Shown here: one piece after another, positions 1 to 64,000 of the stretch
Numbering within the stretch: position 1 is the stretch's first letter
Layout of the letters: each line of letters opens with the position of its first letter
Assembly (NCBI RefSeq): GCF_019320115.1
Contig: NC_089597.1
Span: 124,459,485 to 124,523,484 of the forward strand
Length of the DNA: 64,000 bases
Origin: Miscanthus floridulus
Lineage: Eukaryota > Streptophyta > Magnoliopsida > Poales > Poaceae
Reading direction: 5' to 3'
Made by a program: the position numbers and the translations under genes
Notes under the pieces: model-generated
Database searches by the model: none
Told to the model about the DNA's origin: nothing
What the model saw: only the letters and a program-made list of their open reading frames with translations

Positions 1-231
1 AATTGCTAATTCTTCTACTACTATGCCAACTATTATTACTAATATTGCTGCCAATCCTGCTACTACTACCATCGCTGTTGTAATCACTCTACTGCCTCCC
101 CGTCGTCATTTTTTAATTTTAGAATTGTTTGTCTCATGAGTTTTGTTCCGTGTTTTTTTACTGAAATGTGAGTCGATTTTAATTTAATGTGATTACTGAC
201 TAGTGTCTTTCTTGATGATCTGTATTTTCAG

Positions 232-325
232 TCAGCCAAAGACATCAGAGTCCAGAGCTGCTCCCAAAACTGGCGTGCTGCAGTTTGGTGATGCAGACAA
301 GCATGGCATAGTGATTGCTAGATGA
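232..325 (+). CDS. Terminal exon of an unidentified gene (5' part outside window)
   Basis: A pyrimidine-rich stretch ending in TATTTTCAG is followed by about 30 open codons ending in TGA at 323-325. The peptide ends LQFGDADKHGIVIAR. This looks like an acceptor site and the last coding exon of a gene that enters from the left, with 1-231 being its last intron. The exon is too short to assign a family, and I do not recognise the peptide. The coding reading is inferred from the acceptor, the frame and the ordinary codon use. A chance open frame is possible. Confidence 0.35.
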
Positions 326-1525
326 GTTCTTCTGTACAAGCCGGCACACCGTAGATGCATGCATCTCAGAAGATCGAAGAAACTAGCTAGCATGTTCATT
401 TTTCATTGTTAACTTGTAAACGTGCAGAAGAATATTGTAAACTAGCTAGCATGTTCAGTACTACCCAAGATTTACTACTAATGATTCATGGTTTAAAGAA
501 TACTTCTGAATTTGTACCGCATGTTTCTGTAGAGTGCTATTTTTAATCCTATGATTTTACGGCCAGACCAAGTGGTTTCATACTATTTGAGCATCTGCCG
601 AAAGGATTATTACAAGTTCCATTGTTTACTGCCAAGAAGTCATTAACTTGCTTAATTATCGGCTTTTATTTACGGCTAATTGAAAGAAATCAAATAATTA
701 GCTTCCTTAACTATAGACATTTACGTTAATTGAGGAGAAAAAACTGCTCCTTGCGTATGCATCCATAGTTAGAAATAAACAAATCATTTAGTTCCTTAAT
801 TTTAGGCATTTACCTAATTTAGGAGAAAAATCTGCAGCTTCTTTCACGGTAGTAGATGCATGCAGACTTTTTACGGTGGCTGCCTGTCGTTGCGGCAGAG
901 GAGAGAGACTGTCAGGTTTTTTGTTTCCTTATTACGGTTAATCACGTGAAAGAAACAAGGAAACAAATCACTGGCTTCCTTAATCATTGGCATTTACGGT
1001 TCTGAGAATGGACTTGTTTGGTGATAAGGTGTGAGAGAAAAATATTATTCGTTGACTGAAAAAATACGGTTTACAAACCAAATAAGTCCAAATGAACAGA
1101 GCGTTTGCGTAGAGCTCTAAATAGGGTTGTCATCTCTCTCTCTATATATAAGATTCTAGGTCGTGGGTTGCATTCTATAATTTGGAACAAAGTGAGGACT
1201 AGTTTTACATGTCACACCAATAATTTGTACCATATTATTTTGTTTGAAATGATTGCACATATTTCTCACACAACAATAAAAAAAATATATACTTCCTCTA
1301 TTCTAAATTATAAAACATTAGTTTTTAAAATGCTAAAACGTCTTGTAATCTGGAATGACGAGAGTACATCTTCCACCTGCTAAAATCATTTAACTCGTTC
1401 GGCTCCACTCTCATTTAACTCGTTCGGCTCCACTCTTCGCTTGTTTCAGTTTGTTTCAGTTTATTCTGTCTCACAGAACACTATTGAATCATCCGAAATC
1501 AATCAAAACGGATCAGCATAAATAT
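326..1525. other. AT-rich intergenic stretch, no gene seen
   Basis: This lies between the putative upstream terminal exon and the 3' end of ATPase gene A. It is AT-rich and has a short Stowaway-like fragment around 1288-1320 (cttcctctattctaaatta). The bases CTTCCACCTGCT at about 1370 also occur just downstream of ATPase gene B (about 28845), so the A and B duplication includes some 3' flank. No coding exon is supported here. Confidence 0.6.
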
Positions 1526-4133
1526 TCAGCTTAGCTCCAAGAAGCGCCGGGCCATGGGATGCTTCGCCCTGGACAGCTCTGACGGCGCGAGCACCTCCAC
1601 GATCTCGCCGGCAACGAGGAGGCACACCAGGTCCGCGATGCGCTGGATCTGCTTCACGCTGTGGGAGACGATCACCGTGGTGAGCCCCCTCGCCTTCTTC
1701 AGCCGCACAACGGTGTCCTCGATGTTTTGTGTGGATATAGGGTCCAGTGCGCTCGTCGGCTCGTCCAACAGGAGAACCTGCATGCAACCAGTAACAGAGG
1801 TGATGATCGTAGCAGCAGGATGGTGAGGCGGCGCCATGGAGGATGGCAACGAAATGTAGATGTGTGAGTGAGTGCGTGTGCACCTCAGGGTCGTTGGCGA
1901 GGGTGCGTGCCAAGGCGACGCGCTGTGCCTGGCCGACGGACAGCTCGTTGGCAGGCTTGGAGGACAGGGCAGGGTCCAGGTCGGCCAGCCTCAGCAGGCT
2001 CTGCACCTCGTCTTCACTGAGTTTCTTGCCGCTCAGCTGTGGCCCGTAGCGCACGTTGTATGCCACAGTCCCTGGCATAGCACGTGCAGAAAACGTAGTA
2101 AGAATCAGAGCAACTCATTTCTTTGGCGTAAAAGCACTTCCTATGTTGCCCCGCTTTGCGCCATTTCTTCCTTACGGTTATCCGGAAATTTTTGCGGGAC
2201 GTTTTTTTTTTTGGTGAGGCATGTGAGAGTGATAAAACTTAATCCACGTATGTTGGAGTATGTTGGGTGGAATTTAAATTAAATTTCATCTCAACCTACT
2301 CCAACACACATGGATTAAGGTTGATACATGTGCATCGAGAAAAGCCTAACTTATGTGAAGAACAGTTCAAATGACATTAGCAGGTGGCGCCATTGCGCAA
2401 GAGTATGTTTTCCTGTGAAGTCCTTATCAAATTGCTCCGATTCTAGAGTTGACAAAATGCTTAGTGTACTACTCATTATGACAAATGACGGTAAAGCCCA
2501 ACTAAATGTCAAAATGGGCATCAAGCCTTGCTTGTCAACATAGTTTGCAACAATTTTAGTATCTTCTCCCTCCGTTCCAAATTTGTAAGCTGTTTTGGCT
2601 TTTTTTAGTATAATGGTTTTTACTATGTGTCTGTTCCTCTCTGCACCGCTCTGCTCTTTCGAGAAATTCATTATGGGAATTCTCGGGAGTCTTAATTAAA
2701 TAGTAAGCGTAGAAGCTTATATTCAAAGCTACGTAACATACTACGTCAAAGCCACATCACTCCTGAATTATGCAAGTATGTTTTACCCTGTCAAAACCGT
2801 CCTTTAGCTAACGATGCCAAACCTAGAAATCTGGGGTACGACTTGGTTTGTACCACTCGGAGGATGATAAAATCAGGTTATTTGTCCAATTTACAAACTA
2901 CAACTTGCATTGTGATGTCATATGGGTTCTCACTTCTCAGTACACTTGACATGATGAAAGCTCGTTGAAAAATATAAGCGGAACGAATAGGATTTCTTGC
3001 TTCGAAGATGGCAATGGCGGACAATTTAGTTTTTTCTTCATCTTTGACTATTGACACCTAAAAAACTATAATTGGATTGACTACACGTCTACACAAGATC
3101 CATATCATTAAGTTTATTGATAGTACATTTTCATAGTACGTAACCATTTTCGTTTAAATAATATAGCTTGACATTTGACAAAGATTAAGAAAAGGTAAAC
3201 TTAAGACAAAATTTGACGGACTTGAATTTAGTCTTAGAGAAAGCATGAGCCGTGAGCTCTAGCCTCTGAGCGCATGATCCCAATAAGGGCTAATTTGGAA
3301 ACTCAAATCTCCTTGGGATACCTGACTTTTTTCAAGGTGAGAAATTCATGTGGAAAAATAATTTGAATAGTTATTTTTTTGCGAGGAATTTGAATAATTA
3401 TTTAGTTCTTCGTGGAGGGGTTTTCATCCATGGGTGTACTGCACATTTTTTTCCCCAATTTCATTCATGAAAAGATGCTCTCAAGTCATCGGTTGCGGTA
3501 GCTCTTGCACAATTAATCATAAGCAGACAAGGTCCACGAGTTCGTGCACTTCGTCTTGGACTTGGTTGCAGACGAGGCGGTTTGGCAGAGAAAGAACAAG
3601 AGTCCGTACGTCTAGACTCTAGCTTAGCGTGTACTGGCACAGGAACAGGAGCACGCGTACGTACCTTCGAACATGGCGGGTTGCTGGAAAAGCGTGCCGA
3701 CCTTGCGGCGGAGCGCGCGGACGTCGAGGCCGCAGACGTCGGCGCCGTCGAGGAACACGGCGCCGGGCGCGGGCTCCCAGAGGCGGTTGAGCGCGCGGAG
3801 CAGCGTGGACTTGCCGCTGCCGCTGGGCCCGATGACGCCCATGACGACCCCGCGCGGCACGTCCAGGTGGACGCCCCGGAGGATCTCCTCGCCGGTCGAC
3901 GCCGCACGCTTCCTCAGCCCCCGCACCCGTATCTTGGGCGGCGCGCTACCGCCGTCGCCGGCGAGGTAACTGTCCGAGTCCGCCACATCGAGCAGGAGCT
4001 CCCTAGCTTCGTCGTCTTCTTGTTCGTCGAACACGCGAGCCGCCCTCCCTGCGCTGTCATCGTCGCTGCAGATGGTAAGCTCGACGTGCTGGTTCGGTTT
4101 GGGTGGTTGCTGACCTGAAGCTGATGAGGCCAT
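1526..4133 (-). CDS. STAR1: STAR1-like ABC transporter ATPase subunit, copy A
   Basis: This is a half-transporter ATP-binding subunit. By homology it pairs with a STAR2/ALS3 membrane subunit at an internal or vesicle membrane, in the complex linked to aluminium tolerance. Three exons read in frame across canonical splice sites: 4133-3665 (donor GTACGT), 2071-1884 (donor GTGCAC) and 1777-1526 (TGA stop). The product is 302 aa. Residues 1-65 are an acidic low-complexity leader. Walker A (GPSGSGKS) is at 102-109, the Q-loop Gln at about 150, the signature LSVGQ at 200-204, Walker B (VLLLDEP) at 220-226 and the H-loop His at 258. All catalytic motifs are present and there are no membrane segments, as expected for a separate NBD. 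Intron 1 is about 1.6 kb. The start codon sits in the same context as copy B. A LINE lies about 0.4 kb upstream. Membrane-subunit copies 1 and 2 lie divergently beyond the inserted elements. Confidence 0.9.
2072..3664 (-). other. Intron 1 of ATPase copy A
   Basis: This 1.6-kb intron is AT-rich and contains no further exon. Around 2560-2640 it has a Stowaway-like fragment (ctccctccgttccaaattt). It shares scattered similarity with intron 1 of copy B, for example acatactacgtcaaagccac near 2737 and 29753, which shows that A and B descend from one duplicated gene. Confidence 0.75.
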
Positions 4134-4547
4134 TGGATGGAGTGGAGATTTCAGAGGAAAGAGACAGAGTGAAGAAGAAATAAAATGAGCTAATGTTAGC
4201 CGGCGAGGCGGCTGCCGGCCGGACTTGGGGATGAAGTACAGGGGAAGGTGCGTTGGCGATAGCCAGAATACAAATAGAGTAGTTCACTCGATAGATCTCC
4301 ACGACTCCTTCTCCTCTTATCTCACTCCGACTTGGGCCTCTCATTACATGACACGCAGGCCCATTCCGGCCCGGACAACTTCACGTTGCGTGCTCTCTTC
4401 CTCTTAGGGCCTTGGAGCTGCCGATGGATGACAGCTAATGTGCAGTTGCTTTGGTGCTGCCCCCGTGCTCTTTATCAGGATTGTTTGTGCTCGACTGGAA
4501 TTGATTACTGAAAGACCAGGGATATTTTGCCCAGCTTTGCTGGTGCA

Positions 4548-7026
4548 TGTGGGATTGGCTGACCCAACCGAAGTGCAGAGATGGCATGGGCTTTAGGGAT
4601 CTCAGGTCCTTTAATTTGGTAATGCTAGGGAAGCAAGGTTGGCGTCTCATTACAAGACCTGAATCCCTTTGTGCAAGGGTCCTAAAAGGGAGGTATTTTC
4701 AAGATTCAGACTTCATGAGAGCGACTAGACGAAAACGTGCTAGCTGCACTTGGCGCGCAATCCTGGCAGGAAGAGAGCCGCTCGACAAAGGTCTGGTTCT
4801 AAGAATTGTAAATGGGCATGATACTGCTATTTGGGGTGATAGATGGATTTCAAAACACTTCGATGCGAGACCAATCACTCCCAGAGAAGGCAGAGATGTC
4901 GAGCAAGTTTTTCAGACTTGCTGTGTAACGCTGGACAGTCGAAGCTAAAGCAAATAGGTGGGGGGTGCACAACTTCATCATTAATATTGTGACCCATATG
5001 ATGTTCAAACAAATAGCATAACTAGTTCGCAATTTTTAACATCAAAGTTTCAACTTCCAGAAATGGCAATGTGATTTTTGTCAAAATAATAGCAAGGGGC
5101 AAGGGTAATAACACTCACCAATTTTAACAAAATAAAGACGGCATTCATTGCTGTAGTATAGTGATTGAAAGAATGCCAAAAATGATGAACAAAAGATATC
5201 TCATATGAAAAAGCCAAAGGGCATTTCAACACTCACCAGCAGCAGCAGCAGCAGGATGAACTTGAGGATAAAGAAAAACACTCACCAGCAGCAGCAGGAG
5301 TCTGCGATGGCCCATGGAAGGGACAGGGACAGCCGGCAGGGGGCGGCCAGGAGGACCGCGGACAGGGACAGCATGCAGTCAGGGAGCGGGTGGCCACGGG
5401 CCACTGGCTAGGCGGCCAACGAGTCAGACGCTCGGCTCGGTGCGGAGTGGACGGCGGCGCCAGGACGGCAGTCGGCTGCAGGGGCAAGCGGTGCGGCATG
5501 ACAGGTGTCCGCAGCCGCAGCGGCTCGGACTCGCCGGTCGCGAGGCAGGCGAGGGCGCAAGGCGTCGCGCGGTACTGCGGAAGGAACCGCGAGTCCGCCC
5601 CCTGGGCGTGCGACACTTCAGCTGGAAGCCTGAGCCTGGAAGGAAGTGGCGTAGTGGGCTTCTTGGGCCATGGGGGGTGCCTCGTCTTGGGCCGTGAGGG
5701 GTGCCCATAGGGCCGAGTTTTCCTAATCCTTCCGAATTTTTGAATTGGAGGGGGGTGCGTGGGCACCCACGGCTCCATACTGGGCTTCGCCCCAGGACAG
5801 TGGGATGAAGGTAAAATACGGGCTCAGTTTTTCCCAATAGATGCTAAAGCTATCCTTCGTCAGCCTTTGGGGAGAGGAGACCATGATTTTTGGGCGTGGG
5901 ATCAGGAGAGACATGGCTGCTACTCGGTGAAATCGGCGTATAAGCTTCTGTTTAACAGCAAGAATGAAGGAGTGCACAATCAGCAGCAGAGTTGTTCTTC
6001 TGATCGGCTCTGGAAAATTCTCTGGAAACTAGAAGTTCCTCCAAAAGTGAGAGTGTTTTGGTGGAGAGTGCTCCACGAATTTTTACCGGCAAAACAAATT
6101 TTGTGGAGACGACACATTGAACCTGTAGCTTTTTGTGAAGTTTGTGGAGATCCTGAAGAATCTATAAGACATGCTCTTGTTGACTGTACTGTGGCAAGAG
6201 AGTTCTGGAAACATATAAGGGTGGCTACAGGGACGAAGCTCCCGAGATTGTACTCAGTGGCCTGGACAGCTGATCTGTTGCTGGGAGTTTGCTCAAAGCG
6301 TGATCGTGCAATCCTACTATGCGGGATGTGGTCTTTGTGGATGATGAGAAATAAACGAAGACATGGAGAGCAGGCGTGCAGTTTGTATCAGGCGGTCACT
6401 TGGGCGCGGGATACGGCTTTCGATCAGTGGACCCTGGCACACCCGGACTGTCAACCGGAAAACAGCCGGGGATTGCAAAGGGCCAAAGGTGGTGGTCACC
6501 AAACCAGGGGTGGACCAAGATCAACGTCGACGCCGCCTTCTATGCAGCGACGAGCAGTGGGGCAGCTGCTGCAGCCTGCCACGATCACCAGGGAAGTTTT
6601 CTGAAGGCGCATGGGCGTTGGTATGACAGAGTGCTAGACGCCGGGATGATGGAGGCGCTTGCTCGCAGAGATGCGCTGTTTGTGGCGAGACAGGCTAGGC
6701 TGCAAAAAAGTTTATCTAGAAACGGACTGTTTGGAGCTTGTGCAGTTATGGAAGAAGATCGATTTCCAACGATCTCCTGTTGGGTCGGTTCTAACGGAAA
6801 TCAAAGAATTGTCGCTTGCTTTTAGTTATTTTATTTTCAATTTCATTGGTAGAGATTGTAATAGGGTTGCTCATGAACTTGCTAAACAGATCACGTATAC
6901 AAATAGGTCGGAGGTGTGGCATGAAACGCCGGCTTGTTTACGTGTTCTGATCTTGTACGAGGCTTCGGCCGTTTTGATATGAATGAAAGGCAACCCAAGT
7001 CTCAAAAAAAAAAAAAAAAAAAAAAA
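4548..7026 (+). mobile_element. 5'-truncated L1-type LINE with poly(A) tail
   Basis: The 4547-4948 frame contains the region just after a LINE reverse transcriptase (GFRDLRSFNLVMLGKQGWRL). The 5806-6604 frame contains a zf-RVT domain (PPKVRVFWWRVLHEFLPAKQ, then a C-x2-C...H...C pattern). Frames between about 6510 and 6960 carry a broken RNase H-like domain (WTKINVDAAF; GRDCNRVAHELAKQ). A 25-base A tract ends at 7026. A 15-bp direct repeat with one mismatch flanks the element (CTTTGCTGGTGCATG at 4535, CTTTGCTGGTGCGTG at 7027), which fits a target-site duplication. The locus upstream of ATPase B carries the corresponding sequence without an insertion. The LINE is 5'-truncated, frameshifted and itself interrupted at 4940. 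Confidence 0.85.
4940..5801. mobile_element. Insertion inside the LINE with GGACAGT direct repeat
   Basis: The LINE protein breaks after about residue 130 of its first block and resumes at GQWDEGK. The 0.86 kb between is flanked by GGACAGT at 4933-4939 and 5795-5801. It holds a (CAG)n run near 5238 and a GC-rich half at 5310-5700. Its outer ends share only a short inverted match (CGAAGC/GCTTCG). It is a nested insertion of undetermined family, possibly a non-autonomous DNA element. No gene is supported inside it. Confidence 0.55.
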
Positions 7027-7084
7027 CTTTGCTGGTGCGTGATGCGTAACTTTAGCACCGTAGAGACTAGCGGAGCAAGACGGT

Positions 7085-8520
7085 TTTATGAGCCCGGACG
7101 ATTCTCATTATGCAAAAATATTTAGCTATAAAATTACAGAATTCTACTTGGATCTTAAGAAAAAAATCCTTTTAAACTTTGGCGAGGAGCCGGCCGACAG
7201 CCCGGGTGGCCGGGCGGTGGCTCCGCCAGTGCTAGAGAGTCTTCTGTTTCACCACCCCTGTATGGCGAGGCGTAAGGGGCCACGTTGACCACATGCATCT
7301 CCGAAATCCACCGTATCCGCTCCCAGCCGGGATATGCGTGCGACCGAGCGAGGAGGTGGCGTCAGCGAGACCTACCCTGTGGGGGAAAAAATTGACGAGG
7401 ATCATCCTTACCAGGACACTATGCGGATTGTGCAGCTGATAGGTGGACCACCATACTATTTTAGGCACGATAATAATATGATTAAGACGCCCGGATGGAT
7501 GGACGCCTCACCGCTCACTCCCGCAGCGCTCGTGGCCCTCCCCATTCTTATCCCTTCGTGTCCCGTCCCACACCCGACAACGCGGCCACCGCTGCTTTCC
7601 TGGCCGTCGGCAGCTCCTTCCCCCACCCCTGGCGTCCTTCTCCCCCACCCCGGCGGCTCCTTCTCCCACCCCGGCGTCCTCCTCCCCTACCCTAGCGGCA
7701 CCCCTCCCCCACCCCGACGTCCTCATCCACTGGGAGCGTCTAACGCCCGCAGATCCGGTGGCTCTCTCCTCCACTCCGGCGAGATCCAAGCAAGCGGCTC
7801 ACCCTCCCCTACCCCGGCCAGCGGCGCCCTCCCCAGATCCGGCAGCGTCTCCTCTCCCTCGGCCGACGGTGGGCATGGTGGGCGTGCGGGTGCGCACCAT
7901 CCAGCGAGCCTGCGCCACCGCAGTTGCCCACCAGATAGGTCATGGCCGTGCGGCGATGCTGTGTTTTTGGACGCTTTTCAGACATGTTGCAAGCCCATGT
8001 TTCAAGTGTTTCAATTGTTTCATATGTATGTTTCAATTGTTCCATGCGGATGTTACAAAAGTAGATCGAGATGTTGCATATCTTACAATGATTGTACACG
8101 TATGTTGCAAGCGTCTATCCTCAATATTTCATCAGTTTTTTGTACACGTATGTTGCAAGTATTTCAGACGCATGTCTCAAGTGTTTCATCTATCTTCTTT
8201 TGTGTGTTGCAAGCATTGTATCTGGATGTTTCAAAAGTGGACCGGGAATGTTGCACATGTTGCAATGGTGTTTTAACTGTATGTTTCATCTATTTTAGGC
8301 GTATGTTGCAAAGGTTTCATCTAGATGTTGCAAAAGTGGGTCGGGGTGTTGCACGGCGCGGCCGGTGGCTGTCGCTGTGCGGAGCGCGCGGTGGTCGTGG
8401 GGGCCTGCGACAGACGCGGGCGCGGGTGCTGGGCGGCGGGACACGGGACGTGAGGCAGGATGCGCGGCACAGGTGTCGGAGCCACGTTCAGACGCTAGGC
8501 GTACCGTTTCAAGCATGCAG
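7085..8520. mobile_element. Degenerate repeat with TTGCAACAT / GAAACACTTGAAACA-type units
   Basis: From 7500 to 7920 the sequence is C-rich with ccccaccccggcg-type runs. From 7975 to 8345 it is built from short units such as gttgcaa, gtttcaagtgtttca and gatgttgcaaaagtggg. The same two-part architecture in reverse orientation occurs in intron 2 of membrane copies 3 and 4 (36588-37350 and 47753-48515), so this is an interspersed repeat family rather than a gene. The long open frame at 7334-8527 is low complexity and is not treated as coding. The transposon superfamily is not determined. Confidence 0.5.
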
Positions 8521-9655
8521 ATGGTAAATCAGATACCTCATGGGCCACACGTCAGCCACATATCCCCACTGTGTTTCTGTAGGGACATCATCTACCATAC
8601 TAATGCACCGTTATTTTAATTGCTATAAACCCATCGCACAAAACATCTTCATTAAGATAGCCCCCCGTCCACCCACCTAAAAAACTGTACCCAGAAAAAT
8701 AATACCTTAGAAATGAACTCTCAGATTGCTTCTAAACCTTCTCTCTCCTTACTCAAATCAAACGGTCAGGATCACATGTGTCATCATCCTCATCACTCAT
8801 CGCTTGTCTCATCCCAAGCCCACCCCGCGCGCGACTCCCCCTCTCCCCCGATGCCTCGTCTTCCACACACGCGCGACTCACGGACTCCTCTGTTCTCCAC
8901 CACGGATGAACCCAGGGCGGGCATCCCTCCCCTGCCCCACGCGCCTCCGTGGCCCTCCCTCGCCGCTACCGATGTCGCGCCGCCCCGCCAAGTGCAGGGC
9001 ACTGGCGATCCTCTCCTCTACGGATTGCTCGTCGGAGCCACAGATCCCGCCAGCGGCCGCGGCCAAGATCAGCGGTCCCCACAGTCACCCAGGCCAGCCC
9101 ACTGGCAACTCAGGGCGTCCGCAGGCCCCGAGGCCAGCCACTGCCAACCAGTGCTGCTTCGACATCGCCAAGGGTACGCACCTAGTCCACCACTGCTCCT
9201 CCTCCTCCGCGGATCTCGATCAGTGCTCTTCATTCCTCCCTCTTTATTTAGCAGCCCAGCCGGCGGCTGGGCCTGCGGCCGGGCAAGGGCGTGCTCGGCG
9301 CAGCACACACCTGGTCAGGTGCACGTGGGAGCAGCAGCCGCTCAGACAGGGTGCACGGCCGGTGACGGCGCACGGGTGGCGGGCGGCAGGTGGAGGAGCG
9401 TAGCAAGAGGCAAGAGCTGCGACGACGTCGACATAGGCTTGGGCCAGCGCGCGGATACAATGGGCACGTGTGCCCAGCGTGGTGCCCAGACGCCGAGCTG
9501 CCGTATGACGACACCGACGACGAGGAGGAGGATGCCCCGCTGGCCCAAGACTCAGGTTGCGCGGGTTTGAAACCCTGGCCGCAAACACACATTTCTTGCA
9601 AGGTTTCAGACTTCTGGATTTTTTTGTGCTATTTTTTGTGCTATTTTTGGTCGCT
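8521..9655. other. Unassigned intergenic DNA
   Basis: This GC-rich stretch has open frames on both strands that look like composition artefacts. They have no recognisable domain and no matching frame structure elsewhere in the window. No gene is supported. The bases just after it start to match the upstream region of membrane copy 2. Confidence 0.5.
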
Positions 9656-9910
9656 CCTAAAATCGATTCTCTAGAAACGGCCGGCGAGTTGCTCTAAAAA
9701 CCGTTGATTTCCAGCGACGGATGGGTAACAACGGCCTATAAAGAGTCAGCAGCCGCGTAATTGCCTGTGCCGTAGTGTACGTTCATCAACCAATCTTGTT
9801 TTTGACTATAGGCGATGGTGATGATTTGAACTAGTGCTGGTTGACAACCCCCGCACATCGTCGCGGAAACGATAGGAGTGATGACACCCATGAACAGTCA
9901 CATTCACGAA
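9656..9910 (+). promoter_or_regulatory. Displaced distal promoter of membrane-subunit copy 1
   Basis: This segment aligns closely with 18262-18510, immediately upstream of membrane copy 2 (shared: tctagaaac..ggcgagttgct, cgttcatcaaccaatcttgt, gacaacccccgcacatcg, gataggagtgatgacaccca). In copy 2 it continues directly into the 5' leader. Here it stops at TTCACGAA (9903-9910), and the continuation reappears at 16531 as TTCATGAA. This piece is therefore the upstream region of copy 1, moved 6.6 kb away by an insertion. Promoter function is inferred from position only. Confidence 0.7.
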
Positions 9911-10428
9911 GGATCTGTCTATTTGAAACTTGGGTGATTTGACCCATTTGAACACTCAAGCAATTTGAGAGAACAAATCACACAAATGAGAAAAAAAAAC
10001 AAAATTTATGTGATTCAAGCCTAATGCTCACACGAGTAATCATACAACAGAAAACACACAAATAACTAAATAAAAAAAATCAAGTGAAACAAAGCTGAAT
10101 TTCACACGGATTACCAAAGACCACCATCCACCTTCACACACCACCACTACAAAAATAGAAACAAACAAATTTAAAATAAAAAATAAAAAACAAATAACAA
10201 AATCAAAAACCAAAAATTTTCTATGAAATGCAAAATCACAAAAAATTATGAGGAAACTACCTCGAACAAACATACCAAAAAACAAAAAATAAATACAAAA
10301 ATGAAAAGAAAATTAAAAAATGAACGGCACACTCATTGGCTTCTCAAGCTCTTCAGTCGACAAATAGGTCTTCAAATGAAGTATCATTTCAGTGTTCAAA
10401 CCTATCTCATGTAAACGATGCCCTCTAA

Positions 10429-10683
10429 GGGCCTCTTTGGCAGGGCTCCGGTGGCTCCGGCTTCCGCACCTGTCGGCCGCTCACGGGCCGATAGGTGCCA
10501 GGGGGAGCCAGAGCCGCGGAGCCCGAAAAACGAGCTTCTTCGACTCCGACGGTGTCTGTGAGAGAGGGAAGGAGGAGAGAGAAAAACGGCTCTGGTGAAT
10601 AGTAGCCCCCTGTCGGCCCGTGGGCAGCCGATAGGTGAACAAGGGCGGGAGCCGGAGCCGCCAGAGCCCTGCCAAAGAGGCCC
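10429..10683. mobile_element. Tourist-like MITE, TAA target duplication
   Basis: A 255-bp element with inverted ends (GGGCCTCTTTGGCAGGGCTC at the left, its near-perfect complement at the right) is bounded by TAA at 10426-10428 and 10684-10686. Ends and 3-bp target duplication fit the PIF/Harbinger-derived Tourist class. Confidence 0.85.
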
Positions 10684-11533
10684 TAAGAGAGGCTCTGAAC
10701 TCTGTCACCTGGGAGTGCTTCTCCCTCCTAACAGCATCATGGTGTTGAAATAAATAAATTGCCTGTTATAAAAAAAATGAAACAACAAGAAATTCTAGCA
10801 TAATTCTCACATGAAAATCAGAAGAAATCAAATCACACATAATCTGAGGGCATTGCCTAAGGCAAACAAATAAAACAAAACAAAAATCCATTAAAACTAT
10901 GATCCAATAATGAGCCTAATAAACCTTTTGCCTTAGTACTAGTTACATCAATAATACTAAGAAATTACACCTGATAAACCACTATAAGTACAACTGAACT
11001 CTAGTGTAAGAACAAAATGAATCCATACTAACATGATAGTAAATTAATTCAAAATAAAACTGAAAGACTAATATCAGAATCAAGCAGTACCTCAGATACA
11101 AAATAGGAAGATTTATATGGAGAGAGTGCGGGACAAGAAATTACAAACAAATATATGGTGGAAGATTTAAAAAAATACCTAAAACAGGAGGCCCATATTT
11201 TCAGAACCTACGAGGCCTCATACCAAATGTAAAGCATTCTCTATGTCATCAAACAAGATAAAAAAATTAAAACAAATCAAAGAATACAACACACAAAGGA
11301 AACATAAATACAAAACTCACCAACAAATTATAGTAGCAATCAGATAGCGGCAACGCCAAACATACAACACCTCCATCGAAAGCAGGCTCTATCTCCACAC
11401 AGAAGAGAAGAAAGATGCTCTATCTCCACACAGAAAAGAAGAAAGAGCACAGAAATAAGGAAAAACAATTAGAATGACTACAATAATGACTGTATGTATA
11501 AAATCTCAAAAGAAACTGAGAAGGAATACTCAC

Positions 11534-12794
11534 TGTCATTGTTTCGAGTTACCATCGATGAGTAAATTTCTAGTATTGCGTGTCTGGCTCGGATGGTGTG
11601 CTTAGAGGACATGAGGTTTATACTGGTTCGGACAGAATGTCCCTACGTCCAGTTCGTCGCTGCTGCTCATGTTACTAGCACCGAAAGTTTGTAGTAGGGG
11701 TTACAAACAGACGAGAGAGGGACAGGTCCCAAGTCTCTGGTGGAAACAATGAATGGGTGCTGAGAGCTCGGTCACTGCTCAGCCGTGCGCTCGTGTGTTT
11801 GTTATCTCGTGGTTCGGGGTTCGATGGGTTAGTTGGTCAAATACCTCTCATGGGACGCCCTACTTTCCGTTTTATAGGGCAAGGGAAAGCACGTGTTACA
11901 GTGGAGCAAAAAAGAAGAACGAGAGAGAGCCGAAGGCCTTCAAGATCGCCGGGCCCTTCTTCTCCTTCATGCGGGTCCCACCGACCCTGTAGATGTCAAC
12001 AGAGACGACGCCATGTTGCGGCCTTGTCCGTCACTAGCGCCATGCGCAGGCGTCATCTGCCGGTCATGGCGCTTCACTCCGCCTGGCGGACGTCGTGGTT
12101 AACTAACGCGCCTGTCAGTGTTCGTATAAGGGTTAGGCAGAACAGTACCGATATGCCTGACGCTGTATGTGAATCCTCAGGTATAGCCCGTCGCGGCCGC
12201 GGGTTACATCGAGGTGTGCCAGTCTCTTCCCTGGTGTTAAAGTTTTCACCCAGGCCCATACACTTAGACCTGGAGTGGTTGGCGGCGGTATGGGACCCCA
12301 TCGGGCGAGGCGGAGCCCGCGGCCTCGATGTCGGGCGAGGCGGAGTTCGCCCCCAGAGGCCGGGTGAGGCAGACCTCGCGGCCTCGGGGTCGGGAGAGGC
12401 GAAGCTCGCGGCCTTGGTGTCGAGCAAGGCAGAGCCCGCCCCCAGAGGTCGGGCGAGGCAGAGCCTGCGCCTTGGGTCGGGAGAGGCGGAGTCCGTGCTT
12501 CGGTGTTGGGCGAGGCGGAGCCGATAGCCTCGATGTCGGGCGAGGCAGAGCCCGCCCCCAGAAGTCGGGCGAGGCGGAGCCCGTGGCCTCTGGGTCGGGC
12601 GAGGCGGAGCCCGCGGCTTCGGCGTCGGTCGAGATGGAGCCCGCCCCCAGGGGCTCCCTAGAGGTCGGTCGAGGTAGAGCCCGTGCACCTAGGGGCCGGT
12701 TGGAGCCATAGTCGCGCTCTTGACTACTGGGATGAATTAATGTTGACGACCATTAGCCTCTCCTATTCGGGTACCCTAGTATTGGTCCCCGACA
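11534..12794. mobile_element. Solo-LTR-like element nested in the 6.6-kb insertion
   Basis: The ends are TGTCATTG and CCCCGACA, a short TGTC/GACA inverted pair typical of LTRs. They are flanked by CTCAC (11529-11533) and GTCAC (12795-12799). The related repeat at 13697-13715 is continuous at this point, which shows that this block is inserted. From 12300 to 12670 it carries a tandem array of about 30-45 bp units with gtcgggcgaggcggagcc. No gag or pol is present. A solo LTR is the most economical reading. Confidence 0.6.
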
Positions 12795-15700
12795 GTCACT
12801 AACGACACAGAAATACCATCAGCAAGGGCCTCTGCCTCGGCCTCCGCCTGAACATCCACAAAACAAAGGACCAACACGTCGAAACGACTCCACCTCCGGC
12901 TCTACCTCCGCATACCAGAAAATCATATACAAAAACAAGCTAAATTCACAATGAATATTCAAACTGAATTGCAAGAACCAAAAATATCAAAAGTAAATAA
13001 ACAAAATACAAAAAACATAAATTTTCTATGGATTGCAAAAACCAAAAAAATTCTAAGGACAGTGCTTGAACCAAACAAATCAAAGTAAATAACAAAATAC
13101 AAAGAACCAAAATTTTCCTATGGTTTACAAAGCCAAAGAGATTATGAGGGCTCACACAAACAAATCAAAATGAACAAAGTCCATTGAAACTATGAGCCAA
13201 CAAACGACCAAATAAACTTTTTAAATTAATATTAGATACATCACTAATACCTAGCAAATACACCTGATTAACAACTGTAAGTATACTTGAACTCTAGTAT
13301 TAGATACATCAATAATACCTCGGAATTACACCATTTTAACCACTGTAACTATAGTTCAACTCTAGTTTAAGAACAAAATTAATTCATAGTAGAGCACTAC
13401 CTTCGATTTGTAAGTGAGAGCCTCCATACATACTGAGGGAGAAGGACAATTGGAGCCAATATATCACACCTGACAAACAAAATTTGAGATCAAATCATGG
13501 AAAATGATATAGACTAGAGTTACTGCTCTACTCCCAAAATGAAAATACGAGTGATTGAGTACCTATATTTGCCACAGTGAAAGATTACTCACAAATAACA
13601 AAAGCAAGCTGCAAAGAAACTACAATACTACACAAGCAAGCTGAACAACAGCTATAGAGCAAAGACAAATCAAACATACAACTATGGAAAACTGAAATGG
13701 AATACTCACCAACGATGCAGAAATACCATCAACAAGGGCCTCCATCTCAGCCTCCGCTCGAACAACCACAAAACAAAGGACCAACACGCTGAAAACGACT
13801 CCGCCTCCGCGTACCAGAAAAACATATAAAAAAAACAAGCTAAATTCAGCATGAATATTCAAACTGAATTGCATGAACCAAAAATATCAAAAAAAAAACT
13901 TCGTACTAGTTACACCAATAATGCCTACCAATTACACCAGCTCAACAACTGTAAGTGTTGTTGAACTCTACTGTAACTACAAAATGAATCCATAGTAATA
14001 TGATAGTAAAACCTAAGTAACCTGGAAGAAAATTTAAAACATTTCTACTCAACATCTAGATTTTAACGGCCAAAAGAGAGGGGGCATGACAAGAAAAGTA
14101 GCAACAAAATAAATGGAGCAAGATTTCAAATAATACATAAAATCAGGAAGCTAACATTTCAGAACCTGAAAGCCATCCAACCAAATGTAAAGGATAAACT
14201 ATGTCAAGAAAGCAGAGAAAGATAAAAGTCAAACATCTCTAGAACACAAAAATTTAGGAGTAGAGTAGTACCTCAGTTTCTGAAAAATCACAAAAAAAAC
14301 ATAGAAAAACCATCATTAATCACCTGCATCTCATATTCCTGCCTGAACATATCCAAAAACACCAGATCAAAAAAGGAAAAAGAAAACTGGCAGGCAGATG
14401 TACAACTTGTAACCAAATACTGATTGAAATACAGACCAACGCAGACAAATCAACAACAAAAATGACTCTGCTTCCACCTCGTACATATCCAGCTACGTCT
14501 CAGCATACCAGAAAAAAACAAGAACAAATAAAACAAAGATTATTTCAGAGATAGTAGGAGCCTAATGGTCACCCGAGTAATCAAATCAATAAAGACAGAA
14601 ATTTTTTAAGGAATGCAAAAACAAAAAAATATAAGGACAATGCTTGACCAAATATATCAAAGTAAATTTTCCTTGGATTGCAACTACAATTACATAGTCC
14701 ATTAAAAAATACTAGCCAAAGAAAGTTAACTTTTTAAACTTAGTACTAAATACATCAATAATACCTACGAATTACAACTAATCAACAACAGTAATTGTAG
14801 TTGAACACTACTACAACTACAAAATTAAGAAATAATAATAGGTACATAATTATTAATGCTAATAAAAAACAATGAGAAAGCCACCAAACTTACTCTTTCA
14901 TCATCATAATAATCACCATGGCCTTTAATCATCAGTATCTGCATTGCATCCCTTAGTTTGAAAATTACCTAATCATTGTCAAAATCAACCAATGTAACCC
15001 CAAATGCATTTTGAGCAACTAGAGAAAAAATAATCAAACAAGAGCATCAAAGAATGATGACTACAATAAACAAACCAAGCAAAAGGTAAACAATAAGAAA
15101 AAAAAGAATATAAAAATATAGGTTCCACCTACGAGAAAAAATTACAAATACAACAACAAGCAAAAGAACAAAGGAAATGATGACAACACTACATAAATAA
15201 TCATCAACAAGAATCTAGTAACCATGGCAAATCACCTCCAGTTACTTAGAATGCATCCACTGACACGACACAATGCACCAAAATAAGATAATCAGAAAAT
15301 GAAACATACAAAACTGGGCTAAAATTCCAGTTGCAGTCAGGACATAATTCCAGAGAAATCAAAATGACAGAAATCATGTTGTGCCTCAACTTCTATAACA
15401 CCTACAGAAGAAACAATTTACAAACAAACCACACAAAGCAGTTCATATCCCTAATTATCGGTGTCCTGACAAAGTTTCCCATGGCTAAGTACTACCATTG
15501 AACATGTCCATCTACACACAAGCATATTCAAACTACAACAAACATCATCAACAAACAAAAATACGACGCCTAAGACTAAACCTCATGGAAATACACGAAT
15601 CAGGAACAAACAACAAATATCACAACACCACCAACCGGATCTATAATTTCTAAACATGAACTGAAAGAAAAACTCACTGATGAAACAAATCAAAGCCGAA

Positions 15701-15981
15701 GAAGACTGCGACTCCAACTCAACCCAGGGGTCCGCTACCGCCTACAGGTCCGCCTCTGGCTCCAACTCCGCCTCAGCCACGACCTCCGCCTCCGCCTTCG
15801 CCTTCGCCTCGCCATTAAAAAAACTCACTAGCGACGCAAATCAACGAAGGAAATCCCCTACGACTCGCCTCCCCAACACAAAACAACAGGGAGAAGATCA
15901 AAACGGCAAAAATCCAACCAAAATCAGGTCGACGACGACGGGATCTACAACATCTAATCAAAAGCTAGAAGAAACACTCAC

Positions 15982-16303
15982 CACCGACGGCAAAATCCAC
16001 AACGCAGAGGAACACGACGCTGCGGTCTGGCTGCGCATCCAGCCAGCAGAGGCAGTCGTGGTCCTTGTCGCCGTCGGGCGAGACCAGCGGCCCGACGCAG
16101 GAGACCAGCAGCGTGGGGCGGTCTGGCACGCACAGCCCGTCCCTGAGCGCCCGCATCACGCGCGCCTCCAGCGACTCGAAGGAGTTGATGAGGATGCCGC
16201 GGGCGTCCGGCATCCGGGCAGCCACGCAGATGATGCCCTGGCACGCCTTGCCGTCGTCCACCAGCCCCTGCGGCAGGTCCGTGATTCTGAACGGAGGAAG
16301 CAA
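15982..16303 (-). pseudogene. Captured UDP-glycosyltransferase (GT1) exon fragment
   Basis: The minus-strand frame encodes a middle section of a plant family-1 glycosyltransferase. Recognisable pieces are ARGILINSFESLEARVMRAL, CVGPLVSP and CLCWLDAQPDRSVVFLC, matching the linker region before the PSPG box. The homology stops just where an FGS motif is expected in complete enzymes, and the frame runs into a GTGAGT donor at 15976-15981. Neither the N-terminal acceptor domain nor the UDP-sugar-binding PSPG box is present. It is therefore a captured exon, not a working enzyme. It sits at the end of the 6.6-kb insertion that abuts the membrane copy 1 leader. Confidence 0.75.
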
Positions 16304-16659
16304 AGGCGAATGGGAAACGAAATGAACAGTTCAAAAGAGATAAATGCGCGCGTTTCCCAAAAACAAGCTGACAGGTGGGACTCAAGTGTCGACGACCAAA
16401 AAACGGAGAGGACAGACCCCAGAGGGAGCGCGAGACGGACGACGCAGATCGATCAAAACTCAAATCCAACGGCCAAAAAATTCTTGTGACAGACCCAAAC
16501 GTTTTATACGGGCAAAGGATAACTTTTGTGTTCATGAAACGATTTCATGTCGAACACGCAGCAGCTAGCTGTCCGCCTGTCCGCCCGTATCTTCACTTTC
16601 TAGAAAATAAAACATTGATGGGGAGCGAGGTGCTTGGCTGTGGTACCTGAGGTGGAGCG

Positions 16660-16944
16660 ATGGAGCACGCGAGGGCGTTGCTGGAGCAGATGGCGCCGCC
16701 GGACCTGGGGGAGCCAGGCTTCTGGCGAGACGTCCTGGTGGGCATGCTCAAGACGGCCACTGCCACCGCCGTGGTCGCCCTGGCCGTCATGCTCAGCTTC
16801 ACGCAGCGCCTGGGGATCGAGGCCGAGATGCTCTACGCCGTCGCGTGCTCCTTCCTCCAGCTCTCCCTGGTCGGATTCGTCCTCCACTTCATCTTTGTCC
16901 AGAAGAACGCCACACCATGGATCCTCCTCGTCTACCTCTTCATG
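16660..16944 (+). pseudogene. STAR2/ALS3-like membrane subunit, copy 1 (exon 1 only)
   Basis: Ninety-five codons starting MEHARALLEQMAPPDLGEPG match exon 1 of copies 2, 3 and 4 and cover about the first three membrane segments of the UPF0014/FetB-type subunit. After the last codon (ATG) the expected donor GT reads GC (GCACGT), as in copy 2. The intron match to copy 2 continues only to about 16990. Then unrelated LTR-like DNA begins, and exons 2 and 3 are absent before copy 2 starts. It is a truncated tandem duplicate of copy 2. Its upstream region is also split by the 6.6-kb insertion. Read-through would give a short three-helix protein of about 147 aa, with no evidence of function. Confidence 0.85.
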
Positions 16945-17004
16945 GCACGTAACGCACCCTCCATTCACCGTCTATATGTAGTTGCATTGATACGTAACGC
17001 ACCC

Positions 17005-18003
17005 AATGGACTCGCTTTCCTGCAAAACCCGGCCGAGCAGGTGGCGCAGCGACAACACGTGCCTGGGCCGACCCAGACACACAATGACAGGCTGAGACAA
17101 TGATCCGGTCCCCGATCGGAAGGCCTGGCCAAGGTGGGACCGTAGTCCGACTCCGACCCCCTTCTTCGACCGAGGATATGCCGGACTTCTGCTCGTTGCT
17201 CTTTCCCGACCGACACGGTCGGAAACGACTGGGAACGACTGACCAGAGCAGGCGGAGCAGATAAGGTAAGGCGCTCAAGTCAACCGCAATACCGAGGACT
17301 GTACCCTGCCATGCCCTGCGCACCTGCAGGACGGTGCCATCAGGGTATGTCAGGAGAACACGGTAGAGTCTGCCAGACACGTCAGAGTATAAATAGTATT
17401 GTGGGCGCCGTCGTTTGCCGTACCAGGCAAACATGGTAGAGTCTGCCAGATGTGTCTGAACATAAATAATATTGTGGGCGTTGACGGCCATCCCGTACCC
17501 GATGGTATGGGCAACAAGACTAGGCAGCACATGTATACACTCTCTATCTCTTTCTCTGACTTATAAGGCCATCCCCTTCAATTATAAAAGAGAATGTGCT
17601 CTCTCCTAAAAGCCGCCCAAAGATTGGTCGACTCGACAGCTCAATAGCTCTAGGACTCGACAGCTACACAGTCTACACGCTCTCAACAGTTGATAAGCTC
17701 GGACACACAGAGCATACGTTCCAATACTTAGCGCACGTTTGAGCATCCGTCACTCTCTTCCGCTCGGTTTAGAGTCCAACCGGGCCTCTAACACCCATTT
17801 TCTCATTCCTTACTCGTTTGTAACCCCACAGTAAACTTCGAGCATCTGGGCTCAGGAATAAAGTCACCGACCGACCTCAACTGCACGTAGGGCCTATTGC
17901 CTGAATCAGTATAAATTCTATGTCATTGAGTGCTAGGCCACATCCGATCATAACACATGGCAAAACTACAAATATTTAGTTATTAGTCACTTTTCGCACC
18001 GAC
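17005..18003 (+). mobile_element. LTR-like sequence truncating membrane copy 1
   Basis: The stretch has promoter and terminator features of an LTR. There is a TATA-like tataaatag near 17388 and a similar cataaataat near 17461, lying in an imperfect tandem repeat of about 75 bp (gtagagtctgccaga at about 17360 and 17431). AATAAA occurs near 17857 and the right end is CACCGACA. The left end is unclear: acgtaacgcaccc, which belongs to the STAR2 intron, is repeated at the junction (16946 and 16992). No internal retroelement genes are seen, so a solo LTR or fragment is likely. Confidence 0.5.
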
Positions 18004-18261
18004 AGAGAGGGGTTGCGGAGGTGCAAACCATCGGCCATCTTCGTAGAAGACGAGCTTGCCATGGGGTGCTTGTCAGTGGCGCGGTGAGGTCCGGCGGTGA
18101 AGTCGCGGACGCAGTGGCGGAGGTGCAAAGGCGGCGGTGGCCGGTGGCGGTCTTCCCGTCGCTGACAACGCCCCCTCACTAGATCGGTTAGGGTTTAGGG
18201 ACTGTAGGTGGGGCGTCTGACGGCTCAGGTGAACCTCATGCCTTGTGCCCCGCCCACCCTA

Positions 18262-18621
18262 ACAATTGATTTTCTAGAAACTGCTGGCGAGTTGCTCCTA
18301 AAAACCGTTGATTTCTCGCGATGGATGGGTAACAACGGTCAGCAGCCGCCCCTAGTAATTGCCTGTGCCATAGTGACGTTCATCAACCAATCTTGTCTTT
18401 GTCCTATAGGTGATGGTGATGATATGAACTAGTGCTGGTTGACAACCCCCGCACATCGCCGCGGAAACGATAGGAGTGATGACACCCATGAACAGTCACA
18501 TTCATGAAACAATTTCATGTCGAACACGCAGCAGCTAGCTGTCCGCCCTTATCTTCACTTTCTATAAAATAAAACATTGATGGGGAGGGAGGTGCTTGGC
18601 TGTGGTACCTGAGGTGGAGCG
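18262..18621 (+). promoter_or_regulatory. Upstream region and leader of membrane copy 2
   Basis: This is homologous to 9656-9910 plus 16531-16659, the two halves of the copy 1 upstream region. It runs without interruption to the start codon at 18622. Its middle part (catcaaccaatcttgtcttt, gacaaccc) is also recognisable upstream of copies 3 and 4 (about 35400 and 44905), so it is the conserved part of the family's 5' region. No sharply defined TATA box or metal-response element is claimed. Confidence 0.55.
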
Positions 18622-19807
18622 ATGGAGCACGCGAGGGCGTTACTGGAGCAGATGGCGCCGCCGGACCTGGGGGAGCCAGGCTTCTGGCGAGACTTCCTGG
18701 TGGGCATGCTCAAGCCGGCCGCTGCCACCGCCGTGGTCGCCCTGGCAGTCATGCTCAGCTTCACGCAGCGCCTGGGGATCGAGGCTGAGATGCTCTACGC
18801 CGTCGCGCGCTCCTTCCTCCAGCTCTCCCTGGTCGGATTCGTCCTCCACTTCATCTTTGACCAGAAGAACGCCACACCATGGATCCTCACCTACGTCTTC
18901 ATGGCACGTAACGCACCCTCTGTTCACCATCTATATGTAGTTGCATTGATGCGTTCTTGATTTTGTTCCCTCGATTTTGTAACCGAATGATCAATCATCA
19001 TCATGCACTCTCTGTTCATCATCATCATCACCTACCTCTGACTAACTGAATTTTGTAACGAACGATATAGGTGACGGTCGCCAGCTACACGGCGGGCCAG
19101 CGCGCAAAGCAGGTCCCCCATGGAAAGTGCATCGCCTTCGTGTCCATCCTCGTCGGCACCGTGATCACCATCGCACTGCTCCTCGTGCTCGACGTCTTCC
19201 CGTTTACCCCGAGGTACATCATCCCCGCGGCCGGCATGATGGTCAGCAACGCTATGACCGTCACTGGAGTCACAATGAAGAAGCTCCGCGACGACGTCAA
19301 GATCCAGAAGAGCCTGGTCAGCTCGAACCCTGTGGTAGCCTGGCGACGTGCTGCTTATGTCTTTTCCTTGCCTAATTCCTGCCTAATCTGTATGATCATC
19401 GATCGTGTCACTTTGCAATTGCAAATAAAATAATGTTTACAAATCTTGTTTATTTTCTCTTTTCTGCAGGTGGAGACAGCACTTGCTCTAGGTGCGACGC
19501 CACGCGATGCGACGCTCCAGCAGATGAGGAGGTCGTTGGGCATCGCGTTGTCCCCGGCCATCGACAACGCCAAGACCCAGGGGTTTATCATGGCGGGTGA
19601 GTCGCCGCTGCAGGCAGTCCAGCAGCAAATTATCATTGATTGCAATAACATGCCCATTTGGTGACACGAGGTCCAAATTAAATAGTCCTCAAGAACATGA
19701 TCACGGCTGCCTCCACCGTCAGCGGCATCTGCTTGTCGTACCTCTGCTGGCCAGCCTTCTTCACCAAGGCCTTCCAGCTTAAAGAAGAAGTCTTCTGGGA
19801 TGACTAG
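18622..19807 (+). pseudogene. STAR2/ALS3-like membrane subunit, copy 2 (disrupted)
   Basis: Three exons can be traced: 18622-18903, 19071-19316 and 19470-19807. Exons 1 and 2 encode a good UPF0014/FetB-like N-terminal two thirds. Intron 1 would have to use a GC donor (ATG|GCACGT) with the normal AG acceptor at 19069-19070. Relative to copies 3 and 4, exon 3 lacks 10 codons covering the conserved LPGAMTG segment. It also carries a 53-bp insertion at 19631-19683 that shifts the frame and brings a TGA at 19662-19664. Beyond the insertion the original frame resumes to TAG at 19805-19807. The protein would lose its last helices. Loss of function is inferred from these lesions. Confidence 0.88.
19631..19683 (+). 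other. 53-bp templated insertion in exon 3 of copy 2
   Basis: The inserted bases match two adjacent pieces of DNA about 0.6 kb downstream, in swapped order. The part ending gattgcaataa matches 20265-20283, and the part catgcccatttggtgacacg onward matches 20236-20266. AAAT flanks both sides. This looks like filler DNA copied during double-strand-break repair rather than a transposon. Confidence 0.75.
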
Positions 19808-20271
19808 CGTGCTTAATGATTGGTACCAAGTATAAGGCCACTCCCAGGAGGCCAGGATATTACGTTGCTGTTTTTAAAATAAGACTAAAATACACTTGCA
19901 GTCCACAAATTAACTTGGGAGGTGGTGTCATACATGTCTCAAACTTTTCATTTTTTTATTTTTAGGTCCTTAAACTTATCCTGGACTCCAGCACTAGTCT
20001 AAATGGGTTTCGATCTGCTCTATACGTCAGCATGGCATGCTAACTCAGTGTTCACGTGAATCTAACATGTTGGTTCCGTGACCTAAATTTTACGGTGATG
20101 CCGTCTAGATTCCAAACTTTCAAATACGTATCTAAGTCTCCAAACTTGCTAAATGAGCCACACGAGATAACTAAACTTACACGGTGGTGCCATATAATTC
20201 TCTATCTTTCAAAACTACAGATCCAGATCCCCAAACATGCCCATTTGGTGACACGAGGTCCAAATTATCAT
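19808..20271. other. 3' flank of membrane copy 2, no gene
   Basis: Non-coding sequence downstream of the copy 2 stop. It contains the template for the exon 3 insertion at about 20235-20285. No open frame with recognisable content is seen. Confidence 0.6.
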
Positions 20272-21321
20272 TGATTGCAATAAACCGCATGCATGGCTGG
20301 TGAGTATGGACCTAGTATGTGGGCCCACATGCCATTCCTCACTCATCTTCTTCCATCTTCCCCACTCCCTATTGTACGGTTGAGCTCCTTCTCTAATTAG
20401 TCATTAGAGACACACCTTGTTGGCCCGTCTTTGATGTAGTGTCTTGTTTGTGTGTTTTTTGGCGTAATGCCATGCTCTTATTGTACTTTTGAATCCTGAG
20501 AGGGATTGCCACATTTCATTAACTGATCAATATTATAGTGGTCTAGATCAAGTAAAAAAACTTGGAAGAATGATTAGATTGAGACCTTACATACTATTGC
20601 GTTCAATATGAAAAAATAGGGATGCAAGTGGGTATTCCATGAACCCCCAAAAAATTAAATTTATTTTTGGTTCACAGATAAACCCACTTGCATCTCTATG
20701 AAAGACAGTACTTCACCCACTACGTGACGAAATTGATTTGAGATGTTTTGTTTTGTCTTTACCATGACAAAACACATTCTTGGTAGGACCTTTGGTAGGA
20801 CCAAACAAAGTCCCTCACAAAGGAAGCCCGACCAACACTTCTTGGCAAGAACAATCCACAATCCATCCAGCTCATGTCAAACCTCACTTAACTACAGGTG
20901 AAACCGACCTAGCTCAAATTGCAATTAAAATCTATTTCAGAAGACAACCTTTTTATTTACATAAACGGTCGAAAAGTATCATTGTTCTAAAGACACTTAG
21001 TGATTTTTGTCTCTAAAATACCTAATATATAGTGTATTAAATCAATCTATCTTAAGTTTGACCAAATTTATTGAATAGAGCAATAATGTTTTTGACATCA
21101 TATAAGCTCCATTAGAAACATTATGGAACGTATTTTTAATAACTACTTTTTTTATGTGGTACAAGTTAATATGTTTTTCTATAATTTTAGTCAAACATAA
21201 GGTAAGTTGACTTAGGGTAATTAAAACACGCTATATTTCAGGATGGACGGAGTATATGTAAATCGATTTTTAAAGACGAACATCCAAAGAAGTTTTATTT
21301 TTTGAGATCTTGTAATGAATA
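20272..21321. repeat. Left copy of 1.05-kb direct repeat
   Basis: This is nearly identical to 27159-28212. Both start at gattgcaataaaccgcat and end at gatcttgtaatgaatat. The repeat contains a Stowaway-like stretch (about 20985-21250, ending ggatggacggagta). Neither copy starts TG or ends CA, so these do not look like LTRs of the element between them. They are better read as a duplicated genomic segment. Confidence 0.85.
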
Positions 21322-24300
21322 TGTTTACACCAAAATTTTGGAGAAAGAACGTGGGAACTCGCAGGCTTCCAAGACTGTGCCAATCAAGGAGGATCGATGT
21401 CAACCGATTCAAATACGACTCTGGAATCAGATCTCTTGGGATGACGTCAGCAGGATAGCGATGATGAACTACGGTTGGCGTCAGGAAACTACATATCGAA
21501 CTCTACAAAAAGGGAAAGATTAGAGTCCAAGTTATCTTAAATTAGGAATGTTTTCGTTTATGCCAGGAATTATAACGAATCGTGCTCGAGTAGGATTCAT
21601 GTTTGGACTCTGGGTATAAATATCAAACTCCGACTATTGTAAGAAAACAATAATCAATCCAATATATAAGTTATTTACTTTTTTGGCTCCGGCCACCCCT
21701 TAGGAGTAGGAGTAGAGTAGATCTCGGCGAGTTCTTCAGCAAGTACGGCTACATCAATCCGGTCGACCTCCACTGCTTGTTATAAGTACCATCATGGCTT
21801 ATACCTCTGTTCGTACGGCCGCATCGATCCGGTCGACCTCCACTGCGACTCTAGTATAAGTTAGTTATTGATTCTTGCCTAGTTCAAGTATGGCTGCATC
21901 GATCTGGTCGACCCTCACTGCATGAACTAGATCAAGGTCAAGTTATCGGCTCTACCATAGAATGGCAGTCTTTGGTAGATTCATTAAGTTACCGATATTG
22001 CTTATTGCTTTTATTATTTTTCTAAATTACAGCAATATCAGTCTGCCCGATTGGGATTGATCTAGATCGGCCTTATATCTTGCTTAGCCCATCGTTTGTT
22101 AATCTAAAACTGATCTAATCTATACCTTAAACGATGAGTTACGTTTTATCGGCTGTTTTATGTCAATCTTGATCGTGCATAGCGTGCGGTTAAAGCATGT
22201 TGCGTCTTGAGTAGATTTATTGGCTAGCGAGAACCGTTCCATGGCCTGTGTGATTCTACCTTACACCCCACTGTTAGCACCGTGAAGTGGGGATCGTTAT
22301 TTGATAGATCTATTCCTGATAAGGCATGACTTTAACTGTGCGTTATGCCTGAATCGGCAGTTTTAGCGGATATCGAGTGCTTTCACGAACAGTTCACATC
22401 ACGAGACTGTTGAAGTAAAGATAGGTTGAAAGATATGTTAGCCCCATAATCTTATTATTTAATTACGGCCTGCATGATTCTGCCTCATGCCCCACTGATA
22501 TTAGTAATGAGTTAGGGTCGTCGAGTCTATCGTTATTTCTACAGCCTGCATGATTCTGCCTCATGCCCCACTGGTCATAGCGATAGATGAGATCTAACAT
22601 GTTCATTAGATTTATCTTTATTAAACGGTTAAGTGATGTTGAATTGTTTCTTTATATAAAAGGAGTTTGGTTGCTTGTAATCATTGGCTCAACATAAACC
22701 AATCATTGTTGACATCTTATTGCCATTGATTAATATTTGCTCAAATAACGACATTTATCTTGAATGATAACCGATTCTTCTTATAGAACCCCATGAGCTT
22801 TAACCGATTTCTTCTCATGAGTATGCTAGAATCGGCTATTTAGTCGATCTCCTCTCATATCGGCTCTTAGAGCCTCACATTCGGGACTGTCTGGCAACAC
22901 CGGCAAGTTTCGCCCTTAATTACTGATGAGCTTTCTCTCCTTGTCAATTATAGGGTCAAATTGACTGGCATGTCTCGGGAGGAGTGCGCAGGATCGACCA
23001 CCCCTGCGCTGAAGCTAGGAGGATCTATAGCTCCATCGAGCAGACCCTTCCGGCTTATTGCGTGTGTCCTCGGCACGAGATGAAAATTCTGTGTCGACAC
23101 ATGTTTCTGGCAGGTTCGGTGGAACCCCACAATCGTCATGGCGGTTCACAACAACAATGACATCCTTATGCTGCATTATGAAGATCTACCTGATGGGGAT
23201 AAGGGTATCATCAGCAAAGCTACAGAAGAGTTTCCGAACAAGTGTTTGTTGTCCTACAGCAAAACACGTGACAACACAATTGTTCAGAAATTTCCACTAC
23301 CAAGAGTTCTGTTACATGGGCAGACAGACACAACTGAAGCTAAAGACAGGCGTTTCTTTAAGGAAGTTGTAGACAAATCTATTCATGATGCCATATCAAG
23401 CCATAACGAATCTTTCGTGGACATATTCCACAATGCCATGAGAGAGGCGATTCATGGATTTCCAGTTGGTCAAGGTGGACCGGCTTATTACAACATTCTA
23501 GATCCGTCGACCTAAGGGACCAATCAAGTCGGTACCAGTCATCAAGAAGCAGTACCAGCTGGTAGTGATGATGTGCAGATAGTTCAGGGTTTATCTGAAC
23601 AAACTCAAGAAACTACTGTAAATCAGACACAGTACAATTCTGGACCATCAGTACAGCATGTGCAACAGCCGGCAGGGCAAAGTCAGAACCATGTGATCAA
23701 TTTTGACACATCAGGCCACATACCATCGTCGGCTCAAAACATAGCACCATCCATTCAAATGATCCATAGAGATATAGATCCTTATGTCTATAATCAGAGA
23801 CTTCAAGCAGCAAGCCAGCAAAGGACCTAGCAGATTGAGATTCCACAAAGGTATCACTATGGCACGGATTATAACACCCTCCACATGATGCCAAATCTAG
23901 GATATCAAGGCATGCGGGATTTCAATCCACAGATGGGTCAGCAGGTGCAGAGAAATCCAAATCCGCAAGCTGATGAATTATTGCTGAGGGTGACCGAGGT
24001 GATGAAGAATCAGTTCGGTCTGAAGCCAAAAGGGCTGACCTTTTCGTACAAACGCCCATATCCAGAATGGTATGATTTGGTCGTTCTTCCCACAAATTAT
24101 AGGCTCCTAGAACATATCAGTCGGTATCTTACACAATTGGACGAAGCGTTAATTGAGGATGCCCATCGAGTTCGTTTCTTCTCTCTATCCTTATCAGGGC
24201 CAGCCTTCACTTGGTTTTCATCATTGCCAGTCAATTCCATTATCAATTGGGCTGACCTAGAGAAGAAGTTTCATATATATTTTTACACTAGGACTGAAGA

Positions 24301-27158
24301 AAAGAAGATTACCGATCTGACAACTATAAGACAGAAGACCAATGAATCGGGCACTGAATTTCTTCAGAGGTTCCGAGAAACCAGGAACTTGTGTTTCTCC
24401 TTAAACTTGGCCGATGATCAACTAGCTGCTTTAGCTATTCAAGGAATGCTGCCGATGTGGAAAGAAAAGATGCTGGGGCAGGAATTCGACAACTTGGGTC
24501 AATTGGCTCAACGAGTGGCAGCGCTCAATAGCCAATTCTAGAGTATGCGCAGAGATACCCGATTCCAGAAGAGTACCACAGTAGCTGAAGCTTATGATCC
24601 ATACTCAGTCAATGACGGCTATGAAGATGAAGAAGAAGAGGTTGCTGCAGCTGAATGGAATTGGGGCAAGAAGGCAGTGATGGTGCCAAATCCTTGGGGA
24701 AGAGGCGTCGAGGAGAGCTATGACTTTGATATCATCAAATCAGATAAGCTCTTTGATTTCTTACTGGAGGAAGGGCAGATCAAGTTGTCCGATGGTCATG
24801 TCATGTTGCCCCCTGATCAGTTGAAGAATAAGAAGTTCTGCAAGTTCCATAATGTTACTTCTCATTCCACTAATGAATGCAGAATTTTCTGGCAACATAT
24901 ACAGAGGGCCATTCAGCAGGGGAGGCTCAAATTTGATACGCCTCGGAAAATGAAAGTTGATGATAATCCTTTCCCAGGAGATCAAAACATGGTTGATGCT
25001 AGGTTATTCGAATGAAAAACTAAGGTCCTAACATCAACCAAATCAAAAAAAGCTAGAACAGTCGATCCCAAGATGCAAATATCAGCTGACGAGTACAGAG
25101 AGATTAGAAGACATCGTGCCGAGCAAAAGAGCCGATACGAACAGGGGGAGATGTCAAAAGCAGAGACGACAAAGCCACGGGTCACGTCTCGGATTCTATT
25201 GAATAAATGGCAGCGGCAGAAGGGAAAGGATTATCAGCGTTGGTTAAAAGATCAAGCATACTAGCATCAACTGAAACAAGAGAGGTATGAAAGGGAACAA
25301 GCTGAATTACATTGGAATTGTCCTTTCTTTAGACATTGCTGGAATGAAGGTTTGAAGTTGCCTACCAGACATGACTGTCCAGAATGCAGCAAGCAATATC
25401 GAGAGTATAGGCAGTCTCAAACCAACCACCGGTCTATCCATGCTCAAGATGCATATCATCATAACAACATGGATCGGCACTTAAAAAATAAAAGTGTTCA
25501 TGATCGGCTTGGAAAAAGAGTCGTTGATCAGGACTGGGCTGATCATGAAGAGGAAGGCACTAAAAGAAGATATATGTGGCAGGAAGGCCAGTGGTGCCCA
25601 GAAGGTTTAACAAGAAGCCAGAAGAGAAGGGTGCAACACCTAAGGAATAAAGAGATGGAACAGGCTCAGGCATCCGGTAAAACTCAAGTGTGGCGTACTA
25701 AGCAAATAGCCGATAGCAAGCAACCATCGGCTAATTTCCAAATGGCTTTTCTGTTGCCATTGAAATTCAGAGCTCCGGTAGATCAAGAAGTTTATTCGGA
25801 TTTTGATGAGTCAGAGTATGAGGAGATAGTTGCCAAGTTAATGGTTGTACAGCAAGCAATATTTGACAAACCAGTCAAACATCGGCACTTAAAATCTTTA
25901 TATATGAAAGGTCTTGTCAATGGGAAGCCGATGAACAAGATGTTTAATAGACCGAGGTGCTTCTGTCAATCTTATGCCTTATACTACTTTTTGTAAACTT
26001 GGCAAAGGACCAGAAGATCTGATGGAGACTGACATGATGCTTAAAGACTTCGGGGGCAATACGTTTAAGACTCGGGGGGCAATAAACGTCGAACTAACAA
26101 TTGAAAGCAAGACTCTGCTCACTACATTCTTCGTCATCGATGGGAAAGGGTCTTACAGTTTGCTCCTTGGTCGTGATTGGATTCATACGAATTGTTGCAT
26201 ACCATCAACCATGCATCAGTGTTTGATTCAATGGCATGGAGATGACGTCGAACTGGTTTACGCTGATGAGTCTGTGAGCATCGCAACAGTCGATCCAGTA
26301 TTTTGGGAACTAGGAGATTTCGAATGTTTTTCTGGCAAGTCATGGGAAGGAGGCTTTATTAGGATCAATAATGAAAGCTAACAGTTGATGCAAGCGATCG
26401 GCTCTGAGAGATTGTTTTAGTAGAAAAAATCATGGCTTCACATCGACCATTGGATTAAAGGAAAAATAAGCGTTGAGTCTTGGAGTTGGGTTTAGGCCGA
26501 CGTATGTGAATGCTGAATCGAAATATAAGCGCGATTCAGAATTAGTGGATTCCTTGAAGAAGTTCTATTTCGCCTAATAGGGTGCTTGACCTGGGTTGAT
26601 TAATCGTTCGACTTTTTATATGAAAAGTTCTATGGTACGTTATCTTGACACCCGGTCAACATTTGATAGCCGATTCGTTTTCGGCTCTAATAGCCGGTAT
26701 CAGAAAGGTATCGCCTCTAGTTCGAAAAACGAAAATCTTCAAAGACAATAAAAGCCGATACGATATGTATCGCCTATAGAGCAAAAACAAAAGATAAAAA
26801 CAGTCATACACAAGTGCATTGTACTAAGGTATATTTAATGGAAAGAACAGGAGTCTTTGTTCATCGGATGACCCTAGATACAATCTAACCAAAGATCTTG
26901 TTCACCACATCCTGGGCGGATTTGATGTCTACTATGGCCTCTGCTTCCATGACAAATTCTTCGAGCAGGTCCTCATGCTCCTCAGGGCCGTCGCCATTGG
27001 GAAACTAGTCTCCATGGCGTGGAGCTCGTACCCAGTCAGAACTTGTGCTGCGGTCAGCGCCACCGCCGCACCATGACAAACACTGTGGAGGGCGATCTCC
27101 TGAATGTGGACCGGGACGTCTTGGAGACGAGCGTCGATTAGAGACACATGTCTTGGAG
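21322..27158 (+). mobile_element. Decayed Gypsy-type retrotransposon fragment
   Basis: This block lies between the two 1.05-kb repeats. From 21330 to 22950 it is LTR or leader-like, with TATA-like gggtataaatat near 21614 and three diverged repeats of atcgatccggtcgacctccactgc near 21750, 21825 and 21895. It is followed by a gag-protease region (23138-26381). No reverse transcriptase, RNase H or integrase is seen, and 26400-27158 is anonymous. It is either a non-autonomous element or a truncated one. Neither end is a clear LTR terminus. Confidence 0.7.
23138..26381 (+). pseudogene. Retrotransposon gag-protease, interrupted
   Basis: One frame runs from 23138 to about 25950, interrupted by stops at 23513, 23828, 24539, 25013 and 25262. 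It holds a Retrotrans_gag domain (about 23990-24540; SGPAFTWFSSLP, TRTEEKKITDL) and a Cys/His knuckle-like segment (CKFHNVTSHSTNEC at about 24838). A frameshift near 25950 leads into an aspartic-protease-like domain (25974-26381; LLGRDWIHTNCCIPSTMHQC). The active-site loop reads I-D-R-G-A-S-V-N, with Arg where Thr, Ser or Gly is expected after the Asp. With five stops and a frameshift it cannot make a polyprotein. Confidence 0.85.
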
Positions 27159-28212
27159 ATTGCAATAAACCGCATACATGGCTGGTGAGTATGGACCTAG
27201 TATGTGGGCCCACATGCCATCCTCACTCATCTTCTTCCATCTTCCCCACTCCCTCTTGTACGGTTGAGCTCCTTCTCTAATTAGTCATTAGAGACACACG
27301 TTGTTGGCCCGTCTTTGATGTAGTGTCTTGTTTGTGTGTGTTTTGGCGTAATGCCATGCTCTTATTGTACTTTTGAATCCTGAGAGGGATTGCCACATTT
27401 CATTAACTGATCAAGATTATAGTGGTCTAGATCAAGTAAAAAAAAATTGGAAGAATGATTAGATTGAGACCTTACATACTATTGCGTTCAATATGAAAAA
27501 ATAGGAATGCAAGTGGGTTTTCCATGAACTCCAAAAATAATTAAATTTATTTTTGGTTCACAGATAAACCCACTTGCATCTCTATGAAAGACAGTACTTC
27601 ACATATACACTACGTGACGAAATTGATTTGAGATGTTTTGTTTTGTCTTTACCATGACAAAACACATTCTTGGTAGGACCCTTGTAGGACCAGACAAAGT
27701 CCCTCACAAAGGAAGCCCAACCAGCACTTCTTAGCAAGAACAATCCAGAATCCATCCAGCACATGTCAAACCTCACTTAACTACAGGTGAAACCGACCTA
27801 GCCCAAATTGCAATTAAAATCTATTTCAGAAGACAACCTTTTTTATTTACATAAACAGTCAAAAAGTATAATTGTTCTAAAGACACTTAGTGATTTTTGT
27901 CTCTAAAATACCTAATATATAGTGTATTAAATCAATCTATCTTAAGTTTGACCAAATTTATTGAATAGAGCAATAATGTTTTTGACATCATATAAGCTCC
28001 ATTAGAAACATTATGGAACGTATTTTTAATAACTACCTTTTTATGTGGTACAAGTTAATATGTTTTTCTATAATTTTAGTCAAACATAAGGTAAGTTGAC
28101 TTAGGGTAATTAAAACACGCTATATTTCAGGATGGAGGGAGTATCTGTAAATGGATTTTTAAAGACGAACACCCAAAGAAGTTTTATTTTTTGAGATCTT
28201 GTAATGAATATT
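27159..28212. repeat. Right copy of 1.05-kb direct repeat
   Basis: Matches 20272-21321 with scattered substitutions and small indels. It joins unique DNA at about 28213, where the two copies diverge (gaatatttgggacaaac here, gaatatgtttacacc at left). Together the pair brackets the Gypsy fragment. Confidence 0.85.
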
Positions 28213-28863
28213 TGGGACAAACATCCTAAGGTGGATTTTTAGTCAAAAATCCTAATTGAATTATTTTTTTCCTTTTGTATTCACTTTGTTGAATTTTGTA
28301 ATGAATATTTGAGATGCTAAACGCTTTCAAATGTAAAAAGTTTGAACTAAAAGGTTTTAGATCTCGTCGAATACTATAACTTTGGTTTAGGTCATATCTC
28401 CATCTGAGGTCATTTGAAAAATTCAAAAAAATGAATTTTAAACCTATGAGAATTTCCTTGGGGTTTCAAATTACACTCAAGAAAATATGAATTACCTTGG
28501 TGGTTTCGAATAGCACTCAAGGAAATACGAATTACCATGGCTGTTTTGAATAACACACAGGGAAATGAACAATTACCTTGGCGGCTTGTAACAACAATCA
28601 AGAAAACTTAAAATTACCTTGGTGGTTTGGTTTAGCACTCAAGAATATTCATTTCCTTGGAGGTCTATGTCCGCAGCCAAGCGTTTCCTTGGCAGTTTTA
28701 TTTAGACCCTCGAGGAAATCTTTAGCAGTCAAAGTAATTCAGGATTATGGTAGTGAGTATGTCGCACCAATAATATATATATCGTATTGTTTCTATTTAT
28801 GACGCATATTTCGCATACATCAATCAGATAGTATATATATCTTCCACCTGCTCAGATCAATCT
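28213..28863. other. 3' flank of ATPase copy B
   Basis: Non-coding. From 28440 to 28730 it contains a loose tandem repeat of about 60 bp, with aattaccttgg or ttccttgg followed by ggtttcgaatagcactcaag-like units. No exon is supported. Confidence 0.55.
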
Positions 28864-31061
28864 TCAGCTTAGCTCCAAGAAGCGTCGGGCCATGGGATGC
28901 TTGGCCCTGGACAACTCTGACGGCACGAGCACCTCCACGACCTCGCCGGCGACGAGAAGGCACACCAGGTCCGCGATGCGCTGGATCTGCTTCACACTAT
29001 GGGAGACGATCACCGTGGTGATCCCCCTCGTCTTCTTCAGACGCACTATGGTGTCCTCGATGTTCTGCGTGGATATAGGGTCTAGCGCGCTCGTCGGCTC
29101 GTCCAACAGGAGCACCTACATGCATCCAGCGACAAAGGTGATCATATCGACAGCGCCATGGAGGACGGGACGGCGACGACGACAAAGTGACTGAGCGCGC
29201 GCACCTCAGGGTCGTTGGCGAGGGTGCGAGCCAAGGCAACGCGCTGCGCCTGGCCGACGGACAGCTCGTTGGCAGGCTTGGAGGACAAGGTAGGGTCGAG
29301 GTCGGCCAGCCTCAACAGGCTCTGCACCTCGGTTTCGGTGAGCTTCTTGCCGCGCAACTGTGGCCCGTAGCGCACGTTGTATGCCACAGTTCCTAGCATA
29401 GCACACACAGAAACATAACAAAAATTAGACATCGTGGGATACGCGTTTTTGTGTGTTTTTTCCGTGGTAAAGCCCAAATAAATTCCAAAATGGACATCAA
29501 GTCTTGCTCATCACACAGTTTACAACGATTTTTGTATGTACTCCCTCTATTCTAAATTATAAGTCGTTCCACCTTTTCTAGATACATAACGATTATAGTT
29601 ATCTATCTAGAAAAGATAGAACACCTTATAATTTGGAACAGTGGGAGTAGTTGTTTGCTTCTCTCTGCACCGCTCTGTTCTTTGGAGAAATCGGGAATTA
29701 TCGAGAGGCTTAAACAATAATAACCATACAAGCTTACATTCAAAGCTACCTAACATACTACGTCAAAGCCACATCACTCCTGAATTATGTAACCATGGTT
29801 TGCCCTGTCAAAACCGTCCTTTAGCTAATGATGCCAGTTTAAAACCTAGAAATCCGAGTCCGCCATTGCCATCTTCGAAGCAAGAAATTTTATTCGTACC
29901 GGTCAATTTTCTCTTTCATCATGTGTACCGAAAACCCATATGACATCACAAACAAGTAAGTCGTACTTGTAAAATTGGACACATAGCCTGATTTTATCAT
30001 CCTCAGAGTGGTACAAACTATAAAGCCGGACACTTTCATTTTGCTAACTTTTGGTTATGTTACTTTCTTCGATCAGAATCAAGTCAATTTAGTTTTTTTT
30101 CATCTTTGACTATTTACACCTAAAAACTTACGTGGATTTACAACACAAGATCCACATTATTAAGATTATTAAAAAATCATAATGTGACGTGTAACTCTTT
30201 TCATTTAAAATATAACTTGACAAGGTTTATTTTTTATTTATTTATTTATTTAGAACAAACTTTAACGGACTTAAATTTAGTCTTAGAACGAGGAAGCCTG
30301 AAGCCATGAACTCTGGCATCATGCTTCAAAAGTCGTGGGTATTAAGTGTGCTGAACATTTTCTTTTTAAAAAAAATCATGCAAGAAGCTCTTAATAAAAG
30401 TCATCGGTTGGGCTCTTGAACAATTGATCATAAGCGTTCGTCCCCGATCGTACGGTCCACGTGTTCGTGCACTTCGTCTTGGTTGAAGAAAAGGCAGCAG
30501 TTTGTTTGGCAGAAAAAAAGAATGAACGAAGTCCGTCTCTAGCCGTCTAGCGTGTACTGGCAGGAGTATACGTTCGTACGTACCGTCGAACATGGCGGGT
30601 TGCTGGAAAAGCATGCCGACCTTGCGCCGGAGCGCGCGGACGTCGAGGCCGCAGACGTCGGCGCCGTCGAGGAACACGGCCCCGGGCGCGGGCTCCCAGA
30701 GGCGGTTGAGCGCGCGGAGCAGCGTGGACTTGCCGCTGCCGCTGGGCCCGATGACGCCCATGACGATCCCGCGTGGCACGTCCAGGTGGACGCCGCGCAG
30801 GATCTCCTCGCCGGTCGACGCCGCCCGCTTCCTCAGCCCACGCACCCGTATCTTGGGCGGCGGCCTACCGCCGGTACCGGACGCCGCCGCCGGCCCATCA
30901 CCTCCGCCGGCGTCGGCGAGGCTGTCCACCACGTCCAGCAGGAGCTCCTTAGCCTCGTCTTCTTCATCGAACAAGCGACCCGCCGCCGCGCTGGAGATGA
31001 TAAGCTCGACTTGCTGGTGCTTCGATTTGGGTGGTTGCTGACCTGAAGCTGAACAGGCCAT
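28864..31061 (-). CDS. STAR1: STAR1-like ABC transporter ATPase subunit, copy B
   Basis: This soluble ATPase half is predicted to energise a STAR2/ALS3 membrane partner. Exons are 31061-30584 (donor GTACGT), 29392-29205 (donor GTGCAC) and 29115-28864 (TGA). All junctions keep frame and phase identical to copy A. The product is 305 aa. The leader (residues 1-68) is acidic, then Gly/Ala-rich, and differs from copy A by small indels. Walker A is at 105-112, the Q-loop in [11 protein letters not shown], then LSVGQ, Walker B VLLLDEP and H-loop VSH, all intact. It lies divergently 4.5 kb from membrane copy 3, the clearest intact NBD/TMD pair in the window. The upstream region is alignable with copy A as far as the LINE target site. 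Confidence 0.92.
29541..29647. mobile_element. Stowaway MITE in intron 1 of ATPase B
   Basis: A 107-bp inverted-repeat element starting CTCCCTCTATTCTAAATTAT and ending in a near complement (ataatttggaacagtgggag). It is flanked by TA at 29539-29540 and 29648-29649, the Stowaway target duplication. Confidence 0.85.
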
Positions 31062-31439
31062 TGGAGTGGAGATTTCAGAGGACAGAGACAGAGAGTGAGA
31101 AGAAGATAAAATGAGCAGACGTGCAGTTGCTTTGTAGCACCCGATGGGTGCGCGGCCCTAGTAGTTCTCGTGCTCTTTATCAGGATTGTATGTGTGCTCG
31201 ATTTGATTACTGAAAGACAAGGATATTTTGCCCAGCTCAGCTGGTGCATGATACGTAACTTAGCACCAGAGAGAGTCTTATGTTATCTACTGCCTCGGTC
31301 TTAAAATAAATTAACTTCTAAATTACTAAATAATAAATTATTTAAAATTATTTATGACATCAAATAAATATATTATAAAAATATATTTGATGTTGTATAT
31401 ACTGATATTAGTTTAGTAAAGATATATTTCATAATATAC

Positions 31440-31660
31440 TCCCTCCGTCCTAAAAAGTAAGACAAGTATGGGATATGTGCCGGTCAAACTCTTTTAAGTT
31501 TGATTAGATTTGTAGAAAATATTAGCAATATTTATCTCTCTAAATAAGTTTATTATGAAAATATTCAACAATTTAACTAATAATACTAATTATATATTAT
31601 AAATATTAATATTTTTTATATATACTTGGTCAAAGTTAAAAAAAAAGTTGACTTTTCGAG
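31440..31660. mobile_element. Stowaway-like fragment
   Basis: Begins CTCCCTCCGTCCTAAAAAGT and has the AT-rich body usual in grass Stowaway elements, with ttggtcaaagttaa near the right side. The right terminus is not clear. Confidence 0.4.
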
Positions 31661-31830
31661 AAGTGAGAACGTCTTTCTTTTGGTCTGTCTACCCATCGGT
31701 CGAGTGATTTTGACGGCCGTCACACTCGAGTATTGGACGCCACGCCGTCACTCGATTGGGCAACAAATAAAAATCGAGTGATTCTTGTCCATGAAACACC
31801 TGATTTTCATGACCCTTGGATCTAGACCAA

Positions 31831-32106
31831 GGCCATGTTTAGTTACTCCAAAACTCCCAACTTTGACACTATGCAAAAAGAAGATTTCCTATCACATCAA
31901 ACTTGTGGTATATGTATGGAGTACTAAATGTAGATGCAATCAAAAACTAATTGTACAGTTTGGTTGAACTCTACGAGACGAATCTTTTGAGCCTAATTAG
32001 TCAATGTTTAGACAATAATTTACAAATACAAACAAAAGTGCTACAGTGTTCGCCGTCACATCGAACACTGTACAAACGCCAACTTTGCCACGAACTAAAC
32101 GAGGCC
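31831..32106. mobile_element. Tourist-like MITE, CAA target duplication
   Basis: Ends GGCCATGTTTAGTT and AACTAAACGAGGCC are inverted repeats, flanked by CAA at 31828-31830 and 32107-32109. The body has cctaattagtc and gtgctacag, shared with the elements at 32393, 32823 and 57645. Confidence 0.75.
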
Positions 32107-32392
32107 CAAATAGACAAAAAAAAACTATCCAAATAACAAAAAAAAATAGCCAGATTATTTCTATGTAAGCCAAATTAGAAAATATCAAAGGAGAACCAAA
32201 TAAAACATACAGAAAATAAAAAACCAAAAAATAGCCAGATTATTTCTATGGAAGCCAAATTGAAAAAATTCAAAGGAGAACCAAATAAAAAATACATAAA
32301 ATAAAATAAAAAAGCCAAAAAAATCAGATAACTTTTCAAATAATCCTGACCATTCTCATATACGAATAATCAATTTACACCAATTACACATA

Positions 32393-32633
32393 GGCCATGT
32401 TTAGTTCCAAAAACTTTTCCCAAAAAGTGTTACAGGAACTATCATATCGAATCTTGCGATACGTGCATGGAGCATTAAATGTAGACGAAAAAAACTAATT
32501 GCACAGTTTGGTTGGAAATCGCAAGACGAACGTTTTGAACCTAATTAGTCCATGATTGAATACTAATTGACAAATAAAAACGAAAAGTGCTACAGTAGCC
32601 AAAATCTCAAACTTCGTCTAACTAAACAAGGCC
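32393..32633. mobile_element. Tourist-like MITE, same family
   Basis: Ends GGCCATGTTTAGTT and AACTAAACAAGGCC with the shared body motifs. The flanking 3-bp duplication is not visible, probably lost by mutation. Confidence 0.7.
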
Positions 32634-32822
32634 AGAGTTTACACCAAAACACAAATAGTAAAATATAGTATGTAATCTGTACCTATTAAAGAAACAAATC
32701 TGCATATACATATACACATCCATGGTAGGGCCTAGTGGGTACTGAGTCAACAGGCACAAAGGCCGAGGTGGGCAGATGTGGCCGGTTCTGTGCTGCCTAT
32801 TCTACTATACGTACTAGTACTA

Positions 32823-33068
32823 GGGCCTTGTTGTTTAGATTGTAAATTTTTGCAATCTGTACACTGTAGCACGTTTCGTTTGTATTTGACAAACTTTGTT
32901 CGATCATAGACTAACTAGGTTCAAAAGATTCGTATCGTGATTTACAACCAAACTGTGCAATTAGTTATTTTTTTACCTATATTTAATGCTCCATGCATGC
33001 GTCCAAAAATTGATGTGATAAAGAGAGAGTGAAAAAATTTGGAATTTAGAGGTAATCTAAACAAGGCC
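32823..33068. mobile_element. Tourist-like MITE, same family, opposite orientation
   Basis: Left end GGGCCTTGTTGTTTAGATT, right end AATCTAAACAAGGCC, CTA on both sides (32820-32822 and 33069-33071). The body is the reverse complement of the family members at 31831 and 32393. Confidence 0.7.
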
Positions 33069-33537
33069 CTAGGCAACAGGCACAGGGGTGGAGGTGGGCA
33101 GTGTGACCGGGGTGCTGTGCCTGCCTCCTACCGCGCGGGCACTAGCCAGCTATGGCCCTACGGCGCAGGAGAACGCAAATCATAACGTACCAGAGAGATC
33201 GGACGGTAGATAATAAATCGAGTGAGACGACCCCGAGAATCACTCGGTGATAAATAGATAGCGTTTCTTTTTCGACGAAGGGAGTACTTATTATTGATCT
33301 TGGTTTACTGTCATAAATATTAGTGTTTTTCTATAGATTTGATCAAACTTAAAATAGTTTGACTTAGAACAAGTTGTTTTACCAAACTTAAAATAGTTTT
33401 TTAGACCCAGAAGGAAACTAAAATTTTGGATCTTTTATATAAATATGAAAATACTACTAGTACTACTCGTCCCTAGTATATATACACATATATACAAAAC
33501 GTTACTAATAACTGAATGTAAAAGTAATAGTGCAGAG

Positions 33538-33678
33538 TGCAGAGCCGCGGGGTGAGAGGAAGTCCGACAATTGCTGACCGGCAGTGTCGAAGCGTCTCGC
33601 GTCGTCGCACGGAGACGAGTCGCTGTTGGATGCCCCAGCCTGCGTATAGCGTATGGGCTGATATATACTGAACAGTAG
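33538..33678. repeat. 140-bp direct repeat, left copy (pairs with 34746-34887)
   Basis: Begins tgcagagccgcggggtgaga and ends with atatatactgaacagtag. The second copy at 34746-34887 differs by a few bases. The two bracket about 1.07 kb of different sequence upstream of membrane copy 3. The same arrangement is present in unit 2 (about 43106 and 44252), so it predates the tandem duplication. Confidence 0.8.
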
Positions 33679-33884
33679 TAATGTATGAATACACGTGAAG
33701 GGGCCCATTAGCTCTCTAGGCTTAGGACGGCTGCATCCATTGCTCTGGTATGTTTTAATGGGCGGGAGGCCCGATCCATTCCTCGGGTCTGGCTTAACGG
33801 GTGAGAGGTCTGATCCAACGGTCGATAATGCATGTTGCGGGGATCTGACGGCTAGTGAGTTTGCAGGCGACGTGGCCCTATCCG

Positions 33885-34081
33885 TAGAGACGAAGCCAGA
33901 AAAAAAATTAGGAGGGGCTGAATAAAAGAATAGAGGTTTTTTTATCTTCTCTTAATCTTAGCCCCTCCTACCTAATACATGTATGCATAAAATTTTAAGA
34001 AAGAACTTAGGAAAACTCCACGTGCTCAGGATGGGTAGGGGGGCTGAAGCCCCCCTAGCCCCACCGCTGGCTACGTCCCTG
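33885..34081. mobile_element. hAT-type MITE, 8-bp target duplication
   Basis: The inverted ends TAGAGACGAAGCCAG and CTGGCTACGTCCCTG bound a 197-bp element flanked by CCTATCCG at 33877-33884 and 34082-34089. Unit 2 has the empty site (gccctatccgttag at about 43560), so this insertion is younger than the tandem duplication. Confidence 0.88.
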
Positions 34082-34428
34082 CCTATCCGTTAGTCCGCTT
34101 TTGGTGCACGAATCATATATAGAGATCCGATGGGAACATAATTCTAGTTTTTTTTATCACATAATTCTAGTTTTTTAGCAAACATAATTCTAGTACTATA
34201 TAGGTCAGAATCTCAGAATTGAACAAAAATGTGTGTCAGCGCATCTTCATTGGGCTGGACCAGGCCGTTGGGTATGAAATTTCGATCGGCCTTTTGGACG
34301 ACTCGGCCCACTAGCCCGGACTGCTTAGCGCCTTAGCCCCGGCAAAGCCTCAGCGCCGGAGGGGCGCCGCCGGTCGCTCCTTCCCGCCGCCGCCACCGCC
34401 CTCCTCATCGTCCAAGCACAACGCCGCC

Positions 34429-34745
34429 ATGCCCTCCCGCTGCTGGTCCAGACTCCAGAGCCCTTACTCCTCCCGAGCGAGCACCCAACTCACGCCTCGA
34501 TCGCTGTCTGTCCTGTTTGTGTTTGGACTTCGGAATGCTGCTTCTTTGGCTGCTTCCGTTCCATGGCGGAAGAAATCGCAGCCTTCCTCGCCAGACGTGT
34601 CGTTAGTTGGATTTGCATCGGTCTTGGTCAGTTCTTATCTTATCTCTTTGGCCATGCGTTTGGAGCTAAGCAGCCCAGGTCCTGCATGCTGTCTCCGTCG
34701 GGGTCTTATCTCTTTGGCAATTCTGAGACCATCGAGAAGAAATAG
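34429..34745 (+). other. Possible first-exon-like open frame upstream of membrane copy 3
   Basis: An open frame starting MPSRCWSRLQSPYSSR lies between the 140-bp direct repeats, with GC-rich leader-like sequence before it (ccgccgccaccgccctcctc). A second start in another frame (MAEEIAAFLARRVV) overlaps it. Both are preserved in unit 2 (43935 and 44069), but near identity there reflects recency rather than selection. No family is recognised. It may be a captured gene start. Confidence 0.2.
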
Positions 34746-34887
34746 TGCAGAGCCGCAGGGTGAGAGGAAGTCCAACAATTGCTGACCGGCAGTGTCGAAG
34801 CGTCTCGCGTCGTCGCACGGAGACGAGTCGCTGCTGGATGCCCCAGCCTGCGTATATCGTATGGGGCTGATATATACTGAATAGTAG
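34746..34887. repeat. 140-bp direct repeat, right copy
   Basis: Partner of 33538-33678. It differs at a few positions (for example cgtatatcgtatgg instead of cgtatagcgtatgg) and lies about 670 bp before the membrane copy 3 start codon. Confidence 0.8.
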
Positions 34888-35556
34888 GGCTCCATCGACG
34901 GAAACCTTTACGAAGAAGACGGTGGAAGGACTTGAATAGAATATTGTTTCTTTTTTATTTTAGATTCTTTCGTTTGCAATTTGGGCATACATTATGCTGA
35001 GTTTTAATATAATTACCTCTTCTTTTAGAAAAAGTTATCAAGAGGTCCCTCACACTCAGCTACAATGCAATTGCTCCATATTGCTAGTCAAGTACGCCTC
35101 CCGTATTATTTTGAATTTTTGTCTATATGGTAGGACGCGGTACGCACCGGCCCCATTCACTAGCTTGCAAGTGGTAACGTATGTGCCTTAGTAAACTGCC
35201 GGCATATTCCTTAGGCCCATACACATCCCGCAATGGCCACTAGATAGGTGACACGGTTAGTTGGGCCATCAGCACTAGTGCCATCTATGCCGGTAGATAT
35301 ATGGCACGGGTGTATGTGTGTATCTGCAGCACGCAGTGGGTGCGTGGTGATTGATTTAAGTGGCGACCTATTTTTGGATCGCTGAGTGCGGAGCATACGT
35401 TCATCACCCAATCTTGTCTTTGTTGTATGCATCGGTGGTGAAAATATGAAGTACTTAGCTAGTGCTGGCTGACAACCCTCGCACAATATTGCCGCGAAAA
35501 CGATAGGAACGTAGGAGGTCCTTGGCTGTGGACTGTAGTAGCTGAAGCCTGAAGAT

Positions 35557-38500
35557 ATGATGGAGCTCGCGACGGCGTTGCTGGAGCAGACGACTCTGGC
35601 GCCGCCGCCGCGGCAGCCGGACCTGGGGGAGCCAGGCTTCTGGCGGGACTTCCTGGTGGGCATGGTCAAGCCGGCCGCGTCCACCGCCGTGGTCGCCCTC
35701 GCCGTCATGCTCAGCTTCACGCAGCGCCTGGGCATCGAGGGCGAGACGCTCTACGCCGTCGCGCGCTCCTTCGTGCAGCTCCTCCTCATCGGCTTCGTCC
35801 TCCACTTCATCTTCGTCCAGAAGAACGCCACACCTTGGATCCTCTTCACATACCTCTTCATGGTACGTAACGGCTAACGTAGTTGATGTGTTCTTGGTTT
35901 CGTCCATGGATCAGGAAAGTTTCATCCCTGATAAGATGCATCATCTGATGACTAATCCAGTTTCATAACGAACAACATGACACACACAGGTGACAGTGGC
36001 CAGCTACACGGCGGGCAAGCGCGCGAAGCAGGTCCCCCGCGGGAAGCACATCGCCTTCGTGTCCATCCTCGTCGGCACGGGGACCACCATGATCCTGCTC
36101 CTCCTGTTCAAAGTCTTCCCGTTCACCCCGCAATACATCATCCCCATCTCCGGCATGGTAATCGGCAACGCCATGACCGTCACCGGAGTCGCCATGAAGC
36201 AGCTCCAGCAGGACATCAAGACTCATAAGAATCTGGTCAGCTCCGAACCCCCTCACAGTTTGGCATGGCACTAGTTGCTGCTTGTTTCTTTCCCTTAATT
36301 ATCGCCCCCATCGTATCCAGTGGGTACGTTTTGGTAGGAATAGAAGTACCAGTCCCAATTAAAAAACATGAAAATTTCAAGCTAGAAATTATATTCACAC
36401 ATGAATAGTCTAAAGGCTAAACGGTAAATAGTCGGTCACTCGCCGTTTAGCCAGTATTCGGTCAAAACGGCCAATTAAACGGGCAAAACGGCCGTTTAAA
36501 CGGGCTAAACGTCTAATTAAATGGAAACGGTGTACCACTGTGTAGCGTTTACACGGTGTGTAAACAGCTAAACGACCGTTTAGGCGAACAGTGGCAACAC
36601 CCCCCGATCTACTTTTGTAACATCAATATGAAATAATTGCAACATACATTTGAAACGCCTGAAACACTTGAAACATATATATGCAACACTGGGGAGGGGA
36701 AGGCTGGGCCGGTCGATTTCGGTCGTCGGGGTCGGAGATCGGCCGCGAGCGGCTACGCGTGCAACGCGGCTAGTACCGGGCTTGGCTCGGCGGTGACGGT
36801 GGCGGATGGGGGGGCGAGGAGCGCCATGGCCGCCGGGGTGGGGGAGCTCGGTCGCCGGGGTGAGAGAGGGCGCCGCCGAGGGTGGGGAGGGCGTCGCGCC
36901 AGGGTGGGGGAGAGCCGCCCACTCCCCCTGCAACACCGTCACACCACTTCCATGGATCTCGCCAGCGTGGGGGAGAGGGACACCGGATCTGCGGTATTGG
37001 GGCTCCCGATGGGTGAGGACGCCGGGGTGGGGGGAGGGGCGCCGCCGGGGTGGGGGAAGGAGACGTCGGGATGGGGGAGGGCGTGTGTCGGGGTGGGCAA
37101 GCGAGAGAGAGAGAGAGAGAGAGAGAGAGCAAAGCAGCATGGAAGCACGAGAGAGATGAGCTCGTTGGGTAGGTGGCGCGTGCTGAGCGAAGTGGAGCAA
37201 GGCGAGGTGGCCAGGATTTGATTTTATTTATTTATTTATTTAGGCGAGCGGCGCGTGCAGTAGTGAGGTAAAGTTGTGGTGCATGTCACGCCATGCATTC
37301 GGAGGGGAGTCCGGCGTCGGACGTCCTATTTGTAGCATTACCGCTTATAATAAGTGATTCTTTTAAAAAAAGAAATCGAGCAAAAGACCATCTTTTCCCT
37401 CACTATTTAGGATAGAGGATGTAGTTACTATTTTCTTAATTAATGTCGGTCGATTTGGATAATCCTAAAGTTTAAAAGAAATATCAATATTTTTGCAAAA
37501 AAATAGAGGAGATGAGGACAGAGAGGAGGTTGAGGATCCATAATACCTTATATTTTAGTATAAATTTTGAACTGTGGAAGTCTGCATCTCTAAATTATAG
37601 GACGGATGGAGTAGCTGTTAGCTCTATGGATCCAAATAGAACCTCAATACTAGTTATAACTAGCTCATGACATTAGAGCAGTACAACATATAGTCATTTT
37701 AAGAAACTGAATGAATGTCACATTATAATCTTAAACATAGGGCCCATTTGGCTCGCATGAGCTAGTAATTAGCAGCTAAAAATTAGCTCTACTCCATCCA
37801 AGCAGGTATAAAATGGTGGCCAAATGAGTGGCACAACACTAGCACAAATAGCCACTACTCGTTGAGACAATATGCCTTATTCATGTTGTGTCGTATATGT
37901 TGACATGTCGTGCCGACTCTCAGTCCAGGCACGACACTGTGGCCCCTTAGTTGTGTTGTGCTGGCTAAACGAGCATGTCGGACAGCGAGCCCATGCCATC
38001 TAACAAGGGCTAAAAGTGCTACATATATTGACAAAAAAGTATTTCCTACCCTCCCAACAACCTCCCCCTCTCTCTCCCATTGTCGTTCGAGCTCATCATG
38101 CTTTTGTGGCTGTCGTAGCATCATCGTGTGACTGAGGATGGCGCCTCCATGGCTACCGAGCCCACCATCATGTCTACCGCCAAGCCTGCCATGACCTTCA
38201 TTACGATCGTCGCCATGGCCCACCTCATCGACTCGCAGTGTCGTGACACCCAGAACTGTCGCACTACCACTAGCACGGGAGGAGGCCGAAAGATGGATCA
38301 TGCCCATCGATGAGTGAGCTCTGCATAGCATGGTGGGCTCCATGGCTGCTCGAGCGAGCTCCCCATCCTGGCCCGATAGGATACATCTAGTCGGCCACTA
38401 CTGTGCCGATGGAATCTGCCCCAACCCACAGAATCTACTTGCCTATACCAACCTTGATTGGTTGTCCCTAGAGTTAGTTTGTCACTCCGACCATGATTAT

Positions 38501-40441
38501 GGCCCCGATGTCGAGCCGTTGCGCTGGCCTCGCCTGCCCTGCGCCAGCCTCAACTATCCCCACTCTGGCCTGCCTCAGCCTCGGTCGCTATCATCCTCGG
38601 CCTGCCAGTTGGGTGAGAAGAGAGATGAGCAAAGTTTGTGTATGGGAGAAGAAAGGGAAGAAGTGGGGCTGAGTGAGGGAGGAGAGATACGAAGAGCTGG
38701 CAATGTTTTAGTCAGACCTAACAATTAGCCCTAGTCCATCCAAACAAGACCTTAACTTGTTTTGGTCTAGTGCGAAGCACAATGCTGAGAGCCTTAGTTT
38801 GGTTTTAGTAAAACTTGTTTTGGTCTAGTGCGAAGCACAATGCTGAGAGCCTTAGTTTGGTTTTAGTAATTGAGTGACAATTAGTGGATTGATGCTTTCA
38901 TTGGAGATGATTGAACTAGATCGACATGAATGAGTTGAGCAAGGCTAAGAGGTGGTAGAGATGATCAAGACAATAGTGCATATGCTCAATATGAAGAGAA
39001 GATATGGATGGAGATGAAAATAAGCTTGATGAAGGCAAAGGAATATGCATAGAGATTTTGTTTTCGTCGTCCAAGGTGCAGTAGAGTGCACGGTCCAGTT
39101 TAAGATATATAGCATACTATTAAGAGGGGAATTCTAAAGCATTGTCTAGTGCTAGTAGGTGATGACTTTACTTTGCCTTTGCATTAGGTCTAGTGATGTG
39201 GCGAAAAAGCAAGTGAAAATGTTTTGAAAATGCTAGCTTAATTCTTAAAGAAATTGTATTCGTTGGGGCACATTTGAAGTTAGGACACTTTTAAAAAAGA
39301 TTTGAGAGAAGTTGGTGGTGTAGTGTTTTTACTTCTGAGCTTGCCGGTGGGCACCAGAGTGATGCACAGAAAGTTACTTCAGAAGTTCCATGGAAAGCAA
39401 GCGCAGTCACCAGAGCTCGCCAGTGAGGTCACCGGAAAGATTACTAGAGCTTTGTTAGAGGCGGCTGAAGGCTGGGAACGCTGCACCATGCCTCAGCACT
39501 TAGGGCCTGTTTGGTAGGAATTATATTCCAGCTTCACAGAGTTGTTTTTAGCTTCTCCTACCAAACAGGTTCTTTCAAAACAGTTTTTTTCAGCTCCTGA
39601 AAAAACTAGCCTCTCCCAAATTTTCTCTCTGTTAACTTATTTGAGAAGCTGTTTTACCAAACGTTTATGAAAATAGATTTAGCTCTACCTGTAAAGCCGC
39701 TTTTGGAACCAAAACCAACAAAAGCCGATTCACTAGTGAAGTTAAACAGTACCGAACAGGCCCTTAAACTCATACGGGAATAGTAGAAATGTAGAATGGT
39801 GGGAAAAAACACTTTATATTTCAGTTTGTTTTCACTATCGGACTTTGCACCGTTTTTTTTATGACCGTCGTAGATAGACGACGCGAGCGTGCAGTCACAA
39901 CTCGCAGTCTTTGGAGAGAAGCAGATGGAGGGCGACAAGTGTCTGTTAGAAAGAAGAAAGAAAGCGCACCATACGACTGGGATCTAGCAGACCAGACTGA
40001 TCGACCGAAACCAAACCACCTCAAACGACCGCATCTTCCGAAAGAAATACTAACTTTTGTATGATCATTGTAACCTTGCAATTGCAGATACGCTATGTCA
40101 CATACATTTCTGTCTTCTGTTTTCTACAGGTTGAGACGGCACTTGCTCTGGGTGCTACTCCACGTCAGTCGACACTCCAGCAGATAAGAACGTCGCAGGA
40201 GATCGCCTTGTCTCCCGGCATCGACAACGCCAAGACCCAGGGCGTGATCAACCTGCCGGGCGCCATGACAGGGCTCATCATGGCGGGCGCGTCGCCGCTC
40301 GAGGCCATCCAGGTGCAGATCGTCCTCAAGAACATGCTCATGGCCGCCTCCACCGTCAGCAGCATCGTCTCGTCCTTCCTCTGCTGGCCAGCCTTCTTCA
40401 CCAAGACCTTTCAGCTCAAAGAGGAGGTCTTTGCTGACTAG
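35557..40441 (+). CDS. STAR2: STAR2/ALS3-like membrane subunit, copy 3 (intact)
   Basis: This is the integral membrane half of the STAR1/STAR2-type ABC transporter (UPF0014, bacterial FetB relative). Exons are 35557-35862, 35990-36235 and 40130-40441 (TAG), all phase 0 with canonical GT-AG sites. The product is 287 aa, close to rice STAR2 as I recall it. Hydrophobic segments appear in order: AVVALAVML, SFVQLLLIGFVLHFIF and PWILFTYLFM in exon 1; IAFVSILVG..ILLLLF and YIIPISGMVIGNAMTV in exon 2; and STVSSIVSSFLCWPAFF in exon 3. Family motifs YTAGKRAKQ, VETALALGATPRQ and LPGAMTGLIMAG are complete. Intron 2 is 3.9 kb and full of repeats. The start follows the pattern of all copies (MxxA..LLEQ). 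It lies divergently from ATPase B and is the best candidate for a working partner. Confidence 0.92.
36588..37350. mobile_element. Interspersed repeat in intron 2 of copy 3
   Basis: Left part: units such as taacatcaatatgaaataattgc and gaaacacttgaaacat. Right part: G-rich ggggtgggggag runs and a (GA)n tract at 37104-37128. This is the same architecture, inverted, as 7500-8345. Present also in copy 4 (47753-48515), so it predates the duplication. The (GA)n tract differs in length between the two copies. Confidence 0.55.
37740..38756. mobile_element. Probable non-autonomous DNA element, about 1 kb
   Basis: The left end gggcccatttggctcgcatg and the right end ccatccaaacaagacc are imperfect inverted repeats of the GGxCxxxTTTGG type common in grass Harbinger elements. 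The interior is GC-rich with open frames on both strands but no recognisable domain. The target duplication is not clean. The same block is in copy 4 at 48905-49921. Confidence 0.35.
38754..38869. repeat. 58-bp tandem repeat, two units
   Basis: aacttgttttggtctagtgc recurs exactly 58 bases later, giving two identical adjacent units inside intron 2. The same doublet is in copy 4 at 49919-50034. Confidence 0.9.
39503..39763. mobile_element. Tourist-like MITE, TTA target duplication (intron 2 of copy 3)
   Basis: Inverted ends GGGCCTGTTTGGTA and TACCGAACAGGCCC, flanked by TTA at 39500-39502 and 39764-39766. 261 bp. The copy 4 counterpart is at 50668-50928. Confidence 0.88.
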
Positions 40442-40746
40442 CTAGCGTTCCCAATAATTACTTGCTCTGTTTCAAACTATAGGTCGGTTCAGCTTTGTAC
40501 CAAAATTCTCTGTTTTCCAACTAAGTTCTCAAGAAAATGTACTAACGTTTACACTTTCAAATAAATGCGCTGTCAAGGCATTATGAAGAATTTGCTGAAA
40601 TTAATTTGATGGAGTACACAATGGTTCATTTGTCTATAAGCTTTTTCAAAGTTACAAGTTTGACTTTTTCATTAGCATCTGTGACACTAAACTAAATAAG
40701 TACGCTATATGAATACTTATTTCATAAATTTAGTATTTTGTTAAAC

Positions 40747-41674
40747 TGTTGGGGGAGCCCATACGGAGTATGGGTCAACTCCCTCTCGAAGAGGCCTGAT
40801 GAAGGAATAATGGCGGAGGCCTAGCCGGCGGAGGCTCTCCCCAAGACGGCGGAGGCTCTCAGGCGGAGGCTCTCCCCAAGACGGCGGAGGCCTAGCCAGC
40901 GGAGGCTTCCCCCCAAGACGGCGGAGGCTCTCCCCAAGACGGCGGAGGCCTAGCCGGCGGAGGCCTAGTACAAGAATGACGGTGGAGTTTCTCCCTGGGA
41001 CGGCGGAGGCTCTCCATGGGACAACGGATGCCTAGTGCAGTGATCATGGCGAAGGTGTTCCCCGAGGCGTCGGAGGCCCACCAAGGTGCGGGACGATCAA
41101 GTCAGCAAGGCATACGTGAGGACAGTTGATGGGCCTCCAGTGGGTGTCGGCTTAGGCCCAAGGTGAAGACATCGCGAGACGGTGTGATGAGAACACCCCT
41201 GAGGTTAGATACTAGGGCTGGAATATTCCTGGAATGTACCATAGCAGTTGAGGGGCACTGTTGTAAACTCTGTAAAGTGGTGGTTGAGCCCTATAAATAG
41301 GGAGCACTTGTAACCGTGCTGGGGGCGGGTGAATGAATTAATGAAACCCTAGTTCTTGTGAGTCTGTATTTGATCCTCATTCTCTCTTTCAGGCAGTGCC
41401 TCTGCCGAAGCTAGAGACCGGAGCCTCGGCCAAAGTCGAAGGCCTCCGCCCCTTTCTTACTCCCACTTTGCCACAGCCTATTGAATCCCTCGTTTAGCGA
41501 CTTTCTGTCTGGAGCCTCCGACAGAGGATTTTGTCCGATAGGAGTGCGCTGCGTTCAGGGACCTCCGCCCATCTTAGGCGGAGGCCGGCCTCCACCCATC
41601 TCGGGCGGAGACCCCGACCTAAGACAAAGGCCTCCGCCCACTTCTCACCCTTGTTAGAAACCGATGTTTCAACA
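40747..41674 (+). mobile_element. LTR of a Gypsy-type element at the duplication junction
   Basis: Starts TGTTGGGGGAG and ends TTTCAACA (TGTTG/CAACA ends). It contains a tandem array of ggcggaggctctccccaaga-like units (40810-41000), a TATA-like ctataaatagg near 41290 and, directly after its end, tggcacccaccgtg, which resembles the primer-binding-site region of plant Gypsy elements. It is therefore a 5' LTR. No matching 3' LTR or gag-pol follows. Confidence 0.75.
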
Positions 41675-42854
41675 GTGGCACCCACCGTGCTCGGCACGAA
41701 ATTTTTTGCAGAGCTAGAAGTTGGAGCCTTCGTCGGCAGGCCTTCTCCAGCCCGTCCTTCGCCAGTCGCCACTGGCCTTCATCGCCGACATTCTCTGGCT
41801 AGACCTTCATCAGAGGACCTTCTCCGACCTGCCTTCGTCGGCGCACCTTCTTCGGCTTAGCCTTTGCTGCAACGACTTCATTAGCAGATTGGCAGTGAAC
41901 CTCAAAGGATGGTAAGAACCTTTGGGCGAAGGTATGAGTGTACGACATACTTACACCTCCGTAAAGACTATCTGAGATCTAAAGAGAAAGAAAAGAAGAA
42001 GAATTTTTAGCCGAACTCCTAAAGCCTTCGGCCCCTACTACTTAAAAAAGTTTCTACAAAGATTAAAAGGCTTTCAGAAATAAAAGCAGCACTACCCTCT
42101 GATTTCATCTTTGCTCACATTTTTATTTTTTGGTAACTCCGTACTCTGTTCTTATTTCTATTTTTGCTAATAACTTCGCAAAATCCAGTAAAAAGTTTTA
42201 TGAGTATGGATTTCGTAACCAGATCTTCTCATCATATTGATCATACAACTTCCGCTAGCCACTATGATGCCTTTACTCTGTTTATGAAAAGATGTGCAGA
42301 ATCTATATAAGCCTTCAGAGATTTGGATCACATATATGCTACCTTTGCAACCTTGGCGATCCAACGCATACACCATGCAGAGCTGCATCTGCAACTTTGC
42401 AGGAAAGGTCTCGTAACAGCCTGTCAACGTTGCACCCTGCAAAGCAGAGGCGCTGGTGGGCACGGGCGCGGGCGCCCCTCGGCGTGGCGGCGCATCGGAG
42501 CAGGGCGCGCGCCGCGCGGGGAGGTGGGCCGCAGCGAGGGCACGGGCGTGGCGTAGGGCGAGGGCTGCCCCTGCTGCGGCGGCGCACCGGCGCAGGGCGA
42601 GGGCTGCCCCTGCTGCGGTGGCGCACCTGCTGCTCCGTCCCTGTGCCGGGCCCTGCACCTGCTCCCTCTCTCTCTCTCTCTCTCTCGTTTTGCGTCGTCG
42701 AGAACGAAGCGCTTTTTTGCCTTGCGAGTCGGATGCTACGCAAAATGGCTGCCGTGTTTGCCTTCTCCGTTGGAGCGTGATTTCGGAACCCAAAACACTG
42801 TGCCATAGACATTTTGCGTTTGGGTCTGCGTTTACCTACGCCGTTGGAGACAGT
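41675..42854. other. Truncated internal part of the LTR element plus GC-rich DNA
   Basis: 41675-42160 looks like leader sequence downstream of the LTR. 42400-42700 is very GC-rich and includes a (TC)n tract at 42666-42687. No domain is recognised, and the open frames on both strands look compositional. The block ends exactly where unit 2 starts. Confidence 0.5.
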
Positions 42855-43290
42855 CTTATTATTGATCATGGTTTACTGTCATAAATATTAGTGTTTTTCT
42901 ATAGATTTGATCAAACTTAAAATAGTTTGACTTAAAACAAGTTGTTTTACCTAACTTAAAATAGTTTTTTAGACCTAGAAGGAAACTAAAATTTTGGATC
43001 TTTTATATAAATATGAAAATACTACTAGTATTGCTCGTCGCTAGTATATATACAGATATATACAAAACGTTACTAATAACTGAATGTAAAAGTAATAGTG
43101 CAGAGTGCAGAGCCGCGGGGTGAGAGGAAGTCCAACAATTGCTGACCGGCAGTGTCGAAGCGTCTCGCGTCGTGGCACGGAGACGAGTCGCTGTTGGATG
43201 CCCCAGCCTGCGTATAGCGTATGGGCTGATATATACTGAACAGTAGTAATGTATGAATACACGAGAAGGGGCCCATTAGCTCTCTAGGCT

Positions 43291-43411
43291 CAGCCTGTTC
43301 GGGAGACCGTAAATGATCGTGGATTATTTACTGCTGACTGGTTTGGTGTGAGAGAAAAACACTGTTCCTGACTTGAAATTTACAATCGTTTACGAGCAAG
43401 CGAACAGGCTG
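43291..43411. mobile_element. MITE with CAGCCTGTTCG ends, unit 2 only
   Basis: 121 bp with inverted ends CAGCCTGTTCG and CGAACAGGCTG. Unit 1 lacks it (ctctaggcttaggacggctg), so it inserted after the duplication. The ends suggest a hAT-like element, but an exact target duplication is not clear. Confidence 0.75.
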
Positions 43412-45057
43412 TCGGCTGCATCCATTGCTCTGGAATGTTTTAATGGGCGGGAGGCCCGATCCATTGCTCGGGTCTGGCTTAACGGGTGAGAGGTCTGATC
43501 CAACGGTTGATAATGCATGTTGCGGGGATCTGATGGCTAGCGGGTTTGCAAGCGACGTGGCCCTATCCGTTAGCCCGCTTTTGGTGCACGAATCGTATAT
43601 AGAGATCCGATGGGATCATAATTCTAGTTTTTTTAGCAAACATAATTCTAGTTTTTTTTATCATATAATTCTAGTTTTTTAGCAAACATAATTCTAGTAC
43701 TATATAGGTCAGAATCTCAGAATTGAACAAAAATGTGTGTCAGCGCATCTTCATTGGGCTGGACCAGGCCGTTGGGTATGAAATTTCGATCGGCCTTTTG
43801 GACGACTCGGCCCACTAGCCCGGACTGCTTAGCGCCTTAGCCCCGGCAAAGCCTTAGCGCCGGAGGGGCGCCGCCGGTCGCTCCTTCCCGCCGCCGCCAC
43901 CGCCCTCCTCATCTCGTCCAAGCACAACGCCGCCATGCCCTCCCGCTGCTGGTCCAGACTCCAGAGCCCTTACTCCTCCCGAGCGAGCACCCAACTCACC
44001 CCTCGATCGCTGTCTGTCCTGTTTGTGTTTGGACTTCGGAATGCTGCTTCTTTGGCTGCTTCCGTTCCATGGCGGAAGAAATCTCAGCCTTCCTCGCCAG
44101 ACGTGTCGTTAGTTGGATTTGCATCGGTCTTGGTCAGTTCTTATCTTATCTCTTCGGCCATGCGGGTGGAGCTAAGCAGCCCAGGTCCTGCATGCTGTCT
44201 CCGTCGGGGTCTTATCTCTTTGGCAATTCTGAGACCATCGAGAAGAAATAGTGCAGAGCCGCAGGGTGAGAGGAAGTCCAACAATTGCTGACCGGCAGTG
44301 TCGAAGCGTCTCGCGTCGTCGCACGGAGACGAGTCGCTGCTGGATGCCCCAGCCTGCGTATAGCGTATGGGCCATGGGGCTGATATATACTGAATAGTAG
44401 GGCTCCATCGACGGAAACCTTTACGAAGAAGACGGTGGAAGGACTTGAATAGAATATTGTTTCTTTTTTATTTTAGATTCTTTCGTTTGCAATTTGGGCA
44501 TACATTATGCTGAGTTTTAATATAATTACCTCTTCTTTTAGAAAAAGTTATCAAGAGGTCCCTCACACTCAGCTGCAATGCAATCGCTCCATATTAGTCA
44601 AGTACGCCTCCCGTATTATTTTGAATTTTTGTCTATATGGTAGGACGCGGTACGCACCGGCCCCATTCACTAGCTTGCAAGTGGTAACGTATGTGCCTTA
44701 GTAAACTGCCGGCATATTCCTTAGGCCCATACACATCCCGCAATGGCCACTGGTGACACGGTTAGTTGGGCCATCAGCACTAGTGCCATCTATGCCGGTA
44801 GATATATGGCACGGGTGTATGTGTGTATCTGCAGCACGCAGTGGGTGCATGGTAATTGATTTAAGTGGCGACCTATTTTTGGATCGCTGAGTGCGGAGCA
44901 TACGTTCATCACCCAATCTTGTCTTTGTTGTATGCATAGGTGGTGAAAATATGAAGTAGCTAGTGCTGGCTGACAACCCTCGCACAATATTGCCGCGAAA
45001 ACGATAGGAACGTAGGAGGTCCTTGGCTGTGGACTGTAGTAGCTGAAGCCTGAAGAT

Positions 45058-48000
45058 ATGATGGAGCTCGCGACGGCGTTGCTGGAGCAGACGACTCTGG
45101 CGCCGCCGCCGCGGCAGCCGGACCTGGGGGAGCCAGGCTTCTGGCGGGACTTCCTGGTGGGCATGGTCAAGCCGGCCGCGTCCACCGCCGTGGTCGCCCT
45201 CGCCGTCATGCTCAGCTTCGCGCAGCGCCTGGGCATCGAGGGCGAGACGCTCTACGCCGTCGCGCGCTCCTTCGTGCAGCTCCTCCTCATCGGCTTCGTC
45301 CTCCACTTCATCTTCGTCCAGAAGAACGCCACACCTTGGATCCTCTTCACATACCTCTTCATGGTACGTAACGGCTAACGTAGTTGATGTGTTCTTGGTT
45401 TCGTCCATGGATCAGGAAAGTTTCATCCCTGATAAGATGCATCATCTGATGACTAATCCAGTTTCATAACGAACAACATGACACACACAGGTGACAGTGG
45501 CCAGCTACACGGCGGGCAAGCGCGCGAAGCAGGTCCCCCGCGGGAAGCACATCGCCTTCGTGTCCATCCTCGTCGGCACGGGGACCACCATGATCCTGCT
45601 CCTCCTGTTCAAAGTCTTCCCGTTCACCCCGCAATACACCATCCCCATCTCCGGCATGGTAATCGGCAAAGCCATGACCGTCACCGGAGTCGCCATGAAG
45701 CAGCTCCAGCAGGACATCAAGACTCATAAGAATCTGGTCAGCTCCGAACCCCCTCAACAGTTTGGCATGGCACTAGTTGCTGCATGTTTCGCTGCTTGTT
45801 TCTTCGCTATCCGAAACCGGCACTTTACCGAGTGCCGGAGTCTTTGCCGAGTATAGTTTATAGGGCACTCGGCAAAAACGGTCTTTGCCGAGTGCCAAAT
45901 AAAATACACTCGTCAAAAAAAAACACTCGACAAAGATGGCTTTGCCGAGTGTTTTTTTTTCGGCACTCGGCAAAGATGTATTTTGCCGAGTGCCATTTTT
46001 CGGCAAAAACGGTCTTTGCCGAGTGCCAAATAAAATACACTCGGCAAAAAAAAAACACTCGACAAAGATGGCTTTGCCGAGTTTTTTTTTCGGCACTCGG
46101 CAAAGATGTATTTTGCCAAGTGCCATTTTTCGGCACTCGGCAAAATGCGTCTTTGCCGAGTGCCTTTTTTCTGGCACTCGGTAAAGATGTATTTTGCCAA
46201 GTGCCATTTTTTGGCACTCGGCAAAATGCGTCTTTGCCGAGTGCCTTTTTTGTGGCACTCGGCAAAGATGTATTTTGCCGAGTGCCATTTTTTGGCACTC
46301 GGCAAAATGCGACTTTGCCGAGTGCCTTTTTTCTGGCACTCGGCAAAGAGACATTTTGCTGTGCATTTTTTTTGGCCCTCGGCAAATTATTTTTTCAAAG
46401 CAATTTTTGAGGCCCTAAATGAATTCAAATGAAAAACTTTTCAACTACAAAGTTGTATAACTTCTCAAGATCTACAAAGTTTATCTTGGTCATTTCTTCA
46501 TTTGACAAAGCGACAATAACGTTGTTCATAAAATCTATATCTCTCTCATATCTCTCATATTAGTTTCATGAAAGTAGAAGATAGATATATAAGATTTGTG
46601 AACAATGTTACTACCACTATGTTGGATGAACAAATGACCAAAATAAACTTTGTAGATCCTAAGAAGTTATGAAATTTTGTAGTTGGCAACATTTTGATTT
46701 GAAATCATCTTGTCATCCAAAAACGACGTTTGAATTTGAAAATTTTAAAATTTGAATTTTTCAAAAGACCTCGGATGGAAAAACTTCCTAAATGAAAATT
46801 ATAGATCTCCAAAAGTTATGAAACTATATAGTTGACAACTTTTTGATTTGAAATCATCTTATCATGCAAAACTACGTTTGAATCTCCCAAATTTAAAATT
46901 CGAATTTTTAAACGACCTCGGATGGAAAAACTTCCTAAATGAAAATTGTAGATCTCGAAAAGTTATAAAACTTTATAGTTGACCACTTTTTGATTTGAAT
47001 TCGTTTAGGGCCTCAAACAAGCAATTTACTCTCGATTTAGTATAATATATGAGGATAGATAACGGAATCTAAACACAAGTGACAGTGTAGAGCAGTGGTA
47101 GAGCAGCAGACACGCAAGCGAGAGTCATGAGTTCGAATCCCGCCGGCCGCGTTAGCCGTGAAATTTGCGCAAAAAAATGCAGCGACTTCGATGGAGACGG
47201 GCGGGCACTGGCCGGTGGCGGCCTCCCCCGAAAAAAAAATTGCTATTATTTTGGGGGTTTTTCGCATTTTCATTTTGCCGAGTGTAAATCTTTGCCGAGT
47301 GCTTTTTCGGCACTCGGCAAAGGCTTTGCCGAGTGTCCGAAAAAAAGCACTCGGCAAAGGCTTCTTTGCCGATTAATTTTTTGCCGAGTGCCCTTTGCCG
47401 AGTGCGGCACTCGGCAAAGTGCCGGTTTCCAGTAGTGCTTTCCCTTAATTATCGCCCCCATCGTATCCATTGGGTACGTTTTGGTAGGAATAGAAGTACC
47501 AGCCCCAATTAAAAAACATGAAAATTTCAAGCTAGAAATTATATTCACACATGAATAGTCTAAACGCTAAACGGTAAACAGTCGGTCACTCGCCGTTTAG
47601 CCATTATTCGGTCTAAATGGCCAATTAAACGGGCAAAACGGCCGTTTAAACGGGCTAAACGTCTAATTAAATAGAAACGGTGTACCATTGTGTAGCGTTT
47701 ACACGGTGTGTAAACAGCTAAACGACCGTTTAGGCGAACAGTGGCAACACCCCCCGATCTACTTTTGCAACATCAATATGAAATAATTGCAACATACATT
47801 TGAAACGCATGAAACACTTGAAACATATATATGCAACACTGGGGAGGGGAAGGCTGGGCCGGTCAATTTCGGTCGTCGGGGTCGGAGATCGGCCGCGAGC
47901 GGCTACGCGTGCAACGCGGCCAGTACCGGGCTTGGCTCGGCGATGACGGTGGCGGATGGGGGGGCGAGGAGCGCCATGGCCGCCGGGGTGGGGGAGCTCG

Positions 48001-51000
48001 GTCGCTGGGGTGAGAGAGGGCGCCGCCGGGGGTGGGGAGGGCGTCGCGCCAGGGTGGGGGAGAGCCGCCCACTCCCCCTGCAACACCGTCACACCACTTC
48101 CATGGATCTCGCCAGCGTGGGGGAGAGGGCCACCGGATCTGCGGTATTGGGGCTCCCGGTGGGTGAGGACGCCGGGGTGGGGGGAGGGGCGCCGCCGGGG
48201 TGGGGGAAGGAGACGTTGGGATGGGGGACGAGGACGCCGAGGTGGGAGAGGGCGCGCGCCGGGGTGGGCAAGCGAGAGAGAGAGAGAGAGCAAAGCAGCA
48301 TGGAAGCACGAGAGAGATGAGCTCGTTGGGTAGGCGGCGCGTGCGGAGCGAAGTGGAGCAAGGCGAGGTGTCCAGGATTTGATTTGATTGATTTATTTAT
48401 TTAGGTGAGCGGCGCGTGCAGTAGTGAGGTCAAGTTGTGGTGCATGTCACGCCATGCATTCGGAGGGGAGTCCGGCGTCGGACATCCTATTTGTAGCATT
48501 ACCGCTTATAATAAGTGATTCTTTAAAAAAAAAAGAAATCGAGCAAAAGACCATCTTTTCCCTCACTAATTAGGATAGAGGATGTAGTTACTATTTTCTT
48601 AATTAATGTCGGTCGATTTGGATAATCCTAAAGTTTAAAAGAAATATCAATATTTTTGCAAAAAAAATAGAGGAGATGAGGAGAGAGAGGAGGTTGATGA
48701 TCCATAATACATTATATTTTAGTATAAATTTTGAACTGTGGAAGTCTGCATCTCTAAATTATAGAACGGATGGAGTAGTTGTTAGCTCTATGGATCCAAA
48801 TAGAACCTCAATACTAGTTATAACTAGCTCATGACATTAGAGCAACACAACATATAGTCATTTTAAGAAACTGAATGAATGTCACATTATAATCTTAAAC
48901 ATAGGGCCCATTTGGCTCGCATGAGCTAGTAATTAGCAGCTAAAAATTAGCTCTACTCCATCCAAGCAGGTATAAAATGGTGGCCAAATGAGTGGCACAA
49001 CACTAGCACAAATAGCCACTACTCGTTGAGACAATATGCCTTATTCATGTTGTGTCGTATATGTTGACACGTCGTGCCGACTCTCAGTCCAGGCACGACA
49101 CTGTGGCCCCTTAGTTGTGTCGTGCTGGCTAAACGAGCATGTCGGACAGCGAGCCCATGCCATCTAACAAGGGCTAAAAGTGCTACATATATTGACAAAA
49201 AAAGTCTTTCCTACCCTCCCAACAACCTCCCCCTCTCTCTCCCGTTGTCGTTCGAGCTCATCATGCTTTTGTGGCTGTTGTAGCATCGTCGTGTGGCTGA
49301 GGATGGCGCCTCCATGGCTACCGAGCCCACCATCATGTCTACCGCCAAGCCTGCCATGACCTTCATTACAATCGTCGCCATGGCCCACCTCATCGACTCG
49401 CAGTGTCGTGACACCCAAAACTGTCGCACTACCACTAGCATGGGAGGAGGCCGAAAGATGGATCATGCCCATCGATGAGTGAGCTCTGCATAGCATGGTG
49501 GGCTCCATGGCTGCTCGAGCGAGCTCCCCATCCTAGCCCGATAGGATACATCTAGTCGGCCACTACTGTGCCGATGGAATCTGCCCCAACCCACAGAATC
49601 GACTTGCCTATACCAACCTTGATTTGTTGTCCCTAGAGTTAGTTTGTCACGCCGACCACGATTATGGCCCCGATGTCGAGCCGCTGCGCTGGCCTCGCCT
49701 GCCCTGCGCCAGCCTCAACTATCCCCACTCTGGCCTGCCTCAGCCTCGGTCGCTATCATCCTCGGCCTGCCAGTTGGGTGAGAAGAGAGATGAGCAAAGT
49801 TTGTGTATGGGAGAAGAAAGGGAAGAAGTGGGGCTGAGTGAGGGAGGAGAGATACGAAGAGCTGGTAATGTTTTAGTCAGACCTAACAATTAGCCCTAGT
49901 CCATCCAAACAAGACCTTAACTTGTTTTGGTCTAGTGCGAAGCACAATGCTGAGAGCCTTAGTTTGGTTTTAGTAAAACTTGTTTTGGTCTAGTGCGAAG
50001 CACAATGCTGAGAGCCTTAGTTTGGTTTTAGTAATTGAGTGACAATTAGTGGATTGATGCTTTCATTGGAGATGATTGAACTAGATCGACATGAATGAGT
50101 TGAGCAAGGCTAAGAGGTGGTAGAGATGATCAAGACAATAGTGCATATGCTCAATATGAAGAGAAGATATGGATGGAGATGAAAATAAGCTTGATGAAGG
50201 CAAAGGAATATGCATAGAGATTTTGTTTTCGTCGTCCAAGGTGCAGTAGAGTGCACGGTCCAGTTTAAGATATATAGCATACTATTAAGAGGGGAATTCT
50301 AAAGCATTGTCTAGTGCTAGTAGGTGATGACTTTACTTTGCCTTTGCATTAGGTCTAGTGATGTGGCGAAAAAGCAAGTGAAAATGTTTTGAAAATGCTA
50401 GCTTAATTCTTAAAGAAATTGTATTCGTTGGGGCACATTTGAAGTTAGGACACTTTTAAAAAAGATTTGAGAGAAGTTGGTGGTGTAGTGTTTTTACTTC
50501 TGAGCTTGCCGGTGGGCACCAGAGTGATGCACAGAAAGTTACTTCAGAAGTTCCATGGAAAGCAAGCGCAGTCACCAGAGCTCGCCAGTGAGGTCACCGG
50601 AAAGATTACTAGAGCTTTGTTAGAGGCGGCTGAAGGCTGGGAACGCTGCACCATGCCTCAGCACTTAGGGCCTGTTTGGTAGGAATTATATTCCAGCTTC
50701 ACAGAGTTGTTTTTAGCTTCTCCTACCAAACAGGTTCTTTCAAAACAGTTTTTTTCAGCTCCTGAAAAAACTAGCCTCTCCCAAATTTTCTCTCTGTTAA
50801 CTTATTTGAGAAGCTGTTTTACCAAACGTTTATGAAAATAGATTTAGCTCTACCTGTAAAGCCGCTTTTGGAACCAAAACCAACAAAAGCCGATTCACTA
50901 GTGAAGTTAAACAGTACCGAACAGGCCCTTAAACTCATACGGGAATAGTAGAAATGTAGAATGGTGGGAAAAAACACTTTATATTTCAGTTTGTTTTCAC

Positions 51001-51606
51001 TATCGGACTTTGCACCGTTTTTTTTATGACCGTCGTAGATAGACGACGCGAGCGTGCAGTCACAACTCGCAGTCTTTGGAGAGAAGCAGATGGAGGGCGA
51101 CAAGTGTCTGTTAGAAAGAAGAAAGAAAGCGCACCATACGACTGGGATCTAGCAGACCAGACTGATCGACCGAAACCAAACCACCTCAAACGACCGCATC
51201 TTCCGAAAGAAATACTAACTTTTGTATGATCATTGTAACCTTGCAATTGCAGATACGCTATGTCACATACATTTCTGTCTTCTGTTTTCTACAGGTTGAG
51301 ACGGCACTTGCTCTGGGTGCTACTCCACGTCAGGCGACACTCCAGCAGATAAGAACGTCGCAGGAGATCGCCTTGTCTCCCGGCATCGACAACGCCAAGA
51401 CCCAGGGCGTGATCAACCTGCCGGGCGCCATGACAGGGCTCATCATGGCGGGCGCGTCGCCGCTCGAGGCCATCCAGGTGCAGATCGTCCTCAAGAACAT
51501 GCTCATGGCCGCCTCCACCGTCAGCAGCATCGTCTCGTCCTTCCTCTGCTGGCCAGCCTTCTTCACCAAGACCTTTCAGCTCAAAGAGGAGGTCTTTGCT
51601 GACTAG
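45058..51606 (+). CDS. STAR2: STAR2/ALS3-like membrane subunit, copy 4 (intact, diverging)
   Basis: Exons are 45058-45363, 45491-45736 and 51295-51606 (TAG), with the same phases and canonical splice sites as copy 3. The product is 287 aa. It differs from copy 3 by only a few residues: Thr to Ala in LSF(T/A)QRL, Ile to Thr in QY(I/T)IPISG, Asn to Lys in VIG(N/K)AMTV, and Ser to Ala in PRQ(S/A)TLQQ. The Asn to Lys change puts a charge in a predicted membrane segment that keeps Asn in copies 2 (VSNAMTV) and 3, so copy 4 may be altered in function. Intron 2 has grown to 5.6 kb through a CACTA insertion. It converges on ATPase C, with 0.9 kb between the stop codons. Confidence 0.9.
45805..47437. 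mobile_element. Non-autonomous CACTA element in intron 2 of copy 4
   Basis: Unit 1 supplies the empty site (gtttctttccc), which fixes the ends. The target duplication is CTT (45802-45804 and 47438-47440). The right end is canonical (complement CACTACTGGAAACCGG). The left end reads CGCTATCCGAAACCGG, so four terminal bases have changed. Dozens of ctttgccgagtgcc/ggcactcggcaaag motifs form subterminal arrays at both sides (45820-46390 and 47270-47420). There is no transposase, so it must have been moved in trans. Sequence between the arrays includes repeated gacctcggatggaaaaactt segments. Confidence 0.92.
47082..47150 (+). other. tRNA-like remnant inside the CACTA element
   Basis: tagagcagtggtagagcag resembles an A box with D-arm, and gttcgaatccc resembles a B box with T-arm, with about 45 bases between their starts. 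I could not form a convincing acceptor stem or anticodon arm, so it is a decayed tRNA or a captured Pol III promoter piece rather than a working tRNA. Confidence 0.45.
47753..48515. mobile_element. Interspersed repeat in intron 2 of copy 4
   Basis: Counterpart of 36588-37350 in unit 2, with a shorter (GA)n tract near 48275 and small indels. Confidence 0.55.
49919..50034. repeat. 58-bp tandem repeat, unit 2 copy
   Basis: Same two-unit repeat as 38754-38869, carried over by the segmental duplication. Confidence 0.88.
50668..50928. mobile_element. Tourist-like MITE (intron 2 of copy 4)
   Basis: Counterpart of 39503-39763 with the same TTA flanks. Confidence 0.88.
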
Positions 51607-52076
51607 CTAGCGTTCCCAATAATTACTTGCTCTGTTTCAAACTATAGGTCGGTTCAGCTTTGTACCAAAATTCTCTGTTTTCCAACTAAGTTCTCAAGAA
51701 AATGTACTAACGTTTACACTTTCAAATAAATACGCTGTCAAGGCATTATGAAGAATTTGCTGAAACTAGTTTGATGGAGTACACAATGGTTCATTTGTCT
51801 ATAAGCTTTTTCAAAGTTACAAGTTTGACTTTTTCATTAGCATCTGTGACACTAAACTAAATAAGTACGCTATATGAATACTTATTTCATAAATTTAGTA
51901 TTTTGTTAAACCTTATTATACTAACCAGGTGCCTGAGGCGTTGATATATTTTAACTTGGGAAAAATCTAGAAATAATTATATTTTCAGATGAATAGAGAA
52001 TTACTGCCATGTACCTTCTTAACAAAAAAAAAAGAAGCAAAGACGACTAACACTAGAGTTTGGAGATTAGTAAATA

Positions 52077-52217
52077 CTCCCTTCGTGTCAAATTATAAGT
52101 CGCTTTGACTTTTTTTTATACATCTATTTTGCTATGTATCTAGACATATATCTAAATTTATAGCAAAATTGATGAATCAAAAAAGTCAAAGCGACTTATA
52201 ATTTGAAACGAACGGAG
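52077..52217. mobile_element. Stowaway MITE between copy 4 and ATPase C
   Basis: Long inverted arms (caaattataagtcgctttga near the left end, tcaaagcgacttataatttg at the right) within a 141-bp element starting CTCCCTTCG and flanked by TA. It would fold into a near-perfect hairpin and lies in the 3' intergenic space of the convergent pair. Confidence 0.88.
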
Positions 52218-52491
52218 TATAGTACAACTATGTCATGGGCTGTGTATCCAGCGGAGTGGTGGGCTTTGATTCGTATGTGTGGGCCTCGGCTGTGTGGGTG
52301 GTCCAGAAGAAAAAACAAATTAAAGCAAATCCGCCAACAGCCTTACATACACTAGCTGTCGAAGCTACTTTAACATATGGTATACACGAACAGAGGAGAT
52401 TAGAAAGATAACCACGTCCGATCATTTCCATCCCGCACAGCAGCTAGAAAGCATCCGAGGAGATGGAATCCAACGAAGCTGCAACCAGGCT

Positions 52492-55400
52492 TTAGCTGCT
52501 GAGCTCCAAGAAACGCCTGGCCATCGGATGCTTGGCGTCGGACAGTTCTGACGGCGCGAGCACCTCCACGATCTCGCCGGCGACGACGAGGCACACCAGG
52601 TCGGCGATCCGCTGGATCTGCTTCACACTGTGGGAGACGATCACCGTGGTGAGGCCCCTCGTCTTCTTCAGGCGCACGATGGCCCCCTCGATGTTCTGCG
52701 TCGAGATGGGGTCCAGCGCGCTCGTCGGCTCATCCAGCAGCAGCACCTGCAGCAACCGATCGATTTCAGCAAGCCGGTAATGGTGGAGGACAGTGTCAGG
52801 AAGACGAAGCAAGAGAGCTGACGGTGCACATGCCTCGGGGTCGTTGGCGAGGGTCCGGGCCAAGGCGACGCGCTGCGCCTGCCCGACCGACAGCTCAGAC
52901 GCCGACTTGGAGCACAGAGCAGGGTCTAGATCCGCCAGGCTCAGCAGGTTCTTCACTTCGGCTTCAGTGAGCTTCTTGCCGCGCAACTGTGGCCCGTATC
53001 GTACGTTGTCAGCCACGGTACCTGCCAAAAGCACGCGGCGGAAAAAAACAGATAAATCTGCTTAGTTATTGTCTGATTCACATGTATCCATCTAAATTCA
53101 CGTGTTGAGATGGGTTCGGATGGAATTTAGATTAAATTTCATTTCAATCCACCTAACACATATGGATTGGGATAGATATATGTATTTGGGCATTCATACA
53201 AACCCTTTGAGAGGTAGCTGACTTTGTATTTAACTTCTGGCTCTCTATGTTAAATTTTAGGGGGAATTCAGAAACATTCGACCATTGATTAGCGGACTCT
53301 AATATCGACATCAACAATAACATTCAGAAACATTGGACCTGAGTTGTTCGGCTGATGGTTTCTGCGGCTGATAAGCCGGCTGATGCTGATTTGTTATGAG
53401 AAAAAAGTTAAGGGTTGTGCCTAATCTTGTCGTGACTAATCTTAGACAATGGTTGCCACAAAAAATATGTTAAATAAATTGATTCATACTTGTAGTTAAG
53501 TTTGACAAGAAATAAATATAAGCTTTATCATGTTGTTGATACGTTGTGACACTTTTTTCAAAAAAATAAAATAAATCTATGATGCATACGAGGGTACTAG
53601 AAAAGCAAAGCATGGTGCACCATAATTGTAGCGTTAGAAGAAACAGCTAAAATATGACATGACTAACATGTCCTGGCAATATTAGCATGAACTAAACATG
53701 ACCTAACCACTTGTACCAACTACGCAAATACTGTGAAGCAATCCCTAAAACCATATACAAGTTACCCACCTTTACCATTATGAAAACTAATATGAACTAA
53801 ACATGACCTAACCACTTGTATGCTATTATCTTTTATAATATTAAGAGTTAGAGTGTTTCTTCCCTACATCGGTAGGTTTGTTCCGGGCCATTCTTGTCTC
53901 TCTCAAACAATATTAGATTTTTATGATTATCTAATGGTTTCTATTAACTAAAAGAGCATGTAACAAATACAACAAAGTTCAACACTTACACTTGTAGCTC
54001 GGTCGTTTATGATCAAAAAGGCCAATGTGAATTGCCCGCCATCGCAAGCCGTGCATCATGGAAAATTCATGATCCAAGACTAGGTTTTTGAACTTAGTTT
54101 CTTTGTGGGACGCAAGTGTTGTTGGATCTGGCAGAATGCACAGTTCATGAAGTTATTTTTTGTTTTCTTTTAACTTAAGTCGTTGGGCTACATAGGAACG
54201 GATTGAAGGAAGAGTTTTTTGGGTGGGGTGGAGTGGGTGAACTAAATTTAAGTTATGGGCTTCATTCTACACTTAGACTAGCATTGTTTCAAATATATAT
54301 ACAAATAAATATTTTTGTCAAACAATGATGCACAATTCTAAAAGGACATGTTTATTGAGCTTGAGCATGCTAGATATTTCCTCCATTGCAACAATAAAAA
54401 GTTATCTAACATGACCTCTAGTCGATCTTTATCTAAAATCATCTACCTATACAATACTAAAAAATATAAAGTAACTCGATAAATTTGCATCCATTAGTCA
54501 ACTTCGCCGTTGTTAGAAATAACCTGAAGTAACCCATATGGACCATTATAGAAATGAAATAAAGTAAGTTCCTACATCTACATCTAAATTAGCCACCTCT
54601 GCTAATAACCTAAAATAACTCTCTATATTGTATCCAAATTACTAGCATCTGTTAATTAGAAAAATATGGCAAAGCAAATATATGTCAAGAACACTTGGAG
54701 GTGAGGCAAAGGAGAAAATTACAAACAATGACAGATTGAAAAGTATATAGAATAATTGATAACTAAAGTTTATTACAGCGAGACAAAATAAGAGAGCATC
54801 TATATAATTATTGTGTTAGAATATGAACATAATAGAATTGATACGTGCTCTGAGTTTCGTGTGCATCTAACCGGCGCGTCAAAGGTATGGTGTGTAATGC
54901 AAGGTTGTTACGTGCTCAAAATGGTTATGAAGAACCATTAAGCGACTAGACACGCGGTCCATTTAAATTGGATCAGTTCTTGCTTGTCAATTGAAGTTTG
55001 TGAAGATTTCATTAACTTAATTGTTTTTGCTGGCTCTACTTTAAACAATCGATTGTTTACTAGCACTAATCTTGTTTAATACTACGGCGCATTTTACAGT
55101 TATATAAATTTTCCCTTATATATACATTTGAAAGAGGCAAACCTATCTAGCTACCTTACATCCAGGCAAATACATTAGACCAGATCTTCAGCAATCCTAA
55201 AATATTTCATGCTCTGTCAAAACTACCAGTTGGTTGATAAATTAGTTGTGTACTATCAAAGTAAACAATCTGAATGGCATCCCAACTTAAATTTATCAAT
55301 AGTTCAAGCTTTGTTTAAAGGTTAGCAGTTGCCTTCCAGTTCCAGGTTCGCCATCACGTGCATGATGTGCTCAGGATGGTTATTTCTGCATCTCAGGATG

Positions 55401-56245
55401 TAGAGTAGAGGACAAGCACAATTCGCATTGTATATGTGAAAAAGAAAAATCATGGTGTGCTCATCAGAGTGATGGCACATGCTTTTATCATGAACAGCCC
55501 TGTTGTCTGAGTGGAGAAACAGTGCTTATCACCAGGGACCTTGTTGACCTATGCAACATCTAGAAAGGTCAGCTGGATTGCTTATCACAGTTGGCCACTA
55601 ACTGTCTACTCACTGCCAACTTACATACATGTGCTTAGCAATTAATTAACCTAACCTTCTGTTCTTAGCGCCATCGATGAATCAATTAGATCGAGCATTA
55701 ATAGGGACAGACTGATTTCGAGTTTCCGGCGCAGCAAGGAAAAAAAAACAGCTTTATCGATGTATAGATGGCCGCCGGAGAGTCGGACGTACCGTCGAAC
55801 ATGGCAGGGAGCTGGAAGAGCATGCCGACCTTGCGGCGCAGGGTGAGGACGTCGATGCCGCAGATGTCTGCGCCATCGAGGAGCACAGCGCCGGGCGCGG
55901 GCTCCCACAGGCGGTTGAGAGCGCGGAGCAGCGTGGACTTGCCGCTGCCGCTGGGCCCGATGACGCCCATGACGACCCCGCGCGGCACGTCGAGGTGGAC
56001 GCCCCGGAGGATCTCCTCGCCGGTCGCCTCGGCGCGGCGCTGCAGCCCGCGCACCCGTATCTTGGGCGCCGCTTCCCCGCCGTTGGCCACGCCGTCCACG
56101 TCCAGCAGGTGCTCCCGGAGATCATCTGCGCATGTCGTCGAATCATATCATCACGGACCTGGTAGATGGTAACAATGGCCTGATCCGATCGTACGATCCA
56201 CCAGCTGAGTTTGCTTGGTTGCTCACCTGACGAAGCTGAGCCCAT
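52492..56245 (-). CDS. STAR1: STAR1-like ABC transporter ATPase subunit, copy C
   Basis: Most divergent ATPase copy. Best model: exon 1a 56245-56227 (MGSASS, phase 1), exon 1b 56125-55793, exon 2 53021-52834, exon 3 52746-52492 (TAA). The product is 264 aa, beginning [18 protein letters not shown] and so lacking most of the leader of A and B. Walker A GPSGSGKS is at 63-70, followed by [11 protein letters not shown] (Q-loop Gln kept, next residue Leu instead of Gln), [12 protein letters not shown] and VSH, all present. Two splice oddities: a 101-nt intron lies where A and B have coding leader, and the last intron begins GC (GAG|GCATGT) instead of GT. That intron is 87 nt and open in frame, so retention would insert 29 residues between the signature and Walker B. 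The 2.8-kb second intron contains no further exon. It converges on membrane copy 4. Confidence 0.85.
53022..55792 (-). other. Long intron of ATPase copy C
   Basis: A 2.77-kb AT-rich intron in the same position and phase as intron 1 of copies A (1.6 kb) and B (1.2 kb). It has a short local repeat (aactaaacatgacctaacc near 53690 and 53797). No coding segment or recognisable transposon is seen. Confidence 0.7.
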
Positions 56246-57640
56246 TATTGGAGGAGGAGGAGGAGCAAGAAGAGCAGGGGATGGAGGCCGGAGCTGCTAG
56301 CGAGTAGAGAGAGTGGCCGCAGCTCTCACTCTGTCTCGGTGGAGGGAAAGGTGTGTAGGAGGGAGATGGGGTGCCGATCGTGCGTCCCGTCGTCTTCGTG
56401 TGATGTGTGGTGGTGCTTCTTCGGCTTTTTGGAGCGCAGCTAACAAAGATGGGTTCTTTGTTAGGTCTCGCAGTCTCGCTAGCTACCTTTTCGCGGGGGG
56501 CTTCAACTGAGGTGGGCGGCTTGTGGTGCGTGCGTTGCCGTTGCGTGACAACTCGATCGGCGGCCGGAAGAGCGGTGGCATTCGGTGGCGGCCGGTCTCG
56601 GTGTCGGTCCCACGCATGGCACACAGCTTATCGGTGTGTGTCGTTCCAGACTTTTTCTCCGGCGGGAACAAAATAATAACACACTAATTTTAAGCTTAAT
56701 CATACATATTAGCCCGTGGGTGTTATTTTTTTATGTGATTGCAGCATTTCATCAGATTTCTCAGCTTTTCTTCAACAGTCTTCATAAGGGAACCTGTGCG
56801 TTGTAGAGATATAATTTTCGATGCGGAAGAGTTTGTTTCTGAAACGGTTTTTTTCTGCTGTATCTTTTTTCGCAAACTCTTTTTTTGCCGTATTTTTTGG
56901 AAACGGGGCGTGGAAGAGTTTGATTTTTTTTTTGGCTTGTATATGTTTTTTTGGAAACGTTTTTTTTTGTCGTATTTGATTTTTTTCGGTTTGGAAACGG
57001 GGAGGTTGGTTTTTTTTACTGTGTTTTTTTTTTATCGTGGGGTAGGGCGACGCAGACGATAGCTGTAGGGATTTTTTAGGTGTAGATAGATAGATAGAAG
57101 ATAGCTACCTATGTGGACGTGGTGATAGCGTACACAATGATCGTCTCCCTTTTTAGGTGGTCCGATCCGAATCGCATGTGGACAGGCTAATATTGATCTA
57201 GAATTTTTCTTTTGGCCAAGACCAATCCGGATTTTGCATATGGGCATGCACGTGCACCGTATATCCTGGGGGGGGGGGGGGGGGGGGGGGGGCGGGCGAG
57301 CATCCGGAATTTTCCTTTTGGCAAGACCGATCAACGTATTTTTGGGGGCAAGCGCGTACACTCTGAGGTTTTTTTAGGTGGTACTAATTGGCGGCGTGGG
57401 GTGATTGTGGAATTGATCACGATTGTTACGGGAATTGATTTTTGCCTTCCTGATTTGCTGCGGTTGTTATGGGGATTGAGCTGATCGCATGAAGCGAGTG
57501 CGCGTTGCCTTCCTGATCTGATCGCAAGGAGCGACTTTAGTGTAGCATCTGTGGACTAGTTATGAATGTTTTAGTTGTAGAGAAGAGATATTCTGCTACT
57601 CAAGTTGGGTCGTTCTAGCTAGACTTTTCCTGTCCAATAG
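56246..57640. other. 5' flank of ATPase C and intergenic DNA
   Basis: GC-rich near the start codon, then T-rich with many tttttt runs between 56840 and 57030. A 25-base G tract is at 57268-57292. A clear TATA box is not visible. Open frames here overlap on both strands and show no domain. Confidence 0.55.
57268..57292 (+). repeat. Poly-G tract of 25
   Basis: Uninterrupted G run about 1.0 kb upstream of the ATPase C start codon. It could form G-quadruplex structures or be a sequencing or assembly artefact of length. Confidence 0.95.
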
Positions 57641-57644
57641 CTTA

Positions 57645-57877
57645 GGCCCCGTTTAGATTCCAAAAAATTTTGCGCAGTACCCGTCATATCAAATCTTGCG
57701 GCACATGCATGGAGTACTAAATATAGACGAAAAAAAAACTAATTGCACAGTTGAGTGAGAAATCGCGAGACGAAACTTTCAAACCTAATTAGTCCATAAT
57801 TAGACACTAATTACCAAATACAAACGAAAGTGCTACAGTAGCCAAAACCTAATTTTTTTTTTGATCTAAACGGGGCC
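57645..57877. mobile_element. Tourist-like MITE, TTA target duplication
   Basis: Inverted ends GGCCCCGTTTAGAT and ATCTAAACGGGGCC, flanked by TTA at 57642-57644 and 57878-57880. Body shared with the elements at 31831, 32393 and 32823. Confidence 0.85.
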
Positions 57878-57880
57878 TTA

Positions 57881-60231
57881 GCACGTCTGGATCTCGTTTC
57901 TCTTTCTCCGTCGGAGCTGTATGCCGTCGGAGTATAGACTTCTTGGTTATTTGAGCACGAGAAGAACAGTGCTTTCCACTGGCTGCACACACGAGTAGCG
58001 CGCCACTCTGTTTCATCTTTATAGCATCTTATTCATAGTTGGCCAATAAAGAGCCTCCACACATCAGTTATTTAAGGCATGAGACTATCACATCAATTTT
58101 TATGTGAATTAATTATAGTATGATAATAGAAGCATTTTTAATAGTCCTTCCCTCCTTAAATAAATCAGCTTCTATAGTTGCCCTAAGATAATTTTTAAAT
58201 TTTAACTAAATTTGTGAAAATTAATAGTGATATTTATGACATTCATAAACTTGAAGTTAGTACTAAGTGCTTTCGAACAGTTATCGGGCCTCAAAATCAT
58301 TTTTTGTAAAAGTGAATTGTTTTTTTAACTCTTGGGGTGTAAAACAGTATATCTTCATTTTTAGATATTTGGGAATTCTTATGCACCACCGTAATATTTC
58401 TAACAAGCACAGGTCGGTTCAGAAAAAAAACTTGATAGTTGGAAGGGAAAACTTCATTCAGCGGGACTAGGGGTGGACTGATTTTAATTATCTGAGTCCT
58501 CTCGAGCCATCCTATCTTTATGTTTTCTTTCATTACATTCATGGATAACGATGATAAAAATGTGGACTATTGGGGTTTTTTTGATTGAAATGTCTAGTGT
58601 ATGTCGAGCTAGGGCAGGTTGTTTATGCTTTTTTTTATCATTTGATGTATGGACATGGTTAATTATCTGCACTATGGAACAAAACTTCTGCTTATGTCCT
58701 TTTCATGTGAAAGGTAATCGTGTTTAAACTTCTAGCGTACCATTTGTTTATTGCATATTAGAATATAATGTCACGTGATACACCGATATATATACGATAT
58801 AGTGGTACACATAGATAGTTATAAACTGATATATCGGTGAAGTTGTGCATATGTATATAGTAGTCTGCCCTACCTCATTTTTTCAACTGGCTCTGGCACT
58901 GTGTATGTGGCACTATCGGTTACGTAGTTTGTCATCGATCCCCTAGTTCTATAGTTCTTGTCGATTTGGATGAGAGTGAGGCATAATAAGTTTTAAAAGC
59001 TTGACCATTATCTATTTTTTTCAAAACATATTAGTTTGAAGGCACTAAGACAACATGTATAGATTATATATGCTCTGATTTTTTACACTCCTTCTGTTTA
59101 TTTTATAAAAGTGTATTGGGATTTGAATAAGTCTTTATTAGAAGTTGACTACCACTCCTACAATGATACACATTAATTGCTTCAAAATCAATCTGGAAGA
59201 TACATGAAATGTAAATGTAATTATACAACTTTTATGTACTCAGTAAACACATACTTTGAGTAATTATTGGCAAAAGTTTATGAAGTTTAACTTTTCTAAA
59301 TCCTAATAGGCCCTATACTAGAAGCGGAGGGAGTACATATTATGTTATAAGAAAAAAAATAGTTGTGGAAGTTATGTTTTGGAGATAGTGTTGCTCTTTG
59401 AATTGAATTATGGATCTAGAGGAAATTATATAAAAACAATGTCTATGTAAATAGTGGACGTGAAATAGGAATCTATTCACGCTTCTTTGTACATGTAAAA
59501 CATATACAAATATATTTTGAGTAATAGATACTCAAAGCTCAAAATGCTTCACCTTTTTGTAATAAATCATAAACATGCCATATATCTAATATAGAAATAA
59601 AAAACGGTATTTCTGAACATTCTTTTTTTTTTTTACTTTCCACAATTCTCACATCACTACTGTCCCGTATGTGTGACGATCCAGATTCACCACTCTCCAC
59701 TCATGCTCGTACGAGGTAAAACGGCAAAGCTCAACAGCGGTACAAAGTATGATTTCAAGACGTATTGAAATGGATGACGCGATAGTGAAATAAATCTTTG
59801 AGTCATAAATCGCCGTCCATAACCTGACAACAAGCTATATGTGCAGTATTTTATAATAGCGCTGCAGGAATAGGAGTGGATCATGTTAAGAATCCTCTTT
59901 TAGTGGGATTGAGTAAATCCCTCCATTAGAAGGATTGATTGGGCTCCTACCTCTTTTATGTCCTGAAGACTCATGCATATAAGGAGACCATTGTACCTCT
60001 ATTCCTAATCTAATGAGAATTGGCTCTACTGTCTGTGTTTTGTTACGTGTGTGGGAAAGGGAACGGGACGATCTCCATCAACTTCTCACGCCTTCACGTG
60101 CTATCGGGAGGGACGGTAACCGGAGAGGGGATCCGGACGACGTGTATTTCTAACAGATCATACATGGACTAATAAGATAGCACCTTGGCAAATGGCAACC
60201 CAATATTCCGGTGGCCCAAATCAGGAGCTCG
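57881..60231. other. AT-rich intergenic DNA
   Basis: No gene seen. A Stowaway-like segment may lie at about 59090-59334 (ctccttctgtttatt at the left, gcggagggagta at the right). Around 59940-60130 there is LTR- or leader-like text (cccgaagg-type ends are absent), too weak to call. Confidence 0.5.
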
Positions 60232-60248
60232 CACTACTGGATTCAGGT

Positions 60249-61105
60249 TCTTTGCCGAGTGCCTGAGGCACTCGGCAAAGGCTATATTGCACTCGGCAAA
60301 GCCTTTGCCGAGTGCGGCACTCGGTAAAGCACACACGGCAAAAAATTGATCGGCAAAGCACTCTTTGCCGAGTGTATTTTATCGGGCACTCGGCAAAGGC
60401 TTTGCCGAGTGCCCCGGAAACACTCGGCAAAGAAAAGCGACCGTCACGGCGCCGGTTCCGTTGACGGTCACTTTGCCGAGTGTCAACCCTGCCGGCACTC
60501 GGCAAAGATTTTTTTAAATTTTTTTTAAAACTTTCTTTGCCGAGTGCCAACACGTGAGGCACTCGGCAAAGAGCTTTTATTTTTTTTTTGAAAATTCTTT
60601 GCCGAGCGCCAACCCGGAAGGCACTCGGCAAAGAGCTTTTATTTTTTTTTTGAAAATTCTTTGCCGAGCGCCAACCCGGAAGGCACTCTGCAAAGAGCTT
60701 TTATTTTTTTTTTTTGAAAAATTTCTTTGCCGAGTGCCAATCCTCCAGGCACTCGGCAAAGATTTTTTATTTTTTTTAAAAAAATTATTTGCCGAGCGTC
60801 AACCCGGCAGGCACTCGGCAAAGAGCTTTTATTTTTTTTGGAAATTTTCTTTGCCGAGTGCCACCACTCCAGGCACTCGGCAAAGACTTTTTTTTAAAAA
60901 AAAACTCTTTGCCGAGTGCCAACACGGAAGGCACTCGGCAAAGTTTAAATTTTTTTTTTAAATTTCTTTGCCGAGTGTTATAGTCACAGCACTCGGCAAA
61001 GCTGGAAAATCTGTTTTCTGGTCGCCCATTTTGCCAGCTTTGCCGAGTGTTGTGACCATTGCGCTCGGCAAAGGGGTCCTTTGCCGAGTGCAACACTCGG
61101 CAAAG
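60249..61105. repeat. Subterminal inverted-repeat array of the CACTA element
   Basis: Alternating ctttgccgagtgcc and ggcactcggcaaag units, roughly every 20-60 bases, forming short hairpins. In CACTA elements such arrays bind the TNPA-type protein. Spacers between about 60510 and 60960 are homopolymeric T or A runs. Confidence 0.85.
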
Positions 61106-61169
61106 TGACCCAAAACGGCAAATAATTTTTTTTTTGCGTTCCATCATGACAAATACATTCATACAAACA

Positions 61170-61258
61170 TATATCACATATATATCTTATCCATCACATA
61201 TATATCTCATCCATCGCATATATATCTCATCCATCACATATATATCTCATCCATCCAC
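61170..61258. repeat. Short tandem repeat catatatatctcatccatca
   Basis: About four units of a 22-bp repeat just inside the subterminal array of the CACTA element, followed by related catcc-rich sequence. Confidence 0.8.
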
Positions 61259-61407
61259 ACATCCATCCGCCCATAACATATCCATCACAATATGTAATAA
61301 TAAGTGCTCAAGTCCATCCAAATAAGTTTACAAGTCCATCAAAGTCCACAAGTGCATCACAAGTCCATCACCAAGTGAACAACAAATGTAAAAAATACAA
61401 CATGCAC

Positions 61408-63300
61408 TCATCTCGGCCACTGCGACTGTGGTGAAGGCCCAGGTGCATCATTCGTAGGTGCATGAGGTGGATTATTCGAACCACCGTCAGATGGAGACTG
61501 CACAAAGGAGAAAAGATTGCATGTGAGACAAAATTATTTTGATAGCTAATCTAGGACGATAGAGGCCATACAAGCAAAGCACAAGTGAAAGTAAAAAACT
61601 TTGATACTCACAGGAGTAGCTGCAGCTGCAGGACGCGGAGGCGGAGGTGGAACCAACAGCCCAGGTGGCAGAGACAAGCCCATACGTTGCCCAAGCCCTT
61701 GTAGGAAATCCGTAATGTCCATCAGCCTCTGCGCCTGGGCCTGCCGCTCGGCCTCCAACTGGGCCCCCAGCTCCTGACGTTCCTTCATTTCTTGTTCCAG
61801 CCGGGCCTGCAATATTTCACTCCAATGTTTCAGTAATGCAAAGCTAATTAAGGTGTGTAAAGATCAATGTATGACGAGTAAAACAGGAATAACCTCGAGT
61901 GCGTCGACCCGGTGCTGTGCAGCGGTCGGCCGTGTGCGAATGGCTGGGCTCTCGCTCGTGCTCCGTGCTCGGATCTGGGAGAGAGAGGGAGTAGAGGCCG
62001 TGTCGATGACGCCGTCGCCAAGCCAGAACCGTCCATGCTTCTTGCCTTGCCCCGCCCTCATGACGGCCTCTCCATCGAAGTCCTGGGTGCTCGGATCGTG
62101 GTCTGCCCCATGGAGCGACCTCGCCACCTCAGTGTACTCACTGATGCGAGAGTGGACGCTCGGGTTCGTGTATGCCTCGGGCGGGTCCTCCAGGTTGAAG
62201 GAGACGTCGGACGTCGCCTTACCCTTGTGGGCCATACACCATGCCTAGAAGTCCGAGCAAGCCTGGCCACTATGTGACGCCGACTGCGAGAAAGACAGCA
62301 CGATGATTAGAAATCAGACAGAACTGAGCGTGACAATAGATAAATCAATTCGCGTACCCATGCTTGTTTGTATCCGGCGAGGTTGCGGCTGCCTTGATGG
62401 TGTGCTGGACCTTGCATCAGTAAACGACGGTCCCGGGCATCCCTGTGCATCTTGAGGTACTCCTCCGTGAACCACCTGTCCACCATCATCGCCCAGCACT
62501 CGGGATACGCTTGGCACCACCAGGGAATCACCTACACGTCATCAAGTATTGGACATATAAGAAGATCAAATTAAACCAACTTAATCTCAAATCGAATCAA
62601 TGTTGATGTTCTTCATTTACCTCAAGGTACTGCTCCCGGGTCAGCTGCATCTCTCTTGCGTCTTTCTTGGTTTTCCTCTCTCCAAGCTTCGACCCGTAGT
62701 AGGTTACGATGGCCTGGATGCGCGCCTCGTGATGCATGTCGGTGACGAGTTTTTTACAGGCTTTGGTAGTCGCCTGCTCCGCCCTGGCCTCAAATCCCTC
62801 CTCGCATCTGTAATAAGTCTGCATACAAAAGCGATGTATCGATTCATTATTTCAAGAAAAGTCTAATGAATGTGACGTATTGAGCAATGTTGTGCAAGGG
62901 AGACTTACCCAAAACTCTGCCTTCACCCGCGCCGCCTTGTTGGGGTACTCCGCATCGGAGGCAACGACGTAGTGGTCAAACGAGTAGGCCGGCTCCGTCT
63001 TCGATGCGTACGTGACAATGCCGGGGAAGTGCTGCCTGCACAGAAGACCCAGGATGCCGTTGACTAGCCGTGCGCTACCACCCGACACAACCACCCAGTT
63101 CCTGCACAAGTAATTAAGAAAAATTATTAGTTTTTTTCATCATATCATATGAAGTAGTGGTGATAACATATACAGTTACTTACTTTTGTCCTTCAGGGCG
63201 AATCAGTGGGTATTGGTGACGAAGCGGAACCTGTGGGAGGCTCGCGGGACCTCGCAAGTAGACACTCGAAGAGGAGTTGGAGGCTATGATATCACATGTG
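61408..63300 (-). pseudogene. CACTA-encoded Transposase_24 / TNPA-like protein, nonsense-interrupted
   Basis: Exons by frame and splice sites: about 63300-63184, 63101-62909, 62818-62621, 62531-62358, 62283-61894, 61806-61612 and 61497-61408 (TGA), nearly all phase 0. Segments recognisable from the plant Ptta/En/Spm family are MHHEARIQAIVTYYGSKLGE, REMQLTREQYLEV, ARSTSESPAIRTRP and a coiled-coil-like EQEMKERQELGAQLEAERQA before a Pro-rich tail. A TAG at 62247-62245 interrupts the exon just before AWCMAHKGKA. Without suppression the protein would lose its C-terminal half. The 5' end is not resolved. The role in the family is binding subterminal repeats. Confidence 0.75.
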
Positions 63301-63756
63301 GAGATGTCCTGGTTTGTAAGCATCGTACGTGACAACATGCACGAAATCTTCTGAAATTTTTATCATAGCCTCCACATATGATATCACGACATCTCAACAT
63401 GTTTCATGATTTTCGGACTTCGTTTGCATTTTATAGAATTTATAAACACTTCACACGTAATTTCGCGGACATGTTTCGTGAACGAGATGTCTGAAATTTT
63501 GGGTCCGTTCCTGGATACGGCCTCTCATAACACACACTAACATGACTATCAATTTTCGAATCATTAAACTCCATTATTCGTACCATGTGCAGTTCAAATT
63601 TCTAATTTCCGAAAAAATTCAAGTAAACGAAATAAAGTAACTAAATATAACAAAAAGTCACAAAAAATCTCCAAATTGTAACTAGGAGTTCCTGGTGCTT
63701 TAAAAAGGCTGCACAAAAAAATTGGAGGCCAAAAACAAAAAAAAACAAAAAAACTT

Positions 63757-64000
63757 TGCCGAGTGCCGGGGCATGGCACTCGGCAAAGGGTGTCTTTGCC
63801 GAGTGCCAGCCATCAGGCACTCGGCAAAGAATGTTTTAATTTTTTTTTTTAAATTTTCTCTTTGCCGAGTGCATACACAGGAGCACTCGGCAAAGAAATA
63901 ATTAAAAAAAATTTAAATCTTTGCCGAGCGCCGTCCAGGGAGCACTCGGCAAAGTATTTTAAAAATAAAAAATTTTTATTTGCCGAGCGCCAGATCTGAG
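63757..64000. repeat. Second TTTGCCGAGTGC repeat array, cut by window end
   Basis: Same inverted unit as at 60249-61105 (ctttgccgagtgccggggca near 63753, gagcactcggcaaag near 63880), continuing to the last base. It may be an internal array, or the start of another element. Confidence 0.75.

What the first reader, a model, noticed from the sequence alone, without database searches (positions are those of the whole stretch)
1526..56245. Both subunits of a bacterial-type ABC transporter are physically linked and co-amplified in a plant genome
Seen: three ATPase genes with all NBD motifs (A, B, C) and four membrane-subunit copies (1-4) of the STAR2/ALS3 type within 55 kb, in repeated divergent order NBD(-) TMD(+). 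Known: STAR1 and STAR2 form one complex in rice aluminium tolerance, and the bacterial relatives FetA/FetB are operon neighbours; as I recall, the rice and Arabidopsis partners are on different chromosomes. Inference: this grass has a locus where both halves of the transporter are clustered, duplicated together and perhaps co-regulated. It may be a metabolic-cluster-like arrangement for a transport complex and a candidate locus for metal or acid-soil tolerance.
Basis: partly seen in the sequence, partly recalled or inferred. Interest (0 to 1): 0.88.

Follow-up and report, generated by a model that had tools for sequence, protein, structure and literature searches.

The report
Linked STAR1 and STAR2-like transporter genes
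In Miscanthus and several other warm-season grasses, genes for both halves of a plant ABC transporter known from aluminium tolerance sit side by side, an old linkage that Miscanthus later amplified, although the membrane half found here is a fast-changing extra copy whose role is untested.

Summary
The window is Miscanthus floridulus C18:124,459,485-124,523,484. It holds three intact STAR1-type ATPase genes (A, B, C; minus strand) and four STAR2/ALS3-type membrane copies (plus strand). Only copies 3 and 4 are open; copy 1 is a lone first exon and copy 2 a pseudogene.

C groups with main-lineage grass STAR1. A and B belong to an older duplicate lineage (STAR1L). The membrane genes form a separate lineage (STAR2L), not canonical STAR2, which lies on other chromosomes. 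The linkage recurs in Panicum hallii, Digitaria and Dichanthelium, and at chromosome level in Urochloa and Panicum miliaceum. Misjoining of unrelated contigs is therefore very unlikely.

A second, inverted, collinear array lies 2.6 Mb away. There a STAR1-STAR2L-STAR1L unit is tandemly repeated, so both halves were amplified together. Whether this array is a true duplicate or the other haplotype is unresolved.

Co-regulation for aluminium tolerance was not testable here, and published data lean against it. In Brachiaria 2 of 15 STAR/ALS homologues responded to aluminium, and the STAR2 among them matches the unlinked canonical gene. Miscanthus STAR2L evolves fast. My capped literature listings showed no report of the linkage.

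The parts
1526..4133 (-). Gene A, STAR1L-type ATPase, exons 4133-3665, 2071-1884, 1777-1526, 302 aa
   Evidence: Splice model; identical to M. floridulus P0125; STAR1L clade
16660..16944 (+). T1, exon 1 of a STAR2L gene only (fragment)
   Evidence: UPF0014 hit of 39 bits; 93.5% DNA match to T2's 5' part
18622..19807 (+). T2, STAR2L pseudogene: exons 18622-18903, 19071-19316, 19470-19807; deletion at PGAMTG and an insertion of about 50 bp with stops; GC donor after exon 1
28864..31061 (-). Gene B, STAR1L-type ATPase, exons 31061-30584, 29392-29205, 29115-28864, 305 aa
   Evidence: 98% identical to P0121; Pfam ABC_tran
35557..40441 (+). T3, intact STAR2L membrane subunit, exons 35557-35862, 35990-36235, 40130-40441, 287 aa
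   Evidence: UPF0014 219.9 bits; STAR2L clade 100/98
45058..51606 (+). T4, STAR2L copy with an open 287-aa frame, exons 45058-45363, 45491-45736, 51295-51606; Lys at the nearly invariant Asn of the GNAMT stretch
   Evidence: tandem duplicate of the T3 block
45805..47437 (.). CACTA-like element inserted in T4 intron 2, with 3-bp CTT repeats at its edges; absent from T3 (edges read by eye; family name recalled)
52492..56245 (-). Gene C, main-lineage STAR1 ATPase, exons 56245-56227, 56125-55793, 53021-52834, 52746-52492, 264 aa; the last intron has a GC donor, read through in a 293-aa isoform
   Evidence: identical to P0135 and P0163; tree
33287..40746 (+). Duplicated block, copy 1 (T3)
   Evidence: 97-98% DNA identity to 42855-51911 in pieces
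42855..51911 (+). Duplicated block, copy 2 (T4)
   Evidence: junction reading

Best explanation
This is the STAR1 locus of panicoid grasses. Shown: next to a main-lineage STAR1 gene (C) lie genes of a duplicate STAR1 lineage (STAR1L: A, B) and of a separate STAR2 lineage (STAR2L: T1-T4). Shown: Panicum hallii and Digitaria have STAR1, STAR2L and STAR1 or STAR1L tags in the same neighbourhood. Inferred: the linkage arose before Paniceae and Andropogoneae separated, by tandem duplication of STAR1 and arrival of a STAR2 copy. Shown: Miscanthus expanded the array recently, once as a membrane-gene-only tandem copy (T3/T4) and, in a second collinear array, as a joint STAR1-STAR2L-STAR1L unit. Inferred mechanism: each STAR1-type protein is a soluble ATPase that drives STAR2-type membrane subunits, as rice STAR1 and STAR2 do for UDP-glucose. 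C most likely still works with the unlinked canonical STAR2. STAR1L with STAR2L could make a second, partly redundant transporter. In Miscanthus the membrane half is under weakened or altered constraint, so the array is mostly in birth-and-death turnover and is not a tuned operon-like cluster.
For: Tags in a row in P. hallii and Digitaria; a shared 30,853-bp contig in Dichanthelium. 14 of 18 STAR2L rows share a contig length with a STAR1, against 0 of 22 other grass STAR2 rows. STAR2L clade 100/98 and STAR1L clade 98/92. Miscanthus-only origins rejected (p-AU 0.0005 and 0.004). XTH neighbour shared with P. hallii. C-T-B unit repeated in the second array. ATPases conserved at 112 columns: A 2, B 1, C 0 departures. 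T1, T2 and Tx broken; T3 and T4 depart at 14 of 135 columns.
Against: No expression or protein data. Adjacency is shown by tags or a short contig in three genera; elsewhere only by equal contig length. Four STAR2L copies keep open frames and clean T2-T3 Ka/Ks is 0.36, so some constraint remains. Canonical M. floridulus STAR2 P0079 also departs at 8 columns. A and B also evolve faster than P. hallii STAR1L (p 0.02 and 0.04), though not significantly faster than a Urochloa one. The Brachiaria STAR1 that responded to aluminium has a main-lineage top match in P. hallii, but its S. viridis match bears the tag of a STAR1L-clade protein, so which STAR1 responded is unclear. The AU groups were named after trees had been seen.
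Confidence: 0.65

Rival explanations
1. A functional, co-regulated metal or acid-soil tolerance cluster: STAR1L and STAR2L stay linked because both subunits are needed together and induced together.
For: Linkage kept in several panicoid genera. Joint amplification of a STAR1-STAR2L-STAR1L unit in the second array. Reading frames of Urochloa and Dichanthelium STAR2L are well conserved (10 of 11 rows at 0-1 departures). An XTH whose Brachiaria relative rose with aluminium is a near neighbour. GGNVS motif count upstream of C is 59 against 40.4 (sd 5.4) in shuffles.
Against: In Brachiaria 2 of 15 STAR/ALS homologues responded to aluminium, and the STAR2 one matches the unlinked canonical gene 3G099200 in P. 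hallii (PMC7853602). Motif counts for the other six genes lie within 2 sd of shuffles. B-T3 start codons are 4.5 kb apart with repeats between. Two of four membrane copies in the window are broken.
Confidence: 0.2
2. The second array and the window are the two haplotypes of one locus, one of them placed inverted 2.6 Mb away by the assembly; real copy number per haplotype is then about half, and the differences are copy-number variation between alleles.
For: The arrays are inverted and collinear; 37,660 of 64,000 window bases match at 90% or more. Ks about 0.01 for C, 0-0.012 for T3-type and 0.009-0.022 for B-type copies. Published heterozygosity 1.89% and k-mer size 2,462 Mb against 2,684.5 Mb held here (passage of PMC8238680). 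A 100-N gap at 121,886,491 lies where A would follow.
Against: The assemblers report phasing and purge_haplotigs (passage). Gene content differs: P0123 and Tx only in the second array, A and T1 only in the window, as far as fetched.
Confidence: 0.5
3. Miscanthus STAR2L is decaying and without function; the linkage persists by descent alone.
For: T1, T2 and Tx are broken. T3 and T4 depart at 14 of 135 conserved columns. T4 and P0002 have Lys at a nearly invariant Asn. T3 is faster than Paniceae relatives in 5 of 6 relative-rate comparisons, T4 in 6 of 6 and T2 in 5 of 6.
Against: Four open frames remain (T3, T4, and two in the second array). Clean T2-T3 Ka/Ks is 0.36. The conserved-column comparison is tilted: non-Miscanthus STAR2L rows helped to define the columns, Miscanthus ones did not.
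Confidence: 0.25

Closest known systems
Rice STAR1/STAR2 and Arabidopsis AtSTAR1/ALS3 (bacterial-type ABC transporter of aluminium tolerance)
   Same: Same two protein families: soluble ABC ATPase and UPF0014 membrane subunit; C groups with main-lineage grass STAR1
   Different: Rice and Arabidopsis partners are on different chromosomes. Here both families are linked, and the membrane genes are a separate lineage
Panicum hallii 4G029500-4G029600-4G029700 and Digitaria exilis HU200_059339-059342
   Same: STAR1, STAR2L and STAR1L within three or four consecutive tags
   Different: Miscanthus has more copies, pseudogenes and a second array; gene orientation in the other species was not seen
Bacterial fetA-fetB operon (recalled, no call)
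   Same: ATPase and UPF0014-type permease genes are neighbours
   Different: The plant linkage is secondary, since rice and Arabidopsis are unlinked; genes lie on opposite strands and have introns
Plant metabolic gene clusters (recalled, no call)
   Same: Non-homologous genes of one function in one place
   Different: Two subunit families of one transporter only; co-expression not shown

Membership tests
STAR1 (ABCI17-type nucleotide-binding subunit) | ABC ATPase with Walker A, Q-loop, signature, Walker B and H-loop, no membrane domain | tested here: met
   A, B and C carry all five strings; Pfam ABC_tran, no membrane-domain family hit
STAR1 (ABCI17-type nucleotide-binding subunit) | Groups with plant STAR1 proteins | tested here: met
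   C lies with main-lineage grass STAR1; A and B in a sister STAR1L clade, 98/92
STAR1 (ABCI17-type nucleotide-binding subunit) | Works with STAR2 in aluminium tolerance | not testable with these tools
   No expression, interaction or mutant data for these genes
STAR2/ALS3 (UPF0014 membrane subunit) | Full-length UPF0014 domain | tested here: met
   T3: residues 40-274, profile 5-242 of 242, 219.9 bits. T4 differs by 4 residues. Not met by T1 and T2, which are truncated or broken
STAR2/ALS3 (UPF0014 membrane subunit) | Orthologue of canonical STAR2 | tested here: not met
   Separate STAR2L clade 100/98; grouping with Andropogoneae canonical STAR2 rejected, p-AU 0.0005. They are paralogues
STAR2/ALS3 (UPF0014 membrane subunit) | Residues conserved across plant STAR2 | tested here: inconclusive
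   T3 and T4 keep 121 of 135 conserved columns; columns were defined without Miscanthus STAR2L
Co-regulated gene cluster | Physical linkage kept across species | tested here: met
   Panicum hallii, Digitaria, Dichanthelium; contig sharing
Co-regulated gene cluster | Co-expression of the members | not testable with these tools
   No expression data held; published Brachiaria data lean against (PMC7853602)
Bacterial-type operon | Same strand, one transcript | tested here: not met
   ATPase genes on minus, membrane genes on plus strand

The most novel reading that the evidence does not exclude
Panicoid grasses evolved a second, genetically linked bacterial-type ABC transporter (STAR1L with STAR2L) beside STAR1, by bringing a STAR2 duplicate next to a STAR1 duplicate. 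This would be a eukaryotic re-creation of the bacterial ATPase-permease neighbourhood, kept as a co-inherited two-subunit module with its own substrate or tissue, and re-amplified as a unit in Miscanthus.
Probability: 0.3. Interest if true: 0.75.

Novelty: new variant of a known kind. Interest (0 to 1): 0.5.

Why it matters
STAR1 and STAR2 are key genes of aluminium tolerance on acid soils. A linked set of paralogues in forage, millet and bioenergy grasses means that candidate-gene, QTL and expression studies there can confuse copies. It also offers a natural test of whether the subunits of one complex are drawn into linkage again after having been separated.

Tried and rejected
Rejected: misjoined unrelated contigs (same linkage in other genera); a Miscanthus-only origin of the duplicates (groups named after the quick trees had been seen); T1 and T2 as working genes.

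Led nowhere: AlphaFold model of P0002 (mean pLDDT 72.3, pTM 0.59), whose PDB fold search gave 267 matches at E <= 10 and none at E <= 0.001. Sequence search of solved structures with T3: none. GGNVS counts (ART1-type motif, recalled) in 1 kb upstream of seven genes: C 59 against 40.4 sd 5.4 in shuffles, the other six above the mean but within 2 sd; the motif is too loose to weigh. No XTH-like motif inside the window. Pfam on ten other ORFs of the window found only retroelement domains in three. A first Ks of T2-T3 (0.406) used a frame-shifted tail and was replaced (0.324). I did not get a genome-wide list of STAR1 copies.

Rows dropped or chosen by hand; 50 database rows plus T2, T3, T4, from 138 listed STAR2 proteins; P0001, P0016, P0029, P0035, P0042 taken out after the quick tree; 56 database rows plus A, B, C, from 120 listed; P0151, P0172, P0182, P0184, P0185, P0186, P0220 taken out; columns from 128 proteins of 240-310 aa without P0002, P0003, P0043; columns from 107 proteins of 230-345 aa without nine Miscanthus rows. 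Each protein search lists only its best 120.
Full report
WHERE THE WINDOW IS. The genome tool places the window at C18:124,459,485-124,523,484 of a 2,684,536,002-base assembly. C18 is 137,204,425 bases long, the contig length under which Miscanthus floridulus STAR1-like and STAR2-like proteins are listed. Gene A is identical to P0125, and C to P0135 and P0163. The window has no N.

GENES. I built splice models by hand. A, B and C, all minus strand, are complete ATPases of 302, 305 and 264 aa. C has a 19-base first exon, and its last intron has a GC donor. The listed isoforms P0135 (264 aa) and P0163 (293 aa) match the spliced and the read-through form of C. T3 and T4, plus strand, have three exons and open 287-aa frames. 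T3 hits UPF0014 over its whole profile; T4 was not run, but differs from T3 by four residues and no synonymous site. T1 is exon 1 only. T2 lacks about 10 residues around PGAMTG and has an insertion of about 50 bp with stops. So there are three ATPases, two open membrane genes, one pseudogene and one fragment.

ORDER. Along the plus strand: A(-) T1(+) T2(+) B(-) T3(+) T4(+) C(-). B and T3 are divergent with 4,495 bp between start codons; T4 and C are convergent with 885 bp between stop codons. Blocks at 33.3-40.7 kb (T3) and 42.9-51.9 kb (T4) match at 97-98% in the main pieces. T4 alone has a CACTA-like element of about 1.6 kb in intron 2 with 3-bp repeats (edges read by eye).

RELATIVES. The protein database holds many grass proteins. 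In the STAR2 tree (53 rows) T2, T3 and T4 fall in a clade of 21 rows (100/98) with proteins of Panicum, Urochloa, Dichanthelium and Digitaria. Canonical STAR2 (Sorghum 09G024500, M. floridulus P0079) lies outside. Holding the window genes with Andropogoneae canonical STAR2 is rejected (p-AU 0.0005). In the STAR1 tree (59 rows) a STAR1L clade (20 rows, 98/92) holds A, B, PAHAL_4G029700, Digitaria HU200_059339 and, less firmly, Eragrostis EJB05_41140 (p-AU 0.0535 for moving it). C lies among the remaining grass STAR1 proteins, which are not one well-supported clade. One clade of all Miscanthus and Saccharum STAR1 rows in the test is rejected (p-AU 0.004). These groups were named after trees had been seen.

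HOW OLD AND HOW WIDE THE LINKAGE IS. In Panicum hallii the tags 4G029500, 029600 and 029700 are STAR1, STAR2L and STAR1L. In Digitaria exilis HU200_059339, 059340 and 059342 are STAR1L, STAR2L and STAR1. In Dichanthelium STAR2L P0008 and a partial STAR1, P0179, share a 30,853-bp contig. Of 18 STAR2L rows with a contig, 14 share a contig length with a STAR1; of 22 other grass STAR2 rows, none does (misses P0003, P0006, P0021, P0022). In Urochloa and Panicum miliaceum this shows same chromosome only. Table 2 of PMC7853602 gives P. hallii 4G029300 as top match of an XTH gene that rose with aluminium, two tags from 4G029500; in Miscanthus an XTH lies at C18:124,560,264-124,561,133, about 45 kb beyond C. 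The same paper puts the Paniceae-Andropogoneae split at about 24-26 million years (passage). Core Ks is 0.41-0.45 for C against A and B, 0.19 for A-B and 0.32 for T2-T3.

SECOND ARRAY. UPF0014 exons also occur on C18 at 121.79-121.86 Mb, minus strand. From low to high coordinate: C(+), T(-), B(+), C'(+, last two exons), T'(-), B'(+), Tx(-, broken), P0123(+), a T fragment(-), and the T2-type copy of P0043(-). The C-T-B set is tandemly repeated: C-C' 98.7% over 3.4 kb, T-T' about 91-98% in pieces, B-B' 94.1%. The arrays are inverted and collinear; 37,660 of 64,000 window bases match at 90% or more, mean identity 95.6%. They may be alleles: Ks near 0.01, heterozygosity 1.89% and k-mer size 2,462 Mb (passages of PMC8238680), and a 100-N gap at 121,886,491 just where A would follow. 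Against that, the authors report phasing and haplotig purging, and the gene content differs. The nearest XTH has a 99% copy at C18:121,671,663; further XTH genes occur on C18 only on that side, and on C19, the likely homoeologue, so the second array may be the native place. I could not decide.

CONSTRAINT. At 135 columns conserved in at least 95% of 128 STAR2 proteins, Urochloa and Dichanthelium STAR2L depart at 0-1 in 10 of 11 rows (the eleventh, P0091, is truncated), P. hallii at 4 and 6, P. miliaceum at 3, Digitaria at 6, T3 and T4 at 14 each. These other STAR2L rows helped to define the columns and the Miscanthus ones did not, which tilts the comparison. Canonical M. floridulus P0079, which was among them, departs at 8. 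Relative-rate tests find T3 faster than Paniceae relatives in 5 of 6 comparisons, T4 in 6 of 6 and T2 in 5 of 6 at p < 0.05. The ATPases are conserved: A 2, B 1, C 0 departures at 112 columns; A and B are faster than P. hallii 4G029700 (p 0.02, 0.04) but not significantly than Urochloa P0127. A-B Ka/Ks is 0.13 in the core and 0.37 over the whole protein.

FUNCTION. Rice STAR1 and STAR2 together transport UDP-glucose in oocytes (passage of PMC7709911). By family, each STAR1-type protein here can power a STAR2-type subunit (inference). In Brachiaria 15 STAR/ALS homologues were found and two changed with aluminium; their top P. hallii matches are 4G029500 (this locus) and 3G099200 (passages of section 19 and Table 2, PMC7853602). 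Its S. viridis match, 4G259400, is the tag of P0133, which falls in STAR1L in my tree, so whether STAR1 or STAR1L responded is unclear. Either way the responding STAR2 is the unlinked one. The study does not say which of the other 13 are STAR2L.

IN PRINT. Ten searches listed no title or abstract start that reports linked STAR1 and STAR2 genes. Listings were capped, only open-licence papers are held, and I read passages or sections of seven papers (PMC7853602, PMC7067865, PMC7709911, PMC5835670, PMC5106411, PMC10298921, PMC8238680), none in full.

VERDICT. A genuine linkage of both subunit families, conserved in panicoid grasses and not seen reported, with recent array expansion in Miscanthus. 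It is a new arrangement of known genes, not a new kind of system. The functional-cluster reading stays open, with more evidence against it than for it.

Noticed in passing
G000 C18:121773841-121860753 (loci L009-L018, L022): A second, inverted array collinear with the window, with a tandemly repeated STAR1-STAR2L-STAR1L unit; allele or duplicate unresolved.
   Followed up: partly
G000 C18:124560264-124561133 (locus L030): An XTH gene about 45 kb beyond C; the P. hallii XTH two tags from STAR1 is the top match of a Brachiaria XTH that rose with aluminium. STAR1 and a cell-wall enzyme may be old neighbours.
   Followed up: partly
window 52747-52833: Last intron of C has a GC donor; read through it stays open and gives the listed 293-aa isoform with a 29-residue insert before Walker B.
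   Followed up: yes
window 4547-6982 and 23885-24541: Retroelement pieces: zf-RVT at 5759-6604, RVT_3 at 6659-6982 and Retrotrans_gag at 23885-24541; the ORF at 4547-4948 had no Pfam hit.
   Followed up: no
window 15965-16535, minus strand: Frames that read by eye like a glycosyltransferase fragment; 15965-16303 had no Pfam hit.
   Followed up: no
window 45869-46386 and 60471-60977: Tandem arrays built on a CTTTGCCGAGTGCC-type unit; the first lies inside the element in T4 intron 2.
   Followed up: no
P0001 (Dichanthelium, contig of 48,485 bp): A listed 492-aa protein with two STAR2-like stretches in tandem: fused gene or merged model.
   Followed up: no
P0053 (Leersia perrieri): A STAR2 of a rice relative that groups with Miscanthus and Sorghum canonical STAR2 (100/76): contamination, transfer or tree error.
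   Followed up: no
G000 C16:16094182-16881807 and C17:12679264-12715673: Canonical-type STAR2 is itself multicopy: last-exon hits at five places on C16 and two on C17.
   Followed up: no
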